Below are positions 1-64,000 of a stretch of DNA of 64,000 nucleotides, piece by piece. The notes beneath the pieces were generated by a model. The model did not search any database and had not been told where the DNA came from. It worked only from the letters and a program-made list of their open reading frames with translations. This DNA comes from Gallionella sp. (GTDB taxonomy: Bacteria; Pseudomonadota; Gammaproteobacteria; Burkholderiales; Gallionellaceae). How positions within the stretch are numbered: the first letter of the stretch is position 1; every line of letters starts with the position of its first letter. A program made the position numbers and the translations under genes. The stretch covers positions 40,578 to 104,577 of the forward strand of contig PLWV01000004.1 in NCBI GenBank assembly GCA_003153155.1, written 5' to 3'.

Positions 1-1370
1 GTGTCGAACGTAGCTGTCGACCCTGCACCGTCTGCTGCGCCCGCCGCACCCGCCGTATTCGCCGTGCCGGTCAAGCTGCTGACCATGCCGCTGGCGATCA
101 CGATCTTGCGGATTTTGTGGTTATTCGAATCCGCCACATACAGATTGGTGCCGTCGGTGGTGATGCCGGAAGGAGTGTCGAACGTAGCTGTCGACCCCGC
201 GCCATCCGCTGTGCCCGCCGCATTCGCGGGCGATCCCGCCAAGGTGGTGACCACGCCGCTGGCGATCACGATCTTGCGGATTTTGTTGTTATTCATATCC
301 GCCACATACAGGTTGGTGCCGTCGGTGGTGATGTTTGCAGGGTGGTTGAACCTTCCCGTCGCGCCAGTGCCGTCGGCTCCCGGCGCAGATCCGGCAAAAG
401 TGGTCACCGCACCGCTGGCGATCACGATCTGACGGATTTTGTTGTTACTCGAATCCGCCACATACAAGTTGGTGCCGTCGGTGGTGAGACCGTAAGGGTT
501 GTAGAACGTTGCCAGCGTAGCTGCGCCGTCCGCCGCACCCGACGTACCCGCTGTATTCGCCGTGCCCGTGAAGCTGCTGACCACGCCGGTGGCGATCACA
601 ATCTTGCGGATTTTTTGGTTACTCGTATCCGCCACATACACGTTGGTGCCGTCGGTGGTGATGCCATAAGTGATGTTGAACGTCGCCGCCGACCCCGGGC
701 CGTCCGCCGCTCCCGCTGCACCCGCCGTATTCGCAGCACCGGTCAAGCTGCTGACCGCGCCAGTGGCAATCACGATCTTGCGGATTTTGTAATTCGCCGT
801 ATCGGCCACATACAGGTTAGTCCCGTCGCTGGTGATGCTGCCAGGGCTGTGGAACGTTGCCAGCGTAGCTGCGCCGTCCGCCGCACCCGACGCACCCGCT
901 GTATTCGCCGTGCCCGTGAAGCTGCTGACCACACCGCTGGTGATCACGATCTTGCGGATTTTGTTATTCAATGCATCCGCCACATACAGGTTGCCACTGT
1001 CGATGGTGATGCTAATAGGTATGTAGAACGAGGCCGTCGACCCCGCGCCATCCGCTGCGCCCCCCCACTCACCGTATTCGCCGCACCGGTCAAGCTGCTC
1101 ACCTCGCCAGTGGCGATCACGATCTGGCGGATTTTGTTGTTATTCGTATCCGCCACATACAGGTTGGTGCCGTCGGTGGTGATGCCGTAAGGCTGGTCGA
1201 ACGTGGCCGCCGACCCTATGCCATCCGCCGCGCCGGCCGTACCCGATCCCGCCATGGTGGTGACCACGCCGGTGGCGATCACGATCTTGCGGATGGCGTT
1301 GTTCAACGTATCTGACACATATAGGTTGATGCCGTCGCTGGTGATGCCGTAAGGAGAATTAAATCTTGCT
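1..1370. repeat. tandem ~174-bp repeats encoding NHL blades
   Basis: At least eight direct repeats of about 165-174 bp are visible, for example units whose GATGCC-like element falls near 162, 327, 483, 657, 831, 1005, 1179 and 1347. They correspond to the protein repeats of the NHL lipoprotein on the minus strand. High identity between units makes recombination and copy-number change likely. Confidence 0.85.
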
Positions 1371-1582
1371 TGGGTGCCCGTGCCGTCCACTTTCGTCGAG
1401 GTCGTTCCCGCAAAGGTACTAACGGTCGGCGTCAAGTTCAGTGGATTACCTTGAACTGCGCCGCCCATGAGATGGGTAGATGTAGGTGCAGGTGCAGATC
1501 CGCCTCCATCCCCACACGCGACGAGTAACAACACAGCCAGAGTCAGTGCGCCACGTAAAATATCAGAGATGTTGAAGTTCAT
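1..1582 (-). pseudogene. NHL-repeat lipoprotein, frameshifted and cut by the window edge
   Basis: The gene starts at 1582 with an N-terminal signal ending in a lipobox-like LLLVAC at about residues 18-23, so an exported lipoprotein is likely. It continues as tandem NHL-type beta-propeller repeats of about 56-58 residues with the recurring core GITTDGTNLYVAD followed by KIRKIVIA. The frame breaks at a run of seven C at 1060-1066: the matching stretch of the other repeats is one base longer. The first frame stops at 968. After correction the repeats stay open to position 1 and beyond, so the 3' end lies outside the window. NHL propellers usually bind proteins or ligands; no specific role can be read here. 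The break may be decay, slippage at the C run or a sequencing error. Confidence 0.8.
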
Positions 1583-1810
1583 TTTAGGGACCCCTGTAGT
1601 AAACAAAATAAGTACATCCAAGATGGAACGGGATGTTGGCGCAAGACATCAGCAAAGTGATATCCAGCCGTACAAAAACAGCTGTAAGATACTCCCCCCC
1701 CAGCATTTAGTCTATAAGTCCAAAATGCCTAGATACTTTTACAAGCGCCCGCCGATATTTTTCTTTCATGATAAATTCCCCCGCTTATTTACCTGCTGCG
1801 TTACCTTTTA

Positions 1811-2662
1811 ATGTTTACTCATCCGCAATTCGATCCTGTCGCCCTGCAACTCGGCCCGCTTGCCATTCATTGGTACGGGCTGATGTACCTCGCCGGTTTT
1901 ATGACTTTCCTGTGGCTGGGACGCAAACGCATCGCCATGCTAAACAATGCACAAGATGCAAGGCGCAAGGCTCAAGATGCAAAGAAGAGCGAGCGCACGC
2001 CATCCTCACAACCCCTTGTCCCTTTCACTACCAAACTGCTCGACGACCTGCTGTTCTATGGCGTACTTGGGGTGATTCTGGGCGGGCGTTTGGGCTATGT
2101 GCTGTTCTACAAAGCCGCGTATTACTCCGCACATCCGCTGGAGATTTTTGCGGTCTGGCAAGGTGGCATGTCTTTTCACGGCGGCTTTCTCGGCGTACTG
2201 GTGGCGATAGTGTGGTTCGCGCACAAACGGCAACTGCGCTGGCTGCAACTGACCGACTTCATCGCCCCTCTGGTGCCGCCCGGCCTGGCGTTTGGCCGCC
2301 TCGGCAATTTCATCAACGGGGAACTGTGGGGACGGCCCACTGACGTGCCATGGGCGATGATCTTTCCCAAAGTGGATAACCTGCCGCGCCACCCCTCCCA
2401 GCTTTATGAATTCGCACTGGAGGGCGTGTTGTTATTCACGCTGCTCTGGTTGTACGCACGCAAGCCGCGTCCTGTCGGCGCAGTGTCAGGCTTATTCCTG
2501 ATCGGCTATGGCAGCTTCCGTTTTCTCGTCGAATTCACTCGCGAGCCGGACGATTTTCTCGGTTTGTTGTCGTTGGGCATGAGCATGGGGCAATGGCTGA
2601 GTTTGCCGATGGTGATTGCCGGTGTGCTGCTGATGGTTTTGAGCAGCCGGCGCGCCGCTTGA
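1811..2662 (+). CDS. lgt: phosphatidylglycerol-prolipoprotein diacylglyceryl transferase
   Basis: Inner-membrane enzyme that moves diacylglycerol from phosphatidylglycerol to the lipobox cysteine of prolipoproteins, the first step of lipoprotein maturation. Family landmarks are visible: the N-terminal [11 protein letters not shown] segment, [10 protein letters not shown] near residue 91, SFHGGFLG and the signature [16 protein letters not shown]. Several hydrophobic segments span the whole length. The protein is 283 residues, slightly long because of about 30 extra hydrophilic residues (roughly 45-74) between the first membrane helix and the LLFYGVLG helix. That stretch is rich in A, Q, D, K and R and comes from a low-complexity DNA insert. 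The gene is divergent from the NHL lipoprotein and is followed by a CNNM/CorC gene in the same direction. Confidence 0.95.
1943..2032. repeat. low-complexity in-frame insert inside lgt
   Basis: An imperfect repeat of CAAGATGCAAGGCGCAAGG type followed by a C-rich tail (CCTCACAACCCC). A similar arrangement lies between pilC and pilD at about 5693-5760, where CAAGGTACAAGG repeats are followed by CCTCAACCCCC. Within lgt it adds about 30 residues without breaking the frame. Confidence 0.5.
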
Positions 2663-2749
2663 CACCCGCTTACCTCTCGCCCACTATTCCCATCGTCGAA
2701 ATTACCCACCATCAAAATGACCCGCCATCACAATAACTAGGGCATCACT

Positions 2750-4027
2750 TTGGAAGACATCTCTTTAGTCACACTGTTTGGCATCTTGCTGTTGTTGCTG
2801 GTTTTCAGCGCGTTCTTCTCCGGCTCGGAAACCAGCATGATGGCGATCAACCGCTATCGCCTGAACAGCTTGGTACGCAGAGGAAATCGCAGCGCCAAAC
2901 TGGTCAACCGCCTGCTCGGCAAGGTGGATAAATTGCTCGGCTCCATCCTGCTCGGCAACACCCTGCTCAACGTCGGTGCCGCTGCGGTGACCAATATCAT
3001 CATCCTGCGCCTATTCGGACAAAACGATTTGGCGATACTGCTGGGCACACTGGCACTCACTTTCGTGCTTCTGGTATTCAGCGAAATCATGCCCAAGATC
3101 ATCGCGGCAAGTTACCCGGAACGCATCGCGCTGCCGGCCAGCTATTTGCTCACGCCGCTGATCACGCTATTCCATCCGGTAGTCTCGGTAGCCACTGCCA
3201 TGGTAAAAGGCGTTCTGTGGTTGCTGCGCATCAAGATAGAAACCGATCAAAGCAGACAAAAAATGACGATGGAGGAGTTGCGCGGACTGGTATTGGATGC
3301 TGAGCATTTCCTGCCGCGCAAGCATCAGAAGATGCTGCTCAATCTGGTTGATCTTGAACGCATCACCGTGAACGATGTGATGATTCCGCGCAATCATATC
3401 GAAGCACTGGATATCAACGCCGACGCGAACGAATTGCGCCAGCAAATCATTACCTGCCACCACACGCTGCTGCCGGTTTATGCCGACACGCCCAGCAACA
3501 TCATTGGCATCCTGCATATCAAACGGGTGCCGGCCTTGCTGCAGGAAACCACGCTGGATTTGACCCAACTGCGCGAAATACTCAATGAGCCTTACTTCAT
3601 CCCCTCCGACACGCCGCTGCTCAAGCAGCTGCAACAGTTTCAGGAGCGCCACTCGCGGCTTGGATTGGTGGTGGATGAATATGGCGAGCTGCTCGGCTTG
3701 ATGACGCTGGAAAACATCCTTGAGGAAATCGTCGGCGAATTCACTACGCAATCGCCCTCGCAAACCGGTAAATTTCTGCGCCAAGAAGATGGTAGTGTTC
3801 TGCTGGAAGGCAGCAGCAGTTTGCGCGAATTGAATCGTAAACTGGGTTTGCAGCTGCCGCTGGATGGCGCGAAAACACTGAACGGCCTGATTCTTGATCA
3901 TCTCGAAGACATTCCGGAAACAGGCACCAGCCTGAAAATCGCAGGCTATCCGATAGAGATCATTCAGACACAGGATCGCATTGTGAAGGTGGCGCGCATT
4001 TTTCCGGCACAACCGAATAATCGGTAA
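2750..4027 (+). CDS. CNNM/CBS-domain membrane protein (HlyC/CorC, YfjD type)
   Basis: 425 residues. An N-terminal CNNM membrane domain (about 1-190) carries the family motif FFSGSETSMMAINRYRL and several hydrophobic helices. A pair of CBS modules follows at about 205-325 (MIPRNHIEALDI, VVDEYGELLGLMTLENILEEIVGE), then a C-terminal CorC/HlyC transporter-associated domain. Members are linked to Mg2+/Co2+ efflux or homeostasis; the exact substrate cannot be read here. Translation most likely starts at the TTG at 2750, preceded by an AGGG stretch. A MITE follows the stop codon. Confidence 0.88.
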   Translation: MEDISLVTLFGILLLLLVFSAFFSGSETSMMAINRYRLNSLVRRGNRSAKLVNRLLGKVDKLLGSILLGNTLLNVGAAAVTNIIILRLFGQNDLAILLGTLALTFVLLVFSEIMPKIIAASYPERIALPASYLLTPLITLFHPVVSVATAMVKGVLWLLRIKIETDQSRQKMTMEELRGLVLDAEHFLPRKHQKMLLNLVDLERITVNDVMIPRNHIEALDINADANELRQQIITCHHTLLPVYADTPSNIIGILHIKRVPALLQETTLDLTQLREILNEPYFIPSDTPLLKQLQQFQERHSRLGLVVDEYGELLGLMTLENILEEIVGEFTTQSPSQTGKFLRQEDGSVLLEGSSSLRELNRKLGLQLPLDGAKTLNGLILDHLEDIPETGTSLKIAGYPIEIIQTQDRIVKVARIFPAQPNNR

Positions 4028-4030
4028 TAG

Positions 4031-4371
4031 GAAACCTCTAAAAATTCAGAGTTCGCCCAAATGCCCCACAAGGGGATGCCGATCCGCTACGGGCAAAAGC
4101 AGCCCGTGCGGAATCGTCAGCAAGGCGCGGAAAAGGGGTAAGCAGGCAAGCCGCGTAGCGGCTGCTCGCAAAAAATTTTAGTTCCGGCTAACCTAAAGGT
4201 TACCCTACACTGAAACTTCGTTTTGCCGCGCCGCATATGTTTGGATATGTAAGCAAGAAATTTTTTACGCAACGCAGCATAACCAGCGACTTGGCTGGCG
4301 TCTTTTGACAGCTTAGTCGAATGGCTAGTAGTTCATCAGTTGGGATGAAATGTGGATTTTTAGAGGTTCCC
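4031..4371. mobile_element. MITE copy A with terminal inverted repeats and 5-bp target duplication
   Basis: Non-coding element bounded by inverted repeats GAAACCTCTAAAAATTCA on the left and TGGATTTTTAGAGGTTCCC on the right. It is flanked by the direct repeat AATAG at 4026-4030 and 4372-4376, the expected target-site duplication. The interior matches copy B at 17954-18151. Compared with B it carries an extra block of about 85 bp and a clean 59-bp insertion of the palindromic element described at 4280. It fills most of the gap between the CNNM gene and pilC and encodes no credible protein, so it must rely on a transposase elsewhere. Confidence 0.8.
4280..4338 (-). repeat. palindromic element copy 1 (inside MITE copy A)
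   Basis: 59 bp running from TAACCAGCGACTTGGC to GGCTAGTAGTTCATCA on the plus strand. The inner part can fold as a hairpin with GACTT/TTAGTC arms and a GTC-TTTT-GAC tip. MITE copy B lacks exactly this segment: GCAACGCAGCA joins directly to GTTGGGATG there. That gives the empty-site structure and the element boundaries. Confidence 0.8.
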
Positions 4372-4467
4372 AATAGAAAACATGCCTTTACAAGAGGCAT
4401 AAAGCTCGGCATGATGCCCGCCAACATTAGCCCATAAACAATTAGTGAGTGACCCAAGGGAGGCACT

Positions 4468-5685
4468 ATGGCTGTCGCAGCAAAAGATCAAAAGACAAAA
4501 GATTTTACTTACGCTTGGGAAGGGAAGGACAAAACCGGCAAGCTGGTCAAAGGCGAGATGCGCGCGCCCGGCGAGGCCAGCGTGTCTGCTCATTTGCGGC
4601 GCCAAGGGGTCAATGTCACAAAAATAAAACGTCAGCGTAACAAGGGCAAGGCCATCACCGCCAAAGACATCACGCTGTTCACGCGCCAGCTTGCCGTCAT
4701 GATGAAAGCGGGCGTACCCCTGTTGCAAGCTTTCGACATCGTGGGCAAGGGGCATAGCAATCCCTCTGTAGCACGGCTGCTGCTGGACATCAAAACCGAC
4801 GTTGAAACCGGCAGCAGCCTGCAGCAGGCCTTCCTGAAATACCCGCTGTATTTCGACGCGTTGTATTGCAACCTGATCGGCGCGGGTGAGGCAGCGGGTA
4901 TTCTGGACGGCCTGTTGGAGCGCCTGGCGACCTACATGGAAAAAACCCAGGCTCTCAAGAGCAAAATCAAATCAGCGCTGTTCTACCCGATTTCCATCAT
5001 TGTAGTGGCGTTCCTCATTACCGCCGTGATCATGATTTTTGTGATCCCGGCGTTCAAAGAACTGTTCGAAGGCTTTGGTGCGAAGTTGCCTACTCCGACA
5101 TTGGTTCTCATGGGCATTTCCGATGTCTTCGTAAGCTATTGGTATCTGATTTTTGGCGGGATCGGTGGTGGCCTTTACGCCTTCTTCTATTTCTGGAAGC
5201 GCAGCAAAAAAATGCAGGACACCATGGACAAACTGTTGCTTAAACTGCCCATTTTCGGCGAGCTGATCCGCAAAGCCACTATCGCCCGCTGGACCCGTAC
5301 ACTTGCCACCATGTTCGCTGCCGGCGTGCCATTGGTCGAATCCCTTGATTCGGTTGCCGGTGCGGCGGGTAATGCGGTGTATTTCAATGCCACCAAAGTC
5401 ATTCAACGCGAAGTCAGCACCGGCAGCGGCCTGACCGTCGCCATGCAGAACACCGGGATATTCCCGAGCATGGTGTTGCAAATGTGTGCCATCGGTGAAG
5501 AGGCCGGCTCGCTGGACGCCATGCTCAGCAAAGTGGCCGACTTCTATGAAGCCGAAGTGGATGATGCGGTGGCAGCCATCTCCAGCCTGATGGAGCCGGT
5601 CATCATGGTGGTCCTCGGCACGCTGATCGGCGGCATGGTGATTGCGATGTATCTGCCGATATTCAAGATGGGCGAAGTCATTTAA
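4468..5685 (+). CDS. pilC: type IV pilus inner-membrane platform protein PilC
   Basis: 405 residues with two T2SSF domains (about 70-195 and 270-400), each followed by hydrophobic segments such as ALFYPISIIVVAFLITAV, and the C-terminal GGMVIAMYLPIFKMGEVI typical of the PilC/GspF family. PilC is the inner-membrane platform that couples the PilB and PilT ATPases to pilin assembly and retraction. The ATG at 4468 has a strong Shine-Dalgarno (GGGAGG) seven bases upstream. pilD follows after about 90 bp, but no pilB lies next to it in the window. Confidence 0.95.
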   Translation: MAVAAKDQKTKDFTYAWEGKDKTGKLVKGEMRAPGEASVSAHLRRQGVNVTKIKRQRNKGKAITAKDITLFTRQLAVMMKAGVPLLQAFDIVGKGHSNPSVARLLLDIKTDVETGSSLQQAFLKYPLYFDALYCNLIGAGEAAGILDGLLERLATYMEKTQALKSKIKSALFYPISIIVVAFLITAVIMIFVIPAFKELFEGFGAKLPTPTLVLMGISDVFVSYWYLIFGGIGGGLYAFFYFWKRSKKMQDTMDKLLLKLPIFGELIRKATIARWTRTLATMFAAGVPLVESLDSVAGAAGNAVYFNATKVIQREVSTGSGLTVAMQNTGIFPSMVLQMCAIGEEAGSLDAMLSKVADFYEAEVDDAVAAISSLMEPVIMVVLGTLIGGMVIAMYLPIFKMGEVI

Positions 5686-5772
5686 TGAAAAATCAGGCAA
5701 GAGGCGCAAGGTACAAGGTACAAAGTACAAATTCCCCTGCAGTCCTCAACCCCCGATCCTTGTTGCGACACT

Positions 5773-6693
5773 ATGAGTTTGCCGGAGCTACTGCAAACGA
5801 TCCCCGCCGAATTTGTTGGCGCATGCCTGAAATTGGGCCTGATGGTCGGCAGTTTTCTTAACGTGGTGATTCATCGTTTGCCGAAAATGATGGAACTTGG
5901 CTGGCAGCAACAATGCGCCGAACTGTCCCAAAGCGATGCCCAAAGTGACGTAGATCACAGCCAATCGCCTGCGAGTGCGGAGGGTGAACCTGCCCCACAC
6001 ACACCTTACAATCTCATCGTTCCACGCTCCGCCTGCCCGCATTGCAATCACGCTATCAGCGCGTGGGAAAACATCCCCATCGTCAGTTATCTGCTGTTAC
6101 GCGGCAAGTGCAAGGGCTGCGGTGCAGCCATTTCGCCCCGCTATCCGATCATCGAGGCGATCAGCGGCATTCTGTGCGCCTATGCGGCCTGGCACTTTGG
6201 TTTCGGGCTGGCCGCGGTCGGTGCACTGCTGCTCATCTGGGCATTGCTGGCTCTCACTGCAATCGACTTTGACACGCAATTGCTACCGGACGACATCACT
6301 CTGCCACTGCTCTGGGCGGGCTTGCTGCTCAACCTGTTCGGGGTCTTTACCAATTTGCCCAGCGCAGTGCTTGGTGCAGTAATCGGTTATCTCGCACTGT
6401 GGAGCGTGTACTGGCTGTTCAAGTTCACCACCGGCAAAGAAGGCATGGGCTACGGCGATTTCAAACTGCTTGCGGCCTTGGGTGCCTGGCTGGGCTGGCA
6501 AATGTTGCCGCTGATCATTTTGCTGTCCTCGCTGGTAGGCGCGGTGATCGGCATCACCTTGATAGTGGCACTCAAGCATGGTCGCAACATCCCCATCCCG
6601 TTTGGCCCTTATCTGGCGGGCGGAGGGCTGATCGCGCTGTTCTGGGGACAAACTCTGACACAAGGTTATCTGCAACTGCTTTCGGTCCCATGA
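5773..6693 (+). CDS. pilD: prepilin leader peptidase / N-methyltransferase PilD
   Basis: 306-residue polytopic membrane aspartic protease (family A24) that cleaves type IV prepilin leaders and methylates the new N-terminus. The cytoplasmic loop holds the zinc tetracysteine pair CPHC and CKGC (about residues 92-120), characteristic of bifunctional PilD enzymes. The two catalytic aspartates are seen in TAIDFDTQLLPDD and GYGDFKLLAALG. The loop before the first CxxC is longer than usual and low in complexity (about 48-75, rich in S, Q, D). It follows pilC in the same direction, consistent with a pilus operon. Confidence 0.95.
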   Translation: MSLPELLQTIPAEFVGACLKLGLMVGSFLNVVIHRLPKMMELGWQQQCAELSQSDAQSDVDHSQSPASAEGEPAPHTPYNLIVPRSACPHCNHAISAWENIPIVSYLLLRGKCKGCGAAISPRYPIIEAISGILCAYAAWHFGFGLAAVGALLLIWALLALTAIDFDTQLLPDDITLPLLWAGLLLNLFGVFTNLPSAVLGAVIGYLALWSVYWLFKFTTGKEGMGYGDFKLLAALGAWLGWQMLPLIILLSSLVGAVIGITLIVALKHGRNIPIPFGPYLAGGGLIALFWGQTLTQGYLQLLSVP

Positions 6694-6742
6694 TTCCAAT
6701 CCTATTTCATCGGTGAAACTGCGTTGGCTTCCTCGCTCACTC

Positions 6743-6816
6743 CTGATGAAACAACTGATATGACTACTAGCCATCTGACTAACCCAGCAAAAGACGCTGG
6801 GCAAGTCATTGGTTAT
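6743..6816 (+). repeat. palindromic element copy 2
   Basis: Runs from TGATGAAACAACT to CAAGTCATTGGTTAT. The central hairpin is GACTAA-CCCAGC, a short A-rich loop, then GCTGGG-CAAGTC. It lies in the pilD-coaE gap directly before copy 3. The 400-bp gap holds no credible gene, only these repeats. Confidence 0.75.
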
Positions 6817-6891
6817 AGCCATTCGACTAGGCTATCAGCCGAAGAGCTTTTGGCCGGGCACCCGAAAGACGATAGCCAAGTCGCTGGTTAT
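6815..6891 (+). repeat. palindromic element copy 3 (long form)
   Basis: Shares the GACTAGGC and GCCAAGTC arms, but the tip of the hairpin carries a 35-40 bp extension containing CCGAAGAGCTTTTGGCCGGG and CACCCGAAAGACGA. The stem just below the extension is GGCTA/TAGCC. The same extension occurs at 19901-19988 (stem GGCTG/CAGCC), in murE and in part in secA. Confidence 0.75.
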
Positions 6892-6904
6892 AGTCGTGCT
6901 AAAG

Positions 6905-6990
6905 ATACCCCCACCCTAACCCTCCCCCGCAGGGAGAGGGGACGATTGCTCCTTCCTCCTCCGGGGGAAGGTTGGGATGAGGGCGGCACT
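6905..6990. repeat. C/T-rich palindromic repeat
   Basis: Pyrimidine-rich inverted repeat (CCCTAACCCTCCCCC, GGGAGAGGGG, then CCTCCTCCGGGGGAAGG). A related sequence is fused to the palindromic element inside murC at about 26772-26825, so the two repeat types travel side by side at both sites. Confidence 0.55.
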
Positions 6991-7097
6991 GCCTGCGTCG
7001 TTCGCTTTGCGTCGCGGTCGATGCGAAGCATCGGGAACCGCACGGCATACCCCTTGCGGGTGCAGCCGCCTTGTTTGACCTTCGAAATAGGATTGGA

Positions 7098-7706
7098 ATG
7101 AGGCTCTGTATAGGGCTCACCGGTGGGATAGGCTGCGGCAAAAGCACGGTGGCCGGCTTGTTCGCGAAACATGGCGCAGGCATCATCGACACGGACACAA
7201 TCGCCCGCCGCCTGACGCAAGCCGGTGGCGAGGCCATTGCGGCGATTCGTGCGGCCTTTGGCGATGATTACATCACGGATGACGGTGCATTGAATCGCGC
7301 AAAAATGCGCGGGCTGATCTTTTCGGATGCGGCTGCCAAGCAACGGCTGGAACTGATTTTGCATCCCCTGATACTCGAACAGGCCAAGGTGCAACTCCGG
7401 CAATTGCAAACCAAACCTTACATCATCCTTGTCGTGCCGCTGTTAGCGGAAAGTCCGGCGTTCCGGCAACTGGCTCAGCGCGTTCTGGTGGTGGATTGCG
7501 ACGAAAATACCCAGGTTGCGCGCGTCATTGGACGCAGTCGAATGACCGAGGCAGAAGTACGCGGCATCATCGCACAGCAAACACCGCGTGCCGAACGGCT
7601 TCAACTGGCTGACGATGTCATACGCAATGATGCCGGTCTGGACAGCCTGGCAGAACAGGTTAGCGTTCTGCATGGACACTACTCGGACAGGCAAAACAAC
7701 GATTGA
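7098..7706 (+). CDS. coaE: dephospho-CoA kinase
   Basis: Phosphorylates dephospho-CoA on the 3'-OH of its ribose, the last step of coenzyme A synthesis. The P-loop GLTGGIGCGKSTVA sits at residues 5-18, followed by DTDTIAR and the lid-region motif HPLI. About 202 residues, normal for the family. I chose the ATG at 7098 rather than an earlier in-frame start because it has AGGATTGGA just upstream and aligns with the usual N-terminus. In many proteobacteria coaE sits with pilD and zapD, as here. Confidence 0.95.
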   Translation: MRLCIGLTGGIGCGKSTVAGLFAKHGAGIIDTDTIARRLTQAGGEAIAAIRAAFGDDYITDDGALNRAKMRGLIFSDAAAKQRLELILHPLILEQAKVQLRQLQTKPYIILVVPLLAESPAFRQLAQRVLVVDCDENTQVARVIGRSRMTEAEVRGIIAQQTPRAERLQLADDVIRNDAGLDSLAEQVSVLHGHYSDRQNND

Positions 7707-7775
7707 CGATATCAGGATATTCAATATATCGTTCGCAACTGACTTTCCTTCAACAGCACATCGGGCAATGACGGC

Positions 7776-8537
7776 GTGATCAGCTACGAGTTTCCTCTTA
7801 ATGAAAAGGTTCGCATCCTGTTGCGCCTTGAGGATTTGTTCGCGCGCATGACGCACTTCGCCGAACATGATCACAGCATGGATCACCACGCGGCACTGAT
7901 CACACTGTTTGAAATTCTTGAAGTCATCAGCCGTGCCGACTTGAAATCCGATTTACTGCAAGAACTGGAACGCCAGAAACGCGTGTTATCCAGCTTGCAC
8001 AACAACCCGGCGATTTCCGAACAGGCACTGGATGCGATTCTGATAGAGATTGAGCAGGCTTCCGGGTTTTTGCTTGCAATGAGCGGGAAGATCGGCCAGC
8101 ACCTGCGCGAGAATGAGTGGTTGATGGGCATCAAGCAACGCGCTGTCATGCCGGGCGGCACATGTCAGTTTGACCTGCCTTCCTATCACTACTGGCAAGA
8201 ACAGGATGTTCGCTCGAGGCGTGAAAATCTGCGCTCATGGCTGGCTCCGCTGTTACCTCTGCATACCGGTTTGAAAATCGTCCTGCGTCTGCTGCGCGAA
8301 AACGGCAAGGTCTTTCACTTCACTGCGCATCAAGGCACTTTCCAGCAAATGCAGGGCGGGCGTGTCGCGCAAATGCTGCGGGTCAGCATAAGCAGAGAAC
8401 TGCTGTGCATACCCGAGGTCGGGGCCAACAAGTACGCCATCAATATCCGCTTCATCGCCGCCAACTATGCGGCGAAATCTTCCCTGTTCGAACAGGATGT
8501 CCCTTTTAAACTGACCTTTTGCAGCATCCCTTCATAA
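7776..8537 (+). CDS. zapD: cell division protein ZapD
   Basis: 253-residue FtsZ-associated protein that bundles FtsZ filaments and supports Z-ring stability. The N-terminal [19 protein letters not shown] and the following alpha-helical half (to about 115) are typical; the C-terminal half is the beta-rich domain ([17 protein letters not shown]). Translation starts at a GTG at 7776. An upstream ATG at 7769 is out of frame and ends at once. The stop codon overlaps the yacG start (TAATG). Confidence 0.93.
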
Positions 8538-8734
8538 TGCAAAATAAAACAGCACCGATCGTAGCCTGTCCGCATTGCGGCAAAGAACATCAATGGGACA
8601 CCGGCAACCGCTTTCGCCCGTTTTGCAGCGAACGCTGCAAGCTGATCGATCTGGGAAAGTGGGCCAGTGAAGACTATCGTGTCGCACAGCCTCAAGACGA
8701 ACAAGAATTACTCCCTCCCGCTCACCAAGCCTGA
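8537..8734 (+). CDS. yacG: DNA gyrase inhibitor YacG (zinc-binding)
   Basis: 65 residues from the ATG at 8537, which overlaps the zapD stop. It has the four-cysteine zinc knuckle CPHCGKE...[16 protein letters not shown] that defines YacG. E. coli YacG binds GyrB and inhibits gyrase activity. The tail after DYRV is short and polar, as usual. It converges with the Nudix-ThiE gene, overlapping its 3' end by 13 bases. Confidence 0.93.
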
Positions 8735-9672
8735 CGCAGCAAACTGATTCCATGCCCACCATGCTGCCACGCGGTCTGCATGTCATCGTGCGTCAAACCA
8801 CCCAGCGCATACACCGGGATGGATGAACCTGCCACGATGGCCGCAAAGTTTTCCCAGCCCAGATGCGGTGCCCCCGGATGCGACTGCGTCGGCAACACCG
8901 GACTCAACAGCACGAAATCGCAACCCAATGCCTCGGCGCGTCGCAACTCCTCCGTGTTGTGACAAGAAGCCGCACACCATTCCACGGCGGGACGTTCACG
9001 CAACCCAGCAAGCTGTGTGCCGGTGAGCTGCACCCCGTCAGCGCCCACCTCCTGCGCCAGAGCGATGTCGGCATTGATGAGCAGGCGCGCATCGTGTTGG
9101 CGAATCAGCGACAACATTTTCAGTGCCAGCTCGCGCAACGCCTCGCGCGAATAATCCTTCTCGCGCAACTGCACCAGCCGCAAACCCTTCCGCAGCGCAG
9201 CTTCCAGCCGCCGCATGAATTCCTCCTCGCCCAGCTCTTGCACATTGCTGATGGCGTACAACGAAGGCAACTCCAGCGCACGCAAGATGGGAGCGTTGGC
9301 GGGCAGCATGGGCGTAACGGAAATATTCGGGGCGCGCTGCCAGGAAAACTCCTGCCCCTCATGCGGATGCAAATCGCCGCTCCACGCCGTCACGCGAAAA
9401 AAATTCAGCCGCACCGTCGCATGCGGATAAGTGAACACGCGGGTCACCCACGGGTAGGCGGTTGCAACTGTGATGCCCAACTCCTCGCGCAACTCGCGCA
9501 CCAGCGCATGGTAAGGAGTCTCACCGCGTTCGATTTTTCCGCCGGGGAATTCCCAATAGCCTGCCCAAATTTTGTCGGGGGGACGTTGGGCCAGGAGGAA
9601 GGAGCCGTCGGGGCGTTGGAGGACGGCGGCGGCGACTTCGACTGTTTTGGTTTGTGGGGAAGAATTACTCAA
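8722..9672 (-). CDS. Nudix hydrolase fused to ThiE-like TMP synthase domain
   Basis: 316 residues in two domains. Residues 1-135 are a MutT-type Nudix hydrolase with the Nudix box running from [18 protein letters not shown] into REELG, expected to hydrolyse oxidised nucleoside triphosphates such as 8-oxo-dGTP. Residues 145-316 are a TIM-barrel thiamine-phosphate-synthase-like domain ([42 protein letters not shown]). The fusion is known in betaproteobacteria. The C-terminal half keeps several ThiE motifs, but whether it makes thiamine phosphate is not shown by the sequence. The usual neighbour argJ lies about 3.7 kb away, beyond small accessory genes. Confidence 0.9.
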
Positions 9673-9721
9673 TGGAATTTCTCATGTGTAAGGTAAGCTA
9701 TGAGTTGCTCACCATACATGG

Positions 9722-9970
9722 TTATTTTTGCAGCATCTTATCTTGTAGCAACTTAAGCTCTTTCTTCGCCTTCATTCGGAATTCATCCAATTCTAGCTTC
9801 ATCTGATCGACGACTTCATCAACCTCTTTGCCCGTCATGAGTTGTTCGCTAAGCAAGATATTTCCTTCCTCCTCGAAGTGCGTGCCAACGGAAAGATGCA
9901 GGAAAGGACTTACTGGAAGCTCGCCACGTTTCCATGCTCTAAGCGGGCTATAGATAGAGAACTTATACAT
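9722..9970 (-). CDS. small hypothetical protein
   Basis: 82 residues from the ATG at 9970, chosen for its Shine-Dalgarno TTGGAGG nine bases upstream; longer in-frame starts lack one. The protein is hydrophilic, with a predicted helical, charged C-terminal half (about 45-82: repeated K, E, L and D, coiled-coil-like). I do not recognise the family. The downstream minus-strand neighbour is nudix-thiE; upstream is a small membrane protein. Confidence 0.5.
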   Translation of the reverse strand: MYKFSIYSPLRAWKRGELPVSPFLHLSVGTHFEEEGNILLSEQLMTGKEVDEVVDQMKLELDEFRMKAKKELKLLQDKMLQK

Positions 9971-9998
9971 AAAATTACCTCCAAGTGACAACCCTGCG

Positions 9999-10268
9999 TT
10001 AACGGTCAGGGAAAAAGAAAGCCAATGCCAAGACTGCAGCAAGAGGGGCAACGTAGATTGCTGCAGCTATCCATGGGTTGTCGGGCGCAATGAGTTGCAT
10101 GAATGTGCCGAAGACAACTATGCCTACAGCCCAAAAGACTGCGAAGATTCTTCCAGTACGTGCCGCTGGCATGAACTCGCGTGCTATCACCCGGCAGACA
10201 ATAAAGTACATCACGAATATGAGAATACCAACTGAGAGTGGTACGCTACCAAGATGGTTTGTGGACAT
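9999..10268 (-). CDS. small membrane protein
   Basis: 89 residues with three hydrophobic segments (about 11-28, 40-60 and 67-85), so an inner-membrane location is likely. No family is recognised. It sits between two other short minus-strand genes with gaps under 30 bp, suggesting a small accessory operon. Confidence 0.5.
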   Translation of the reverse strand: MSTNHLGSVPLSVGILIFVMYFIVCRVIAREFMPAARTGRIFAVFWAVGIVVFGTFMQLIAPDNPWIAAAIYVAPLAAVLALAFFFPDR

Positions 10269-10283
10269 TATGGTGACCTTAGC

Positions 10284-10682
10284 CTAACGCCGATGCTCCG
10301 CCGCAAGTTTCCATTTAGTGCTTCCTGGGAGTAGGCACTCCCAGAAACGCCAGCCGTTCACAGGATTGCCAGTGATTGAAACAGCAGCAGCTGAAGGCGA
10401 AGTGTACCGCTTTCCATTCATGACCAGCGCCCCGTTTTTAACGATGGCAGAGTACTGCTGTCCTTTATATGTTGCGCGGAACTCAGTGCCGTGCGGAAAA
10501 GACACTCCTTTCGATACCCATGCAACTCCACCCGCATTTGCTGCCGCCACAGCACTTGAATTCCTCACGGGTTTTGTTAAACCGAGAATCTCGCGCAACA
10601 CTTCGTTCTCTGTCATTTCCTCAGAACGGCGCCGAGCAGTAAGCTCCTTGAACACTTCAAAATCAACATCAATTGTAGTCAT
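10284..10682 (-). CDS. DUF4357/RAMA-like domain protein with ribbon-helix-helix-like N-terminus
   Basis: 132 residues. The first 35 (MTTIDVDFEVFKELTARR onward) resemble the short N-terminal dimerisation or DNA-binding module seen in SeqA-like proteins. The C-terminal part (about 62-120: FRATYKGQQYSAIVKNGAL, SPSAAAVSITG, NGWRFWECL) matches the DUF4357/RAMA-type domain often linked to restriction-modification proteins. The start at 10682 is preferred over the ATG six bases upstream because the AAGGAG element is well spaced only for it. A role in DNA binding is an inference from the domains. Confidence 0.6.
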   Translation of the reverse strand: MTTIDVDFEVFKELTARRRSEEMTENEVLREILGLTKPVRNSSAVAAANAGGVAWVSKGVSFPHGTEFRATYKGQQYSAIVKNGALVMNGKRYTSPSAAAVSITGNPVNGWRFWECLLPGSTKWKLAAEHRR

Positions 10683-10775
10683 AATCATAACTCCTTTAGT
10701 AAAGGAGGAATAATAGTAGCATTTATAGTATAGATGTCAAGCACCCATTTTCACCGGGCAAGCTGCAAGTTTCTT

Positions 10776-11311
10776 GCCGGGAGTAGCCCGGCAGCTAGTC
10801 ACTTTTCTTGTCTTGCCAAGAAAAGTAACCAAAAGAAATCGCCCCCGGTTTACCGCCCCTGCGGGGTACCCTCGATCAGCCGCAAGCAAGCGGGGCTGCG
10901 CAACTCGACCTGGTGGGGCGCACACCCCGCGCCCCACTGCGGGACTCAAACAGTGCTCGCCTAAACCTCCGCTCACTTGCGGCTGATTGAGGCGGCGCAC
11001 AGGGGAAAATCTCTACCCCCTCCCTAGCCCTCCCCCTGCAAGGGGGAGGGGATGGTTTTTGTTTTTGATTTTTGGTTTTCGCTCTTCATTCCCCTCATCC
11101 GCCACCGAGTAGCGGAGGCTGGTCAGGGAATTTCGGCGAGCACTGTTTGAGCACGTGGACGCGTAGCGGATCGTGCGAGTTGCGCAGCCGCCTGACCAGA
11201 CGAGCAACGCAGGGAACCCCTTGAGGGGTGGCGGATTGGGGTCGCCTTTTCTTTGGTTACTTTATTTTGGCGAAGCAAAAGAAAGTAACTAGCTGCCGGG
11301 CTACCCCCGGC
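10776..11311. mobile_element. 536-bp element with long inverted termini, non-coding
   Basis: The left end reads GCCGGGAGTAGCCCGGCAGC then TAGTCACTTTTCTTG, and the right end is its near reverse complement (AAAGTAACTAGCTGCCGGGC then TACCCCCGGC). The inverted arms are about 65 bp each and include a shared AAGTAACCAAA(A)GAAA segment. The interior contains the inverted pair CAGCCGCAAG/CTTGCGGCTG and a C-rich stretch (11020-11055). Short open frames inside follow the symmetry of the element and look non-coding. It looks like a non-autonomous transposable repeat. Confidence 0.65.
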
Positions 11312-11368
11312 GAAGTTGATTTTGATTCATTCGCCAAGCTAACCCCTCTCCCACAAGGTGAGAGGGAG

Positions 11369-11680
11369 CTATTGCCTCCCACACCGATCCCTCGCAAACT
11401 GCCCCGCCACCCGCCCACTGCGCAAGCCGCGCGACAACGCCCACTGCAAGGTGGCATTGCGCACCGCGTCGGTCATGCCTTGTTGCCAGCCGTGATGTTG
11501 CAACCAGTGTGCAGATCGCTGAGCGCGATGCGTTGAAAATTTTCCACCGGACGCAAAGTGCGCAGTTGATGATCCCAGCGAAACGCGCAGGCCCCGCCCC
11601 ATGCGGGTTCTGCAGGCGTTGCAGCTGGCAATAATCTTTCGAGTCGCTCCAACAGGGTGTGGCCTTCTCTAGCAAGTTAC
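11369..11680 (-). pseudogene. remnant of an AAA-type ATPase C-terminus (DUF815-like)
   Basis: In the minus frame ending at 11369 the protein reads ATLQWALSRGLRSGRVAGQF and then ARDRCGRQ. This resembles the conserved C-terminal end of DUF815-type ATPases (LRWA-RG-RSGR-A-QF). The preceding helix NATLQWA fits too, but further upstream the resemblance is spread over different frames and no start codon with a ribosome site exists. I read it as a decayed fragment; the family assignment is tentative. Confidence 0.35.
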
Positions 11681-11780
11681 CCGTGGAGGAGTCCATCTGC
11701 TTGTTCCAAACGTGGTCGATTAGTAGTGCGCAAATTTCTGCGGGTTATGCCGCCAGGATCCGCATGATGAATCCCAAAGC

Positions 11781-13247
11781 TTACCCAGCCAGAGGTCGCG
11801 GCCGCGAGATCCCAAAACCCTGCGCAAAATCGATACCGATTTCTCTCAGGCTCGCAATTGTCTCTTCGCTCTCCACCAATTCCGCGATGGTTTTGACGCC
11901 GATCTTTTTTGCGACCCGGCTAATAGCTATTACCTTGGCGAGTTTCACCTGGTCGTGAAGAATATCGAGAATGATGCTGCCGTCAATTTTCAGGAATTCC
12001 ACATGGAAGCCGCTAATCAGGTCAAATAAAACCTGTTCCCGACCGAAGCCGCTGAGCGCAACACGACAGCCACACTGCCTGACCTGCCGCGCAAATTCGG
12101 CTACCTCCGCAGTTTTTAAGGCGAGTTCCGAGTCCGGTATCTCAAAGCACAGGGCGGTACCAGGCACGCCGTATTCCAATAGCGTCAACTGCAGGAATTC
12201 CGGGAAGCCGGGGTCGACTATCGTAGCCCCCGACACGTTGATGAAGAACATTGAACTTTCCCGTTGCCCCCCCTGTAGATTTTGACGGGCAACCCATTCC
12301 GTAACATGCTGCACAACCCACCGGTCCAGATGCGGCATGAGGCCATATTTTTCGGCAAGCGGAAAAAACATCCCCGGCGGTATCATTCCTTCTTCTTCCT
12401 CCATCAACCGGACCAGAATCCCGTAGTGCCCGGCCTCTCCGGAATTAACTGCCAAGGGAGTAATCAGTTGGCAAAACAGACTAAATTCGCCATTCTCGAT
12501 TGCCCTCCTGATCAGGCCTGCATCCTGCTGCGCGGTAATTTGTTCGGAGTAGGAGTCGACAAACATGTCTTGATCAGCCGATGATTCAAGCTGGGCTGGC
12601 ATGCGCACATCACCGCGTTCTGTGATGTCATTAATCAACATATAGAACCCGGTAACTTTGCCATCTTCTCCAAACTGGGGGAGATGTTCAACGGACAACC
12701 TGTAGACCGCGCCATCCCGCATCTTCTGCGTCCGTTCATAATGTACCGCATGCCCATCCAAAGACTGGCGGACCGCAGTTGCTGTTTCCTGGTAGACCTT
12801 GGCGCCCAGCACATCGCGCATATGCCGGCCATTGATCTGTTCCGGCCGTAAGTGCAACCAGTCCAGAAATGCCCGATTGTGGTATTGGCATCGTCCCCCT
12901 ATATCTACGAGCGCAACCATGGTCGGCAATACCTCGTCGATCAAATGCAATCTCGATTTGCTGGCGGCAACTGCCTTCTCGGCTTCTTTACGAAGTTGCG
13001 ATTCGTGCTCGAGCTTGTTTTTTATTGACGACAGTTGTGCCGTGCGGCGCGTGACAACCCACTCCGCGCGGGACCTGCGTGTTGCCTCCGCAAGTATCGC
13101 GGCCACAAGAATCCCGGTCAGAAACGTAATCCATTGCGGACCGAGTTGGGTAAAGTAGATTGTAAAAACGAGAATGGCGGCGGTAGCAATGACAGCTAAA
13201 GCCGATATGAATGGTCGAATGGCATGAAATAACTTACGGCCTTGCAT
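11781..13247 (-). CDS. membrane PAS-EAL protein with degenerate EAL domain
   Basis: 488 residues from the ATG at 13247, which has GAGGAG seven bases upstream; the longer in-frame extension overlaps argJ and lacks a ribosome site. Two hydrophobic segments (about 10-28 and 34-52) are followed by a coiled coil, a PAS domain (about 95-215) and an EAL-like domain (about 245-485). The EAL domain keeps FLKIDGSII, KTIAELVES and GIDFAQGFGISRP, but the EAL motif itself is replaced by ILVRL and the metal-binding DDFG by SGFG. Loss of these residues suggests no c-di-GMP hydrolysis and perhaps a binding or scaffold role. The ligand of the PAS domain is unknown. Confidence 0.82.
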   Translation of the reverse strand: MQGRKLFHAIRPFISALAVIATAAILVFTIYFTQLGPQWITFLTGILVAAILAEATRRSRAEWVVTRRTAQLSSIKNKLEHESQLRKEAEKAVAASKSRLHLIDEVLPTMVALVDIGGRCQYHNRAFLDWLHLRPEQINGRHMRDVLGAKVYQETATAVRQSLDGHAVHYERTQKMRDGAVYRLSVEHLPQFGEDGKVTGFYMLINDITERGDVRMPAQLESSADQDMFVDSYSEQITAQQDAGLIRRAIENGEFSLFCQLITPLAVNSGEAGHYGILVRLMEEEEGMIPPGMFFPLAEKYGLMPHLDRWVVQHVTEWVARQNLQGGQRESSMFFINVSGATIVDPGFPEFLQLTLLEYGVPGTALCFEIPDSELALKTAEVAEFARQVRQCGCRVALSGFGREQVLFDLISGFHVEFLKIDGSIILDILHDQVKLAKVIAISRVAKKIGVKTIAELVESEETIASLREIGIDFAQGFGISRPRPLAG

Positions 13248-13396
13248 TTCTGCTCCTCTCTGCCCCGCGTGCAAACCTGCTTCGGGAACATCTCCACCTG
13301 ACAAAATATGCCTTGTGCGTGTGACTATAACTTCTTTTTGAGGAACATGCAGTGTCGTAGTGTCGCAGCCCGGATGCAGCCCATCAGCCGGAGAAC

Positions 13397-14626
13397 CTAA
13401 CTCCGATAGCTGGCGTTGATCTTCACGTAGTCGTAAGAAAAATCGCAAGTCCACAAGGTAGCATCAGCCGCCCCACGATTCAGTACCACGCGGATGGTGA
13501 TGTCGCTTTGCTGCATGACACGCTGGCCGTCTTCTTCGCGGTAGCTGGCGGCGCGTCCGCCGTGTTCGGCGACCAGTACCTCATCCAGATACAGCTTGAG
13601 CGCGGCGACATCCAGGTCATCTATGCCCGCATAACCGATCGCGGCCAGGATGCGGCCGAGGTTGGGATCGGAGGCGAAGAACGCGGTCTTCACCAGCGGC
13701 GAGCGCGCGATGGAATAGCCGATTTGTTTGCATTCGGCTTCGTCCTTGCCGCCCTCGACATGCACGGTGATGAACTTGGTTGCACCCTCGCCGTCGCGCA
13801 CGATGGCTTGCGCCAGATAGGTCGCCACTTCGCTGATGGCTGCCTGCAATGTCTGGTACGCGCTGCTGGCCGTAGCACGCACTTCAGGCGAGGCCGCCTT
13901 GCCGGTGGCGATCAGCATCAGCGCGTCGTTGGTGGAGGTGTCACCGTCCACGGTGATGCAATTAAACGAGCGGTTCGCGGCCTCGCTCACCATCGCTTGC
14001 AGTTGCGGTTGTGCAATCGCCGCATCGGTGGCGATGTAACCCAGCATGGTCGCCATGTTCGGGTGGATCATGCCGGAGCCTTTGGCGATGCCGGTGATGG
14101 TGACTTGCACGCCGTCCACCATGACCTGTTTGGACATCGCCTTGGCGACGATGTCGGTGGTCATGATCGCGTGAGCGGCATCGTACCAATTGTCGGCGCG
14201 CATGTTCGCTACGGCGGCAGGCAAGCCTGCGGCGATCTTGGCGATGGGCAGTATCTCCATGATCACCCCGGTGGAATACGGCAGTATCTGCGTGGCCTTG
14301 CAGCCCAGCAGCCCGGCCAAGGCGGCGCAGGTAGTACGCGCATCCTGCAAGCCTTGCTCGCCGGTTCCGGCATTGGCATTGCCGGTGTTGACCACCAGTG
14401 CGCGAATGCCATCGTTTTGCGCGAGGTGTTCACGCGCGACGATCACCGGCGCGGCACAAAAACGATTTCTGGTGAACACGCCGGCAACCCGTGCGCCTTC
14501 GCACAACTGCATCACCAGCAAGTCTTTGCGATTCTCGCGCTTAATGTTCGCTTCCGCGATGCCCAAAGAAAAGCCCGCAACGGGCAACAGTTGTGCCGCG
14601 ACGGGCGGTGTCAGATTGACCGGCAT
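13397..14626 (-). CDS. argJ: bifunctional ornithine acetyltransferase / N-acetylglutamate synthase
   Basis: 409 residues. ArgJ transfers acetyl from N-acetylornithine to glutamate and, in bifunctional forms, can make N-acetylglutamate from acetyl-CoA, closing the cyclic arginine pathway. The autocleavage site before the nucleophilic threonine is visible ([20 protein letters not shown]), as are [13 protein letters not shown] and the C-terminal [20 protein letters not shown]. Length is normal. It lies downstream of a cyclic-nucleotide-binding gene and secA on the same strand. Confidence 0.96.
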
Positions 14627-14635
14627 GAACTAATC

Positions 14636-15121
14636 CTAATAACGGCCGTGGGTACGGTAGATGTAATTGCTCAACTCTGCGGATTGGCTGTTCACGCGCC
14701 GCACGATGCCATGCACATTGCGCACCACGCCGCGCATCACTTTGTAGACTATCATCGGGTGAGAGTTGATCAGCTTTTCGAACTCTGCTCTTGCCATACT
14801 CAACACTTTGGTTTTGCCGACCGCGTAAAGCGTCGCGCTTATATCAGAAGCTGCACCACCGACGAAGGTGATGATGCCGGCCAAATCGCCGGGTTTAAGC
14901 ACATGAATGGTGGATTCTTCGTTGCCGCTTGCAATCCTCACTTCGATATCGCCATGCGCCAGAATGTACAGATTGTCCGGTTGCTTGTCTCCCGGCTGGA
15001 CGATTATCTCGCCGGATTTGTAGTCCTGAACCTCGAACAGTCCTTTGATAATTTCCACTTCTGCATCACTCAACTCCTCGGTAATCGTTGAGGTGCGCAG
15101 CGTATCAATCACTAACGACAT
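14636..15121 (-). CDS. cyclic-nucleotide-binding domain protein
   Basis: 161 residues made of one cNMP-binding beta-roll (about 25-130: GEIIVQPGDKQPDNLYILAH, GDIEVRI, LKPGDLAGIITFVGG) plus a short helical tail. There is no HTH domain, so it is not a Crp-type regulator on its own. The phosphate-binding signature is diverged (GDLAG instead of GE-A), so nucleotide binding is uncertain. The start at 15121 has AAGGAG eight bases upstream. It lies between secA and argJ, 18 and 9 bp away, suggesting one transcript. Confidence 0.8.
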   Translation of the reverse strand: MSLVIDTLRTSTITEELSDAEVEIIKGLFEVQDYKSGEIIVQPGDKQPDNLYILAHGDIEVRIASGNEESTIHVLKPGDLAGIITFVGGAASDISATLYAVGKTKVLSMARAEFEKLINSHPMIVYKVMRGVVRNVHGIVRRVNSQSAELSNYIYRTHGRY

Positions 15122-15139
15122 TTCATTCTCCTTCGCGTG

Positions 15140-17914
<2,775 letters not shown>

Positions 17915-17953
17915 ATTTTTCCAAACTACAAAATAATAAAGTTCTCGACTACA

Positions 17954-18151
17954 GGGGATATCTAAAAATTCAGAGCTCGCCCAAATGCCCCACAAGGGGA
18001 CGCCGATCCGCTACGGGCAAAAACAGCCCCGTGCGGAATCGTCAGCAAGGCGCGGAAAAAATTTTGCCGCGCCGCATATGGATGATATGTCAGCAAAAAA
18101 TTTTTTACGCAACGCAGCAGTTGGGATGAAATCAGGATTTTTAGAGGTCCC
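17954..18151. mobile_element. MITE copy B
   Basis: 198-bp non-coding element with ends GGGGATATCTAAAAATTCA and AGGATTTTTAGAGGTCCC in inverted orientation, flanked by the direct repeat CTACA (17949-17953 and 18152-18156). The interior matches copy A at 4031-4371 but lacks two of its insertions, including the 59-bp palindrome. It lies just upstream of secA, so it may affect the secA leader. Confidence 0.8.
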
Positions 18152-18159
18152 CTACAAAT

Positions 18160-18190
18160 AATAAAGGGTGAGGCGACCACCACCTCACCC
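18160..18190 (-). terminator. probable rho-independent terminator after the M23 peptidase gene
   Basis: On the minus strand GGGTGAGG and CCTCACCC form an 8-bp stem around a nine-base loop, followed by TTTATTATTT. The position, just downstream of the peptidase stop codon at 18216, fits. Confidence 0.65.
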
Positions 18191-18215
18191 TCACCCTCAC
18201 CAATATCCATCACTG

Positions 18216-19136
18216 TTAACTGGTGGCTTTTTGCAAAAAGCGCACGGGATTCTGAGCGATGCCTTTATAACGGACTTCAAAGTGCAAGTGGTTGCCGGTA
18301 GAACGTCCGGTACTTCCCACCTCGGCAATCTTCTCACCGCGCCTAACCACCTGACCGACCTTTACCAGCAATTTGGAAGCATGCCCGTAGCGTGTGACAA
18401 TATCATTGCCGTGATCAATCTCCACCATATTACCATACTGGGGATGGTAACTCGCATAGGCGACCACACCGCCAGCCGAAGCATAAATCGGCGTTCCGGC
18501 ATCCGCCACAAAGTCCACTCCTTCGTGCATGGCGTTGGCGCCGGTGAACGGATCTATACGCCAACCAAAATTCGAGGAATAAAAGCCCTCGTGGACGGGC
18601 GGAATAGAGGGCAGCAACTTGCGGCTCAATTGGTTCTGCAACAGCATGGTTTCCAAGGCCAGCAGCTTGTCGCTGCGATCATTGACCACATGGCTCAATC
18701 TGTCCAGCTGCTGATCCAAACCGTTCTCCGACATTTTCTGCTCAGGGAAAACCACCAGCGGCCCGCCCTGTGCGGGTGGTTGGGAAAACTGGAATTCTTC
18801 CGGTTTCATGCCGGTCAGCTTGGCCAGGCGCGCACCAAGCGCATCCAGGCGCTGCACCTGCGCCTGCATCTGCCCGACCCTGACCGCCATGGCATCCAGA
18901 CTGCTATGCAAGTAGAACTGCTGTTTTTGTTGTTCGTCGCTCTGTACCTCGGATAATAAAGTGCGTATCTCATCGCTCAAGCCTTCCGGAGCAAAACGCA
19001 CCAGCGCGTATTGCAAGGTAAATGCCGCGCCCAACATCAATCCGGACAGCAATAGCAGCAAAAACATAATCTGCCAGGCACCCAGCGTAATGCTGCGAGT
19101 TTTTACCAAGCGATTGGAAACTAGAATAATATTCAT
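18216..19136 (-). CDS. M23 family metallopeptidase, membrane-anchored
   Basis: 306 residues: an N-terminal membrane helix (about 22-45), a coiled-coil region (about 70-165) and a C-terminal LytM/M23 domain (about 185-300). The zinc ligands are visible in NAMHEGVDF and GNHLHFEVRY, with GHASKLLVKVGQVVRRGEKI in between. The complete motif set predicts an active peptidoglycan endopeptidase facing the periplasm. It is transcribed toward secA and divergently from dciA, with only 30 bp between the starts. Confidence 0.9.
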   Translation of the reverse strand: MNIILVSNRLVKTRSITLGAWQIMFLLLLLSGLMLGAAFTLQYALVRFAPEGLSDEIRTLLSEVQSDEQQKQQFYLHSSLDAMAVRVGQMQAQVQRLDALGARLAKLTGMKPEEFQFSQPPAQGGPLVVFPEQKMSENGLDQQLDRLSHVVNDRSDKLLALETMLLQNQLSRKLLPSIPPVHEGFYSSNFGWRIDPFTGANAMHEGVDFVADAGTPIYASAGGVVAYASYHPQYGNMVEIDHGNDIVTRYGHASKLLVKVGQVVRRGEKIAEVGSTGRSTGNHLHFEVRYKGIAQNPVRFLQKATS

Positions 19137-19166
19137 GCCTCCCCCTTCTCAAGTAATCGAAAATTT

Positions 19167-19595
19167 GTGGCACAACATCTGAAAACATTGCTGAACGGCA
19201 ATCAGGAACTACGTCCGCTACTAGCCAAAGCCCAAGCTTTATCGGCCTTGCAACGCCATTTTATCAGTGTCGCCCCGCCCCATCTTGCGCAATCCAGCCA
19301 AGTACAGGTATTGGGCCTGCAACTTGGCACGCTCAGCATCGCCGTTGCCAATGCCACTGTCGCTGCAAAATTACGCCAACTTGCACCTGAACTTACCATT
19401 ATGATGCAAAACAGGGGCTGTGAGGTTAGCGGAATCCGCGTCAAGGTGCAAGTTTCCTTCGATCGCCTTCAACCCAAACCCGCCCCTCATAAACTTAGCA
19501 AAACAGCACAGAACGCACTGAATGAACTCAGCTTGAGCCTGAACGACTCACCGCTCAAACTTGCGCTGGAAAAGATGGCTAACATAAAAAGCTAG
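19167..19595 (+). CDS. DUF721 / DciA-like helicase-loading protein
   Basis: 142 residues from a GTG at 19167. The N-terminal part (about 5-95) is a DUF721 domain (LQRHFISVAPPHLAQSSQV then QVLGLQLGTLSIAVAN), the family of DciA, which helps load the replicative helicase DnaB in bacteria without DnaC. The C-terminal tail is variable. Genes of this family are often next to an M23 peptidase and secA, as here. The family call is good; the role in helicase loading is inferred from the family. Confidence 0.8.
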   Translation: MAQHLKTLLNGNQELRPLLAKAQALSALQRHFISVAPPHLAQSSQVQVLGLQLGTLSIAVANATVAAKLRQLAPELTIMMQNRGCEVSGIRVKVQVSFDRLQPKPAPHKLSKTAQNALNELSLSLNDSPLKLALEKMANIKS

Positions 19596-19652
19596 TCTAG
19601 ACCTCTATGCAATTACGGCGTCAGCGGCTCGGGCTAAGGTGTTAAGGGGCCT

Positions 19653-19853
19653 CTAAAGAACCGCCAGCCAACCGACCAGCACATAGCGTTCCAGCACGAA
19701 CAGCAGCGCGAACACTAACAGCAGCAGCACAGTGAAACGCACCGTTTGCCACGCAAATTTGAGATAGCGACGATTGCGTGTGAAGATATACATCCCGCCG
19801 CTTAACACCAGCAGCAATGCCACCAGCACCATGTATAAACGCAGGATCAACAT
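19653..19853 (-). CDS. small two-helix membrane protein
   Basis: 66 residues with two hydrophobic helices (about 1-22 and 38-60) separated by a basic loop (RNRRYLKFAWQ). It follows lpxC at the far end of the cell-wall cluster. Similar short proteins are seen near ftsZ and lpxC in betaproteobacteria, but I cannot name a function. A palindromic repeat separates it from lpxC. Confidence 0.55.
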   Translation of the reverse strand: MLILRLYMVLVALLLVLSGGMYIFTRNRRYLKFAWQTVRFTVLLLLVFALLFVLERYVLVGWLAVL

Positions 19854-19900
19854 AGGTCAGCCGTTTTCCTGTTGAAATTAACAGGCGGTTGAAAAACTGC

Positions 19901-19988
19901 TGATGAAACAACTAACCAACTGACTAGGCTGCCAGCCGAAGAACTTCTGGCTGGGCACCCGAAAGACGACAGCCAAGTCATTGGTTAT
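19901..19988 (+). repeat. palindromic element copy 4 (long form)
   Basis: Runs from TGATGAAACAACTAACCAAC to CAAGTCATTGGTTATG. Stem GACTAGGCTG/CAGCCAAGTC with the conserved tip CCGAAGAACTTCTGGCTGGG and CACCCGAAAGACGA. Compared with copy 3 the base pair closing the tip is changed on both sides (G-C instead of A-T). It fills most of the 180-bp gap downstream of lpxC. Confidence 0.75.
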
Positions 19989-20033
19989 GCGCTCGTCATA
20001 ATTGCGTTGCTCGCGACGTTTTTAGCACCCTGT

Positions 20034-20945
20034 TTAAACAGACTGTAGTTGCAATCGCAGGAACGCGGGAGCCTCTTCCACGCTATCGAACGTGACATAC
20101 TCCCAAGCTTGATCATCGGCGAGCAGTTCACGCACCAGGGCATTATTCAAGGCATGGCCGGATTTGTAGCCGGAAAACGCGCCGATCAGCGGATGCCCAA
20201 GCAGGTAAAGATCGCCGATCGCGTCGAGCACTTTGTGTTTGACGAATTCGTCCTCGAAACGCAAGCCGTCCGCATTCAGCACACGGTAGTCATCCATCAC
20301 AATGGCGTTGTCCAGACTGCCGCCCAGAGCCAGTCCTTGTGCGCGCATGTTCTCGACATCCTGCATGAAACCAAAGGTGCGCGCCCGGCTGATGTCGCGC
20401 ACGTAGGATTCCTCGCCCAGATCGACTGTGACGTGCTGTTTGGTATTGGCGAACACCGGGTGGGCGAAATTGATGGTGAAGGTTAATTTGTAGCCCTGAT
20501 GCGGCTCAAAGCGCACCCATTTGTCGCCTTGCTTTACCTCCACGGTCTTTTTGATGCGTATGAATTTTTTAGCGGCGGATTGTTCAACGATGCCAGCGGA
20601 TTGGAGCAGAAAGACGAATGTACCGGCACTGCCGTCCATGATCGGCACTTCCGCGCTGTCCAGATCGACATAGGCGTTGTCCACACCCAACCCGGCCAAT
20701 GCCGACATCAGATGCTCGATGGTGGCGACACGCACACCGCCTTGTTCCATGCAGGTGGACAAACGTGTGTCATGCACCTTCTCAGCGCGTGCGCAAATTT
20801 CCTCGACCGGCTTTACATCCACGCGGCGAAACACGATGCCGGCATTAACCGGGGCCGGACGTAAACCGAGCGTGACTTTTTCGCCGCTGTGCAAGCCGAC
20901 TCCCGTCACACTGACGGAACTTTTTAAGGTGCGTTGCTTGACCAT
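20034..20945 (-). CDS. lpxC: UDP-3-O-acyl-N-acetylglucosamine deacetylase
   Basis: Zinc deacetylase for the first committed step of lipid A synthesis. Motifs include [11 protein letters not shown] at the N-terminus, the zinc-site region [10 protein letters not shown] and the catalytic [21 protein letters not shown] start at 20945 ([15 protein letters not shown]), which aligns with the family N-terminus; an ATG 24 bases upstream is also in frame, and neither has a strong ribosome site. It is the last recognisable gene of the dcw cluster, after ftsZ. Confidence 0.95.
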
Positions 20946-21041
20946 CGCTGCTTTGATTACCGAAATCATATGGACAATTTTACCACAGCAGGGTTTTCCG
21001 ACTGGTGGGTCAGGTTTTCCTTGACCCTAGTCCCTCGATTT

Positions 21042-22208
21042 TCAATCCGCCTGTTTACGCAGGAAGGACGGAATGTCATAGGTATCCACCCCGGATTTTT
21101 CCATCGCATCTACCGCTGCCCTGCGTCCGCTTCTCATAATGGTTGGCGTTTCCAGCTCCCCGTAATTCACGTTGGCCATCGGCTCATCATTCGTACCGGT
21201 GCGCTGGAAATCCTGGTTCTGATAGACGATTTCCGGCTTGGGTTGCTTGCGCGCCAGCGGTGCGCCGAGGCCGGTGGCCACGACCGTCACACGCATTTCG
21301 TCACCCATAGCTTCATCGAACACCGAGCCGACGATCACGGTTGCTTCTTCAGCGGCAAATTGGACGCACTCCATCACATCGTCGATTTCTTTCAGCTTCA
21401 ACTGGTTTGATGAAGTGATATTCACCAGCACGCCACGCGCACCGGACATATCCACATCTTCCAGCAGCGGGCTGGCAATCGCACGCTCGGCGGCGACCCG
21501 TGCACGATCCGGGCCCGAGGCAATCGCCGAACCCATCATCGCCATGCCGTTTTCCGACATCACGGTACGCACGTCGGCGAAGTCCACGTTGATCAAACCG
21601 GGCACGTTGATCACTTCGGCGATGCCCGCCACCGCACCCTGCAACACGCCATTAGCTGCCTTGAAAGCTTCCGGCACGGTGACATCATTGCCCAGCACTT
21701 CCATCAGCTTGGAATTCGGCACGATGATCAGGGAATCAACATATTCGGTCAGCGCCTCGATACCGGCTTTGGCGAAACGTATCCGGTTGCCCTCGTAAGC
21801 GAACGGCTTGGTGACCACCGCCACAGTCAGGATATCCATCTCCTTGGCGATTTGCGCGACGATTGGTGCGGCTCCGGTTCCGGTGCCACCCCCCATGCCG
21901 GCAGTGATGAACACCATGTGTGCGCCGGCCAGCATCTCTTTGATGCGCTCGCGATCCTCTTCCGCCGCCGCTTGACCAACCGAGGGTTTGGCACCTGCAC
22001 CCAAACCCTTGGTGATCGTTGCGCCGATTTGCAACTGGATGTGCGCCTTGCTGCGCTTGAGCGCTTGCGCATCGGTATTGATAACGATGAACTCGACTCC
22101 TTGCACCCCTTGTTCGATCATATGATCCACGGCGTTACCACCGCAGCCACCCACACCGATCACTTTAATCACCGCATCCTGAGCTTGTGCTTCCATGATT
22201 TCAAACAT
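21042..22208 (-). CDS. ftsZ: cell division GTPase FtsZ
   Basis: 388 residues from the ATG at 22208 (MFEIMEAQ). An AAGGAG lies six bases upstream of this ATG but directly against the earlier one, so the later start is chosen. The tubulin signature GGGTGTGAAP, the N-terminal VIGVGGCGGNAVDHM and the T7-loop region NVDFADVR are present. The C-terminal peptide DIPSFLRKQ, which binds FtsA and SlmA, is intact. FtsZ polymerises into the Z-ring; its regulators ZapD and SlmA are also encoded in the window. Confidence 0.98.
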   Translation of the reverse strand: MFEIMEAQAQDAVIKVIGVGGCGGNAVDHMIEQGVQGVEFIVINTDAQALKRSKAHIQLQIGATITKGLGAGAKPSVGQAAAEEDRERIKEMLAGAHMVFITAGMGGGTGTGAAPIVAQIAKEMDILTVAVVTKPFAYEGNRIRFAKAGIEALTEYVDSLIIVPNSKLMEVLGNDVTVPEAFKAANGVLQGAVAGIAEVINVPGLINVDFADVRTVMSENGMAMMGSAIASGPDRARVAAERAIASPLLEDVDMSGARGVLVNITSSNQLKLKEIDDVMECVQFAAEEATVIVGSVFDEAMGDEMRVTVVATGLGAPLARKQPKPEIVYQNQDFQRTGTNDEPMANVNYGELETPTIMRSGRRAAVDAMEKSGVDTYDIPSFLRKQAD

Positions 22209-22278
22209 CGTCATCTCCTTAAAAAATTACTAAAAAAAATCAACCCTGTAGTACCTGAACCGTTAACCCCTGAAACCG

Positions 22279-23514
22279 CTAAAAATTTCCTTGAAACCAG
22301 GTTTTCATTCTTGCCAACACGTCACCAAATGAATTCGATTGCATGCGCGTCTCCTCATTGCGTTGATGATGTTCCAGACCATACAACAGCAGCCCCACAC
22401 CGGTCGCCATGCGCGGTGTTTTCACCACATCGGACAACCCGCCGATATATTTCGGGATACCCAGGCGCACCGGCAGATGGAAAATTTCCTCGCCCAATTC
22501 GACCATGCCTTGCATGGCACTGCTGCCGCCGGTAATCACGATGCCCGATGACAACAACTCCTCGAAACCGCTGCGGCGCAGCTCCTGCTGCACCAGCGAA
22601 TACAATTCTTCGACGCGCGGTTCGATCACTTCCGCCAGGGTTTGGCGCGATAACATGCGCGGTCCGCGTTCGCCCACGCCGGGCACCTCGATCGCGCCGC
22701 CATCGGCCAGTTGACGCAGCGCGCAGCCATGCTTGATCTTGATGTCCTCGGCATCCTGCGTCGGCGTGCGCAAGGCCATCGCAATGTCATTGGTGATCTG
22801 GTCACCGGCAATCGGAATCACGGCGGTGTGGCGGATCGCGCCGCCGGTGAACACCGCAATGTCGGTGGTGCCGCCGCCTATGTCCACGAGGCACACGCCC
22901 AGTTCTTTCTCATCATCGGCGAGCACGGCCTTGCTGGATGCCAGCGGTTGCAGAATCAGCTCGTTGACTTCCAAACCGCAACGATGGATGCACTTCATGA
23001 TGTTCTGCACCGCAGCCACCGCGCCGCTGACGATATGCACCTCGACATCCAGCCGCATTCCGCTCATGCCGAGCGGCTTCTTGATGCCGTCCTGGCCGTC
23101 GATGCTGAATTCCTGTTCGAGGATGTGCAGTATCTGCTGATCGCCCGGCAGGCTGATCGAGCTGGCCGTCTCGATCACGCGCTCGATGTCGGCGGCGGCG
23201 ACTTCTTTCTCCTTGATCTTCACCATGCCGCGCGAATTAATGCTGCGGATATGGCTGCCCGCGATGCCGGTATAGACCTCGGTAATTTTGCAATCAGCCA
23301 TCAGCTCGGCTTCCTCCAGCGCGCGCTGGATCGCGCCCACCGTGGCTTCGATGTTGACCACCATGCCCTTCTTCATCCCTGATGACGGGTGCATACCCAT
23401 GCCGATCACTTCCAGCATGCCATCCGGCTTGGCTTCGCCGACAATGACCACGATCTTGGACGTGCCGATGTCCAGCCCGACCACCAGATTTTTAGTTTCC
23501 TTGTTTCTGCTCAT
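22279..23514 (-). CDS. ftsA: cell division protein FtsA
   Basis: 411 residues from the ATG at 23514, with GGAG eight bases upstream. Actin-like ATPase with the phosphate-1 motif GLDIGTSKIVVIVGE, phosphate-2 region LVDIGGGTTDIAVF and adenosine motif GIVITGGSSAMQGM, and the 1C domain in between. The C-terminal amphipathic helix (VLARMKTWFQGNF) tethers FtsZ to the membrane. It lies between ftsQ and ftsZ as in most proteobacteria. Confidence 0.97.
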   Translation of the reverse strand: MSRNKETKNLVVGLDIGTSKIVVIVGEAKPDGMLEVIGMGMHPSSGMKKGMVVNIEATVGAIQRALEEAELMADCKITEVYTGIAGSHIRSINSRGMVKIKEKEVAAADIERVIETASSISLPGDQQILHILEQEFSIDGQDGIKKPLGMSGMRLDVEVHIVSGAVAAVQNIMKCIHRCGLEVNELILQPLASSKAVLADDEKELGVCLVDIGGGTTDIAVFTGGAIRHTAVIPIAGDQITNDIAMALRTPTQDAEDIKIKHGCALRQLADGGAIEVPGVGERGPRMLSRQTLAEVIEPRVEELYSLVQQELRRSGFEELLSSGIVITGGSSAMQGMVELGEEIFHLPVRLGIPKYIGGLSDVVKTPRMATGVGLLLYGLEHHQRNEETRMQSNSFGDVLARMKTWFQGNF

Positions 23515-23537
23515 CGTTTGTTCTCCACTGCCGCCTA

Positions 23538-24317
23538 TCAACCTTGTTTAGCCAATCCACTATTAACTAGCCCGCTCACCGCAAATCCGTTGCGGTAGCG
23601 CAAGTCCACGAATTTCACCTTGCTTTGTATTGCCGCAAGGCTATAGGGATAAACCTCCACGAATCTTGCCAGACGTTGCTGCATATCCTCACGCCCCAGT
23701 TCCAACACCATGCCGTTGCTTAAACGAAGTTGCCAGGCATGACGCGGCGACAAGGCAAGCTGGGTCACTTGCAAATCCAGTGCGGCAACCTGCTGGCTGA
23801 ATTGTGCGTAATGCTGCGCAACGTCAGCCGCCGCTCCGTCTTGTCCGGTAAAACGGGGTAACGCTTGCTCGCTGCCCCCGTAAAGGGGAGGCCGAGGTGT
23901 ACCCGACGCCTCCAGCATCACCCTCTCGCTCTTTGCTACAAAAACCTCGCCTTGCCGATTCACCAGCGCGTTGTTATTCCAGCGCGCCAACGCCTGATGC
24001 TCTTCCAGTCGCACCGCCAAACGCTGTGGAAATTCGCGGCGGATGCTGACGTTGCGCACCCAGGGTAATTTTTCCAACGATTGCCTCAAGCGTTCGATAT
24101 CCACGGTAAAAAAATTGCCATGCACTTCGTTGCGCACCACCTGCAACACCTCCGCTGCGTCAACCCGTTGCGGGGCAGCACTCAGGCGCACGCTGTGCAA
24201 CGGGAACAATCCCGGCAGATGCGCCGCGTAATAAGCAGCGCCATACAACACCGCGCATACACTGAAGACAAACAGCGCGTTGGCGATACTGCGCAGCAAT
24301 GGCACGTTATCCCACAT
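23538..24317 (-). CDS. ftsQ: cell division protein FtsQ
   Basis: 259 residues: a short cytoplasmic N-terminus, one membrane helix (about 12-32), a POTRA domain (about 40-110: [20 protein letters not shown]) and a beta domain. It joins FtsB and FtsL in the divisome. A proline- and glycine-rich stretch (about 130-155) is longer than usual and is encoded by a C/G-rich palindrome-like sequence near 23875-23920. The start overlaps the 3' end of ddl by 11 bases and has GGAG seven bases upstream. Confidence 0.93.
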
Positions 24318-25317
24318 GAGCCAACTCCAAAATACGCAGCACCAGTTGCTCGAAACTCATTTCTGCCTGACGCGCCGCCATCGGCACCAGGCTGTGGTCG
24401 GTCATCCCCGGCGAGGTGTTCGCTTCCAGCAAATATAGTTTGTCCGCCTCATCCTTCAAAAAATCCACACGCCCCCAACCTTGCCCGCCGATCAGCGTAA
24501 ACGCTTGTTTGGCCAAGCGCTGCATTCCGGCCTCCTGCTCGGCACTCAGATCACTCGGGCACAAATAGCGGGTATCGTTGCGCAAGTATTTCGCCTCGTA
24601 GTCGTAGAACTCATTGGCCGGCTCGATCTTGATCACCGGCAACGCCTGATCGCCCAGAAGCGCAACGGTATATTCGCCGCCGCCGATAAAACTTTCCGCG
24701 AGCACCAGCGGGTCGTGCCTGGCGGCTTCACGATATGCAGCCGGTAACTCGCTCACCGCTTTTACCTTGCTGATGCCCACACTGGAGCCTTCGTTGGCGG
24801 GTTTTACAAACAGCGGCAAGCCCAGCTGCTTTGCAACAGCCTTCCAATCACTGTGTTCATCGAGCAGCGCGTAGTCCGGTATCGGCAACCCGCCCGCCTG
24901 CCACACCAGCTTGGTGCGCCACTTGTCCATGCCCAATGCCGAAGCCATCACCCCGCTGCCGGTATAGGGGATCCCCAGCAATTCCAGCGCGCCCTGCACC
25001 GTGCCGTCTTCGCCGAAGCGTCCGTGCAGCGCGATGAAAATACGGTCAAAACCGTCATCAACCAGCGCCTGCAAATTCTGCACGGCAGGATCAAACGCAT
25101 GGGCATCCACACCACTGCGCAACAGTGCCGCCAGCACCGCCGCGCCGCTTTTCAGCGACACCTCGCGCTCGGCGGAACGCCCGCCAAACAACACCGCCAC
25201 TTTGCCGAATGAGACAGGATTGTGGATTGAGGATTGATAACCAGCGACTTGGCTGGCGTTGTTTGCCAGGCTAGTCGATTGGCTAGTAGTCCCATCAGGA
25301 TTGAGACGCGGGTTCAT
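24307..25317 (-). CDS. ddl: D-alanine--D-alanine ligase with repeat-derived N-terminus
   Basis: 336 residues. An ATP-grasp enzyme making D-Ala-D-Ala for the peptidoglycan stem. Core motifs are [44 protein letters not shown] and [16 protein letters not shown]. The first 36 residues are not part of the family: they include [20 protein letters not shown], encoded by a copy of the palindromic element at 25238-25297. The ATG at 25317 overlaps the murB stop as ATGA, like most junctions in the cluster, so it is probably the true start and the element entered just behind it. No other ATG lies before the catalytic core. Confidence 0.95.
25238..25297 (-). repeat. palindromic element copy 5, in frame in ddl
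   Basis: On the plus strand it runs from TAACCAGCGACTTGGCTGGC to GGCTAGTAGTCCCATCA, nearly identical to the copy at 4280-4338. On the coding strand it reads as about 20 extra residues following the ddl start codon. Confidence 0.8.
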
Positions 25318-26309
25318 AGTTTTTTTTCACCAACAATGCGTACTTCCGGATGCAACTTGATGCCGGTCTGTTGCTGCACCACCGCCTGCACTTCATTAAT
25401 CAAATTCTCGATATCCGCCGCGGTCGCAGCACCGGCATTCACGATAAAGTTGGCATGTTTCTCCGACACCTGCGCGCCGCCGATCTGCCTGCCTTTCAAA
25501 CCGCACTGCTCGATCAACCTCGCCGCATGGTCACCCTGGGGGTTGCGAAACACCGAACCGGCATTCGGCAGATTCAACGGCTGCGTGGCGATGCGCTTGC
25601 TCAGCAAGGCCTTGATTCCCTGACGCGCCGATTCACCGTCGCCCTTGGGAAATTGCAGCCATGCGGCGATGAACCATTCATTCTGGTGAAGGGTGAAGGG
25701 TGAAGGGTGAAGGGTGTCACCGCGCCCAAGGTTTTCCCCCTGCTCCCTTCCCCCTTTTCCCTTCTCTCTTAAAACCACGTGCCGATACCCGATTTCATAA
25801 TCGGCTGCCGTGCGCACCCGCACTTCACCGTGCCGGTTTACGGTCTGCACGCGCAGCACTTTTTCCCAGGTTTCACTGCCGTAACAACCGGCGTTCATCG
25901 CCAGCATGCCGCCCAGCGTGCCGGGAATGCCGGCAAAAAATTCTGCACCTTGCAAATTGTGCAGTGCGGCGAAGCGCGCCAACTTGGCACCGGATACACC
26001 TGCCTCGCAATAAACGCTGCCGTCATCTTCCAGACGCAATGCACTCAATGTTCCATGCAGCATCAACACCGTGCCGTGCAATCCGCCGTCGCGCACCAGC
26101 AGATTGCTGCCCAAGCCCACCGCATACAGCGGCTCATCAGCCGGCAAGCTGCGCAAGTACACCAGCAGATCATCCAGATCGGCGGGCTGATACATCCGCT
26201 CAGCCGTACCGCCTGCGTGCCAGCTGGTGTGCTTGCTCATATCAACCTGACGGCGCAACGTGCCGCGCAATGCTGAGTTAACAAAATGTTGTGGCTCAGT
26301 CATATTCAT
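25314..26309 (-). CDS. murB: UDP-N-acetylenolpyruvoylglucosamine reductase
   Basis: 331 residues. FAD enzyme that reduces the enolpyruvyl group to make UDP-MurNAc. Motifs: the FAD-binding [15 protein letters not shown], the catalytic-region GYR in DYEIGYRHV, the active-site Ser in [19 protein letters not shown] and the terminal HPEVRIVGE. About 20 residues after VVLREKG (rich in G, E, R, then [12 protein letters not shown]) come from a run of GTGAAGG repeats and are absent from usual family members. The start at 26309 overlaps the murC stop as ATGA. Confidence 0.95.
25682..25775. repeat. GTGAAGG tandem repeat plus C/T-rich tract inside murB
   Basis: Four consecutive GGTGAAG units (plus strand 25685-25715) are followed by a tract CCCCCTGCTCCCTTCCCCC, then TTTTCCC. 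The insert is a multiple of three in effect and adds about 20-25 residues to MurB in a surface loop. Confidence 0.6.
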
Positions 26310-27877
26310 GACTCACCCAAGCGCTGCGCCGGCATGGATGGCATTTTCCCGGTAGCATCAGCGTCGCTTTTTCCCAGTAATTTATTCGGCGTACTGCCGA
26401 TCGAACCCGCGCCCATGGTGATGACCACATCACCGTCGCGCGCCATTTGCATGATCGCTTGCGGCATTAGCTGTATATCCTCGACAAACACCGCTTCGCT
26501 CTGTCCCGCCACACGCAAGGCATGCATCAGCGCGCGCCCGTCTGCCCCGACGATGGGCGGCTCACCCGCCGCATACACTTCCGCCAATACCAGCGCGTCC
26601 ACGCTGCATAGCACCTTCACAAAATCCTCGAACAAGTCGCGTGTGCGCGTGTAGCGATGCGGCTGAAATGCCAACAGCAAACGCTGGCCGGGAAACGCGC
26701 CGCGCACCGCCTCCAGCGTGGCGACCATTTCCACCGGATGATGCCCATAGTCGTCGATTAAAGTAAAACTTCCTCTCCCGCTGGCGGAAGAGGAAACGAT
26801 TGCCCCCTCTCCCTCCTGCGGGAGATAACCAGCGACTTGCCCGCTTGCGGGCTTAGTCGAATGGCTAGTTGTTCCATCAGGGTTGGGGAGAGGGTGCTCC
26901 GGCAAGGCTATTTCACCGTAACGCTGGAAGCGTCTGCCGACACCCTGAAATTCCGCCAGTGCCGCAACAATCGCGCCATCCGCCACGCCGACTTCCAGCG
27001 CGATGGCGATTGCGGCGAGAGAGTTCAACACGTTGTGCATTCCCGCCAGATTCAGTGTGATTTCCAGATCCTTGGGGATTCCGTTCTGGCGGCATTGCGC
27101 GGTGAAGCGCATCTGGCCGCCCTGATGGCGCACATTCACGGCGCGGATTTGCGCGCCCTCGCTGAAGCCGTAAGTCGTCACCGGCTTGCTGATGCGCGGC
27201 AGAATTTCACGCACGTTCGCATCGTCTATGCATAGCATCGCCATTCCATAGAACGGCAGATGCTCGACGAAATCCACGAACGCCTGCTTGAGCCGCGCAA
27301 AATCGTGCCCGTAGGTTTCCATATGGTCTGCATCGATGTTGGTGATCACCGCGAGTATCGGTTGCAAATACAGGAACGAGGCATCCGACTCGTCGGCCTC
27401 GACTACGATGAATTCGCCCGTGCCGAGTTTGGCGTTGCTGCCGCTGCTGTTCAGTTTGCCGCCGATCACAAAAGTGGGATCGAAACCACCCTTGGCCAAT
27501 ACACTGGAGGTCAGCGAAGTCGTGGTGGTTTTGCCGTGCGTGCCCGCCACCGCAATACCCTGGCGCAAGCGCATCAACTCGGCCAGCATCATGGCGCGCG
27601 GCACCACCGGAATGTGCCGGGCACGCGCCGCCAGCACTTCGGGGTTGTCCTTGCCCACCGCAGTCGAGACCACCACCACATCGGCATTGGTCAGATTCTG
27701 CTCGGCATGGCCGAGATACACCGTTGCCCCCAGTTGTTTGAGGTGTCGCGTTGCGACGCTTTTACCAAGATCGGAGCCGCTCACTTGAAAACCCAGATTC
27801 AGCAGCACCTCGGCGATGCCGCTCATGCCGGAACCGCCGATGCCAACGAAGTGCAAGTGTTTGACTTTGTGTTTCAT
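26306..27877 (-). CDS. murC: UDP-N-acetylmuramate--L-alanine ligase with in-frame repeat insert
   Basis: 523 residues, longer than the usual 460-490. It adds L-Ala to UDP-MurNAc. The N-terminal [21 protein letters not shown]-loop [22 protein letters not shown] and [10 protein letters not shown] are all present. Between the central and C-terminal domains there are about 45 extra residues, containing [20 protein letters not shown] and a glycine/serine stretch, encoded by a palindromic element joined to a C/T-rich repeat. The insert sits just before DDYGHHP, at the hinge of the last domain. Start and stop both overlap neighbours as ATGA. Confidence 0.96.
26772..26895 (-). repeat. composite repeat in murC: palindromic element copy 6 plus C/T-rich palindrome
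   Basis: The palindromic element occupies about 26826-26879 (TAACCAGCGACTTGCCCGC ... GGCTAGTTGTTCCATCA), with a perfect GCCCGC/GCGGGC stem separated by TT. Next to it, 26772-26825 contains CTCTCCCGCTGGCGGAAGAG and CCCTCTCCCTCCTGCGGGAG. The same pair of repeat types occurs at 6743-6990. Confidence 0.75.
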
Positions 27878-28950
27878 GCCGCCAACCCCTCACACATTCT
27901 TGCAACTGCAAGTGCCGCATCTGCCTTGGCCAATCCGCGCGCCTTCTGCGCCATCGCCAATAATTTTTCGCGGCCCCGCTCTCCATCCATCAGGTCGCGC
28001 AGCATCTGCGCCAGTTTTTCCGCGCTCAACTCGCTCTGCGGCAACAACACCGCCGCGCCGCGCTTGCTCAAAAACTGCGCGTTGCGGGTCTGGTGATCGT
28101 CCACCGCAAACGGGAACGGGATCAATATGCTCGCCACACCCGCTGCGGCAAGTTCCGCGACCGTCAACGCACCGGCGCGACAAATCACCAGGTCGGCATT
28201 GGCGTAGTGCCTGGCCATTTCGTCCATGAACGGCTTGATATCGGCCTGCACTCCTGCCTGTTGATATGACCGCTTCACCGCTGCGAAATGTTGTTTGCCG
28301 GTTTGATGCAGCACGTTGGGGCGCTCATCTTGCCGCAGCAGCGCGAGTGCTTTCGGCAATGCTTCGTTGATCGCCTTTGCGCCCAGACTACCGCCCACCA
28401 CCAGCACATTCAGCTTGCCGGTGCGCGCGGCATAGCGTTGCTGCGGATCAGGCAATGCAGCAATATCTCTGCGCACCGGATTGCCGCACCATATTGCGTG
28501 CGGCAACACATCGGGGAATCCGCTCAGCACTTTTTGCGCGATGCGCGCCAGCACCTTGTTGCTCAATCCGGCGATGGAGTTTTGTTCATGTATCACCAAC
28601 GGGCGACGCAGCAATGCCGCCATCATCCCGCCCGGGAAAGTGATGTAGCCGCCCATACCCAGCACCACATCGGGGCGATGGCGCAATATCGCGGCCGCGC
28701 TCTGCCACAATGCGACCAGCAGATTGAACGGCAACAGCAACAGACGCAGCAAGCCCTTGCCGCGCACCCCGGAAAAGCGTACCCACGCCATTTCATATCC
28801 ATGCCTGGGAACCAGGTCGGCTTCCATGCTGTGGGGTGCACCCAGCCAGGTCACCTGCCAACCCTGCGAACGCAGAATGTCGGCCACGGCGAGTGCGGGG
28901 AAGATATGCCCACCGGTTCCGCCTGCCATGATTAGTATTGAGCGGCTCAT
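27874..28950 (-). CDS. murG: UDP-GlcNAc transferase MurG
   Basis: 358 residues from the ATG at 28950. It adds GlcNAc to lipid I to give lipid II on the cytoplasmic face of the membrane. The G-loop [19 protein letters not shown], the second G-loop [16 protein letters not shown] and the donor-binding [19 protein letters not shown] are present. The open frame continues well upstream inside ftsW, but the ATGA overlap with the ftsW stop and the family N-terminus fix the start. Confidence 0.97.
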
Positions 28951-30110
28951 ACCATCATCCCCCGTGCGATGCGCCGATTCTCGTAGTCCACTCTCAACAG
29001 CACCGCCGCCGCAACGCAATTCACCGCTATGCCGCTGCCGCCAAAACTCAGGAACGGCAGGGTCAATCCTTTGGTCGGCAGCACGCCCATGTTCACCCCG
29101 ATATTGATCATCGCCTGCGCGCCGATCCATACGCCGATACCCTGCGCGACCAGCGCGGAAAAGTTGCGCTCGAGAAACGCGGCATGGCGCCCGATCTGAA
29201 ACGCGCGCACCACCAGCAGCGCGAACAGCACGATCACCGCTGCCACGCCGATCAGGCCCAATTCTTCCGCGATCACCGCCATCAAAAAGTCGGTGTGCGC
29301 TTCCGGCAGGTAGAACAACTTTTCCACGCTGCCGCCCAGCCCCACACCCAGCCATTCGCCGCGCCCGAAAGCGATCAGCGCGTGACTCAATTGATAGCCC
29401 TTGCCATAAGGATCAGACCACGGGTCCATGAAGCCGATGACACGCTGCATCCGGTAAGGCGAAGAAAATATCAGTGCGCCAAACGCCAGCGGCAACGCCA
29501 GCAGCAATGCGACAAACACTTTCAGATTGAAGCCGCCCAGCCACAGCGTGCATAAGGCAATGACACAAATCACCACGAACGCGCCCATGTCCGGCTCTTG
29601 CAGCAACAAGCCGCCGATCAGCACCATCACCACCAGCATCGGCACGAAGGCTTTTCTGAACAAATGGCCCACCTTGCCCTTGCGCACCGTGTAATCGGCG
29701 GCATACAGCACCGCGAACAGTTTCATCAATTCGGAAGGCTGCAAATTGATGACGAACAGAGATAACCAGCGGCGGCTGCCATTCACTTCGCGCCCGATAC
29801 CCGGAATCAGCACCAGAGCCAACAATGCCGCACCGATCAAAAACAAATAGGGCGCATAGGTCTGCCACATCTGCACCGGCACCTGAAAAGCAAACAGCCC
29901 GATAAGCAACCCCACAGCGATGAACACACCATGCCGCAGCAAATAATATGCCGGTTGATAGCCGGTAAATTTGTTGGCCTCGGCCGTCGCGATCGAGGCG
30001 GAATACACCATTACCAAACCGAGTGCGAGCAGCCCTATCAATACCCAGATCAGCAATTCGTCGAATTGCGCTTGCGGCGGGGGGGTGCGCGTTTTAACTA
30101 GCGATGCCAT
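28947..30110 (-). CDS. ftsW: septal peptidoglycan polymerase FtsW
   Basis: 387 residues, SEDS family, about ten membrane helices. Key motifs: [11 protein letters not shown] with the catalytic-region loop, [28 protein letters not shown] and the C-terminal PFLSFGGSG. FtsW works with FtsI (encoded 6 kb upstream in the same cluster) to polymerise lipid II at the septum. It overlaps murD by 13 bases and murG by an ATGA. Confidence 0.96.
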
Positions 30111-31480
30111 GCGCCCTCCTTTTCCAACTCTTGCACCGCTTGCACGAATACTTCAGCGCGATGTTCATAGTTGCGGAACATATCGAAGCTGGCGCAGGCC
30201 GGCGACAACAGCACTGCATCACCGCTTTGCGCCAGACGGGTTGCTTGATGCACGGCATCACTCATATCTTCGGCGCGCGCCACCTTCACACCACAACCAT
30301 TCAGGGCAGCCGCGATCAGCGGCGCGTCGCGTCCGATCAGCACCACCGCGCGCGCATGTTGCGCCACTGCCGGATTGAGCGGCGCGAAATCCTGTCCTTT
30401 GCCCTCGCCTCCCGCGATCAATACTGCCTTGCGTCCCAACCCTTGCAGCGCGGCAACAGTCGCGCCGACATTGGTACCCTTGGAATCGTCGTAATAAGTG
30501 ATGCCATCCATTTCTGCCACACGCTCGACACGGTGCGGCAGCCCCTTGAAACTGCGCAGCGCATCAAGCAATGTGTGCATCGGAATATCTATCGCGCGGC
30601 ACAGCGCCAACGCGGCCAATGCATTCGCCACGTTATGCAATCCGGCCACTTGCAACTCGCTGGCTTTGAGCAAACGCCGCGTGCCTTGCATCAACCAGAT
30701 TTTCCCATCAGCGCGCTCTATCCCAAAATCAGTTTCAGTGCCGGGCATATTCAAACCGAACGTGATGGTTTTGCATTCCGCGCGCGTCATGCTCATGCAG
30801 CGCGCATCGTCGCGGTTCAGTACTTGTATACTGCATCCAGCAAAAATACGCGCCTTGGCGGCGCTGTATTCAGCCATGTCGGCATAACGATCGAGATGGT
30901 CTTCGCTGATATTCAGCACGGTCGCGGCATCGGCATTCAGACTGGACGTGGTTTCCAGCTGGAAGCTGGACAGTTCCAGCACCCATACCTCGGGCTGGTT
31001 TGCGCCACGCTCCAGCACGACATCCAGTACCGCCGGAGAAATGTTGCCGGCCGCCACTGCGTCCTTGCCCGCCGCCTTGCACAGGTGCTCCACCATGCTG
31101 GTGACGGTGGTCTTGCCGTTAGCCCCGGTGATCGCGAGGATGCGCGGACGATTATCTTTCGGCAGCGATTGCGCGAACAATTCGATGTCGCCCACCACTG
31201 CAACGCCGCGTGCGATTGCCCGTTCCACTGCCGGATCGCGCAACGGCACTCCCGGACTGATCGCGATCAGCTCGATGCCGTCAAACAGCGCGTCGTTAAA
31301 ATTTCCGCAAAAGGTCTGTTTGGCAGCAACATACAGGGCAGCCTGAGCCAAACCGGGTGGCGCGCTGCGGCTGTCCGCCACGCGCAGGCGCGCGCTCTGC
31401 GCGCTGAGCCAGCGCACCATGGACAGCCCGGTCTCGCCGAGACCAAGTACCAGTACCTTTTTGTCAGACCATCTTTGCAA
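30098..31480 (-). CDS. murD: UDP-N-acetylmuramoylalanine--D-glutamate ligase
   Basis: 460 residues. It adds D-Glu to UDP-MurNAc-L-Ala. The N-terminal [18 protein letters not shown]-loop [28 protein letters not shown] and C-terminal [27 protein letters not shown] are all clear. No insert is visible. A repeat-rich gap of about 130 bp separates it from mraY. Confidence 0.97.
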
Positions 31481-31499
31481 TTGTTTTCCTTAAATCAGT

Positions 31500-31608
31500 T
31501 GTGAGACATAAAACCTAAGACGTAAGACTTAAGTTGTTAGCAAAACCGCCCCCAACTTCCTACTTACGTCTTCCTACTTACGTCTCCCCACTTACGTCTT
31601 CCAACTCG
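31500..31608. repeat. tandem ACTTACGTCT repeats between mraY and murD
   Basis: Three direct units of about 15 bp (CTTACGTCTTCCTA, CTTACGTCTCCCCA, CTTACGTCTTCCAA) lie at 31560-31607, with an inverted GACGTAAGACTTAAG near 31518-31533. They could form alternative hairpins in the mRNA between murD and mraY. It is the only gap of any size inside the cluster apart from the mraZ-rsmH one. Confidence 0.55.
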
Positions 31609-31611
31609 CAT

Positions 31612-32697
31612 CTACCTCAACTTCAACGTCGCCAAACCCAGCAACACCAACAACATCGTGATGATCCAGAAGCGCACCACCACCTGAGTTTCTTTCCAGC
31701 CCTTCAACTCGTAGTGATGGTGTAACGGAGCCATGCGGAACACGCGCTTGCCAGTCAGCTTGAACGAGGCCACCTGGATCATTACCGAGACCGCCTCAAC
31801 CACGAACACGCCGCCCATGATGAACAACACCAACTCCTGACGCACGATCACCGCCACTGTGCCGAGTGCCGCACCGAGTGCCAGCGCGCCGACATCGCCC
31901 ATGAACACTTCGGCGGGATAGGCGTTGAACCACAGGAAGGCTAGGCCGGCTCCGGCAATCGCACCGCAGAACACCGCCAACTCACCCGCGCCTGGGATGT
32001 AGGGAATGCCGAGATATTTCGAGAACACCGCGTTGCCCGCCACGTAGGCGAATATCGCCAGTGCGCCGCTCACCATCACCGTCGGCATGATGGCCAGGCC
32101 ATCCAGACCATCGGTCAAATTCACCGCATTGCTGGTGCCAACAATCACCAAATAGGTCAGCGTAATGAAAATTACTGCCGAGACCGGAAACACCAGCAGC
32201 TTGAAAAACGGCACGATGAGTTCGGTATGCGCGGGCAGGCTGGCGGCGTTCCACAAATAGGCTCCAACCAGCAGCGCAATGATGGATTGCCAACCTATCT
32301 TGGCTTTGGCAGACAGGCCCTTGGGATTGTGATGCACCACCTTGCGGTAATCATCCACCCAGCCGATGACACCGAAGCCCAAGGTGGTAAGCAGCACCAC
32401 CCACACGTAATGGTTGTGCAAATCGCCCCACAGCAAGGTGGTGATCGCGATCGAAGTAAGGATCAACGCGCCGCCCATAGTCGGCGTGCCGGCTTTTACC
32501 AGATGCGTTTGCGGCCCGTCGCTGCGGATCGACTGGCCGATTTTGTACGCAGCCAATTTGCGTATCATCGTCGGACCGACCAGAAACGAGATGAACAATG
32601 CCGTCATCGCCGCCAGCACGGTGCGCAACGTGATGTAATTGAACACGCTGAAAAACCTTACGTCTTGAGCCAGCCATTGCGCGAGTGCTAAGAGCAT
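31612..32697 (-). CDS. mraY: phospho-N-acetylmuramoyl-pentapeptide transferase
   Basis: 361 residues, ten membrane helices. It transfers phospho-MurNAc-pentapeptide to undecaprenyl phosphate, forming lipid I. Signature stretches: [28 protein letters not shown] (DD motif), [29 protein letters not shown] and the C-terminal [17 protein letters not shown] histidine motif. The start overlaps murF by 10 bases. Confidence 0.98.
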
Positions 32698-34100
32698 GAT
32701 TTCTCCTGTAGTTGGGGTAATTCATGAATTGCCCCAACTTCCAATAATTGCACCACGCGTTCCATTTTCATAAATCGCGAACCCTTCACCAGCACCGTGG
32801 TGTTCGCGTCCAATTCTTTTTCCAGCGCGGGCAACAACTCCTCGATACGCTCGAAATGCCGCGCACCGCTGCCGAATTCGCGCACCGCATTGCCGCTCAA
32901 TGCGCCCAACGTGTAAAGTTTTTCGATGCCGGCACGGCGCGCTTCACTACCGATCTCGGCATGAAATGTCGCGGCGTCATCGCCCAGCTCCCCCATGTCG
33001 CCCAGCACCAGCACGCGTGTGCCCTTGGCTTGTGTCAGCACACTGATCGCGGCGCGCAACGAAGCCGGATTAGCGTTGTAGGTATCATCTATCAGGGTGG
33101 CGCCATGCTGCGCGACCTTGCGCTGCAAGCGTCCGGCTACGCCGCTGAATTTTTCCAAACCGGCTACGACTTTTTCCAGCGGCACGTTTAGCGCGATCGC
33201 CGCAGCCGTGGCGGCCAGTGCGTTGCGGGCGTTGTGTGCACCGGGAACTTTCAGCACAGTTGTGAAATTCCCCTGTGGAGTTCGCACATCAAGCTGCAAA
33301 CCAAAATCGTGCGGCTGCCACGTGCCGCACACATCAGCTTGCGGATCCAGGCCAAATTCGAGCAATTGGTGTGCGCCCGCGAGTGCACGCCACAATGGCG
33401 CATTTGCGTCATCAGCGTTGATCACCGCAGTGCCATGATGCTGCAGCCCGGCAAGGATCTCACCCTTGGCTTGTGCGACCGCTTGCACCGAACCCAGCCC
33501 TTCCAGATGCGCGCCACTGGCGTTGTTGATCAGCGCGACATCGGGTACGGCAATACGCGTCAGGTAATCGATCTCGCCCAAGTGATTCATGCCCATTTCG
33601 ATCACGGCATAACGGTGCGTTGCATTCAGTTGCAACAGTGTGAGCGGCATACCGATGTCGTTGTTTAAATTACCCTGAGTTGCGAGCACTGCGTCTGCAC
33701 TCCCTGCCGCCTCGCGCAGAATGCCGGCGAGCATTTCCTTCACCGTGGTCTTGCCATTGCTGCCGGTAATCGCCACCAGTGGAATAGCGAACTGCCTGCG
33801 CCACCACCCGGCCAACCGCCCCAACGCCAGACGCGTATCTTCTACAATCAGGAGCGAGGATTTGGGATCAAGGATTGAGCTGCGCGCCTCATAGCTGTCT
33901 GCGTTGACCATCGAAGCTATGGCTCCGGCCTGTGTAGCGGTTGCGACAAAGTCGTAGCCGTCGAAATGCTCGCCGCGCAACGCAACGAACAAACCACCTT
34001 GCGCAATTTTGCGGCTGTCGCTGGATACCGCATTGAAACGCACATCGGCCCCGACCAGCTTTCCCCCGGTTGCCTGCGCGGCTTGCGACAGCAGCATCAT
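32688..34100 (-). CDS. murF: UDP-MurNAc-tripeptide--D-Ala-D-Ala ligase
   Basis: 470 residues. It adds D-Ala-D-Ala (made by Ddl, same cluster) to the UDP-MurNAc-tripeptide. P-loop [18 protein letters not shown], then [31 protein letters not shown] and [15 protein letters not shown]. The length is only slightly above normal. Start overlaps the murE stop as ATGA. Confidence 0.97.
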
Positions 34101-35860
34101 GCGCGCGCCTCCGAATGATGTGTCTGCAAAGCCTGCCGCACTACCAGCACATCGTTGAACGGATGCTTTACGCCGTTAATCTCCTGATAATCTTCGTGTC
34201 CCTTGCCCGCGATCAGCACGGTATCGTTTTGCCGCGCATGTCTGATGGCACTTTGAATTGCGGCAGCGCGGTCTACTATGATCTCGTGGTTGTCTTCATT
34301 CATGCCGCTGACAATTTCCGCGATTATTTCGCGCGGATTTTCGCCGCGCGGATTGTCGGAAGTCACGATGCAAAAATCGGAAAATTTCTCCGCGACCATG
34401 CCCATCATGGCGCGTTTGCCCCGGTCCCGATCTCCGCCGCAGCCGAATACGCAAATTAATTTTCCGCCTGTTGCCACCCTGAGCGTTTCATTAGACCCAA
34501 GAATGACTTCGCGCAATGCCTGCAGCACTTTTTCCAGCGCGTCCGGTGTGTGCGCGTAATCCACGATCACCGTCGGCTGCTGCACGCTGCCCAGGCGCTG
34601 CATGCGTCCGGCGACCGGCTGCGCCCTGCTCAGTGAGTGTGCCGCGTCGCTCAACGCCACCCCGCTCACCAGCAATACCGCCAGCGCACCCAAAAGATTC
34701 GCCGCGTTGAATCGCCCGACCAGCGGGCTATTCAACTCCACCGCTCCCCAACTGGAATGCACACCCAGCCGCAATCCCTGCCCGGTCATTTCCAGCAAAT
34801 TGCCATAGACCATGCGCAGACCCAGCCGCTCGGCGAGTTGCAGTGCTGCATCACTCAAGCCGTAACCAATTACTTCCGCATCTGTATCCTGCTGCGGGAG
34901 GGTGGTGGCAGAGCCGCCGGGCATCCACCGGCGTCCTTCTTGCAGGGACAATTGCTCAGCCAGCTCCACGCCATATGCATCGTCGAGATTCAGCACCACA
35001 AAGCCAAGCTGTTGCCAATCAAACAGCTTGCGTTTGGTATCCGCGTAGCGTTGCATATCACCGTGATAATCGAGATGATCGCGGCTCAAATTGGTGAGCA
35101 TCGCCACATCAAAACGCACAGCATTCACGCGCCCCTGAGACAGCGCATGCGAGGACACTTCCATCGCTACAGCTTGCGCGCCATCACGCAAATAGTCAGC
35201 CAGCAAGCCATGCACGCGAATGGCATCCGGCGTAGTGTTGGCACTGGCTTGCAGCGCATCGACGAAGCCGTTGCCCAGTGTGCCGATCAGTGCGCATTGC
35301 TTTCCCGCCTCGTTCAAAGCGTGAGCGATCCAGTGACTGGTTGAAGTCTTGCCATTGGTTCCGGTGATGCCAACCACCCACAGTTTTTCCGAGGGTGTGC
35401 CATACACTGCATCGGCCAGCCATCCCGCCTTGTGGCACAAATTGGCCACAGCGAGATTGGGCACTTGCCAGGCATCGTTCCAGACAAAATGCTGTGCCTC
35501 CCACGGGTGCCCGGACATAACCAGCGACTTAGCGGGCGTTAACCAGCGGCTTATGTCACCGTCTTTCGGGTGCCCGGCCAAAAGTTCTTCGGCTGGTGAC
35601 TTAGCCGAATGGCTATGTAACGCTGTTTGCTCGCTTAGTCGAATGGCTAGTGGTTTCATCAAAAGCTTTTCGTAAATCACCGCATTCGCACCCTGCGCGA
35701 TCGCTGGCGCGATGAACTGCCGGCCATCAGTCTTTTCACCGGGATAGGCGACGAAAGTATCGCCGCGCTGAATGGAACGACTGTCCGTCACCAGACGTGT
35801 GATCGGCACTTTTAAAGCAGCCACTTGATCGAGAGCCCACTGATGGAGAGAAGGACTCAC
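34097..35860 (-). CDS. murE: UDP-MurNAc-tripeptide synthetase with large in-frame repeat insert
   Basis: 587 residues against about 490-510 for the family. P-loop ITGTNGKTSTSHWIAHAL. The substrate loop SDNPRGENP marks a meso-diaminopimelate ligase. After the first domain motif NAVIYE there are about 50 extra residues, including LLMKPLAIRLSEQTALHSHS and SPAEELLAGHPKDGDISRWL, encoded by a nested pair of palindromic elements at 35518-35661. The conserved FVWNDAW follows directly, so the insert sits in a loop of the N-terminal domain. The frame is open throughout and the gene is joined to ftsI and murF by ATGA overlaps, so it is probably functional. Confidence 0.96.
   Translation of the reverse strand: MSPSLHQWALDQVAALKVPITRLVTDSRSIQRGDTFVAYPGEKTDGRQFIAPAIAQGANAVIYEKLLMKPLAIRLSEQTALHSHSAKSPAEELLAGHPKDGDISRWLTPAKSLVMSGHPWEAQHFVWNDAWQVPNLAVANLCHKAGWLADAVYGTPSEKLWVVGITGTNGKTSTSHWIAHALNEAGKQCALIGTLGNGFVDALQASANTTPDAIRVHGLLADYLRDGAQAVAMEVSSHALSQGRVNAVRFDVAMLTNLSRDHLDYHGDMQRYADTKRKLFDWQQLGFVVLNLDDAYGVELAEQLSLQEGRRWMPGGSATTLPQQDTDAEVIGYGLSDAALQLAERLGLRMVYGNLLEMTGQGLRLGVHSSWGAVELNSPLVGRFNAANLLGALAVLLVSGVALSDAAHSLSRAQPVAGRMQRLGSVQQPTVIVDYAHTPDALEKVLQALREVILGSNETLRVATGGKLICVFGCGGDRDRGKRAMMGMVAEKFSDFCIVTSDNPRGENPREIIAEIVSGMNEDNHEIIVDRAAAIQSAIRHARQNDTVLIAGKGHEDYQEINGVKHPFNDVLVVRQALQTHHSEARA
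35518..35661 (-). repeat. nested palindromic elements (copy 7) in frame in murE
   Basis: Plus strand: an outer element begins TAACCAGCGACTTAGCGGGC and ends CGCTTAGTCGAATGGCTAGT then GGTTTCATCA. Inside it sits a second, long-form element (TAACCAGCGGCTTATGTCAC ... TTCGGCTGGTGACTTAGCCG) with tip GTCTTTCGGGTGCCCGGCCA. The inner stem pairs GTCAC with GTGAC. Total length 144 bp, divisible by three. Confidence 0.75.
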
Positions 35861-37587
35861 ACTTCCTCCTTGACGATATCCGCAGGCGGCGCGATAACGT
35901 TATCCAGCGGCGCATCGTTCGGCACACTGAGCGCATGCAACGCCGCATCCGTTACTTTACTGAACACCGGTGCGGCAACTTCTCCTCCGTAATACTCGGC
36001 GCCGCTCGGCTCATCTATCATCACTGCCACCACCAGACGCGGATTCGATACCGGAGCGAATCCGACGAAAGATGCGACATAGCGATTGACGTAACGACCG
36101 TCCTCCAGCTTATGCGCGGTGCCGGTCTTGCCCGCCACGCGATAACCGGCCACTTGCGCCAGCGGGGCCGTGCCACCGGGTAGCACCACCATTTCCAGCA
36201 TACCGCGCAACGCACGCGTGGTGCGATCGGAAAACACTTTCTTCCCTTTCGCCGGGGCATCCAGCTTGAGCAGCGAAATCGGTTTCAATTCGCCGTCGTT
36301 GGCGAAAATGGTGTAAGCCCGCGCCAGTTGCAGCAGATTCACCGAGATCCCGTGCCCATAAGCCATAGTGGCCTGCTCAATGGGTCGCCAGGTTTTCGGG
36401 TCGCGCAATTTGCCCGGCGCTTCGCCCGGGAAATTGCTGCCGGTCTGCGCGCCGAATCCGCTATCCGCCAAGCCTTGCCACATCGTTTCGGATTTCAGCG
36501 ACAAGGCTATTTTGGCTGCGCCGACATTGCTGGATTTTTGTATGACCTGTGCCACGGTCAACATTGACTCCGGATGGGCATCGTGAATCTTACTGTTGCC
36601 CAGCGTGAACACACCATGCTCGGTATTGATGATGGTGTTACGGTTCACTTTGCCCGTTTCGATCGCCGTCGCCACCGTGAACGGTTTCAAAGTCGAGCCG
36701 GGCTCGAACAGATCGGTAATGGCGCGGTTGCGCATCGCTTTGCTGCTGGTGTTATTGCGGTTGTTCGGGTTGTAGCCGGGATAGTTGGCGAGAGCCAGCA
36801 CTTCGCCGCTGCGCGCATCGAGAACCACTACCGCACCGGCCTTGGCTCGATGTTGCTTGACCGCACTCTCCAGCTCGCGATAGGCGATGTGTTGCAAATT
36901 GCTATCCAGACTGAGCACGATATCGCTGCCCGGCTTGGACGCGTGGAGACTACCGGCATCTTCAACAATGTATCCGTGGTTATCCTTGATGACGCGCTGA
37001 CTGCCGGGTTTTCCGGCAAGCTGTTCCTGCAAGGCCAGCTCCATCCCCTCTTGCCCGATGTCGTCCTGTCCGGTAAAGCCCAGCGTCTGCGCAGCCTCCT
37101 CACCCGACGGATAATAGCGGCGATATTCGCGCTGCAACGAAACCCCCGGCAGATTCAGACTCACCACTTTCTCGACCTGATCGGGGGGCAGCAGTCGTTT
37201 GAGATAGACAAAGTCGCGCGAAGTATCGAACAGACGATTTTTCACTTCCTCTATGTCCATGCCGAGTATTTGCGCCAGTTTTTTTACTTGTCGCCTATCG
37301 GCTTCCACGTCCGGCGGGCTCGCCCACACCGATTCAACTGGGGTACTGACGGCGAGTGGTTCGCCGTTGCGGTCGGAGATCATGCCGCGGTGCGCACTTA
37401 CTTCGATCACGCGGCTGTAGCGCTCGTTGCCTTTTTCCTGCAGGAAATCATTGTGTATCCCCTGCAAATACACGCCACGCCCAAGCAACCCGGCCAGTCC
37501 AGCCAGCAATGTTATAAATAGCGCGGTGGCGCGCCATCCTGGCAATTTCGCCGTGATGTCTGGATGTGCGCTGGCCGCGTAATTCAT
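35857..37587 (-). CDS. ftsI: septal transpeptidase FtsI (PBP3)
   Basis: 576 residues: N-terminal membrane anchor (about 20-40), PBP dimerisation domain, then the transpeptidase domain. The active-site serine lies in LFEPGSTLKPFT, the SxN motif in KSSNVGAAKI and the KTG motif in AGKTGTAHK. It cross-links septal peptidoglycan with FtsW. The C-terminus extends into the murE start region. Joined to ftsL and murE by ATGA overlaps. Confidence 0.97.
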   Translation of the reverse strand: MNYAASAHPDITAKLPGWRATALFITLLAGLAGLLGRGVYLQGIHNDFLQEKGNERYSRVIEVSAHRGMISDRNGEPLAVSTPVESVWASPPDVEADRRQVKKLAQILGMDIEEVKNRLFDTSRDFVYLKRLLPPDQVEKVVSLNLPGVSLQREYRRYYPSGEEAAQTLGFTGQDDIGQEGMELALQEQLAGKPGSQRVIKDNHGYIVEDAGSLHASKPGSDIVLSLDSNLQHIAYRELESAVKQHRAKAGAVVVLDARSGEVLALANYPGYNPNNRNNTSSKAMRNRAITDLFEPGSTLKPFTVATAIETGKVNRNTIINTEHGVFTLGNSKIHDAHPESMLTVAQVIQKSSNVGAAKIALSLKSETMWQGLADSGFGAQTGSNFPGEAPGKLRDPKTWRPIEQATMAYGHGISVNLLQLARAYTIFANDGELKPISLLKLDAPAKGKKVFSDRTTRALRGMLEMVVLPGGTAPLAQVAGYRVAGKTGTAHKLEDGRYVNRYVASFVGFAPVSNPRLVVAVMIDEPSGAEYYGGEVAAPVFSKVTDAALHALSVPNDAPLDNVIAPPADIVKEEV

Positions 37588-37931
37588 TGTTGTGGCTTTG
37601 TTCCGCCGTTAGGCTTCACCCGTATAAATTGAACTTGCCCATTTTTGGGCAACTGCATTTGCAACTTTTGCACCGCAACTTCTTCTACCCGCGCCGGCGC
37701 AGCCCAAGTGCTTTGCTCCAGTTGCAACTGCCCCCACTCCACCTCCATCTGATGCGCTTGTTCTTTTTCTTTTTGCAACTCGATGAACAGCTTGCGCGCC
37801 TTGTGCTGCGAGGTGACCACACTCAACGCGCACAACACCACCGCCACCAGCAGCAAGCCCCGGTAGGCCGGGCTGAGTCCATCGACTTTACCCATGACTT
37901 GCTTGCGAATACCAACCATATCGGTCTTCAT
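37584..37931 (-). CDS. ftsL: cell division protein FtsL
   Basis: 115 residues: a short cytoplasmic N-terminus, one membrane helix (about 24-41: GLLLVAVVLCALSVVTSQHK) and a periplasmic coiled coil (about 42-75). FtsL bridges FtsQ/FtsB to FtsWI. Position between rsmH and ftsI and the topology support the call; sequence conservation in the family is low. Several N-terminal methionines are possible starts; the first is used here. Confidence 0.85.
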   Translation of the reverse strand: MKTDMVGIRKQVMGKVDGLSPAYRGLLLVAVVLCALSVVTSQHKARKLFIELQKEKEQAHQMEVEWGQLQLEQSTWAAPARVEEVAVQKLQMQLPKNGQVQFIRVKPNGGTKPQQ

Positions 37932-37955
37932 GCGCGTTCAATCCAAGCCACGCTG

Positions 37956-38891
37956 CTACGCAACATCGCTGCGCTCCGCAACACGCATCACCGCGCTGCG
38001 CGCACGCGGATTGGCTTGCAGTTCTGCCTCGCTAACGCGCACTGCCCTGCCGATCAAATTCAATTTTCCCTGCGGCACTTCGCTGGCGCGTATCGGCACA
38101 TTGCGCGGCAATTTATCGCCTTCCGCCATCTCACGCATGTAGTGCTTCACGATGCGGTCTTCCAGCGAATGAAAGCTGATCACCACCAATCGTCCGCCAG
38201 TCTTGAGATGCGTCACACACTCTGGCAAGACCCGCGCAAGCTCTTCGAGCTCATGGTTGAGATAAATCCGTATAGCCTGAAAGGTGCGTGTCGCCGGGTT
38301 CTGCCCTGCCTCACGGGTACGTACCGCTTTACTAACCAGCTCGACGAGTTGCCGCGTGGTATGGATGGGTTCGATTGCGCGCGCAGCAACAATCGCTCTT
38401 GCAATCTGCTTAGCAAACCGTTCTTCGCCGTAATCACGTATCACCTCCGCCAGAAAACTTTCATCCACCGTCGCCAGCCACTGCGCTGCGGTCATCCCGC
38501 TGCTGACATCCATGCGCATATCCAGCGGCGCATCAAAGCGAAAACTGAAACCGCGCGCCGCTTCATCCAGTTGCGGCGAAGACACGCCCAAGTCAAGCAG
38601 AATGCCGTCTACCTGCCCCGCGCCCTGCTCGCGCAACACCTCCGCCATTTGCGCGAAACCGCGATGCACCATTTGAAATCGCGCATCGCGCCATTCTTTG
38701 CCTACCGCCACCGCTGCCGGATCCTTGTCCATTGCGATCAACTTACCGCTTGCGCCGAGCCGCTCCAGGATTTGCGCACTATGCCCGCCGCGTCCAAACG
38801 TGCCATCCACATAAATGCCATCCGGCTTGATTGCGAGTGCTTCAACTGCTTCGTGTAACAGAACGGTGGTGTGGGCCAAGCCCTCACTCAC
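37956..38891 (-). CDS. rsmH: 16S rRNA m4C1402 methyltransferase
   Basis: 311 residues from a GTG at 38891. SAM-dependent methyltransferase acting on C1402 of 16S rRNA in the ribosomal P site. Motifs: [26 protein letters not shown] (SAM site), [15 protein letters not shown], and [15 protein letters not shown] near the C-terminus. The ribosome site AGAGG six bases before the start is part of a short inverted repeat that fills the mraZ-rsmH gap. Confidence 0.96.
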
Positions 38892-39034
38892 AAAAACCTC
38901 TGCACAACTACTGCGCTCGCTGATGCGGCGTTAAAAAATAGCTCAAAATCCTCATGTGCAAATCGCACATTCCGGTTTTTTTCTATTTTTTGCCTTGCCT
39001 CAGCTTCGCTCACTACGTTCTGCAGAGGTTTTTT
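38892..39034. repeat. inverted-repeat element filling the mraZ-rsmH gap
   Basis: AAAAACCTCTGCA at 38892-38904 faces TGCAGAGGTTTTTT at 39021-39034. The interior holds a smaller hairpin ATGTGC-AAATC-GCACAT near 38954-38969. One arm supplies the rsmH ribosome site and the other contains the mraZ stop codon. It may be a small MITE or an mRNA structure between the first two genes of the cluster. Confidence 0.55.
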
Positions 39035-39480
39035 CACAAGGAAAAGCCTTCCAGTTCGGGAGGCAAATCACCATCCATGAACGACAAGCCAGCTTCCTGC
39101 TGCGCCTGCCATTTCGCCTCGTCCCACAATTCGAATTTATTGCCTTGGCCTACCAGCATCACGCGCTTGTCCAGCGCAGCGTAGCTACGCAAGGTCGGAG
39201 AGATCAACACGCGCCCGGCACCATCCATCACTACATCTTCGGCATAACCGATCAGGCGACGTTGCAGGGCACGAATCTTTGGATTGAGTGCGGAGAGCTT
39301 GAGCAGCTTCTCGCGTATCGGTTGCCACTCGGGTTGCGGATAGGCCAGCAGACAACCATCGGCATCAGCGGTCAGCACCAGGCTGCCCGCGCAATGCGCA
39401 AGCAGCATGTCGCGATACCGCGCCGGTATTGCGAGCCTGCCTTTACTATCCAGATTGAGTTGTGCCGCCCCCTGAAACAT
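39034..39480 (-). CDS. mraZ: transcriptional regulator MraZ
   Basis: 148 residues with two SpoVT-AbrB-like halves, each with the DxxGR signature (NLDSKGRLAIPARYR and VVMDGAGRVLISPTLR). MraZ forms a ring and represses the dcw promoter by binding TGGG-type direct repeats. Four such repeats lie upstream of this gene. The ATG at 39480 aligns with the family start (MFQGAAQL); the purine-rich TTAGGAG lies directly against it, unusually close for a Shine-Dalgarno. Confidence 0.96.
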   Translation of the reverse strand: MFQGAAQLNLDSKGRLAIPARYRDMLLAHCAGSLVLTADADGCLLAYPQPEWQPIREKLLKLSALNPKIRALQRRLIGYAEDVVMDGAGRVLISPTLRSYAALDKRVMLVGQGNKFELWDEAKWQAQQEAGLSFMDGDLPPELEGFSL

Positions 39481-39489
39481 CTCCTAACC

Positions 39490-39524
39490 CCCACTTTTAC
39501 CCACTTTTTACCACTTGGACCCAC
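39490..39524 (-). promoter_or_regulatory. MraZ operator: four TGGK repeats at exact 10-bp spacing
   Basis: On the minus strand GTGGG, GTGGT, GTGGG and GTGGG occur at 39520-39524, 39510-39514, 39500-39504 and 39490-39494. This matches the known MraZ box pattern (direct TGGGN repeats with 5-bp spacers) and overlaps the -10 element and the expected transcription start, which implies autorepression. Confidence 0.85.
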
Positions 39525-39551
39525 TATATTGAAAAAAAACTTAATGGTCAA
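39523..39551 (-). promoter_or_regulatory. sigma70 promoter of the dcw cluster
   Basis: Minus strand: -35 TTGACC (39546-39551), 17-bp spacer, -10 TATAGT (39523-39528). Transcription should start near 39516, giving a leader of about 35 nt before mraZ. Confidence 0.85.
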
Positions 39552-39806
39552 GCTAAAAAATGGGATTTGTCTTTACGGGACAAGGAGTTAGCGCAGGAAG
39601 TTAATGGAAAACAAATACTCTTAAAAAATAATGGATTACGCTAATAAGCTAAAGCGATTTGTAAGGAAGGGCTGGATATTTCGGGGAAAGGAAGAAAAAT
39701 GGGTAGATAGAAGTGGGGGGCGGAGCGGGTTAAACAAAATCAATTCGGTCACAGTACGTTTGAGCTTTTAAGATGGTTGCACATATCTCAGTGATTCGCG
39801 CTTCAT
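39541..39806. other. intergenic region upstream of the dcw promoter
   Basis: About 265 bp, AT-rich near the promoter, between mraZ and the convergently placed end of the zinc-ribbon protease gene. Apart from the dcw -35 element I see no gene, tRNA or clear terminator here. Confidence 0.5.
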
Positions 39807-40571
39807 TCACACCTCCTCCACATGACCGTCCAACTGCTTGCGCTGCCGCCAAAGAATAGTCGCTCCCCAAGCCAATGCGCCCAGCATGAGCAACCCGCCG
39901 CACACATGAGCAAACGCACCCCAGCGCTGCGCATTGTCTATCTGGCCCAGCTTGATCAACAGATAAATCCAATCATGCGGACCATCCTCCGCGCCTGTGC
40001 CCCCACCGACCAGGATCAGTTGCGGATGCAGCGCATCATAAATGTAAGGAGACAAATCGACCAGGCTGACACTCGCCCACCACAATCCGATTGACGCGCC
40101 GAAATTGTCGCGGTTCTTCACGATGAAAGCGACACCGATTCCGAACGGAAATACAAGCTGAAACAAGCTGCCGCCGAGGATCATCATGAATTCGCCGAAC
40201 GGCCTGAACAACACATGCCCCGCTTCGTGTATCGGCAACAGGATATCGTGCATGAAGGATGTACCTATCTCACCATCACGGTAGTCATAAGCAAAAAGAA
40301 ACCAGCTCCAGAAAGCCAACAATGCAAGCGCGGTGCATCGTCCATAAAACGTCACTGCATTCATCTGCTCCAACGGCTGCAACAGGGCTGCGACGTAACC
40401 ATGTTCGGTGTCGGAGGTTGATTCATCGCCGCCTTCGGACAAAACAGGCGCGTGCGAAGGCTGCGCCCACTTGAAGAAATAAATCCCGCAAGCCGGACAG
40501 GTTGCACTGGCAGGCAAGGGTTGCGGTAGCTTATGTCCGCATTTTGGGCATTGGGCGTAGGTGTCGGTCAC
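39807..40571 (-). CDS. zinc-ribbon membrane protein with HEAGH metalloprotease motif
   Basis: 254 residues. The N-terminus is a zinc ribbon (CPKCGH at about 8-13 and CPACGIYFF at about 25-33). Then come about five membrane helices and a PIHEAGHVLFRPFGEF motif (about 133-148) of the HExxH type, which resembles intramembrane M50-like peptidases. No second zinc-ligand motif of the usual NxxPxxxxDG form is evident, so protease activity is uncertain. No operon partner is obvious; it follows rnpB on the same strand. Confidence 0.65.
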   Translation of the reverse strand: MTDTYAQCPKCGHKLPQPLPASATCPACGIYFFKWAQPSHAPVLSEGGDESTSDTEHGYVAALLQPLEQMNAVTFYGRCTALALLAFWSWFLFAYDYRDGEIGTSFMHDILLPIHEAGHVLFRPFGEFMMILGGSLFQLVFPFGIGVAFIVKNRDNFGASIGLWWASVSLVDLSPYIYDALHPQLILVGGGTGAEDGPHDWIYLLIKLGQIDNAQRWGAFAHVCGGLLMLGALAWGATILWRQRKQLDGHVEEV

Positions 40572-40610
40572 TTATTCAGAATGCATTTGAGGCAAGTCGT
40601 TTGCAAAAAT

Positions 40611-40644
40611 GAAAAACCTCGCGGCAAATCGTTCTCGCCGCAGG
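40611..40644 (-). terminator. rho-independent terminator of rnpB
   Basis: Minus strand: CCTGCGGC pairs with GCCGCGAGG (one bulged base), followed by TTTTTC. It lies about 40 bases beyond the 3' end of the RNase P RNA. Confidence 0.65.
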
Positions 40645-40681
40645 CGCGACAGATCGCACTTCATAGTGACCCATCGAATAA

Positions 40682-41034
40682 GGTGAAGCTGGCCGATAAG
40701 CCGGGTTCTGTCGTGGACAGTCATTCCTCTAGGCGTTTCGTTACCTGACGCTCAAGCAACCTACCCGCAAGCGACGCGAGCAACGTCATAGCCTGCTTAT
40801 TTGGTCTTGCTCCGAATGGAGTTTACCGTGCCGTCCGTGTTACCACGTACGCGGTGGGCTCTTACCCCGCCATTTCAACCTTACCTGATCCACTTGCGCG
40901 GCCATCGGCGGTGTATTTTCTGTGGCACTGTTCATCACCTCACGGTGTCCGGCCATTAACCGGCATCCTGCTCTGTGGAGCCCGGACTTTCCTCCCCGCA
41001 CTTGCGTGCGCGGCGACTGTCTAGCCAGCTTCGA
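40682..41034 (-). ncRNA. rnpB: RNase P RNA (bacterial class A)
   Basis: The minus strand begins GAAGCTGGCTAGACAGTCGC and contains GGGGAGGAAAGTCCGGGCTC, both hallmark 5' elements of RNase P RNA, and GTGAGGTGATGAACAGTGCC. The 3' part reads AGAACCCGGCTTATCGGCC and pairs back to the 5' end through GGCCAGCTTC. Length about 353 nt. It is the catalytic RNA that removes tRNA 5' leaders. Exact ends are estimated from the P1 helix. Confidence 0.95.
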
Positions 41035-41062
41035 TGCGGAGTTTAACACGGTGACACTTCGG

Positions 41063-42013
41063 CTATCGCTTGTTGGCAAAAACCCCCGCCTGATGGGCCT
41101 GCTCATCGGCGAAATAACTGCTGCGCACCATCGGGCCGCAGGCGGCATGGCTGAAGCCCATTTCTTTTGCGGCTTGCTCGAACATCGTGAACGTCTCCAA
41201 TGGCGCATAACGCAGCACCGGCAGATGTCCATCGGAAGGTTGCAGATATTGGCCGATGGTGAGCATGTTCACATCGTGCGCGCGCAGATCGCGCATCACC
41301 TCCAGCACCTCTTCATCAGTCTCGCCCAAGCCCAGCATCAGGCCGGATTTGGTTGGAACGTGCGGGAAGCGCGCCTTGAAATCCCTGAGCAACTTCAGCG
41401 AGTGCGCATAGTCCGCGCCGGGACGCGCCATTTTATACAGGCGCGGCACGGTTTCCAGATTGTGGTTCAGCACATCGGGCAGGCTGACGGAGAGTGCGTC
41501 CAACGCCTCTTCCAGCCGACCGCGAAAATCCGGCACCAGAATTTCCAAACGCGTCGCGGGCGAGCTGGCGCGAATCGCAGTCAGGCAATCGGCAAAATGT
41601 TGTGCGCCGCCGTCGCGCAGATCGTCTCGATCCACGCTGGTGATGACCACATATTTCAGTTTGAGCAGACCGATGGAGCGCGCGAGATTGTCCGGTTCAT
41701 TCACATCGGGAGGCAGCGGCTTGCCGTGCGCCACGTCGCAGAACGGGCAGCGGCGCGTACACAAGTCGCCGAGTATCATGAAGGTCGCCGTGCCCTTGCC
41801 GAAGCACTCGCCGATGTTCGGGCAGGACGCCTCTTCGCACACCGTGTGCAGATTGTGCTCGCGCAACAGGCGCTTCACGTCGTGATAGCCCTGCCCGCTG
41901 CCGGACTTCACGCGTATCCATTCCGGTTTGCGCAGACGCTGCTGCAACTGCACGATCTTGATCGGGTTGCGCGCGGTCTTGGAATGGCCTGTCTGTTTCT
42001 CAGTGGTATTCAT
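41063..42013 (-). CDS. lipA: lipoyl synthase
   Basis: 316 residues from the ATG at 42013; an in-frame ATG 27 bases upstream is a weaker alternative. Radical SAM enzyme that inserts sulfurs into octanoyl groups on lipoyl domains. The auxiliary cluster motif [12 protein letters not shown] and the SAM cluster motif [10 protein letters not shown] are both present, as are [12 protein letters not shown] and the C-terminal [13 protein letters not shown]. Its usual partner lipB lies 6.7 kb upstream on the same strand, beyond an accessory island. Confidence 0.97.
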
Positions 42014-42117
42014 GATGGGGTTGGGTCTTCCCATTCCCAACCCTTCGGCAAGCTCAGAATAAACTGGCGTGCGCTCAGGCGAGAATCTGGTTTGATAAAA
42101 ATGGATCGCTTACGTAC

Positions 42118-42290
42118 TACTTGCGCTTGCCCGCAGTAACAGAAGGTTTGGCAGGTTGACGCACGATAAACGGCGTGCCGGTCTGTTCGGCCAGCAAGCG
42201 TGCCTTTTCCGAAGCTCGCAGCAATGCTTGAGGGGCTTTTTGTAGCACAGGGTCTTTTGAATGCGAAACGGGTGCTTTCATATCGGTCAT
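42118..42290 (-). pseudogene. small partner gene of a zeta-like toxin, frameshifted
   Basis: It starts at 42290 with AGGAAGAAGG upstream and overlaps the preceding stop as ATGA. The first frame reads MTDMKAPVSHSKDPVLQK. After one missing A in the run at 42238-42241 the reading resumes as ALLRASEKARLLAEQTGTPF then IVRQP and a basic tail ending at 42118. The restored protein would be about 57 residues. It may be the antitoxin-like or accessory partner of the toxin remnant upstream; the role is inferred only from the overlap. Confidence 0.5.
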
Positions 42291-42441
42291 CCTTCTTCCT
42301 GCAATATGGGTGGTGTACCCGAATTATCGTACAGTTGCCAGCCGTTCACCAGCAACTTGTAGCGCTCAAGATTTCGGATGCCCGCAGCGAAGCGACGCCG
42401 CACAACTGTTTCTCAATCGCCAAGGGTACGGATTTTCGCAT
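42287..42441 (-). pseudogene. C-terminal remnant of a zeta-toxin-like kinase
   Basis: Minus-strand codons give VVRRRFAAGIRNLERYKLLV then NGWQLYDNSGTPPIL and a stop at 42287. This resembles the conserved end of zeta/PezT-type proteins (RRRF, about 15 residues, W-LYDNS). Just upstream the sequence AIEKQ is in another frame, offset by one base in a G run near 42406. The kinase core with its P-loop is absent, so this is a decayed fragment. The assignment rests on a short stretch. Confidence 0.45.
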
Positions 42442-42593
42442 TGTGACGGCTTGAGTTTCTGAGCCATCCAGGCTAATCGCTGAATGACAAATGACCTAAT
42501 CGCATGTAAAGTAAACCGCCCGAATGCAATTGCAAAGCAGTGTGGTGCGAAGTGCGTTCACAAGACCTGCTTAAGGATTAAGGTATCAATACC

Positions 42594-43112
42594 ATGAAAG
42601 AAGCTTTGGTTGCATTGAACACAATTACGCAAGATGGTGTTATCGGTGGTTACGCGATCGGAGGTGCTATCGGCGCGTCATTCTATATCGAAGCAACCAG
42701 TACCGAAGACATTGACGCCTTCGTGTTTCTTGCCCCGGCAAAAGGGTCGTCGCTGATTTCACTGGCCCCGATTTACGACGCACTAAAAAAAATTGGCGGC
42801 GTCGTAGAAAAAGAGCATGTCCGATTCGGGAACTGGCCGGTGCAAATATTGCCTGCTTACAAGCCACTCGTCGAGGACGCGTTGCATGAGTCGCAGGCAG
42901 TTGAATTTGCCGGAGTGCCAACCAGGATATTCACCCCGGAATACCTTTGTGCAATAGCGCTTGATACCGGTAGAACGAAGGATTATTATCGGGTCGCAAT
43001 GTTCATTGAGCAAGGCGCTGTTGATATGAATTTGCTCAGAAGTTTAGTGGATCGCTACGGCCTTTCTGCCAAGGTAAAAAACGTGTCGAACTGGGAAAGT
43101 CAAAATGGATAA
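42594..43112 (+). CDS. nucleotidyltransferase-fold protein, possible toxin of a two-gene module
   Basis: 172 residues. GGYAIGGAIGASFYIEATST followed by EDIDAFV (about residues 18-44) fits the nucleotidyltransferase pattern of a G-rich loop followed by an acidic pair (D-I-D). The rest is alpha/beta without further recognisable motifs. It overlaps by eight bases with a 60-residue basic-helical protein downstream. Such compact nucleotidyltransferase-plus-small-partner pairs are common in accessory regions and several are toxin-antitoxin systems; that role here is inference. Confidence 0.65.
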   Translation: MKEALVALNTITQDGVIGGYAIGGAIGASFYIEATSTEDIDAFVFLAPAKGSSLISLAPIYDALKKIGGVVEKEHVRFGNWPVQILPAYKPLVEDALHESQAVEFAGVPTRIFTPEYLCAIALDTGRTKDYYRVAMFIEQGAVDMNLLRSLVDRYGLSAKVKNVSNWESQNG

Positions 43113-43287
43113 CCAACACCTGTTTGAGCAAGCGGTACGCGCAAAGGCAGCCTATCGTAAGGATGCACGGGCGCTCACATGGGAAGAAAAAGTCGCTTCG
43201 ATTGAGCGCATGCGTGAGGCGTCTAAGGAGGCGCGCAAGGCGATGGGTAAAGCACGTAAGCATAACCAATCTCTTAATAAAGCCTGA
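43105..43287 (+). CDS. small helical partner of the nucleotidyltransferase
   Basis: 60 residues, charged and probably all helical (LFEQAVRAKAAYRKDARALT, then WEEKVASIERMREASKEARK). GGAAAG precedes the ATG by six bases and the start lies inside the end of the upstream gene, indicating translational coupling. No further homology recognised. Confidence 0.6.
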   Translation: MDNQHLFEQAVRAKAAYRKDARALTWEEKVASIERMREASKEARKAMGKARKHNQSLNKA

Positions 43288-43318
43288 CCAAAAAAGCTTT
43301 CACGTAGCTATGCCTTAT

Positions 43319-43447
43319 TTATTCTCGATCCTTGATCGCTCTCTTCTGTTCTTTCCGTTCCGCCTTCCAGAAGACACGTTTCCACTCTTTAAGATGTTTC
43401 CACCATTGAGGCGGCTTGGTCAGGTTTCCTTGTTTTACGTTAGCCAT
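43319..43447 (-). CDS. small basic, tryptophan-rich protein
   Basis: 42 residues from the ATG at 43447, with AAGGA seven bases upstream. The sequence MANVKQGNLTKPPQWWKHLK is followed by a W/K/R-rich helix. Codon use looks coding, but it is short and I cannot name a family or function. It lies between the nucleotidyltransferase pair and a gene on the same strand. Confidence 0.4.
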   Translation of the reverse strand: MANVKQGNLTKPPQWWKHLKEWKRVFWKAERKEQKRAIKDRE

Positions 43448-43580
43448 ATTCGTCCTTATGCTTTTGACTTGCGTGTTTTCTTTGCCGAAGTGGACGGCAG
43501 CAGGCTGGTGAAGAATCAATTGGGCTCCGTCCCGGAAGTCTTCCCGGAAGTCTACAGAAGTGAATAGGACACATAACATG

Positions 43581-44351
43581 CTAGCTCAGCGGCGCCGCTT
43601 TCCCGGTGTCCGCTGGAGCGCTGGGTTGGGCATCATTCTCCGGTCGAGGTGCCTCCCGCTGAACCTTTAAGTTGGCGACGACCTCTGGGTTCGCTTTGGT
43701 GAATATCCATCCGCGAACATGTTGGAGCAATATGTCACTTGCTGCACAAAAAGCATCGCAGGCCTCAATATAGAGCGACTCTGGTAGCGGTTTATCGACC
43801 TCAGAAAGTTTGACTTCGAACCGCCCCTGCTCGCCCTCACCCTCACTCAGCGTTAATGCGCTCATGATGTGTACAGAAGATAGGTGTACATAGCCTGAAG
43901 TGCGATCATAAACCCGACGAATCCACGGAAACTCGGGCTCCAACTTAGCTACTAAGTAGCTGTCCGTTAATTTCTTTCCAGATTGGTCGCATAGGTCTCG
44001 TACGTGTTGCCCCTGCAGAATTGCTAAGGCAAAATCGTGCGGTTTCTCCACGAGGAACGCGGCGAAAACGCGAAGGGCCGTATCGAGTTCAAGTCGAAGT
44101 AACGCACCTGCGCAAATAAGGTTTCTCGCCTGGACGAGCGCCCGAAAGCCCGCAATGAGAGCCTTCGAGCGATTCATAGCGCCCCACACTAGAAAATCCA
44201 TTCCGTAGATCGCCCCGCCGTATACCTCTCCCATAGCTTTGAAGAGGGCGAGGTGATCCCGTTCGATTTCGCTGAGCCGAGCGAGGCTCACCTCAAGTGA
44301 TCTACTCTCCAAATCACGCTTCGGCTGTTTTGTGGGTGGCTGCTCGTTCAT
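43581..44351 (-). CDS. uncharacterised helical protein
   Basis: 256 residues from the ATG at 44351. Mostly alpha-helical, with the segment GALLRLELDTALRVFAAFLV (about 90-110) and VHLSS (about 165), which recalls DUF5677-type proteins of accessory regions; this is a weak resemblance. The C-terminal 25 residues are proline- and alanine-rich. A short palindrome precedes the start by a few bases. Confidence 0.55.
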   Translation of the reverse strand: MNEQPPTKQPKRDLESRSLEVSLARLSEIERDHLALFKAMGEVYGGAIYGMDFLVWGAMNRSKALIAGFRALVQARNLICAGALLRLELDTALRVFAAFLVEKPHDFALAILQGQHVRDLCDQSGKKLTDSYLVAKLEPEFPWIRRVYDRTSGYVHLSSVHIMSALTLSEGEGEQGRFEVKLSEVDKPLPESLYIEACDAFCAASDILLQHVRGWIFTKANPEVVANLKVQREAPRPENDAQPSAPADTGKAAPLS

Positions 44352-44355
44352 GATG

Positions 44356-44371
44356 CCCAACGTAATTTAGG
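44356..44371. repeat. 16-bp imperfect palindrome, copy 1
   Basis: CCCAACGTAATTTAGG. A near-identical copy (CCTAACGTAATTTAGG) lies at 44760-44775. The two copies bracket the broken zinc-finger-like gene, and this copy sits five bases before the ATG of the next gene. Confidence 0.5.
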
Positions 44372-44732
44372 GTGCTGGCTTGTTGTGCACACGACAAAGG
44401 TTGGTACCAGTCTCTGCTTCGTTACGACAGCGACGGCCTTTCTGTTCGAGAACTTTTTCACATCGATTTACCTCTTCCGCGCGGACAAACTTGTAAGTCA
44501 CGCGACCAGGCACAACTGGTTTTACTTTCTCATAGATTTCTCTCGCGAAGTAAATCTATGGCGCGCGCGGTGGCATTGGCCCCTTCATGACGTTGACGTT
44601 ACCGTCTCGACCTTGGGCCATCCACACATCGCTCACAAGGCTCAACATGTCTCGACAGGCCATGGCAGAAATAACAAGTGTCTCTTCACCTTTCGAACCG
44701 CCGACAAATCGACAACTGACTTTTCCTCTCAT
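44367..44732 (-). pseudogene. zinc-finger-like small protein interrupted by an amber codon
   Basis: It starts at 44732 (MRGKVSCRFVGG) with GGAGAG upstream and runs 58 codons to a TAG at 44556-44558. The same frame stays open for 62 more codons to a TAA at 44367, ending RCEKVLEQKGRRCRNEAETG then TNLCRVHNKP, a C-C-C-H pattern like a small zinc finger. Because the frame and the metal-ligand pattern are intact, the TAG looks like a single nonsense mutation. Suppression is possible but not supported. Confidence 0.5.
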
Positions 44733-44759
44733 ATTCGCTCTCCGTCTTCGATGCAACAC

Positions 44760-44775
44760 CCTAACGTAATTTAGG
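44760..44775. repeat. 16-bp imperfect palindrome, copy 2
   Basis: CCTAACGTAATTTAGG, arms CCTAA/TTAGG. See copy 1 at 44356. The stretch from here to 45020 (about 245 bp) shows no gene I can support. Confidence 0.5.
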
Positions 44776-45020
44776 CAACATGAGGTATGCCAAGTTATGC
44801 TGCCTGAAACAAATCACTTTGATCATTTTACTTTCTCGCATATGTGGCTGCAGATCGCCGCCTGTTTTATGGCAACCCAAAATTCCGCAGTTGGAATTTA
44901 AAGTTGTTCCTTAATTTTCTCTGCGCATCTTACGCCACTATTCCGTCGGATGATTCAAACATTCGGCGCATTACGCCTTGCGGCTCTCGTCCCCACAGGG
45001 AGAATACGCCTTACACGGAC

Positions 45021-45796
45021 TCATCGTATGCCTTCGAATCCTTTCATCCGGCCAAGACCGATTGCAGCTAATACAGGCAAGAGGGTTGTCCCAATAATCA
45101 ATCCCTCTCTCTCCTTGAAGGTGTGGATGATGCCAACGAGCCGTGGTAACGACCAATCACCGGAAATCTCGGAGCCACGCGGCCAAGCAAAGATGCCTCC
45201 GCCACTGATGCCCTTGAGTCCAGGTGTTGGAAAGGTTTCCAGAGTTTCTAGATGCACTGCGCGCTTCTTGTGAAAGTGAATGACGATGCTCTCCTCTGGG
45301 AAAGCCCAAGATTGTTGTAAGTTTCTTGCCCTGCGACAACACCTCGAAAAGAGAATATCTCTGATGAGAGACTTTCGCCATTCTTCTTGCCCTTGCTTGC
45401 CGGGTAGCCTGAAGCAGAGCATACAGTCAGTTCACGTGCAGACAGGATCAGTTCAGTTCGAGCTTGAGGAAGTGCTTTGAAGTGGTGCGATATCTCATTT
45501 GCGGATCGTGACGAGAGACGATAGTAGGCAATATCGACAGCATCATCCAACCTCGAAACCTCTGGCGGGAGATCGATATGCGCCATGTATCCCTCGATTG
45601 GACTCAGCCCTGCTTCAGTTGGAGTGAGCAAGGTACCGTTCTTGAGTTCGTCCGTCACGTGAGCCGCAGTGAGTAGAAAGGGCTCGCCATGAAGCTCTAA
45701 AAAGATGGCACTGCCAATTTGGCAAAGCCGCTTTGGCAGATCAGTTCTGATGAACACCGGAACCAGCGCGTCATAGGGATCGAACTCTGTCGTCAA
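45021..45796 (-). pseudogene. trypsin-like serine protease, frameshifted
   Basis: The N-terminal frame (from 45796) contains FLLTAAHV with the catalytic His and DDAVDIAYYRL with the Asp. After FRGVVAGQETYNNLG the frame is lost at the GGG run 45305-45307. One base added there restores FPEESIVIHFHKKRAVHLET and LKGISGGGIFAWP, which holds the catalytic Ser (GxSGG). All three triad residues are therefore preserved across the break. There is no signal peptide, so it would be cytoplasmic. It is next to a restriction-modification gene. Confidence 0.7.
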
Positions 45797-45910
45797 AGGG
45801 CTAACGCTCCTAAAAGGTACCGGTACCGGAGTCCAATTGTTTTATGCTTCGACGGGGCTCAACAGGAACAGGTTGATGTTTTCGACACCGGTGCCTAGTG
45901 CCCAATTTGA

Positions 45911-48745
45911 CTATGTATTTTCAACCAGCGCAATCTCTTCATCTGTCAGGCCGTAGAGCGCATACACCAACTGGTCGATCTGCTTGTCGGTCGCGTCTAT
46001 CTGGCGTTGCAATAGGTTGTTGTCTTGCGGGGTTTTCGCGGCGGCGAGTTGTTGATGCAGGGCGAGCATTTTATTGACGAGCGAAGAAATAAATTCTGTT
46101 GTTTTTTCGTTTGCGCTTTTAATTGGTAAAACTTCTAAATCGTAATGCTGTATGTAGGGGTACGATTCAGGATTGGTTATCAGCTTATTTCTAAAATAAT
46201 AATTCATAAGTTTTGAATTTATCAGCCCCAGCATAAATAATAAATCAGCCTTTATTCTTGGCAGCACTAAATAAACTGACTGTTCTGCGTATACGCCGTC
46301 ATTATCAACTGTGGCAGTAATTGTATTGCCAGTTTTTCTAATCAGAATCTTTGGGGTTGTTTCATGCTTTTCCCTTCTCTTAGTTCCTCCAAATATTATT
46401 GCGTTATCGAAATCAAAATATTGCTTTTGAGGATGCGTAAACTTGCCGAAATTTCTTCCCGTTACAATCGGTGTACTATCTTTAAACTTGTGCTCTAAAA
46501 AAGATTCATTCTTATTCTTTACCATCATTCCAACATGAATCATGAAGTAGTGCTTTAGTGGCAGCGTGTCATTTTCCATCTTTGTGATAACACTAGAAGA
46601 CTCTAAAGATTGGTTCAAATTGATACAAAATAGTTCGTTGTCTATATCTTCAAAATTTCTTTTTTCTGTTTTGTACTCGTCTAAAATCACGCCATCTTTA
46701 AATATATTTCGTGAGATTTCGAAGTCTTCATTTTTTCCTTTAAATAAAGTCAGAATGATATTGCCAGCCACAACACCTTTAAATTCACCCTTTGGCAAAT
46801 CTACAATTTCTTTAATCAAAGTATTTTTCACTAATATCTCGCGTAGAAACTTATAACTCGGAGTATCCAATAATCTATTGGGAAGAATCATCCCTAGATA
46901 ACCTGATTTGTTTGTCAGAGAGACACCCTTTTCAACAAACATTGGAAAATAGTTCATTTTGAACACATCAATCGAGCGATATTTCGATTTAAAATAATTC
47001 CAAACGCTTTCTCCGATGACTGATTTTTCAACTGTAACCCAAGGTGGATTCCCAATCACCGCATCAAATCCGCCCACCTTGAAAATCTGCGGGAACGCTG
47101 TATGCCAGTTGAACACATTGATGCGTTCATTCATGAGTTGCATAGATTCCATGTCCAAGTCGAGCTGACCTACATTGAAGTCCGGGCTGATCAGCGAATT
47201 ACCACACTGGATGTTGCGTTCGAGGTCAGGCAGCACGCGCTCATGGAACAGCTTCATCTGCGCGTTGAGCGTCTGGCCGGATTCGCCTTCGAGTACCTTG
47301 AGCAGCAGCGAGAGTTTGGTCACTTCCACCGCCTGCGTGTCGATGTCCACGCCGTAGATGTGTTCGAGCAGGATGCGTTTCTTTTCCGCCGTGGTGAGCC
47401 GCCATTCACCGTGCACAGCGGAATAAATGCGCGCGGTCTTGCCTTTGCTGTGTTTCTCCGCGCCCTCTTCGACATAGCGCGCCAGATACCAGTCGAGCAG
47501 ATATTGATACGCGCCGATCAGAAAAGAGCCGGAGCCGCAGGCGGGATCGAGGACGGTGATGCCCGCCGCCTGCTTGGCGCTCTTGTCTTCCAGCAGCTTG
47601 CCCACGGTATGCGCAACGATGTAGTCCACGATGTAGGTGGGCGTGTAGTACACACCGCCTGCCTTCTTGACTTCCGGCTTATCTTCCACCACCGCGCGGT
47701 TGCCCGCAGTCAGGCGGATCACCTTGCCGAGGAATTGCTCGTACACGCTGCCGAGGATGTCTGCGCCGAGCACGGAAAATTCGTAGGGGCAATCCGGGTA
47801 GTAGAGATTCTTGAAAATCTCCTTGAGTGGTTTGTCGTCTATTGCAAGGTTTAGCGTGAGCTCGTCCGGTGCTTCTTCACGGCCTTTTTCGCGTTTGAAA
47901 TGGAACAGGCCGGAGTTGTAGCGGTCGTCTGCCGCGCGAAACAGTTCGCGCAATCTGCCATAAACGTTGACGCCGTTTTGCAGTGCCATCAGCCGGCCAT
48001 AAGTTTCGATGCCACGGTCTTCGCAGATGCGCAGGAAGATGATGCGGTCTATGGTTTGCTGCACCGCAAAGTTGAGTTCGCGCTGGCTTAGGTTGGCGTT
48101 GCGCAGCGCGATGTTATGCGCGAGCAGGTTGCGCCAGTCTTCGATCTCTTCCAGAAAAGCGCTGTCTACTTCGGTGGTGCCGCGCTTGCCCTTGGTGCTG
48201 ACGGCGTATTTGTCGAACGAGCCTTTTTTAATCGCATCGGGAGAAAAGATCGCGGCGATCTCGTCCCACTTTTCCGCATAGTCGTGGAAGGTGCAGTAGA
48301 ACAGGCGCGACTTGCTGGCCTTGTCGTTTTTGTCCGGCTTCTGGCGGCAGTCATAAATGGCGAATTCCTCAAAGTCGGTGACGATGGACAGCGGCAGCTT
48401 GGCCGACCACGCATAGCGGCGTAATTGGAATGCGGGTTCCACGTCATCCTTGACGTTGACAGACGGCTTTTTCGCTTCGAGAAAAAATTTGCGTTGGCCT
48501 CCGACGCGGAAGCTGTAATCCGGCGCGCGGGTGGAGATGCCAACCTTGATCGCATCTTCGTGGATGACATCGCGGTAGGCTTCCGCATAGCCCGCGCTGT
48601 TGTCCATGTCCCAGCCGAGTGCTTTAAAAAACGGATTGATGAAGTCAAGCCTGACCTGTGTCTCGTTGTATTTGCCGTTGCGGTATGCGTCGAGGTTGCG
48701 CTCGAAGTTTTCGATCAGGGTCAGAACGGTTTGCGGGGCGGGCAT
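45911..48745 (-). CDS. type IIG restriction-modification enzyme (Eco57I-like)
   Basis: 944 residues from the ATG at 48745, with AAGGA six bases upstream. A PD-(D/E)xK-like nuclease region lies at about 95-120 (APDYSFRV ... FFLEAKKPS). The adenine methyltransferase has motif I DPACGSGSFLIGAYQ and motif IV GNPPWVTVEK; the specificity domain occupies about 640-900. A single chain thus carries cutting, methylation and target recognition. The part encoding the specificity domain (about 46100-47030) is clearly richer in A and T than the rest, suggesting a separate origin. It lies in the island between lipA and lipB. Confidence 0.88.
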   Translation of the reverse strand: MPAPQTVLTLIENFERNLDAYRNGKYNETQVRLDFINPFFKALGWDMDNSAGYAEAYRDVIHEDAIKVGISTRAPDYSFRVGGQRKFFLEAKKPSVNVKDDVEPAFQLRRYAWSAKLPLSIVTDFEEFAIYDCRQKPDKNDKASKSRLFYCTFHDYAEKWDEIAAIFSPDAIKKGSFDKYAVSTKGKRGTTEVDSAFLEEIEDWRNLLAHNIALRNANLSQRELNFAVQQTIDRIIFLRICEDRGIETYGRLMALQNGVNVYGRLRELFRAADDRYNSGLFHFKREKGREEAPDELTLNLAIDDKPLKEIFKNLYYPDCPYEFSVLGADILGSVYEQFLGKVIRLTAGNRAVVEDKPEVKKAGGVYYTPTYIVDYIVAHTVGKLLEDKSAKQAAGITVLDPACGSGSFLIGAYQYLLDWYLARYVEEGAEKHSKGKTARIYSAVHGEWRLTTAEKKRILLEHIYGVDIDTQAVEVTKLSLLLKVLEGESGQTLNAQMKLFHERVLPDLERNIQCGNSLISPDFNVGQLDLDMESMQLMNERINVFNWHTAFPQIFKVGGFDAVIGNPPWVTVEKSVIGESVWNYFKSKYRSIDVFKMNYFPMFVEKGVSLTNKSGYLGMILPNRLLDTPSYKFLREILVKNTLIKEIVDLPKGEFKGVVAGNIILTLFKGKNEDFEISRNIFKDGVILDEYKTEKRNFEDIDNELFCINLNQSLESSSVITKMENDTLPLKHYFMIHVGMMVKNKNESFLEHKFKDSTPIVTGRNFGKFTHPQKQYFDFDNAIIFGGTKRREKHETTPKILIRKTGNTITATVDNDGVYAEQSVYLVLPRIKADLLFMLGLINSKLMNYYFRNKLITNPESYPYIQHYDLEVLPIKSANEKTTEFISSLVNKMLALHQQLAAAKTPQDNNLLQRQIDATDKQIDQLVYALYGLTDEEIALVENT

Positions 48746-48764
48746 GCTTCGTCCTTTATGGGAA

Positions 48765-49445
48765 TTAGGCAGATTCGCCTGTAGGAGCACGCCCTGCGTG
48801 CGAATCGCGGGCATGGCCCGCTCCTACAGATATCAAATGCTGCTGCAAACCATGGATCAAATTCTGCGCCAGTTGCGCTTGCAGTTCGTTGATCGAGACG
48901 GTGATGCCGAGTTCGCAAGCTTGTGTCACGCGCAGTCCGGCATAGCCGCACGGGTTGATGTTGGCGAACGGGGTCAGGTCCATATCCACATTGAACGCCA
49001 GGCCGTGATAGCAATAACCATTCTTGATCTTCAGTCCCAGCGCGGCGATCTTCGCATCGTCCACATACACGCCGGGCGCGTCCTGGCGCCGTTGTGCGGC
49101 CACGCCGAATTCGCCGAGCAAGTCGATCACCGCTTGTTCCATCAGGCGCACCAGTTCGCGCACGTTGATTTTCCAGCGGCGCATATCGAGCAACAGGTAA
49201 GCGACGATTTGGCCGGGGCCGTGATAAGTGATCTGTCCGCCGCGATCGATTTTTAAGACGGGGATGTTCGTGCTGTGCAACAGGTGTTCCGGCTTGCCCG
49301 CCAAGCCTTGCGTGTAAATGGGCGGATGTTGCACCAGCCAGATCTCGTCGCGTGTTTCGCTGGTGCGTTCAGCGGTGAATTGCTTCATCGCGTCCCAAGT
49401 CGGTTGATACTCAACCAGCCCCAATGATTTGACGTGTGGTGTCAT
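48765..49445 (-). CDS. lipB: octanoyl-ACP:protein octanoyltransferase
   Basis: 226 residues. It transfers octanoyl from ACP to lipoyl domains, the step before LipA. Motifs: YTQGLAGKPEHLL, RGGQITYHGPGQIVAYLLLD and GLKIKNGYCYHGLAFNVDMD with the catalytic Lys; the conserved Cys is in NPCGYAGL. The last 20 residues (SVGAGHARDSHAGRAPTGES) are encoded by a REP element and do not belong to the family. It is preceded by DUF493, dat and dacC in the same direction. Confidence 0.95.
   Translation of the reverse strand: MTPHVKSLGLVEYQPTWDAMKQFTAERTSETRDEIWLVQHPPIYTQGLAGKPEHLLHSTNIPVLKIDRGGQITYHGPGQIVAYLLLDMRRWKINVRELVRLMEQAVIDLLGEFGVAAQRRQDAPGVYVDDAKIAALGLKIKNGYCYHGLAFNVDMDLTPFANINPCGYAGLRVTQACELGITVSINELQAQLAQNLIHGLQQHLISVGAGHARDSHAGRAPTGESA
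48779..48831. repeat. GTAGGAGC-type REP pair at the 3' end of lipB
   Basis: CTGTAGGAGCACGCC at one end faces GGCATGGCCCGCTCCTACAG at the other, giving a palindromic REP unit. Related copies lie at 49480-49600 and 54148-54208. It overlaps the last codons of lipB. Confidence 0.8.
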
Positions 49446-49477
49446 TCCGTTTCTATTTTAAACATGAAGTCATGGCG

Positions 49478-49602
49478 CTATTGTAGGAGCGCGCCATGCG
49501 CGCGAATCACGATATTGTCGCAGGCAGCACCCGCAAGAGGTACGCCGTGGTTGTAAGGGGCTGAAGCCCCAACAACACACGCAGGGCCTGCTCCTACATT
49601 AT
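49478..49602. repeat. GTAGGAGC-type REP pair between DUF493 and lipB
   Basis: TTGTAGGAGCGCGCCATGCG on the left faces GCAGGGCCTGCTCCTACA on the right. Inner palindromes include GGGGCTGAAGCCCC near 49558. It fills the gap between the two genes. Confidence 0.75.
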
Positions 49603-49614
49603 TTGGAAGTGGAA

Positions 49615-49899
49615 TCACAATACCATCACCACCAGCGGGTGGTCGCACAAGTCCTGGTACAGCGCGTCGAGTTGCTCGCGTGAGGTGGCGCGCACGGTGC
49701 AGGTCAGGCTGATATAGCGCGCGTTTCTGCTGGCGCGCATTTCCATGCTGGCGGCGAGAAAACCGGGATCATGTTTGTTGACCACTTCCAGCACCGCTTG
49801 CGCGAATCCCGCCTGCTGCTGACCGAATATTTTCAGCGGAAAATCGCAGGGATATTCGATCAGGCTGGCTGATAATTCTTTTGCTGGTAATTCACTCAT
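49615..49899 (-). CDS. DUF493 (YbeD-like) protein
   Basis: 94 residues with the YbeD-family fold pattern: EYPCDFPLKIFGQQQAGFAQ, HDPGFLAASMEMRASRNARY and a C-terminal LVVMVL. E. coli YbeD lies next to lipB as here and has an ACT-like fold; a regulatory role is suspected but not established. The start overlaps the dat stop as ATGA. Confidence 0.9.
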   Translation of the reverse strand: MSELPAKELSASLIEYPCDFPLKIFGQQQAGFAQAVLEVVNKHDPGFLAASMEMRASRNARYISLTCTVRATSREQLDALYQDLCDHPLVVMVL

Positions 49900-50753
49900 G
49901 TGGCACGCATCACGTCGCGTTTGAAATCCTGGTAGAGCTTGTGCAGCTTGGCGAACACCGCGCCCGGTTTTCCCGTGCCGACCGGCTTGCCGTCGAGTTG
50001 CGTGATCGCCAGCACTTCCTTGGTGGAGGAGGTGAGCAGCAGTTCATCCGCGGCAAATACTTCGGCAACGCCGATCTTGCGCACTTCATGCGGGATGCCG
50101 TTTGCGGCGGCGATTTCCAGCACCACGTCATAGGTGATACCGGGCAGCATCAGGTTGTCTTTGGGCGGCGCGAGCAATTTGCCGTTGTTCACCACGAAGA
50201 TGTTGCTGGCCGCGCCCTCGGTCATGAACGCGTTATCGCGGATCAAAATGGTTTCCACCGCGCCCGCATCAACCGCCATCTGGCGCAGCAGCACATTGGG
50301 CAACAGCGCGATGGCCTTGATGTCGCAACGCAGCCAGCGATTGTCCGGCGCGGTTATGCAGGCGACGCCACTGTGAAGTAATGCGGCAGGTGCGGTGAGC
50401 AGCGGGTTGCTCATCATGAACACCGTCGGCTTGACCGGCGGGTTTGGAAAGGCGTGATCGCGTTTGGCCACACCGCGCGTGATGTGAAGATACAGGTACT
50501 GGTCTTCCGCCTCGTTGCGCGCGACGAGTTCGTTGATCAGCATCGTCCATTCGCCATCGCTGTGCGGGTTGGCAAGCTTGATGCCATCCAGGCTGTGTTG
50601 CAAACGTCGCAAATGTTCTGCCAGACGAAACGCTTTGCGCGAATACACCGGAATCACTTCATACACACCGTCGCCGAATATGAAGCCGCGATCCAGCACG
50701 GAAATCTTTGCTTCCTCGATGGGCATGAATTTCCCGTTCAGATATATCGTCAT
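49896..50753 (-). CDS. D-amino-acid transaminase (PLP class IV)
   Basis: 285 residues. Class IV aminotransferase with LDRGFIFGDGVYEVIPV near the N-terminus, the PLP lysine in RCDIKAIALLPNVL, and TEGAASNIFVV. In this context, between dacC and lipB, it most resembles D-alanine/D-glutamate transaminase (dat), which would supply D-Glu for MurD. Branched-chain or aminodeoxychorismate activity cannot be excluded from sequence alone. Confidence 0.85.
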   Translation of the reverse strand: MTIYLNGKFMPIEEAKISVLDRGFIFGDGVYEVIPVYSRKAFRLAEHLRRLQHSLDGIKLANPHSDGEWTMLINELVARNEAEDQYLYLHITRGVAKRDHAFPNPPVKPTVFMMSNPLLTAPAALLHSGVACITAPDNRWLRCDIKAIALLPNVLLRQMAVDAGAVETILIRDNAFMTEGAASNIFVVNNGKLLAPPKDNLMLPGITYDVVLEIAAANGIPHEVRKIGVAEVFAADELLLTSSTKEVLAITQLDGKPVGTGKPGAVFAKLHKLYQDFKRDVMRAT

Positions 50754-50763
50754 GACAAGCTCC

Positions 50764-51897
50764 CTATTGAAATATTAAGCGGATGCTATCCCATCCGCGC
50801 AAGAATACATTTGCCAGCGGCACGCTGTCCAATGCCACCAGGGGAAATTCCGCATAGGGTTTGCCGGCCAGTGTCAGTTTGAGCACGCCCAGTTGTTGCC
50901 CGCCGGTGATCGGGGCAAGGATGGGTTGGTGCGTTTCCATCTTCGCCTTGAGTTGGGCAAAGGTTCCTTTCGGAATGCTCAGAAACAGATCCTGGCGGAA
51001 ACCGACCTCAAGGTGGCTCTCGGTACCTTTCCAGACGCGGAGCTGGGTGACAGGCTGATCCTTTTGATACAAGCGCACGGCATCGAAATACTGAAAGCCG
51101 AAATTCAGCAGCTTCTGGCTTTCGGTGGCACGCAACCTGTCGGTATCCGCGCCGAACATTACCGAAATCAGCCGATGGTTATCGCGCTGGGCTGATCCGA
51201 CCAGACAATATCCGGCCGATTCGGTGTGCCCTGTTTTCATGCCGTCCGCATAAGGGTCGAGCCACAGCAGCCGGTTGCGATTGGCTTGGGCGACGTTGTT
51301 GAAAGTGTAGTTGCGCAGAGAGAACAGCGGGTAGTGCTGCGGATAATCGCGCAGGATGGCCGCCGCCAGCACGGCCAAATCGGACGCGCTGCTGTAGTGT
51401 TGCGCATCCGGCAGACCTACCGGATTGGTGAAATGAGTGTTATTCATACCCAGCCGTTTCGCTTCCTGGTTCATCATGTCAACAAAACCCGCTTCGCTGC
51501 CCGCGATATTGACCGCCAGCGTGATGGCCGCATCGTTGCCGGACTGCACGACCAGTCCGTGCAACAGTTCGTCCACTGTGACAGCTTGTCCGGCTTTAAG
51601 CAGCATGCGCGATTCGTCGCCCGAGTTGCGCACCGCAGCAGCAGGAACGTTCAGCTTTTGTTCCAGTGACAACGTGCCGTGCCTGAGCGCGTCGAAAGCC
51701 AGATAGGCGGTCATCAGCTTGGTCAGCGAAGCGGGCTCCATGCGCGCATCCCCGTTTTGATTCACCAGAATTTGATTGCTGGTGTAGTCATACAACAGGT
51801 ACGCCTTGGCGGCCAGCTGCGGTGCTGCGGACATGAGGTCTGGCTGCGCGGATGCGAGCACGGGCAACAGCAAGAGGAGCGATAAAATGGTCTTCAT
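50764..51897 (-). CDS. D-alanyl-D-alanine carboxypeptidase (PBP5/6 type)
   Basis: 377 residues from the ATG at 51897, beginning with a signal peptide (ILSLLLLLPVLASAQ). Penicillin-binding motifs: active-site SLTK in EPASLTKLMTAYL, SGN in VVQSGNDAAITLAVN, and KTG in DGMKTGHTESAGYCLVG. A C-terminal beta-sandwich and amphipathic end (FLRGWDSIRLIF) anchor it to the membrane. It trims the terminal D-Ala from stem peptides. It leads the dacC-dat-DUF493-lipB set. Confidence 0.93.
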   Translation of the reverse strand: MKTILSLLLLLPVLASAQPDLMSAAPQLAAKAYLLYDYTSNQILVNQNGDARMEPASLTKLMTAYLAFDALRHGTLSLEQKLNVPAAAVRNSGDESRMLLKAGQAVTVDELLHGLVVQSGNDAAITLAVNIAGSEAGFVDMMNQEAKRLGMNNTHFTNPVGLPDAQHYSSASDLAVLAAAILRDYPQHYPLFSLRNYTFNNVAQANRNRLLWLDPYADGMKTGHTESAGYCLVGSAQRDNHRLISVMFGADTDRLRATESQKLLNFGFQYFDAVRLYQKDQPVTQLRVWKGTESHLEVGFRQDLFLSIPKGTFAQLKAKMETHQPILAPITGGQQLGVLKLTLAGKPYAEFPLVALDSVPLANVFLRGWDSIRLIFQ

Positions 51898-52024
51898 AAT
51901 GCAAGTGGATATTTTGAGGGCACAATTATAGTCGCGTGACCATGGCAGGGATAGCAAACCGCGCGTTTTACATGCCGCGTATAATCCGCCGCTCATAATT
52001 TCTTTAACTAACGGAAAAATCATC

Positions 52025-52507
52025 ATGACTAATTTGTATCGGTTTGGCGGGTTGCTGGCAGCCCTGCTGATGAGTGCCAGCGTTTACGCTGGCGATATTC
52101 AAGTTGAAAATGCGTGGACTCGTGCCACCGCCCCCGGACAAGATGCGGCGGGAGTGGATCTGACCATTACCAGCAAACAGGCCGCGACGTTGGTTGGGGT
52201 GTCAAGCGCGGCATGCAAAACTGTGGAACTGCACAGCATGGCGAGCGAGAGCGGCATGATGAAAATGCGTGAAGTGGAAGCCATAGAATTGCCGGCGGGC
52301 AAGCGCGTGAATCTCGGCGAGGGCGGCTATCACCTGATGCTGACCGGGCTGAAGGCTCCGCTCAAGGCGGGTGAAAGCGTGCCGTTGACGTTGAACATCA
52401 AGGTGGCACATAAACGTATCGTGAAAGTCAAGATCAAGGCCAAAGTGAAACCGCTGCATACGACCAGTGCCGCAACGGAGGATGATGAGCATCTTCGTGC
52501 TCCCTGA
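52025..52507 (+). CDS. periplasmic copper chaperone PCuAC
   Basis: 160 residues with a cleavable signal peptide ending ASVYA. The copper-binding pattern H(M)x10Mx21HxM is visible: VELHSMASESGMMKM, then GEGGYHLMLTGLK. The family delivers Cu(I) to cytochrome oxidase in the periplasm. The C-terminal 35 residues, rich in K and H, are variable. It is divergent from dacC and followed by a strong terminator. Confidence 0.9.
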   Translation: MTNLYRFGGLLAALLMSASVYAGDIQVENAWTRATAPGQDAAGVDLTITSKQAATLVGVSSAACKTVELHSMASESGMMKMREVEAIELPAGKRVNLGEGGYHLMLTGLKAPLKAGESVPLTLNIKVAHKRIVKVKIKAKVKPLHTTSAATEDDEHLRAP

Positions 52508-52528
52508 GTGAGTGTTGGCTTCGTCGAT

Positions 52529-52562
52529 AAATCAGGCGGCATATGCCGCCTGATTTATTTTC
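52529..52562 (+). terminator. rho-independent terminator after the copper chaperone gene
   Basis: AAATCAGGCGGCAT and ATGCCGCCTGATTT form a perfect 14-bp stem, followed by ATTTTC. The near symmetry could also let it act in the other direction. Confidence 0.9.
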
Positions 52563-52589
52563 AGCCCTGCAAATTTTCTTCTGGTGTAA

Positions 52590-53504
<915 letters not shown>

Positions 53505-53506
53505 GG

Positions 53507-54151
53507 ATGGTTGTGCGGGTCTGGATATTCGACCTTGATAATACGCTGCATGATGCTACGCCGCACATCTTTCCGCACATCAATCGCAGCATGACCGCCT
53601 ATTTGCAACAGCACCTGCAACTTGATGAGGCGGCGGCGAATGCATTGCGCTTGCATTACTGGCAGTGCTATGGCGCGACGTTAAGCGGCCTGATGCGTCA
53701 TCACGGCACGGACCCGGAGCATTTTTTGTGGCATACGCATCAGTTTCCGGAACTGTCCCGGATGGTGCTGCGAGTGCCGCGATTACGCCATGTATTGAAA
53801 GCATTGCCGGGCAAGAAAGTGGTGTTTTCAAATGCGCCGCAACACTACGTGCATGCGGTGCTGAAGCTGTTGCGAGTGGACGATTTGTTCGACGATGTGA
53901 TGGCAGTGGAGCACACACATTATCGCCCCAAGCCGGATAACTTCGGCTTTATACGTTTGTTGAGGCGACATCGCATACGAGCCGCGCAATGTGTGATGAT
54001 CGAAGATAGCCTGGAGAATCTGCATGCGGCGAAACGGCTGGGGATGCGCACGGTGTGGGTGAATTCCGGCAACCGAAACTCACCGTGTGTGGATATGAAG
54101 ATTCGTGATGTCATGCAGTTGCCAAGCGCGCTGCATCGGTTGGGTTTGTAG
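53507..54151 (+). CDS. HAD-type pyrimidine 5'-nucleotidase
   Basis: 214 residues. HAD motif I FDLDNTLHDA (nucleophile Asp), motif II VFSNAP, motif III Lys in YRPKPDNFGF and motif IV IEDSLENLHAAKRLGM are all present. The family dephosphorylates UMP/CMP-type nucleotides (yeast Sdt1 and bacterial relatives). It is probably cotranscribed with argB, as in other betaproteobacteria, but a metabolic link is not obvious. Confidence 0.88.
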   Translation: MVVRVWIFDLDNTLHDATPHIFPHINRSMTAYLQQHLQLDEAAANALRLHYWQCYGATLSGLMRHHGTDPEHFLWHTHQFPELSRMVLRVPRLRHVLKALPGKKVVFSNAPQHYVHAVLKLLRVDDLFDDVMAVEHTHYRPKPDNFGFIRLLRRHRIRAAQCVMIEDSLENLHAAKRLGMRTVWVNSGNRNSPCVDMKIRDVMQLPSALHRLGL

Positions 54152-54208
54152 GAGCGGGCCATGCCCGCGATCCAAATTGATTGTCGCGGGCATGGCCCGC
54201 TCCTACAT
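54148..54208. repeat. GTAGGAGC-type REP pair between the nucleotidase and slmA
   Basis: TGTAGGAGCGGGCCATGCCC and its inverse GGGCATGGCCCGCTCCTACA form a perfect inverted pair with a short spacer (about 54148-54208). Confidence 0.85.
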
Positions 54209-54237
54209 GGAAATTTTAGGAATTTAAGGGGAACAAC

Positions 54238-54822
54238 ATGGCCGCAAAACCTGGCGAGAGAAAATTACAGATACTGCAAACCGTGGCGCAGATGCTGGAA
54301 CAGCCCAAGGGTGAAAAGATCACCACGGCTGCATTGGCGGCGCGGCTGGATATTTCCGAGGCGGCGTTGTATCGCCACTTCGCCAGCAAGGCGCAAATGT
54401 TCGAGGGCTTGATCGAGTTCATTGAGCAGACCGTGTTCGGCCTGATCAACAAAATCACCCAGGAAGAAAAAAGCGGCGTGAAGCAAGCCGAAGAGATCGT
54501 ATCCATGCTGCTCAGCTTCGCGCAAAAAAATCGCGGCATGACGCGTGTGCTGATCGGTGACGCGCTGGTGAATGAGAATGAGCGTTTGCAGCAGCGCATC
54601 AATCAACTGCTGGATCGCATCGAAGCCACGCTCAAACAATCGTTGCGCATGGCCGCCACGCAGGGCGAGATGGGCGCGGCGGTGGATGTCGGGGCGCACG
54701 CCAATGTGCTGGTATGCTATGTGATCGGCCGCTGGCTATTGTTTGCCAAGAGCGGCTTTGCGCGTGAACCGATGGCGCAGTGGCCGGCGCAGTGGGCCAT
54801 TTTGTTGGAGCGAAAAAACTAA
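54238..54822 (+). CDS. slmA: nucleoid occlusion factor SlmA
   Basis: 194 residues, TetR fold. The N-terminal HTH (about 28-52: TTAALAARLDISEAALYRHF) and the LIEFIEQTVFGLIN helix match SlmA. SlmA bound to chromosome sites blocks Z-ring assembly over the nucleoid by contacting the FtsZ C-terminal peptide, which is intact in this genome (see ftsZ). Family: TetR-like; the SlmA call rests on overall similarity. Confidence 0.92.
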   Translation: MAAKPGERKLQILQTVAQMLEQPKGEKITTAALAARLDISEAALYRHFASKAQMFEGLIEFIEQTVFGLINKITQEEKSGVKQAEEIVSMLLSFAQKNRGMTRVLIGDALVNENERLQQRINQLLDRIEATLKQSLRMAATQGEMGAAVDVGAHANVLVCYVIGRWLLFAKSGFAREPMAQWPAQWAILLERKN

Positions 54823-54839
54823 TGAATCTCTGAGTAAGT

Positions 54840-54962
54840 CCGTCACACCGGCGAAGGCCGGTGTCCAGTTGATTAAAAATACTGGATTCCGGCCTACGCC
54901 GGAACGACGAAGCCAAGGTGAATCAGCGTTTCCCCTAAAGCCCGTCGTTCACGGGAATGACA
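54840..54962. repeat. palindromic repeats between slmA and the DAHP synthase gene
   Basis: ACACCGGCGAAGGCCGGTGT and ATTCCGGCCTACGCCGGAA form two hairpins, and CCCGTCGTTCACGGGAATGA follows. These belong to the widespread GTCATTCCCG-type intergenic repeats also seen at 56180 and 57290-57416. Confidence 0.65.
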
Positions 54963-54988
54963 GTATTTGAAAACCAGAAGGAATAACA

Positions 54989-56101
54989 ATGATCCTGATC
55001 CTCAGCTCCAACGTCAGCGAACAATCCCCGGAATACCGGCAATTGCTGGCGCACTTGGCCACTTTGCCCGGCATCCAGACCCGCGTGCATGTCGAGCGCG
55101 GCAGCGAAAAATCGCTTACGGAAATCTATCTGATCGGCAACACCAAAGCGCTGGAAATCGAAGACATGCAAAGCCTGCCCTGCGTGGAGCGCGCGGTGCG
55201 GGTTTCCGAGGAGTACCGCATCCTGGGGCGGCACAAGGACGATCAGCGTCCCACTCATTTCGAATACAACGGCGTGCGCTTTGGGCAGGACACACTGAAC
55301 GTGTTTGCCGGATTATGCGCGGTGGACAATCGTGAGCATGTCGAGATCATGATGAAGGCGGTACATGACAACGGCCAGGTATGCACGCGCATGGGTGCAT
55401 ACAAACCGCGCACCAGCCCGTACGCGTTCCAGGGCCACGGCAAATATTGTTTGCCTTACGTGTTCGAGTTGGCGGGCAAATACGACATCAAGGTTATCGC
55501 GATGGAGATCACCCACGAATCGCATCTCAACGAGATCAAGGAAGCCTTGCATGTGACCGGCAATCCGACCGGCGTGATGCTGCAAATCGGCACGCGCAAC
55601 ACGCAGAATTTCGAGCTGCTGAAAATCGTCGGGCGGCAAACCGAAATGCCGATCCTGCTCAAACGCGGTTTCGGAATCACCCTGGACGAATCGCTGAATG
55701 CGGCGGAATATCTGGCCTCCGAGGGCAACCGCAACGTGGTGTTCGGACTGCGCGGCATGAAGACCAACCTGGGCGACCCGCACCGCAACTTCGTGGATTT
55801 CGCGCATGTGCCGGTGGTCAAGCGTTTGACGCGCATGCCGGTGTGCATCGACCCATCGCACTCGGTGGGATCGCGGCAAGCCGCACCAGACGGCATCCTC
55901 GACATGATGCACGTCACCGCGCAGGGTGTGATCGCCGGAGCCAACATGGTGCTGGTGGACTTTCATCCCGCACCGCCCAAGGCACTGGTGGACGGTCCGC
56001 AAGCCATGCTGCTGAAGGAGCTGCCGTATTTTCTGGAAGATGTGCAGATCGCGCGCGAGGCGTATCTCAAACGTGTCGAGTTACGCCAGCAACAAGTGTA
56101 A
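54989..56101 (+). CDS. 3-deoxy-7-phosphoheptulonate synthase (DAHP synthase)
   Basis: 370 residues, about 100 N-terminal (ACT-like or regulatory) plus a TIM-barrel DAHPS/KDO8PS domain. Motifs KPRTSPYAFQGHGKYCLPYV, ILLKRGFGITLDESL and CIDPSHSVGSRQAAPDG hold the PEP/E4P and metal ligands. It condenses phosphoenolpyruvate with erythrose-4-phosphate, the first step of the shikimate pathway. The family type (I-beta) is typically regulated through its N-terminal domain. Gene name aroF, aroG or aroH cannot be fixed from sequence. Confidence 0.92.
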   Translation: MILILSSNVSEQSPEYRQLLAHLATLPGIQTRVHVERGSEKSLTEIYLIGNTKALEIEDMQSLPCVERAVRVSEEYRILGRHKDDQRPTHFEYNGVRFGQDTLNVFAGLCAVDNREHVEIMMKAVHDNGQVCTRMGAYKPRTSPYAFQGHGKYCLPYVFELAGKYDIKVIAMEITHESHLNEIKEALHVTGNPTGVMLQIGTRNTQNFELLKIVGRQTEMPILLKRGFGITLDESLNAAEYLASEGNRNVVFGLRGMKTNLGDPHRNFVDFAHVPVVKRLTRMPVCIDPSHSVGSRQAAPDGILDMMHVTAQGVIAGANMVLVDFHPAPPKALVDGPQAMLLKELPYFLEDVQIAREAYLKRVELRQQQV

Positions 56102-56218
56102 TTTTGGGTGCGGGTTTCTCGCCGCTATTCTCTAACTATTAACCTTATACGTAATTCATAACAGATACCATAGAGCAGCCGTCATTCCCGCGACAGCAGG
56201 AATCCAGCTAGGCAAACT

Positions 56219-56290
56219 AAACCATGGGTTAGCATCACTTTGCTTTGCTGGAATAAAAACATTGTGATACTGATCCGATCCCTTTCATCC
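56219..56290. repeat. palindromic repeat downstream of the C1 protease gene
   Basis: AACCATGGGTTAGCATCACT ... ACATTGTGATACTGATCC: arms GGGTTAGCATCAC and GTGATACTGATCC are imperfect inverted repeats around TTTGCTGGAATAAAAACAT. A sister copy lies at 57176-57246. Together they bracket the C1 protease gene. Confidence 0.7.
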
Positions 56291-56301
56291 CCAGTGCGTT
56301 T

Positions 56302-57078
56302 TCACGCCTCCACCAACCGTATCGTCCAGAAATCGTCGGCCAGATTTGAGTCGGTGAGGTAGGCGTAGGGCATGGTGAAGTAGCCCTTGATCCCCCACTT
56401 GTTACCCCATGAGTTGCGCACGATGAAGCGCTGGATGGTGTCGTCATAGCCGACGGCCATCACTGCGTGGCCACCCAGAAGTTTTTCCTTGGGGCCGGGC
56501 ATATTCACTACGCCGGTTTTCGCAACCTGGTCGTTCTCGAATTCTGTGTAAACCGAAAAGCCGAACACGAAGGGGTAACCGGAGGCGAGGCAGCCTTTCA
56601 TCTGGTTGAGGATTTGCGGCACGCGCGCGTATTGCACGGCTTGGTACTTCAGTGCGTCCTTGAAGCACGACGTATTGGGTTTGTCAGTGAACTGGGCAAT
56701 GATGTAAGGCCATTCCGATTCCGGGCAGTCGCCAATTTTTGCGACGCTTTTTATGCCGTCTCGAATTTGCGCGCCGGCATCGGATTTGACGGTATGTTCC
56801 ATGACGCGTTCGTTGTAGTAGATGAACAGGCGCGAGGGGGCGAAGTCGGGCTTCAATTTTTGTTTGCGCCGCTCGAACTGGATGGACGCGCCGATGGCGT
56901 TGGCCGTGCAACTGCCGAGTTGGCCCTGATCGTATACTGGCGGGCAGTAAGGGCGAAGGTCAGATTTGGCAGGCAGCTTCGCGAGATAGATTACCGGTGC
57001 GGCATAGAGATGGTCGCGCTGGTCGGGTACATCCGGCTGCCAGCCGTAACCACGTTTGTTTGCGGATATTTTGGTCAT
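56302..57078 (-). CDS. papain-like C1 family cysteine peptidase
   Basis: 258 residues. Catalytic residues are recognisable: Gln/Cys in YDQGQLGSCTANAIGA (about 52-67), His in LGGHAVMAVGYDD and Asn in VRNSWGNKWGIKGYF. The N-terminal RGYGWQPDVPDQRDHLYAA is the usual start of bacterial C1A peptidases. No signal peptide is evident, so it may act in the cytoplasm or be exported by another route. It lies between two matching palindromes, next to a decayed phage lysis cassette. Confidence 0.85.
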   Translation of the reverse strand: MTKISANKRGYGWQPDVPDQRDHLYAAPVIYLAKLPAKSDLRPYCPPVYDQGQLGSCTANAIGASIQFERRKQKLKPDFAPSRLFIYYNERVMEHTVKSDAGAQIRDGIKSVAKIGDCPESEWPYIIAQFTDKPNTSCFKDALKYQAVQYARVPQILNQMKGCLASGYPFVFGFSVYTEFENDQVAKTGVVNMPGPKEKLLGGHAVMAVGYDDTIQRFIVRNSWGNKWGIKGYFTMPYAYLTDSNLADDFWTIRLVEA

Positions 57079-57175
57079 GGTGAGTTCCCTTTCTGTCTGC
57101 TCGTTGATAAATGTAAATGCCGAATCGCCTCTTTTTGAACTACGCTTATATGCCGCAAGGCAGATATTTTTTCAT

Positions 57176-57246
57176 AAACCATGGGGTCAGCATTGCTTCG
57201 CTTTGCTGGAATAAAAACATTGTGATGTTGACCCCTTCCATCACTT
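57176..57246. repeat. palindromic repeat upstream of the C1 protease gene
   Basis: AACCATGGGGTCAGCATTGC ... ACATTGTGATGTTGACCCC: arms GGGGTCAGCAT/ATGTTGACCCC. It shares the core TTTGCTGGAATAAAAACAT with the copy at 56219, in the same orientation. Confidence 0.7.
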
Positions 57247-57289
57247 GGAATCGTCATAAACCCAAATAGACCATTAGCATAAAGCTGCG

Positions 57290-57416
57290 TCATTCCCGCG
57301 CAGGCGGGAATCCAGTCAAGATAGACATTCCGCGATGCGGACAAAGCCGCAATGTTGTCCCGCTTCGCGGGAGATTTTTTAATCGTCTGGATTCCCGCCT
57401 GCGCGGGAATGACGGG
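57290..57416. repeat. inverted pair of GTCATTCCCGC repeats
   Basis: GTCATTCCCGCGCAGGCGGG and its inverse CCCGCCTGCGCGGGAATGAC bracket a 70-bp spacer with a smaller palindrome (CCCGCTTCGCGGGAG). The stretch 57250-57560 has no supported gene. Confidence 0.8.
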
Positions 57417-57564
57417 CTAATGGATTATTTGGGATAAACACAATAGGTTTGCTGCGTTTTTGATGGCTGTTGGATTCTGTGTTCATAATGATTATCCCTT
57501 TCCTTTTCTGGTTATCCGAAACTGTGCCATATAAAACAGGCTTGGTTTACTCGGTTAACAACCG

Positions 57565-57894
57565 CTAGGGTTTGCCGGCATATTTTTTGTTGAACTCATC
57601 AATTTTTTCGTTGTTTTTCCGAATTGCAACATTGCATTCATTGATCGAATTTTGGAGGAACTGCCGGTTTTTCTCGCACTCGCTCAGGTTATTTCTGTCT
57701 GCGATGGCGATACGAATCATGTCCTGATATGTGGCGCCAGTCGCGATGGTTGCAGGCTCGGCGCACTTGGCAGCAAGGTCTTCTTCCTTGACCGGGCATT
57801 CAATCGAGGTGCTGATGACGGGTATTGTGTTGGTGCAGCCTGCCAACAAAACGCCTGCAATTACCAGCCGGGTACGCAAGAGCAAAGTAATCAT
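57565..57894 (-). CDS. Rz1-like spanin lipoprotein
   Basis: 109 residues. The N-terminus is a short hydrophobic stretch ending in a lipobox (VLLAGC, Cys at about 20), so an outer-membrane lipoprotein is likely. The remainder is charged, with cysteines at intervals and a helical tail. It overlaps the upstream gene as ATGA, the arrangement of phage Rz/Rz1 pairs. The call depends on this context and topology, not on clear homology. Confidence 0.55.
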   Translation of the reverse strand: MITLLLRTRLVIAGVLLAGCTNTIPVISTSIECPVKEEDLAAKCAEPATIATGATYQDMIRIAIADRNNLSECEKNRQFLQNSINECNVAIRKNNEKIDEFNKKYAGKP

Positions 57895-58391
57895 GGCTTC
57901 CCCTGCAATTGCCCGAGTATTTCATCAGGAACAGCAACACTTAAACATTTCAATCCCTCAACGCCCGAATCCGAATTTCGCTTCTCGTTTTCCAGTTGCG
58001 CCACTTTCTCAAGCAATTTCCGTTTCTCTGCCGGGTCTGTGGTGCTAACAACGCTACCCCGCAGGCGCTCGATCTCCCGTTGGTTATTGTTCATCTTCGC
58101 GGTCTGCTCCTTGATCTTTTTTTCCTTCCCGGCTAATGCATCATCCAATTTGGCGCGTTGCTGCTGGTACCCGGTTTCAATTTTGTTCAGCTCATTGTTG
58201 TGCTCGCTCGCAAGTCCCGCCATGCTTTCCTTGAGCGCATTTATCGCCTTGTCAGATTCGGCCTTTTCCTGCTTCGCTGCCTGCTCAACGGCGGCCAATG
58301 CTTCAATTGCCGCTTTACCTTGGTGAGCCCCGATGAAGTAGCCAGATATGCCGCCAGCCGCCAGGACCAATAAAATAACCAGATATTTCAT
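57891..58391 (-). CDS. Rz-like inner-membrane spanin
   Basis: 166 residues: an N-terminal membrane helix (VILLVLAAGGISGYFIGA, about 3-21) followed by a long periplasmic coiled coil (about 30-135). This is the topology of phage Rz proteins, which pair with an outer-membrane Rz1 lipoprotein to fuse the membranes at lysis. The next gene is a small lipoprotein overlapping by four bases, and an endolysin remnant lies upstream. Confidence 0.6.
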   Translation of the reverse strand: MKYLVILLVLAAGGISGYFIGAHQGKAAIEALAAVEQAAKQEKAESDKAINALKESMAGLASEHNNELNKIETGYQQQRAKLDDALAGKEKKIKEQTAKMNNNQREIERLRGSVVSTTDPAEKRKLLEKVAQLENEKRNSDSGVEGLKCLSVAVPDEILGQLQGKP

Positions 58392-58616
58392 AAGTCGATC
58401 ACCAGCTTATATTTAACAAAATGGATGAAAGGCCTATGGTATTTTTCTGTACAAGGGCCGTAGCGTTCATGCATGACTCTTTGCGAGTAGATTGCTTGCG
58501 TGGTGTAAATGGAGGTAGGGAGTTATGCGCTGCCAGCCCAATAATAAATCGCGTTGCATGCTCCGGCATCCCGGACATGTTGCTTGCCGCTGTACACATG
58601 ATTAAGGTTGAAAGTG

Positions 58617-58822
58617 TCAAGTTAACCTTCCCCTTATTTTTTCCAAAGTGGCCGAGTCAATAACACCATACGGTTCAACCCCAACGGTGATCCGGGCCTG
58701 CCATTTCGGATTCATCTTACGTGCAATGCCCTTGTAGGTTTCTCCACCTGGGTCTTGCGGGCATTAACATAACCCCCCTCTATTTTCATCGTTTCGGAAA
58801 ACGCAAGATCAAATTTAGCCAC
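58617..58822 (-). pseudogene. phage endolysin remnant (GH108-like), frameshifted with internal deletion
   Basis: A GTG at 58822 with GGGGG upstream starts VAKFDLAFSETMKIEGGYVN, which contains the catalytic EGGYVN of GH108 lysozymes. One base is missing near 58758-58765; beyond it DPGGETYKGIARKMNPKW is in another frame. The sequence then jumps to GVIDSATLEKIRGRL, similar to the C-terminal end of such enzymes. The middle half is missing. It directly precedes the Rz/Rz1-like pair, so this is a decayed lysis cassette. Confidence 0.6.
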
Positions 58823-59302
58823 GTAGCCCCCGGCAAAGATGGTGATTTACCTCAGTGAATCAATTGGACAGCACGATTTGCCAATCGCAAAACAAATCAA
58901 TCCAGCAAATTGGCTATTCGTCCCGATTCTATGGGATGCGAAATTTTTCGCATACCTGTCAACTTTGATAGGTATGCGTCCCATGGATCAAATCCGAAGA
59001 GCGGGATTTTTCTAATCGAGCTGCCTGCGACATAATTTTGCGGCGATTGTGCGCATGCTGTTGCAAGGCCTATTCACGCGCCAAATTTATTCGACATCTA
59101 CACTACTATTCAATCGCAGGAGCTTTGCACTCGCTAGAGCTGCCAGGTGGTTTCGTCTTCGGCAATCCATCCATGCTGAACTGTGTGCAGACATGCAAGA
59201 TAGGTGGCACTCGATTTGATCCCCCGTTTGAGAGAACTGCGCGGCTGCATGAGGCACTGTTCGGCAAGATTCTTCAGGCCACTTGAGGGAGTTACGTTGG
59301 TG
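58823..59302. other. intergenic region with hairpins, no supported gene
   Basis: 480 bp between the endolysin remnant and parA. A strong hairpin GCATACCT/AGGTATGC lies at 58958-58986, next to GGGATGCG/CGCATACC. Short open frames on both strands (for instance around 59134-59300) have no convincing start or family. I see no tRNA or known riboswitch. Confidence 0.4.
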
Positions 59303-60091
59303 TCAGGGATAATTCTTGAATCTGCCCGTGGCGCTGAGGGTGGTAATGTTCTGTGTACCCATGCGAAATGCAGCAAACTTTCTTGAACCTTCGAGGCTCT
59401 GGGTTTTGTCTTCGATGCGGGACCCGAATTTGTTTGGAAAATGTCCGTTCAGCCATTTCAAGATCGGCATGAGCTCCCGCCTTTCCGCAACGGTGGCTGC
59501 TTCGTCCATTTCGAACACGCCCAGGCCTTTTTCAACAGCGTGGAGATAATTGTCCGAATCGCGGATGCTGGTAAGAAATGGCAGTTTCAGGGAATTAAGG
59601 AAACGCTCCAGCAACACATAGATTGAAGAGGACGAGCTGCGCACCCGGTTGGCAACCACCGCGATCTTCGCTTTGGAAGTGCGTGCGCCACCGAACAGAA
59701 ATAGCTCTTTGATAAAATCGGCGGTGGCGTGAATATCGATCGGAGATGGCGCGACTGGGATCACGATAAAGTTCGACTTGCGCACGAGCTCCTGAAGCAA
59801 CAAACCTTTCGCTCCGGCAGGCGCATCGATGATCATGACTTCGGTGTCCGCAGGAACCCATGCATGCAAACTACGCAAGGGAACGGCTCCCTTGACCGGC
59901 GCGGCGTTGGCCCCATGGATCTTCTCCGCATCATCGGGCCGTACCCGCAGCCATTGTATGCTCGAACCCTGCGGATCGTAGTCCATGATCGCAGTCCGGA
60001 TTTTCTTGCTGGCATAGTAACTGGCAAGATTGGTGGTCAGGGTGGTCTTCCCTGAACCCCCCTTGGAATTGATGACCAGTATCGTCAGCAT
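59303..60091 (-). CDS. orphan ParA-family ATPase
   Basis: 262 residues. Deviant Walker A INSKGGSGKTTLTTNLA, then MDYDPQGSS and IIDAPAG, the standard P-loop ATPase set of ParA/Soj/MinD-like proteins. No parB or centromere-like repeat is evident nearby, and the C-terminal 40 residues are polar and unconserved. It may position a local complex or derive from a lost plasmid or prophage. A broken membrane-protein gene ends 22 bp upstream of its start. Confidence 0.82.
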   Translation of the reverse strand: MLTILVINSKGGSGKTTLTTNLASYYASKKIRTAIMDYDPQGSSIQWLRVRPDDAEKIHGANAAPVKGAVPLRSLHAWVPADTEVMIIDAPAGAKGLLLQELVRKSNFIVIPVAPSPIDIHATADFIKELFLFGGARTSKAKIAVVANRVRSSSSSIYVLLERFLNSLKLPFLTSIRDSDNYLHAVEKGLGVFEMDEAATVAERRELMPILKWLNGHFPNKFGSRIEDKTQSLEGSRKFAAFRMGTQNITTLSATGRFKNYP

Positions 60092-60112
60092 ACTGTCCCT
60101 TTCTTTTTGGTG

Positions 60113-60586
60113 CTACACAACCGGAGAACTGGCCGCGAGTTTTCGAATATAGTCCGCGAACTCGGGATCTTCGCCGCGCAGCAAGGCGGGTAACAAAGAG
60201 CGAAAATCGGCGCGGTTACACCATTCGCCCATTATAGTCCTCCCACGAACGCCAGCGTCTTAACTGCTTCTCCTTCATGCCGTCTTCGTAGAGCAGCAAA
60301 TAGGCGCGCTCGAACAATGAAATCAGCATACTGAAGATGATGAACATGCGCTCGCGCTGTTCGGCTGAAAGTGAGGGAGTTTCTTCGCTGGCGAACATGC
60401 GCAGGTCGGGGTGTTCCAGCGTGATCTTGAGGAACTCCTGTAGTTGTCGGAGAGCGGTTGATAGACTTCCTCTTCCTCGTTGTCGCGCTCTTTGCGTTGC
60501 TCGAAGATGAACACGTAAATCGCCAGCGGCAGACCGACCACTGTCACCACATAGCTAAGGAGTTCCCAAATTCGTATTGCCGACAT
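60113..60586 (-). pseudogene. membrane-anchored hypothetical protein with two frameshifts
   Basis: It starts at 60586 (MSAIRIWELLSYVVTVVGLP, one membrane helix). The first frame is lost near 60440, where an AGG run appears one base short; the reading continues FLKITLEHPDLRMFASEE and further hydrophobic helices. A second shift near 60230 (one extra A) joins DYNGRM to CNRADFRSLLPALLRGEDPE, ending KLAASSPVV at 60113. The rejoined protein of about 155 residues has consistent composition, so this is a recently broken gene. No family recognised. Confidence 0.55.
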
Positions 60587-60772
60587 AGTGATATCTTTCC
60601 GGTTTGCTCAAAAAATTATCTCGCCCTCAAAAATGTTCAGTGAACCATAGTCCGTTGAGTGCCCTGCGTCAAATATTAGTTGCAAATTGTTGACTGATAG
60701 GGTTTGCATCATTATCATGCCATGCAGCAGGATTCCGGAATTTCTAATTTTGACATTGGATGAGGTAACGAG

Positions 60773-61240
60773 ATGGTAGTGCAAAAGGCAAAATCGGCTA
60801 CAAAAAAAGTGGCTGCAGCTAAAACCAAGACTAAGACAAGCAGTGCAGTTTCCAGCAAACCGAAGACCACTAAAGCAGGGGTAGCGACGACTGCGAAGAA
60901 ACCAGTGGTGAAAAAACCAGCAGCGAAAAAACCGGCGGCAAAAAAGACTTTGGTCGCAATTTCAGAACCGAAAAAGACCGAAGCACCCGCAGTGAAAAAA
61001 ATGGCAACCCCTGTTGTGGAAAAGAAAGCTCCGGCGATGAAAGCTCCGGAGACGAAAGCTCCAGACACCAAGGCCAAGCCAGCCACCACTCAGAAAACGG
61101 TAGCGAAACCAACCCCTGAAGAACGCTATCGTCTGGTGGAGACAGCAGCTTACTTCATCGCTGAACAGCATGGTTTCCAAGGACGCTCGGACGAGCATTG
61201 GGCGGCTGCCGAGCGTGAGGTTGCGGCAAAACTGGGCTAG
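60773..61240 (+). CDS. histone H1-like lysine/alanine-rich protein with DUF2934 end
   Basis: 155 residues. Residues 1-110 are a K/A/P-rich low-complexity tail (repeats of KKPAAKK and TKAP type) like bacterial H1/AlgP proteins, expected to bind DNA or RNA non-specifically. The last 40 residues (RYRLVETAAYFIAEQHGFQG then RSDEHWAAAEREV) form a DUF2934 domain. A good ribosome site (GAGGTAACGAG) precedes the ATG. Likely nucleoid-associated. Confidence 0.8.
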   Translation: MVVQKAKSATKKVAAAKTKTKTSSAVSSKPKTTKAGVATTAKKPVVKKPAAKKPAAKKTLVAISEPKKTEAPAVKKMATPVVEKKAPAMKAPETKAPDTKAKPATTQKTVAKPTPEERYRLVETAAYFIAEQHGFQGRSDEHWAAAEREVAAKLG

Positions 61241-61501
61241 GACTGCACCGTTTTCCATTGCCGTTGTGGCTGAGGAGCGGGTGAGAGTTGCTGCCGAAAG
61301 ATTTATCCGCAATACATCAATGTGCTTCTGCCTCAACCACAAGACTGCCTGCAGCCTTTCACTGGCCCATGAAGCAATGCGGCTGAGTGTCGGATAGGAT
61401 GCCACTACCCAAGAGGACTTGTATCACGCCGTTGCGATCATTCCTACAGCGCGGAAGCGGTGAACGGCTCATTATGTCTGTAACTATTTCCATTAACATG
61501 A
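61241..61501. other. intergenic region, no supported gene
   Basis: About 260 bp between the histone-like gene and the small membrane-peptide gene. Open frames exist but have no ribosome site or recognisable family. Confidence 0.4.
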
Positions 61502-61529
61502 AATAAAAAGGCCTAGCTGAAGCTAGGCC
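61502..61529 (-). terminator. rho-independent terminator downstream of the small membrane peptide gene
   Basis: Minus strand: GGCCTAGCT-TC-AGCTAGGCC (perfect 9-bp stem) followed by TTTTTATTT. Confidence 0.85.
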
Positions 61530-61567
61530 GCCCCGGTATTGCCGGTTGGGGTAATGCGAACTGCTAC

Positions 61568-61651
61568 TTAAGATTTGCCGGAAAACAAAACCATCAGACA
61601 CAGAATGATAAATGGCGATAAGACAAACGGTAGAACCAAAAAAGTTGGCAC
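61568..61651 (-). CDS. 27-residue membrane peptide
   Basis: A GTG at 61651 is preceded by CAGGAGG at ideal spacing. It encodes 27 residues, nearly all hydrophobic (MPTFLVLPFVLSPFIILC ... SGKS), i.e. one membrane helix with a short polar end. A strong terminator follows within 40 bp. It lies 268 bp downstream of an MgtA-type Mg2+ ATPase on the same strand. E. coli has a small membrane protein, MgtS, that stabilises MgtA; a similar role here is only a hypothesis. Confidence 0.55.
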   Translation of the reverse strand: MPTFLVLPFVLSPFIILCLMVLFSGKS

Positions 61652-61919
61652 AGAAAACCTCCTGAAGAAAAATTAATGGAACTTGCGTACGCCACAGCAG
61701 CTTTATTACGACTTTCGATAGCAAACCGTCAGTCTCTAATTAAGGCCGAAATTGGGCTGGCAATGCGGCCCGGAAATGGAGACATCAGTCGATCCAAAAG
61801 GCAAGATTAATATGGTACTCGTCAAGAACGGTTTGATCGAAAGTCGGCTTTGTGTCGTAAAGTGGCCATGGTCGAACGGCCAGCAGATGGTCGAGGTTAG
61901 TAAGCTGGCCGATGAGGTC

Positions 61920-64000
61920 TTAGCGCACCGGGAAATGCCGGTAGAATAATCGCTTCACGAATTCAACCGCCACGAGATAACAGAACACTATTGCCAGCAG
62001 GATCAGGAAGAACAACGGCGGCGGAGCAACGAAGCCGAGATGTGTTGCAAGTGGTGTGAAAGGCAACGCTACGGCTATCAGAACGACCACCAACGAAGTG
62101 GCGGTCAGCGCAACGCTTGGCCGACTCTTGAAGGGGTTGCCCCGGGTGCGGATGATGAAGATCACCAGGACCTGGGTGGCGATGGATTCGATGAACCAGC
62201 CGGTGTGGAACAGTGCCTCACCTGCGCTGAAGACTTTCAGCAGGATGAAGAACATCAGGAAATCGAATACCGAGCTGACCGGCCCGACCACCCACATATA
62301 GTTGCGGATAAAGGTAGTGTCCCAGTGCCTGGGATGGGTCAGATAAATGTTGTCCACGTTATCCATAGGGATCGGAAGTTCAGAAACGTCGTAGAGCAGA
62401 TTGTTGAGCAGGATCTGTGCGGGCAACATCGGCAGGAAGGGGAGGAACAGCGTCGCACCGGCCATGCTGAACATGTTCCCGAAATTGGAGCTCGTCCCCA
62501 TCATGATGTATTTCATGATGTTGGTGAAGGTGCGCCGCCCTTCCAGCACGCCTGCGTGCAGCACGTTCAGATCTTCTCGCAACATGATCATGTCGGCCGC
62601 CGCTTTAGCCACGTCCACTGCGCTGTCCACCGAGATGCCGACGTCTGCCGAATGAAGCGAAGGTGCATCGTTGATGCCGTCGCCGAGATAACCGACCGTG
62701 TGCCCCTGTGCTTTTAGCGACAGGATGACGCGGTTCTTCTGCGCCGGTGTGACACGACAGAGCAGGTTGGCCTCCCTCACTCGAACCGCCAGTGTTGGGT
62801 CGTCCATCTGCTGTATCTCGCTTCCGGTCAGCACGCCCGCGACTGGCATACCCAGTTGATCACACACATACCGGGTGACCAGTTCGCTGTCGCCGGTGAC
62901 GATCTTGACGATCACCCCGTCTGCCGCCAGCGCCTTGAGTGCATGCGCCGCGCTCGCCTTCGGCGGATCAAGGAAGGCGGCGAAGCCGGCGAAGATCAGT
63001 TCGGTTTCATCATCGACGACGGCATGCGGATGGTCCAGTGCCACCGGTCGCCAGGCGATGCCGAGCACTTTGAAGCCTTCCCGTTCGAGGCTATCGTGCA
63101 AGGCCTGGATCGATGCCAGTGCTTTCTCATCCAGCGGTTGCGCGCCTTGCGCTTCGCCCACCGCATATTGCGTGGACAGCTTGAGGATATCCTCGGGCGA
63201 GCCCTTGACCACGAGCAGCCGTTTCTCGCCCTGATCGACCAAGACGGAGACGCGCCGCCGTTCAAAGTCGAAGGGCACCTCGTCGATCTTGCGCCAGCTG
63301 CTTGCGTCGATTTCCTTGTGCTCGAGGATCGCGTCATCCAGCGGACTCTTGAGGCCGGTCTCGAAATAACTGTTGAGGTAGGCCAGCTGCAACACTTGCG
63401 CGCTGTCGTTGCCTTGCGCGTCAAGGTGGCGTTCCAGCTGGATGTGTCCCTCGGTGAGTGTGCCGGTCTTGTCGGTGCACAGCACGTCCATGCTGCCCAG
63501 ATTGTGAATGGCGGCGAGCCGCTTCACGATCACCTGCTTTTTCGCCATGCGCAAGGCACCGCGCGACAGCGTCACCGTGATCACCATCGGCAACAACTCC
63601 GGCGTGAGGCCGACGGCCAGCGCGATGGCGAACAGGAACGACTCGAGGAACGGCCGGTGAAAAAAAGCGTTGATCAAAAAGACGAACAGCACCAGCAGGA
63701 AAGTCAGGCGCATGATCAGCATGCCGAAGCTCTGGGTGCCCAGCTCGAAAGCAGTGGGCGGCGGTTTGACCATCAGCGATTCAGCGATATTGCCCACCGC
63801 CGTGTCCGCTCCGGTACGGCATACCATGGCCTTGGCCATCCCGCTGATGACGGAAGTGCCCATGAACACGGCATTCTCGGCCTGGCTGAGGTCTGCCGCC
63901 GGCGCCGGCAATTCGCGTGCATGTTTCTCCACCGGATAGGATTCGCCCGTCAGCAACGACTGGTTGATGAAGAAGTCCTTGGCCTCGAGCAATCGACTAT
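61920..64000 (-). CDS. mgtA: P-type Mg2+-transporting ATPase (MgtA/MgtB), N-terminus outside window
   Basis: 693 codons are inside the window and the frame runs past 64000, so roughly the first 200 residues are missing. Visible: TGESYPVEKH of the actuator domain, the phosphorylation site CTDKTGTLTEG, the hinge GDGINDAPSLHSADVG and six C-terminal membrane helices (LPFLPMLPAQILLNNLLYD, PIPMDNVD). These are typical of P3B Mg2+ importers. There are no frameshifts. Regulation would lie upstream, outside the window. Confidence 0.93.
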   Translation of the reverse strand, partial: SRLLEAKDFFINQSLLTGESYPVEKHARELPAPAADLSQAENAVFMGTSVISGMAKAMVCRTGADTAVGNIAESLMVKPPPTAFELGTQSFGMLIMRLTFLLVLFVFLINAFFHRPFLESFLFAIALAVGLTPELLPMVITVTLSRGALRMAKKQVIVKRLAAIHNLGSMDVLCTDKTGTLTEGHIQLERHLDAQGNDSAQVLQLAYLNSYFETGLKSPLDDAILEHKEIDASSWRKIDEVPFDFERRRVSVLVDQGEKRLLVVKGSPEDILKLSTQYAVGEAQGAQPLDEKALASIQALHDSLEREGFKVLGIAWRPVALDHPHAVVDDETELIFAGFAAFLDPPKASAAHALKALAADGVIVKIVTGDSELVTRYVCDQLGMPVAGVLTGSEIQQMDDPTLAVRVREANLLCRVTPAQKNRVILSLKAQGHTVGYLGDGINDAPSLHSADVGISVDSAVDVAKAAADMIMLREDLNVLHAGVLEGRRTFTNIMKYIMMGTSSNFGNMFSMAGATLFLPFLPMLPAQILLNNLLYDVSELPIPMDNVDNIYLTHPRHWDTTFIRNYMWVVGPVSSVFDFLMFFILLKVFSAGEALFHTGWFIESIATQVLVIFIIRTRGNPFKSRPSVALTATSLVVVLIAVALPFTPLATHLGFVAPPPLFFLILLAIVFCYLVAVEFVKRLFYRHFPVR

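What the first reader, a model, noticed from the sequence alone, without database searches (positions are those of the whole stretch)
4280..35661. A palindromic repeat family that invades essential cell-wall genes in frame
At least seven copies of one element family occur in the window (4280, 6743, 6815, 19901, 25238, 26826, 35518), plus a fragment in secA. Three lie inside essential genes (ddl, murC, murE) without breaking the frame. The others are intergenic. The arms (GACTTGGC/GGCTTAGTC-like) and flanks (AACCAGCGACTT, GGCTAGT) are conserved. This resembles the protein-invading palindromic elements of Rickettsia; I know of no description in betaproteobacteria.
Basis: partly seen in the sequence, partly recalled or inferred. 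Interest (0 to 1): 0.85.

Follow-up and report, generated by a model that had tools for sequence, protein, structure and literature searches.

The report
Nesting hairpin elements inside essential genes
A short hairpin-shaped DNA element has spread through an iron-oxidising bacterial genus and repeatedly lands inside protein genes, including essential cell-wall genes, adding whole numbers of amino acids, usually by landing inside older repeats that had already entered the gene.

Summary
The element ("element I") is 61 bp: an imperfect 17-bp hairpin plus a 12-nt tail. The window's genome holds at least 161 covariance-model matches. 35 of 37 genus genomes searched carry it; named carriers are mostly Gallionellaceae/Nitrosomonadales bins. 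Stem changes are compensatory: 9 of 17 pairs change on both sides.

It is mobile. The window itself holds an empty site, and most relatives lack the murC and murE inserts. I saw no target duplication; the usual copy adds 60 nt (20 codons). In this genome 24 coding sequences carry a copy in an open frame. In an independent named set 22 of 22 in-gene copies keep frame. I assign 18 of the 24 to older repeats, including a 27-nt repeat ("II") that has itself entered secA in frame. At murC, living relatives show the steps: empty, G-rich repeat, element I, second element inside the first.

The moving enzyme is unknown; Y1 transposases could not be linked. It resembles Rickettsia palindromic elements and REPs. 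In-ORF REPs are in print for Thauera, so this is a new variant of a known kind.

The parts
4279..4338 (+). Element I, intergenic copy (60 nt) inserted in a dispersed repeat of about 300 bp
   Evidence: counterpart of the same repeat without the element at 17953-18166 in this window
17953..18166 (+). Second copy of the ~300-bp repeat, without element I: empty site inside the window (it also lacks a separate stretch of about 84 nt further upstream)
   Evidence: alignment shows a clean 59-nt difference at the element, no target duplication
6744..6891 (-). Compound intergenic copy: outer element I with repeat II in its loop, and a second element I (6756-6816) nested at the outer copy's CT|A site
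19901..19988 (-). Element I with repeat II in its loop (88 nt), intergenic
25237..25297 (+). Element I in the N-terminal leader of ddl (ORF 24307-25317, - strand), frame open
26825..26879 (+). Element I, 55-nt form, in frame inside murC (ORF 26306-27877, -), itself inside a G-rich repeat
   Evidence: the insert falls between blocks that are about 3 residues apart in a solved MurC chain
35517..35661 (+). Element I in frame inside murE (ORF 34097-35860, -), inside repeat II (GGGTGCCCGGAC / AAAGCTTTTCG flanks)
35540..35623 (+). 84-nt related element with a different right end (GGCTATGTAACGC), nested in the loop of the murE copy and carrying repeat II
   Evidence: bounds deduced by comparison with the undivided loop of L016
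15305..15331 (-). Repeat II, 27 nt / 9 codons (AEALLAGHP), in frame in the secA C-terminal linker (ORF 15140-17995, -)
   Evidence: present in own genome and G018, absent in the other 28 of 30 loci aligned

Best explanation
Element I is a non-autonomous mobile DNA hairpin of about 61 bp. SHOWN: it inserts as a unit without target duplication at the sites compared, after a pyrimidine-T step. Its stem is kept by compensatory change. Its usual net length (60 or 54 nt) is a multiple of three, and its sequence is open in three of six frames. Copies in genes are therefore read as 18-20 extra residues, and nearly all in-gene copies found are in an open frame. It lands preferentially in other dispersed repeats, including itself. 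Repeats already sitting in tolerant protein loops thus act as landing pads, and the protein segment grows in codon-multiple steps. INFERRED: transposition of single-stranded hairpin DNA by an enzyme supplied in trans (IS200/IS605-like geometry, recalled: hairpin, 12-nt arm, CT-type target, no duplication); and purifying selection, not a frame-sensing mechanism, as the cause of frame keeping. The enzyme is not identified.
For: Hairpin: 97.7% of cells paired, 9 of 17 pairs with double changes, 0 of 500 shuffles as high on either. Copy number and range. Empty sites: in the window; murC, L301 versus own, +54 nt at the junction; murE, L268 versus own, near-exact. Stepwise series at murC in 30 loci: 18 empty, 7 with the G-rich repeat alone, 1 with another insert (L292), 4 with element I (own, L288, L294, L295), of which L295 has a second element nested in it. 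In-gene copies: 23 ORFs with both flanks coding, named (coaBC, polA, mutS, purL, hemD, birA, pdxA, prmA, ribE, uvrD, murC, murE and others), plus ddl. Independent named set: 132 testable copies, 22 in genes, 22 of 22 open. Landing in repeats: 99 of 152 reconstructed sites match other DNA on hand versus 114 of 600 control sites, p = 5e-27. Target base: C 0.85 or T 0.13 before the T (134 sites).
Against: No enzyme found. No autonomous copy or widely split pair of ends in the 1.68 Mb on hand. In the first scoring of the own genome, which did not require an open frame, 5 of 23 in-gene candidates were closed or shifted; I looked further only at L005, which reads as a gene end (sequence), and left the other four unresolved. 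The two scorings differ: 17 of the 18 open candidates recur among the 23, one (L219 at 2522) does not. The hairpin preference of the target is weak: overall folding energy does not differ from controls (p = 0.41), pairs spanning the junction are fewer (p = 0.0012), and only the 3' side has more pairs (4.07 versus 3.03, p = 0.0004). Copies inside repeat II are somewhat alike (0.846 within; 2 of 1000 permutations as high), so some may have moved as a II+I compound. No expression data.
Confidence: 0.8

Rival explanations
1. Element I is a true REP moved by a RAYT (Y1 TnpA-REP) transposase of the host.
For: Y1_Tnp matches in 35 of 41 genus genomes; hairpin with an internal G/A mismatch and a GTNG motif next to the stem; CT-type target and no target duplication.
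Against: No copy in the loci of the 3 own Y1 genes; of 32 Y1 loci (93 kb) only L341 and L338 hold one, about what copy density gives (the comparison is my estimate). G022 (83% complete) has 90 matches and no Y1 match; G023 and G036 have Y1 but no copies; Spearman 0.29, p = 0.08 over 37 genomes, with copy numbers capped near 90. The GTNG lies on the 3' side of the stem.
Confidence: 0.25
2. Copies spread mainly by recombination or gene conversion between older repeats (II, III, IV), so that compounds such as II+I are copied into existing repeats, rather than by transposition.
For: 18 of 24 in-gene copies lie in older repeats by my reading of the flanks. Copies in repeat II share a tail form (TTCCATCA in 10 of 12) and are alike.
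Against: Three in-gene copies (UDG, comEC, PD40 genes) have no matching repeat at the site (0 hits). Self-nesting at one exact site, and insertion into an unrelated ~300-bp repeat and into the middle of a terminator-like hairpin (L183), are hard to get by copying between homologous repeats.
Confidence: 0.25
3. The in-gene sequences are ordinary lineage-specific protein loops that resemble the repeat by chance or by common codon bias.
For: Only that the inserts lie at variable places in the proteins.
Against: DNA-level identity to intergenic copies including the stem pairing; empty sites in orthologues; three different reading frames used.
Confidence: 0.02

Closest known systems
Rickettsia palindromic elements (RPE)
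   Same: Palindromic, many copies, in frame inside protein genes; translated as an extra segment (PMC10969869, passages seen; PMC3733652 section 15).
   Different: About 60 nt here versus ~150 bp in PMC10969869; free-living iron oxidisers (lifestyle recalled); nesting and entry through older repeats; no sequence comparison with RPEs was made.
GTAG/CGTC REP super-families and their RAYTs
   Same: Short conserved hairpins, some with G/A mismatches, arrays, in-ORF copies including in Thauera, with DNA-repair genes among the hosts (PMC3733652, section 15 and passages). Here polA, mutS, uvrD and a UDG-family gene carry copies.
   Different: Longer (61 bp), GTNG on the 3' side only, no RAYT found flanked by copies, a fixed unit inserted with a 12-nt tail.
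Enterobacterial RU-1/RU-2/RU-3 and other MITEs with ORFs
   Same: Small mobile sequences whose open frames are maintained in genes (PMC2759123, abstract and section list seen).
   Different: RUs are 103-168 bp; element I has no inverted repeats at its very ends (a 12-nt tail lies outside the stem) and no target duplication at the sites compared.
IS200/IS605-type single-strand transposition (recalled)
   Same: Subterminal hairpin, no target duplication, insertion 3' of a short target.
   Different: No Y1 enzyme could be linked; one hairpin only.

Membership tests
Rickettsia palindromic elements | Palindromic repeat present in genes, in frame, and between genes | tested here: met
Rickettsia palindromic elements | Insert absent from orthologues | tested here: met
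   murC: 26 of 30 loci lack element I; murE: 27 of 30 lack it, the carriers being own, L256 and, cut by a contig end, L261
Rickettsia palindromic elements | Length ~150 bp as given for RPEs in PMC10969869 | tested here: not met
   main forms 61 and 55 nt
Rickettsia palindromic elements | Sequence homology to a named RPE family | not tested
   no RPE sequence was fetched; the name is used for resemblance only
GTAG/CGTC REP with RAYT | GTAG or CGTC at the 5' end of the hairpin (the 5' position is recalled) | tested here: not met
   alignment A1: columns 2-7 read TAACCA in all 33 rows; GTNG only on the 3' side
GTAG/CGTC REP with RAYT | Y1 transposase gene flanked by copies | tested here: not met
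   32 Y1 loci examined, 2 hold a copy somewhere within the locus
MITE | Target site duplication | tested here: not met
   one shared base at most at two exact and one near-exact empty site
MITE | Larger autonomous element with the same ends | tested here: inconclusive
   none in 1.68 Mb of DNA on hand, which is not a whole-genome search
IS200/IS605-type element | Subterminal hairpin, no duplication, short target | tested here: met
IS200/IS605-type element | Moved by a Y1 TnpA | tested here: inconclusive
   no physical link; weak correlation
Rfam RNA families | Gathering-score match | tested here: not met
   one match in the window, RNase P at 40681-41032, not at the element

The most novel reading that the evidence does not exclude
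A guild of unrelated small palindromic repeats (27-nt II, 61-nt I with an 84-nt relative, G-rich III) uses each other as landing sites inside loops of essential proteins, so that protein segments grow by nested, codon-multiple insertions. It is driven by a hairpin-mobilising enzyme that is neither a RAYT nor any known MITE transposase.
Probability: 0.25. Interest if true: 0.85.

Novelty: new variant of a known kind. Interest (0 to 1): 0.7.

Why it matters
Protein-invading palindromes are known best from Rickettsia, an intracellular genus with reduced genomes (recalled). A free-living genus with dozens of sequenced species, some lacking and some carrying each insert, gives before-and-after pairs in essential enzymes. 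How such inserts are tolerated, and what moves the hairpin, thus become directly testable. It is also a caution for annotation: extra loops in these proteins are mobile DNA.

Tried and rejected
A RAYT origin: Y1_Tnp searched in own genome and 41 genus genomes, R1 run over 32 Y1 loci; no link. Upstream of the L031 Y1 gene an ATAACCAGCG and a CTTCATCA stand 59 nt apart end to end, but with no matching hairpin and no R1 match, so I did not count it.

An autonomous parent with the same ends: 26 lone left ends and 4 lone right ends in 1.68 Mb looked degenerate, nested, cut or chance-like.

A vector: no match in plasmids or phages; one viral contig, L434, matches, not read.

A guide-like link between the variable tail and the target: some mutual information, but shared descent is not excluded and the leading pairs change when repeat II and self-nested sites are dropped; not claimed.

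The first pair count used a mistyped structure and is void; one search replaces it. The idea that target sites are strong hairpins was dropped.

Rows dropped: alignment A1 holds 33 of the 36 copies (left out: two 55-nt forms and the window's 60-nt copy); 152 outermost unique copies kept from 199 raw; 45 of 152 sites touching element I left out; 14 of 146 named copies too near a contig end; in the control hits of 99.5% identity or more were dropped as self-matches, which was not done for the sites, and both could match orthologous loci of relatives. Repeat II in genes: 7 of the 30 loci fetched (of 122 matches) pass the coding test, 5 of them in the EELLAGHP frame; secA and murE fell under the cut-off of 2 with 0.9 and 1.6.
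Full report
WHAT IS THERE. The window (contig C9 of a 2.75-Mb genome) holds six places with a repeat whose usual form is 61 bp and which I call element I. Its consensus is an imperfect hairpin (columns 2-49: 17 pairs, a 7-nt loop, an asymmetric internal loop) followed by a 12-nt tail. In 33 full-length copies from this genome, 97.7% of cells pair and 9 of 17 pairs have changes on both sides. None of 500 shuffles reaches the paired cells, the double changes or the covariation score, and the slid controls are far lower. In the internal loop G and A appear to swap together (by eye).

HOW MANY AND WHERE. The covariance model R1 gives 161 matches at E <= 0.01 in this genome with 150 of 1467 candidates scored. 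Of 37 genus genomes searched 35 have matches, against 0 of 24 genomes from 24 other genera (stricter filters). In a wider draw, 22 of 300 genomes of the order and 12 of 134 genera have matches at E <= 1e-6.

IT MOVES. The window contains its own control: a dispersed repeat of about 300 bp occurs at 4030-4385 with the element and at 17953-18166 without it; the difference at that point is a clean 59 nt (the second copy also lacks about 84 nt elsewhere). In murC, relative L301 has ...CCCAACCCT|CTCCCGC... where the window's genome has the 55-nt form, a net gain of 54 nt. In murE the orthologues run from VIWEAQHF (empty), through VIYEKLLSGHPLEAQHF (repeat II alone, e.g. L268), to repeat II split by element I (own, L256, and L261 at a contig end), and in the own genome split again by an 84-nt relative. 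At these sites one base at most is shared, so I see no target duplication.

NESTED GROWTH IN MURC. Of 30 aligned loci 18 are empty; 7 carry only the G-rich repeat, read as LPNPLPQAGEGANV or similar; one (L292) has another insert; own, L288 and L294 have element I inside the G-rich repeat; L295 has a second element inside the first. In the closest solved MurC chain (9s8i) the site corresponds to about three residues between two aligned blocks (chain 331 to 335, query 324 to 369).

GENES AND FRAMES. I parsed 152 outermost copies in the stretches fetched. With a coding model trained on this genome's stretches, 23 copies lie in ORFs with coding sequence on both sides, with a gap to the next score (5.0 versus 2.6). 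Pfam domains point to coaBC, an RNB exonuclease, purL, rlmM, a PD40 protein, an AMP-binding enzyme, hemD, mutS, a DUF3025 protein, a GAF/HD protein, polA, a UDG-family gene, comEC, a PP2C-like protein, prmA, ribE, an amidase, uvrD, an ABC-F protein, birA, pdxA, murC and murE (the gene names are my reading of the domains). ddl makes 24, but there the copy lies in a variable leader. That scan required an open frame. The earlier scan that did not require it found 23 candidates: 18 open, 1 in phase with a stop, 4 shifted; 17 of those 18 recur. The independent named set (115 loci, 832 kb, 146 copies) had 132 testable copies, 22 in genes, all 22 open and in phase (p = 2e-7 if half of insertions were open). 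All three open frames are used. Copies elsewhere are also mostly open in those frames (0.76, 0.90, 0.71 of 86), so openness is built into the sequence. Selection against closed insertions is then enough to explain frame keeping; I see no need for frame sensing. Only about 24 of 152 copies are in genes, far fewer than a random spread would put there (inference).

LANDING PADS. From the flanks I assign 18 of the 24 in-gene copies to older repeats: 7 in repeat II, 7 in G-rich repeats (PP2C by eye), 3 in a CCTGAGC..GTCGAAGG repeat, 1 in element I itself (hemD). Of the other six (ddl, pdxA, purL, UDG, comEC, PD40), UDG, comEC and PD40 match nothing else on hand. Over all 152 sites, 99 match other DNA on hand across the junction, against 114 of 600 random pyrimidine-T sites. 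Repeat II is itself a genome-wide 27-nt repeat (122 matches with up to 2 mismatches against 1 for the reversed pattern) and an in-frame invader: secA carries it in the own genome and G018 but not in the other 28 of 30 loci aligned.

HOW IT MIGHT MOVE. Read on the strand that begins TGATG, the site is pyrimidine-T, then a 12-nt arm, the hairpin, and GGTTAT. That is the layout of single-strand IS200/IS605-type ends (recalled). But I found no Y1 gene flanked by copies among 32 loci. A genome with 90 matches, 83% complete, shows no Y1 gene, and the correlation over 37 genomes is weak. I found no autonomous parent in the DNA on hand and no plasmid or phage carrier. So the mobility is shown, the enzyme is not.

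WHAT IS KNOWN. REPs inside ORFs, including in Thauera, and RPEs in Rickettsia are in print (PMC3733652, section 15 and passages; PMC10969869, passages); RU elements in enterobacterial genes too (PMC2759123, abstract and section list). Searches pairing Gallionella, Gallionellaceae or Sideroxydans with palindromic repeats, REPs, repetitive elements or MITEs listed no paper that looked like a description of this family; general searches on in-frame palindromes did not either. The library lacks most subscription journals, and I judged these by the listings, except the papers named above. I therefore call it a new variant of a known kind; what is unusual is the entry through older repeats, the nesting, and the living series of steps in essential enzymes.

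LIMITS. The genomes used are mostly drafts or metagenome bins, though many independent ones agree. The fold preference of the target is weak. Some II+I copies may have moved together. No protein has been seen.

Noticed in passing
window 4030-4385 and 17953-18166: A dispersed repeat of about 300 bp that carries element I at the same point in at least six places of the genome (rows 0, 59, 64, 68, 83, 140).
   Followed up: partly
window 15305-15331 and 122 genome matches: Repeat II, a 27-nt in-frame repeat read as (A/S)E(E/K)LL(A/S)GHP, may be an independent mobile unit of only nine codons.
   Followed up: partly
L183, around its element I copy: Element I sits in the middle of a terminator-like hairpin (AAAAAAGCACGCC|T|AGGCGTGCTTTTCTTTT, row 63).
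   Followed up: no
window 1-1408: Direct repeats of about 174 nt (families D1-D3) in what looks like a repeat-containing protein gene.
   Followed up: no
window 31556-31611: 14-nt tandem units CTTCCTACTTACGT (D11).
   Followed up: no
window 10776-11311, 48804-54207, 56180-57415: Other inverted-repeat families (GCCGGG..CTAGTCACTTTTCTTG; ATCGCGGGCATGGCCCGCTCCTACA; CGTCATTCCCGCG); the first and third resemble sites where element I sits elsewhere (rows 46, 24, 49).
   Followed up: partly
window 40681-41032 (-): RNase P RNA, class A.
   Followed up: no
L434 5596-5621: One viral-collection contig carries the element's right end.
   Followed up: no
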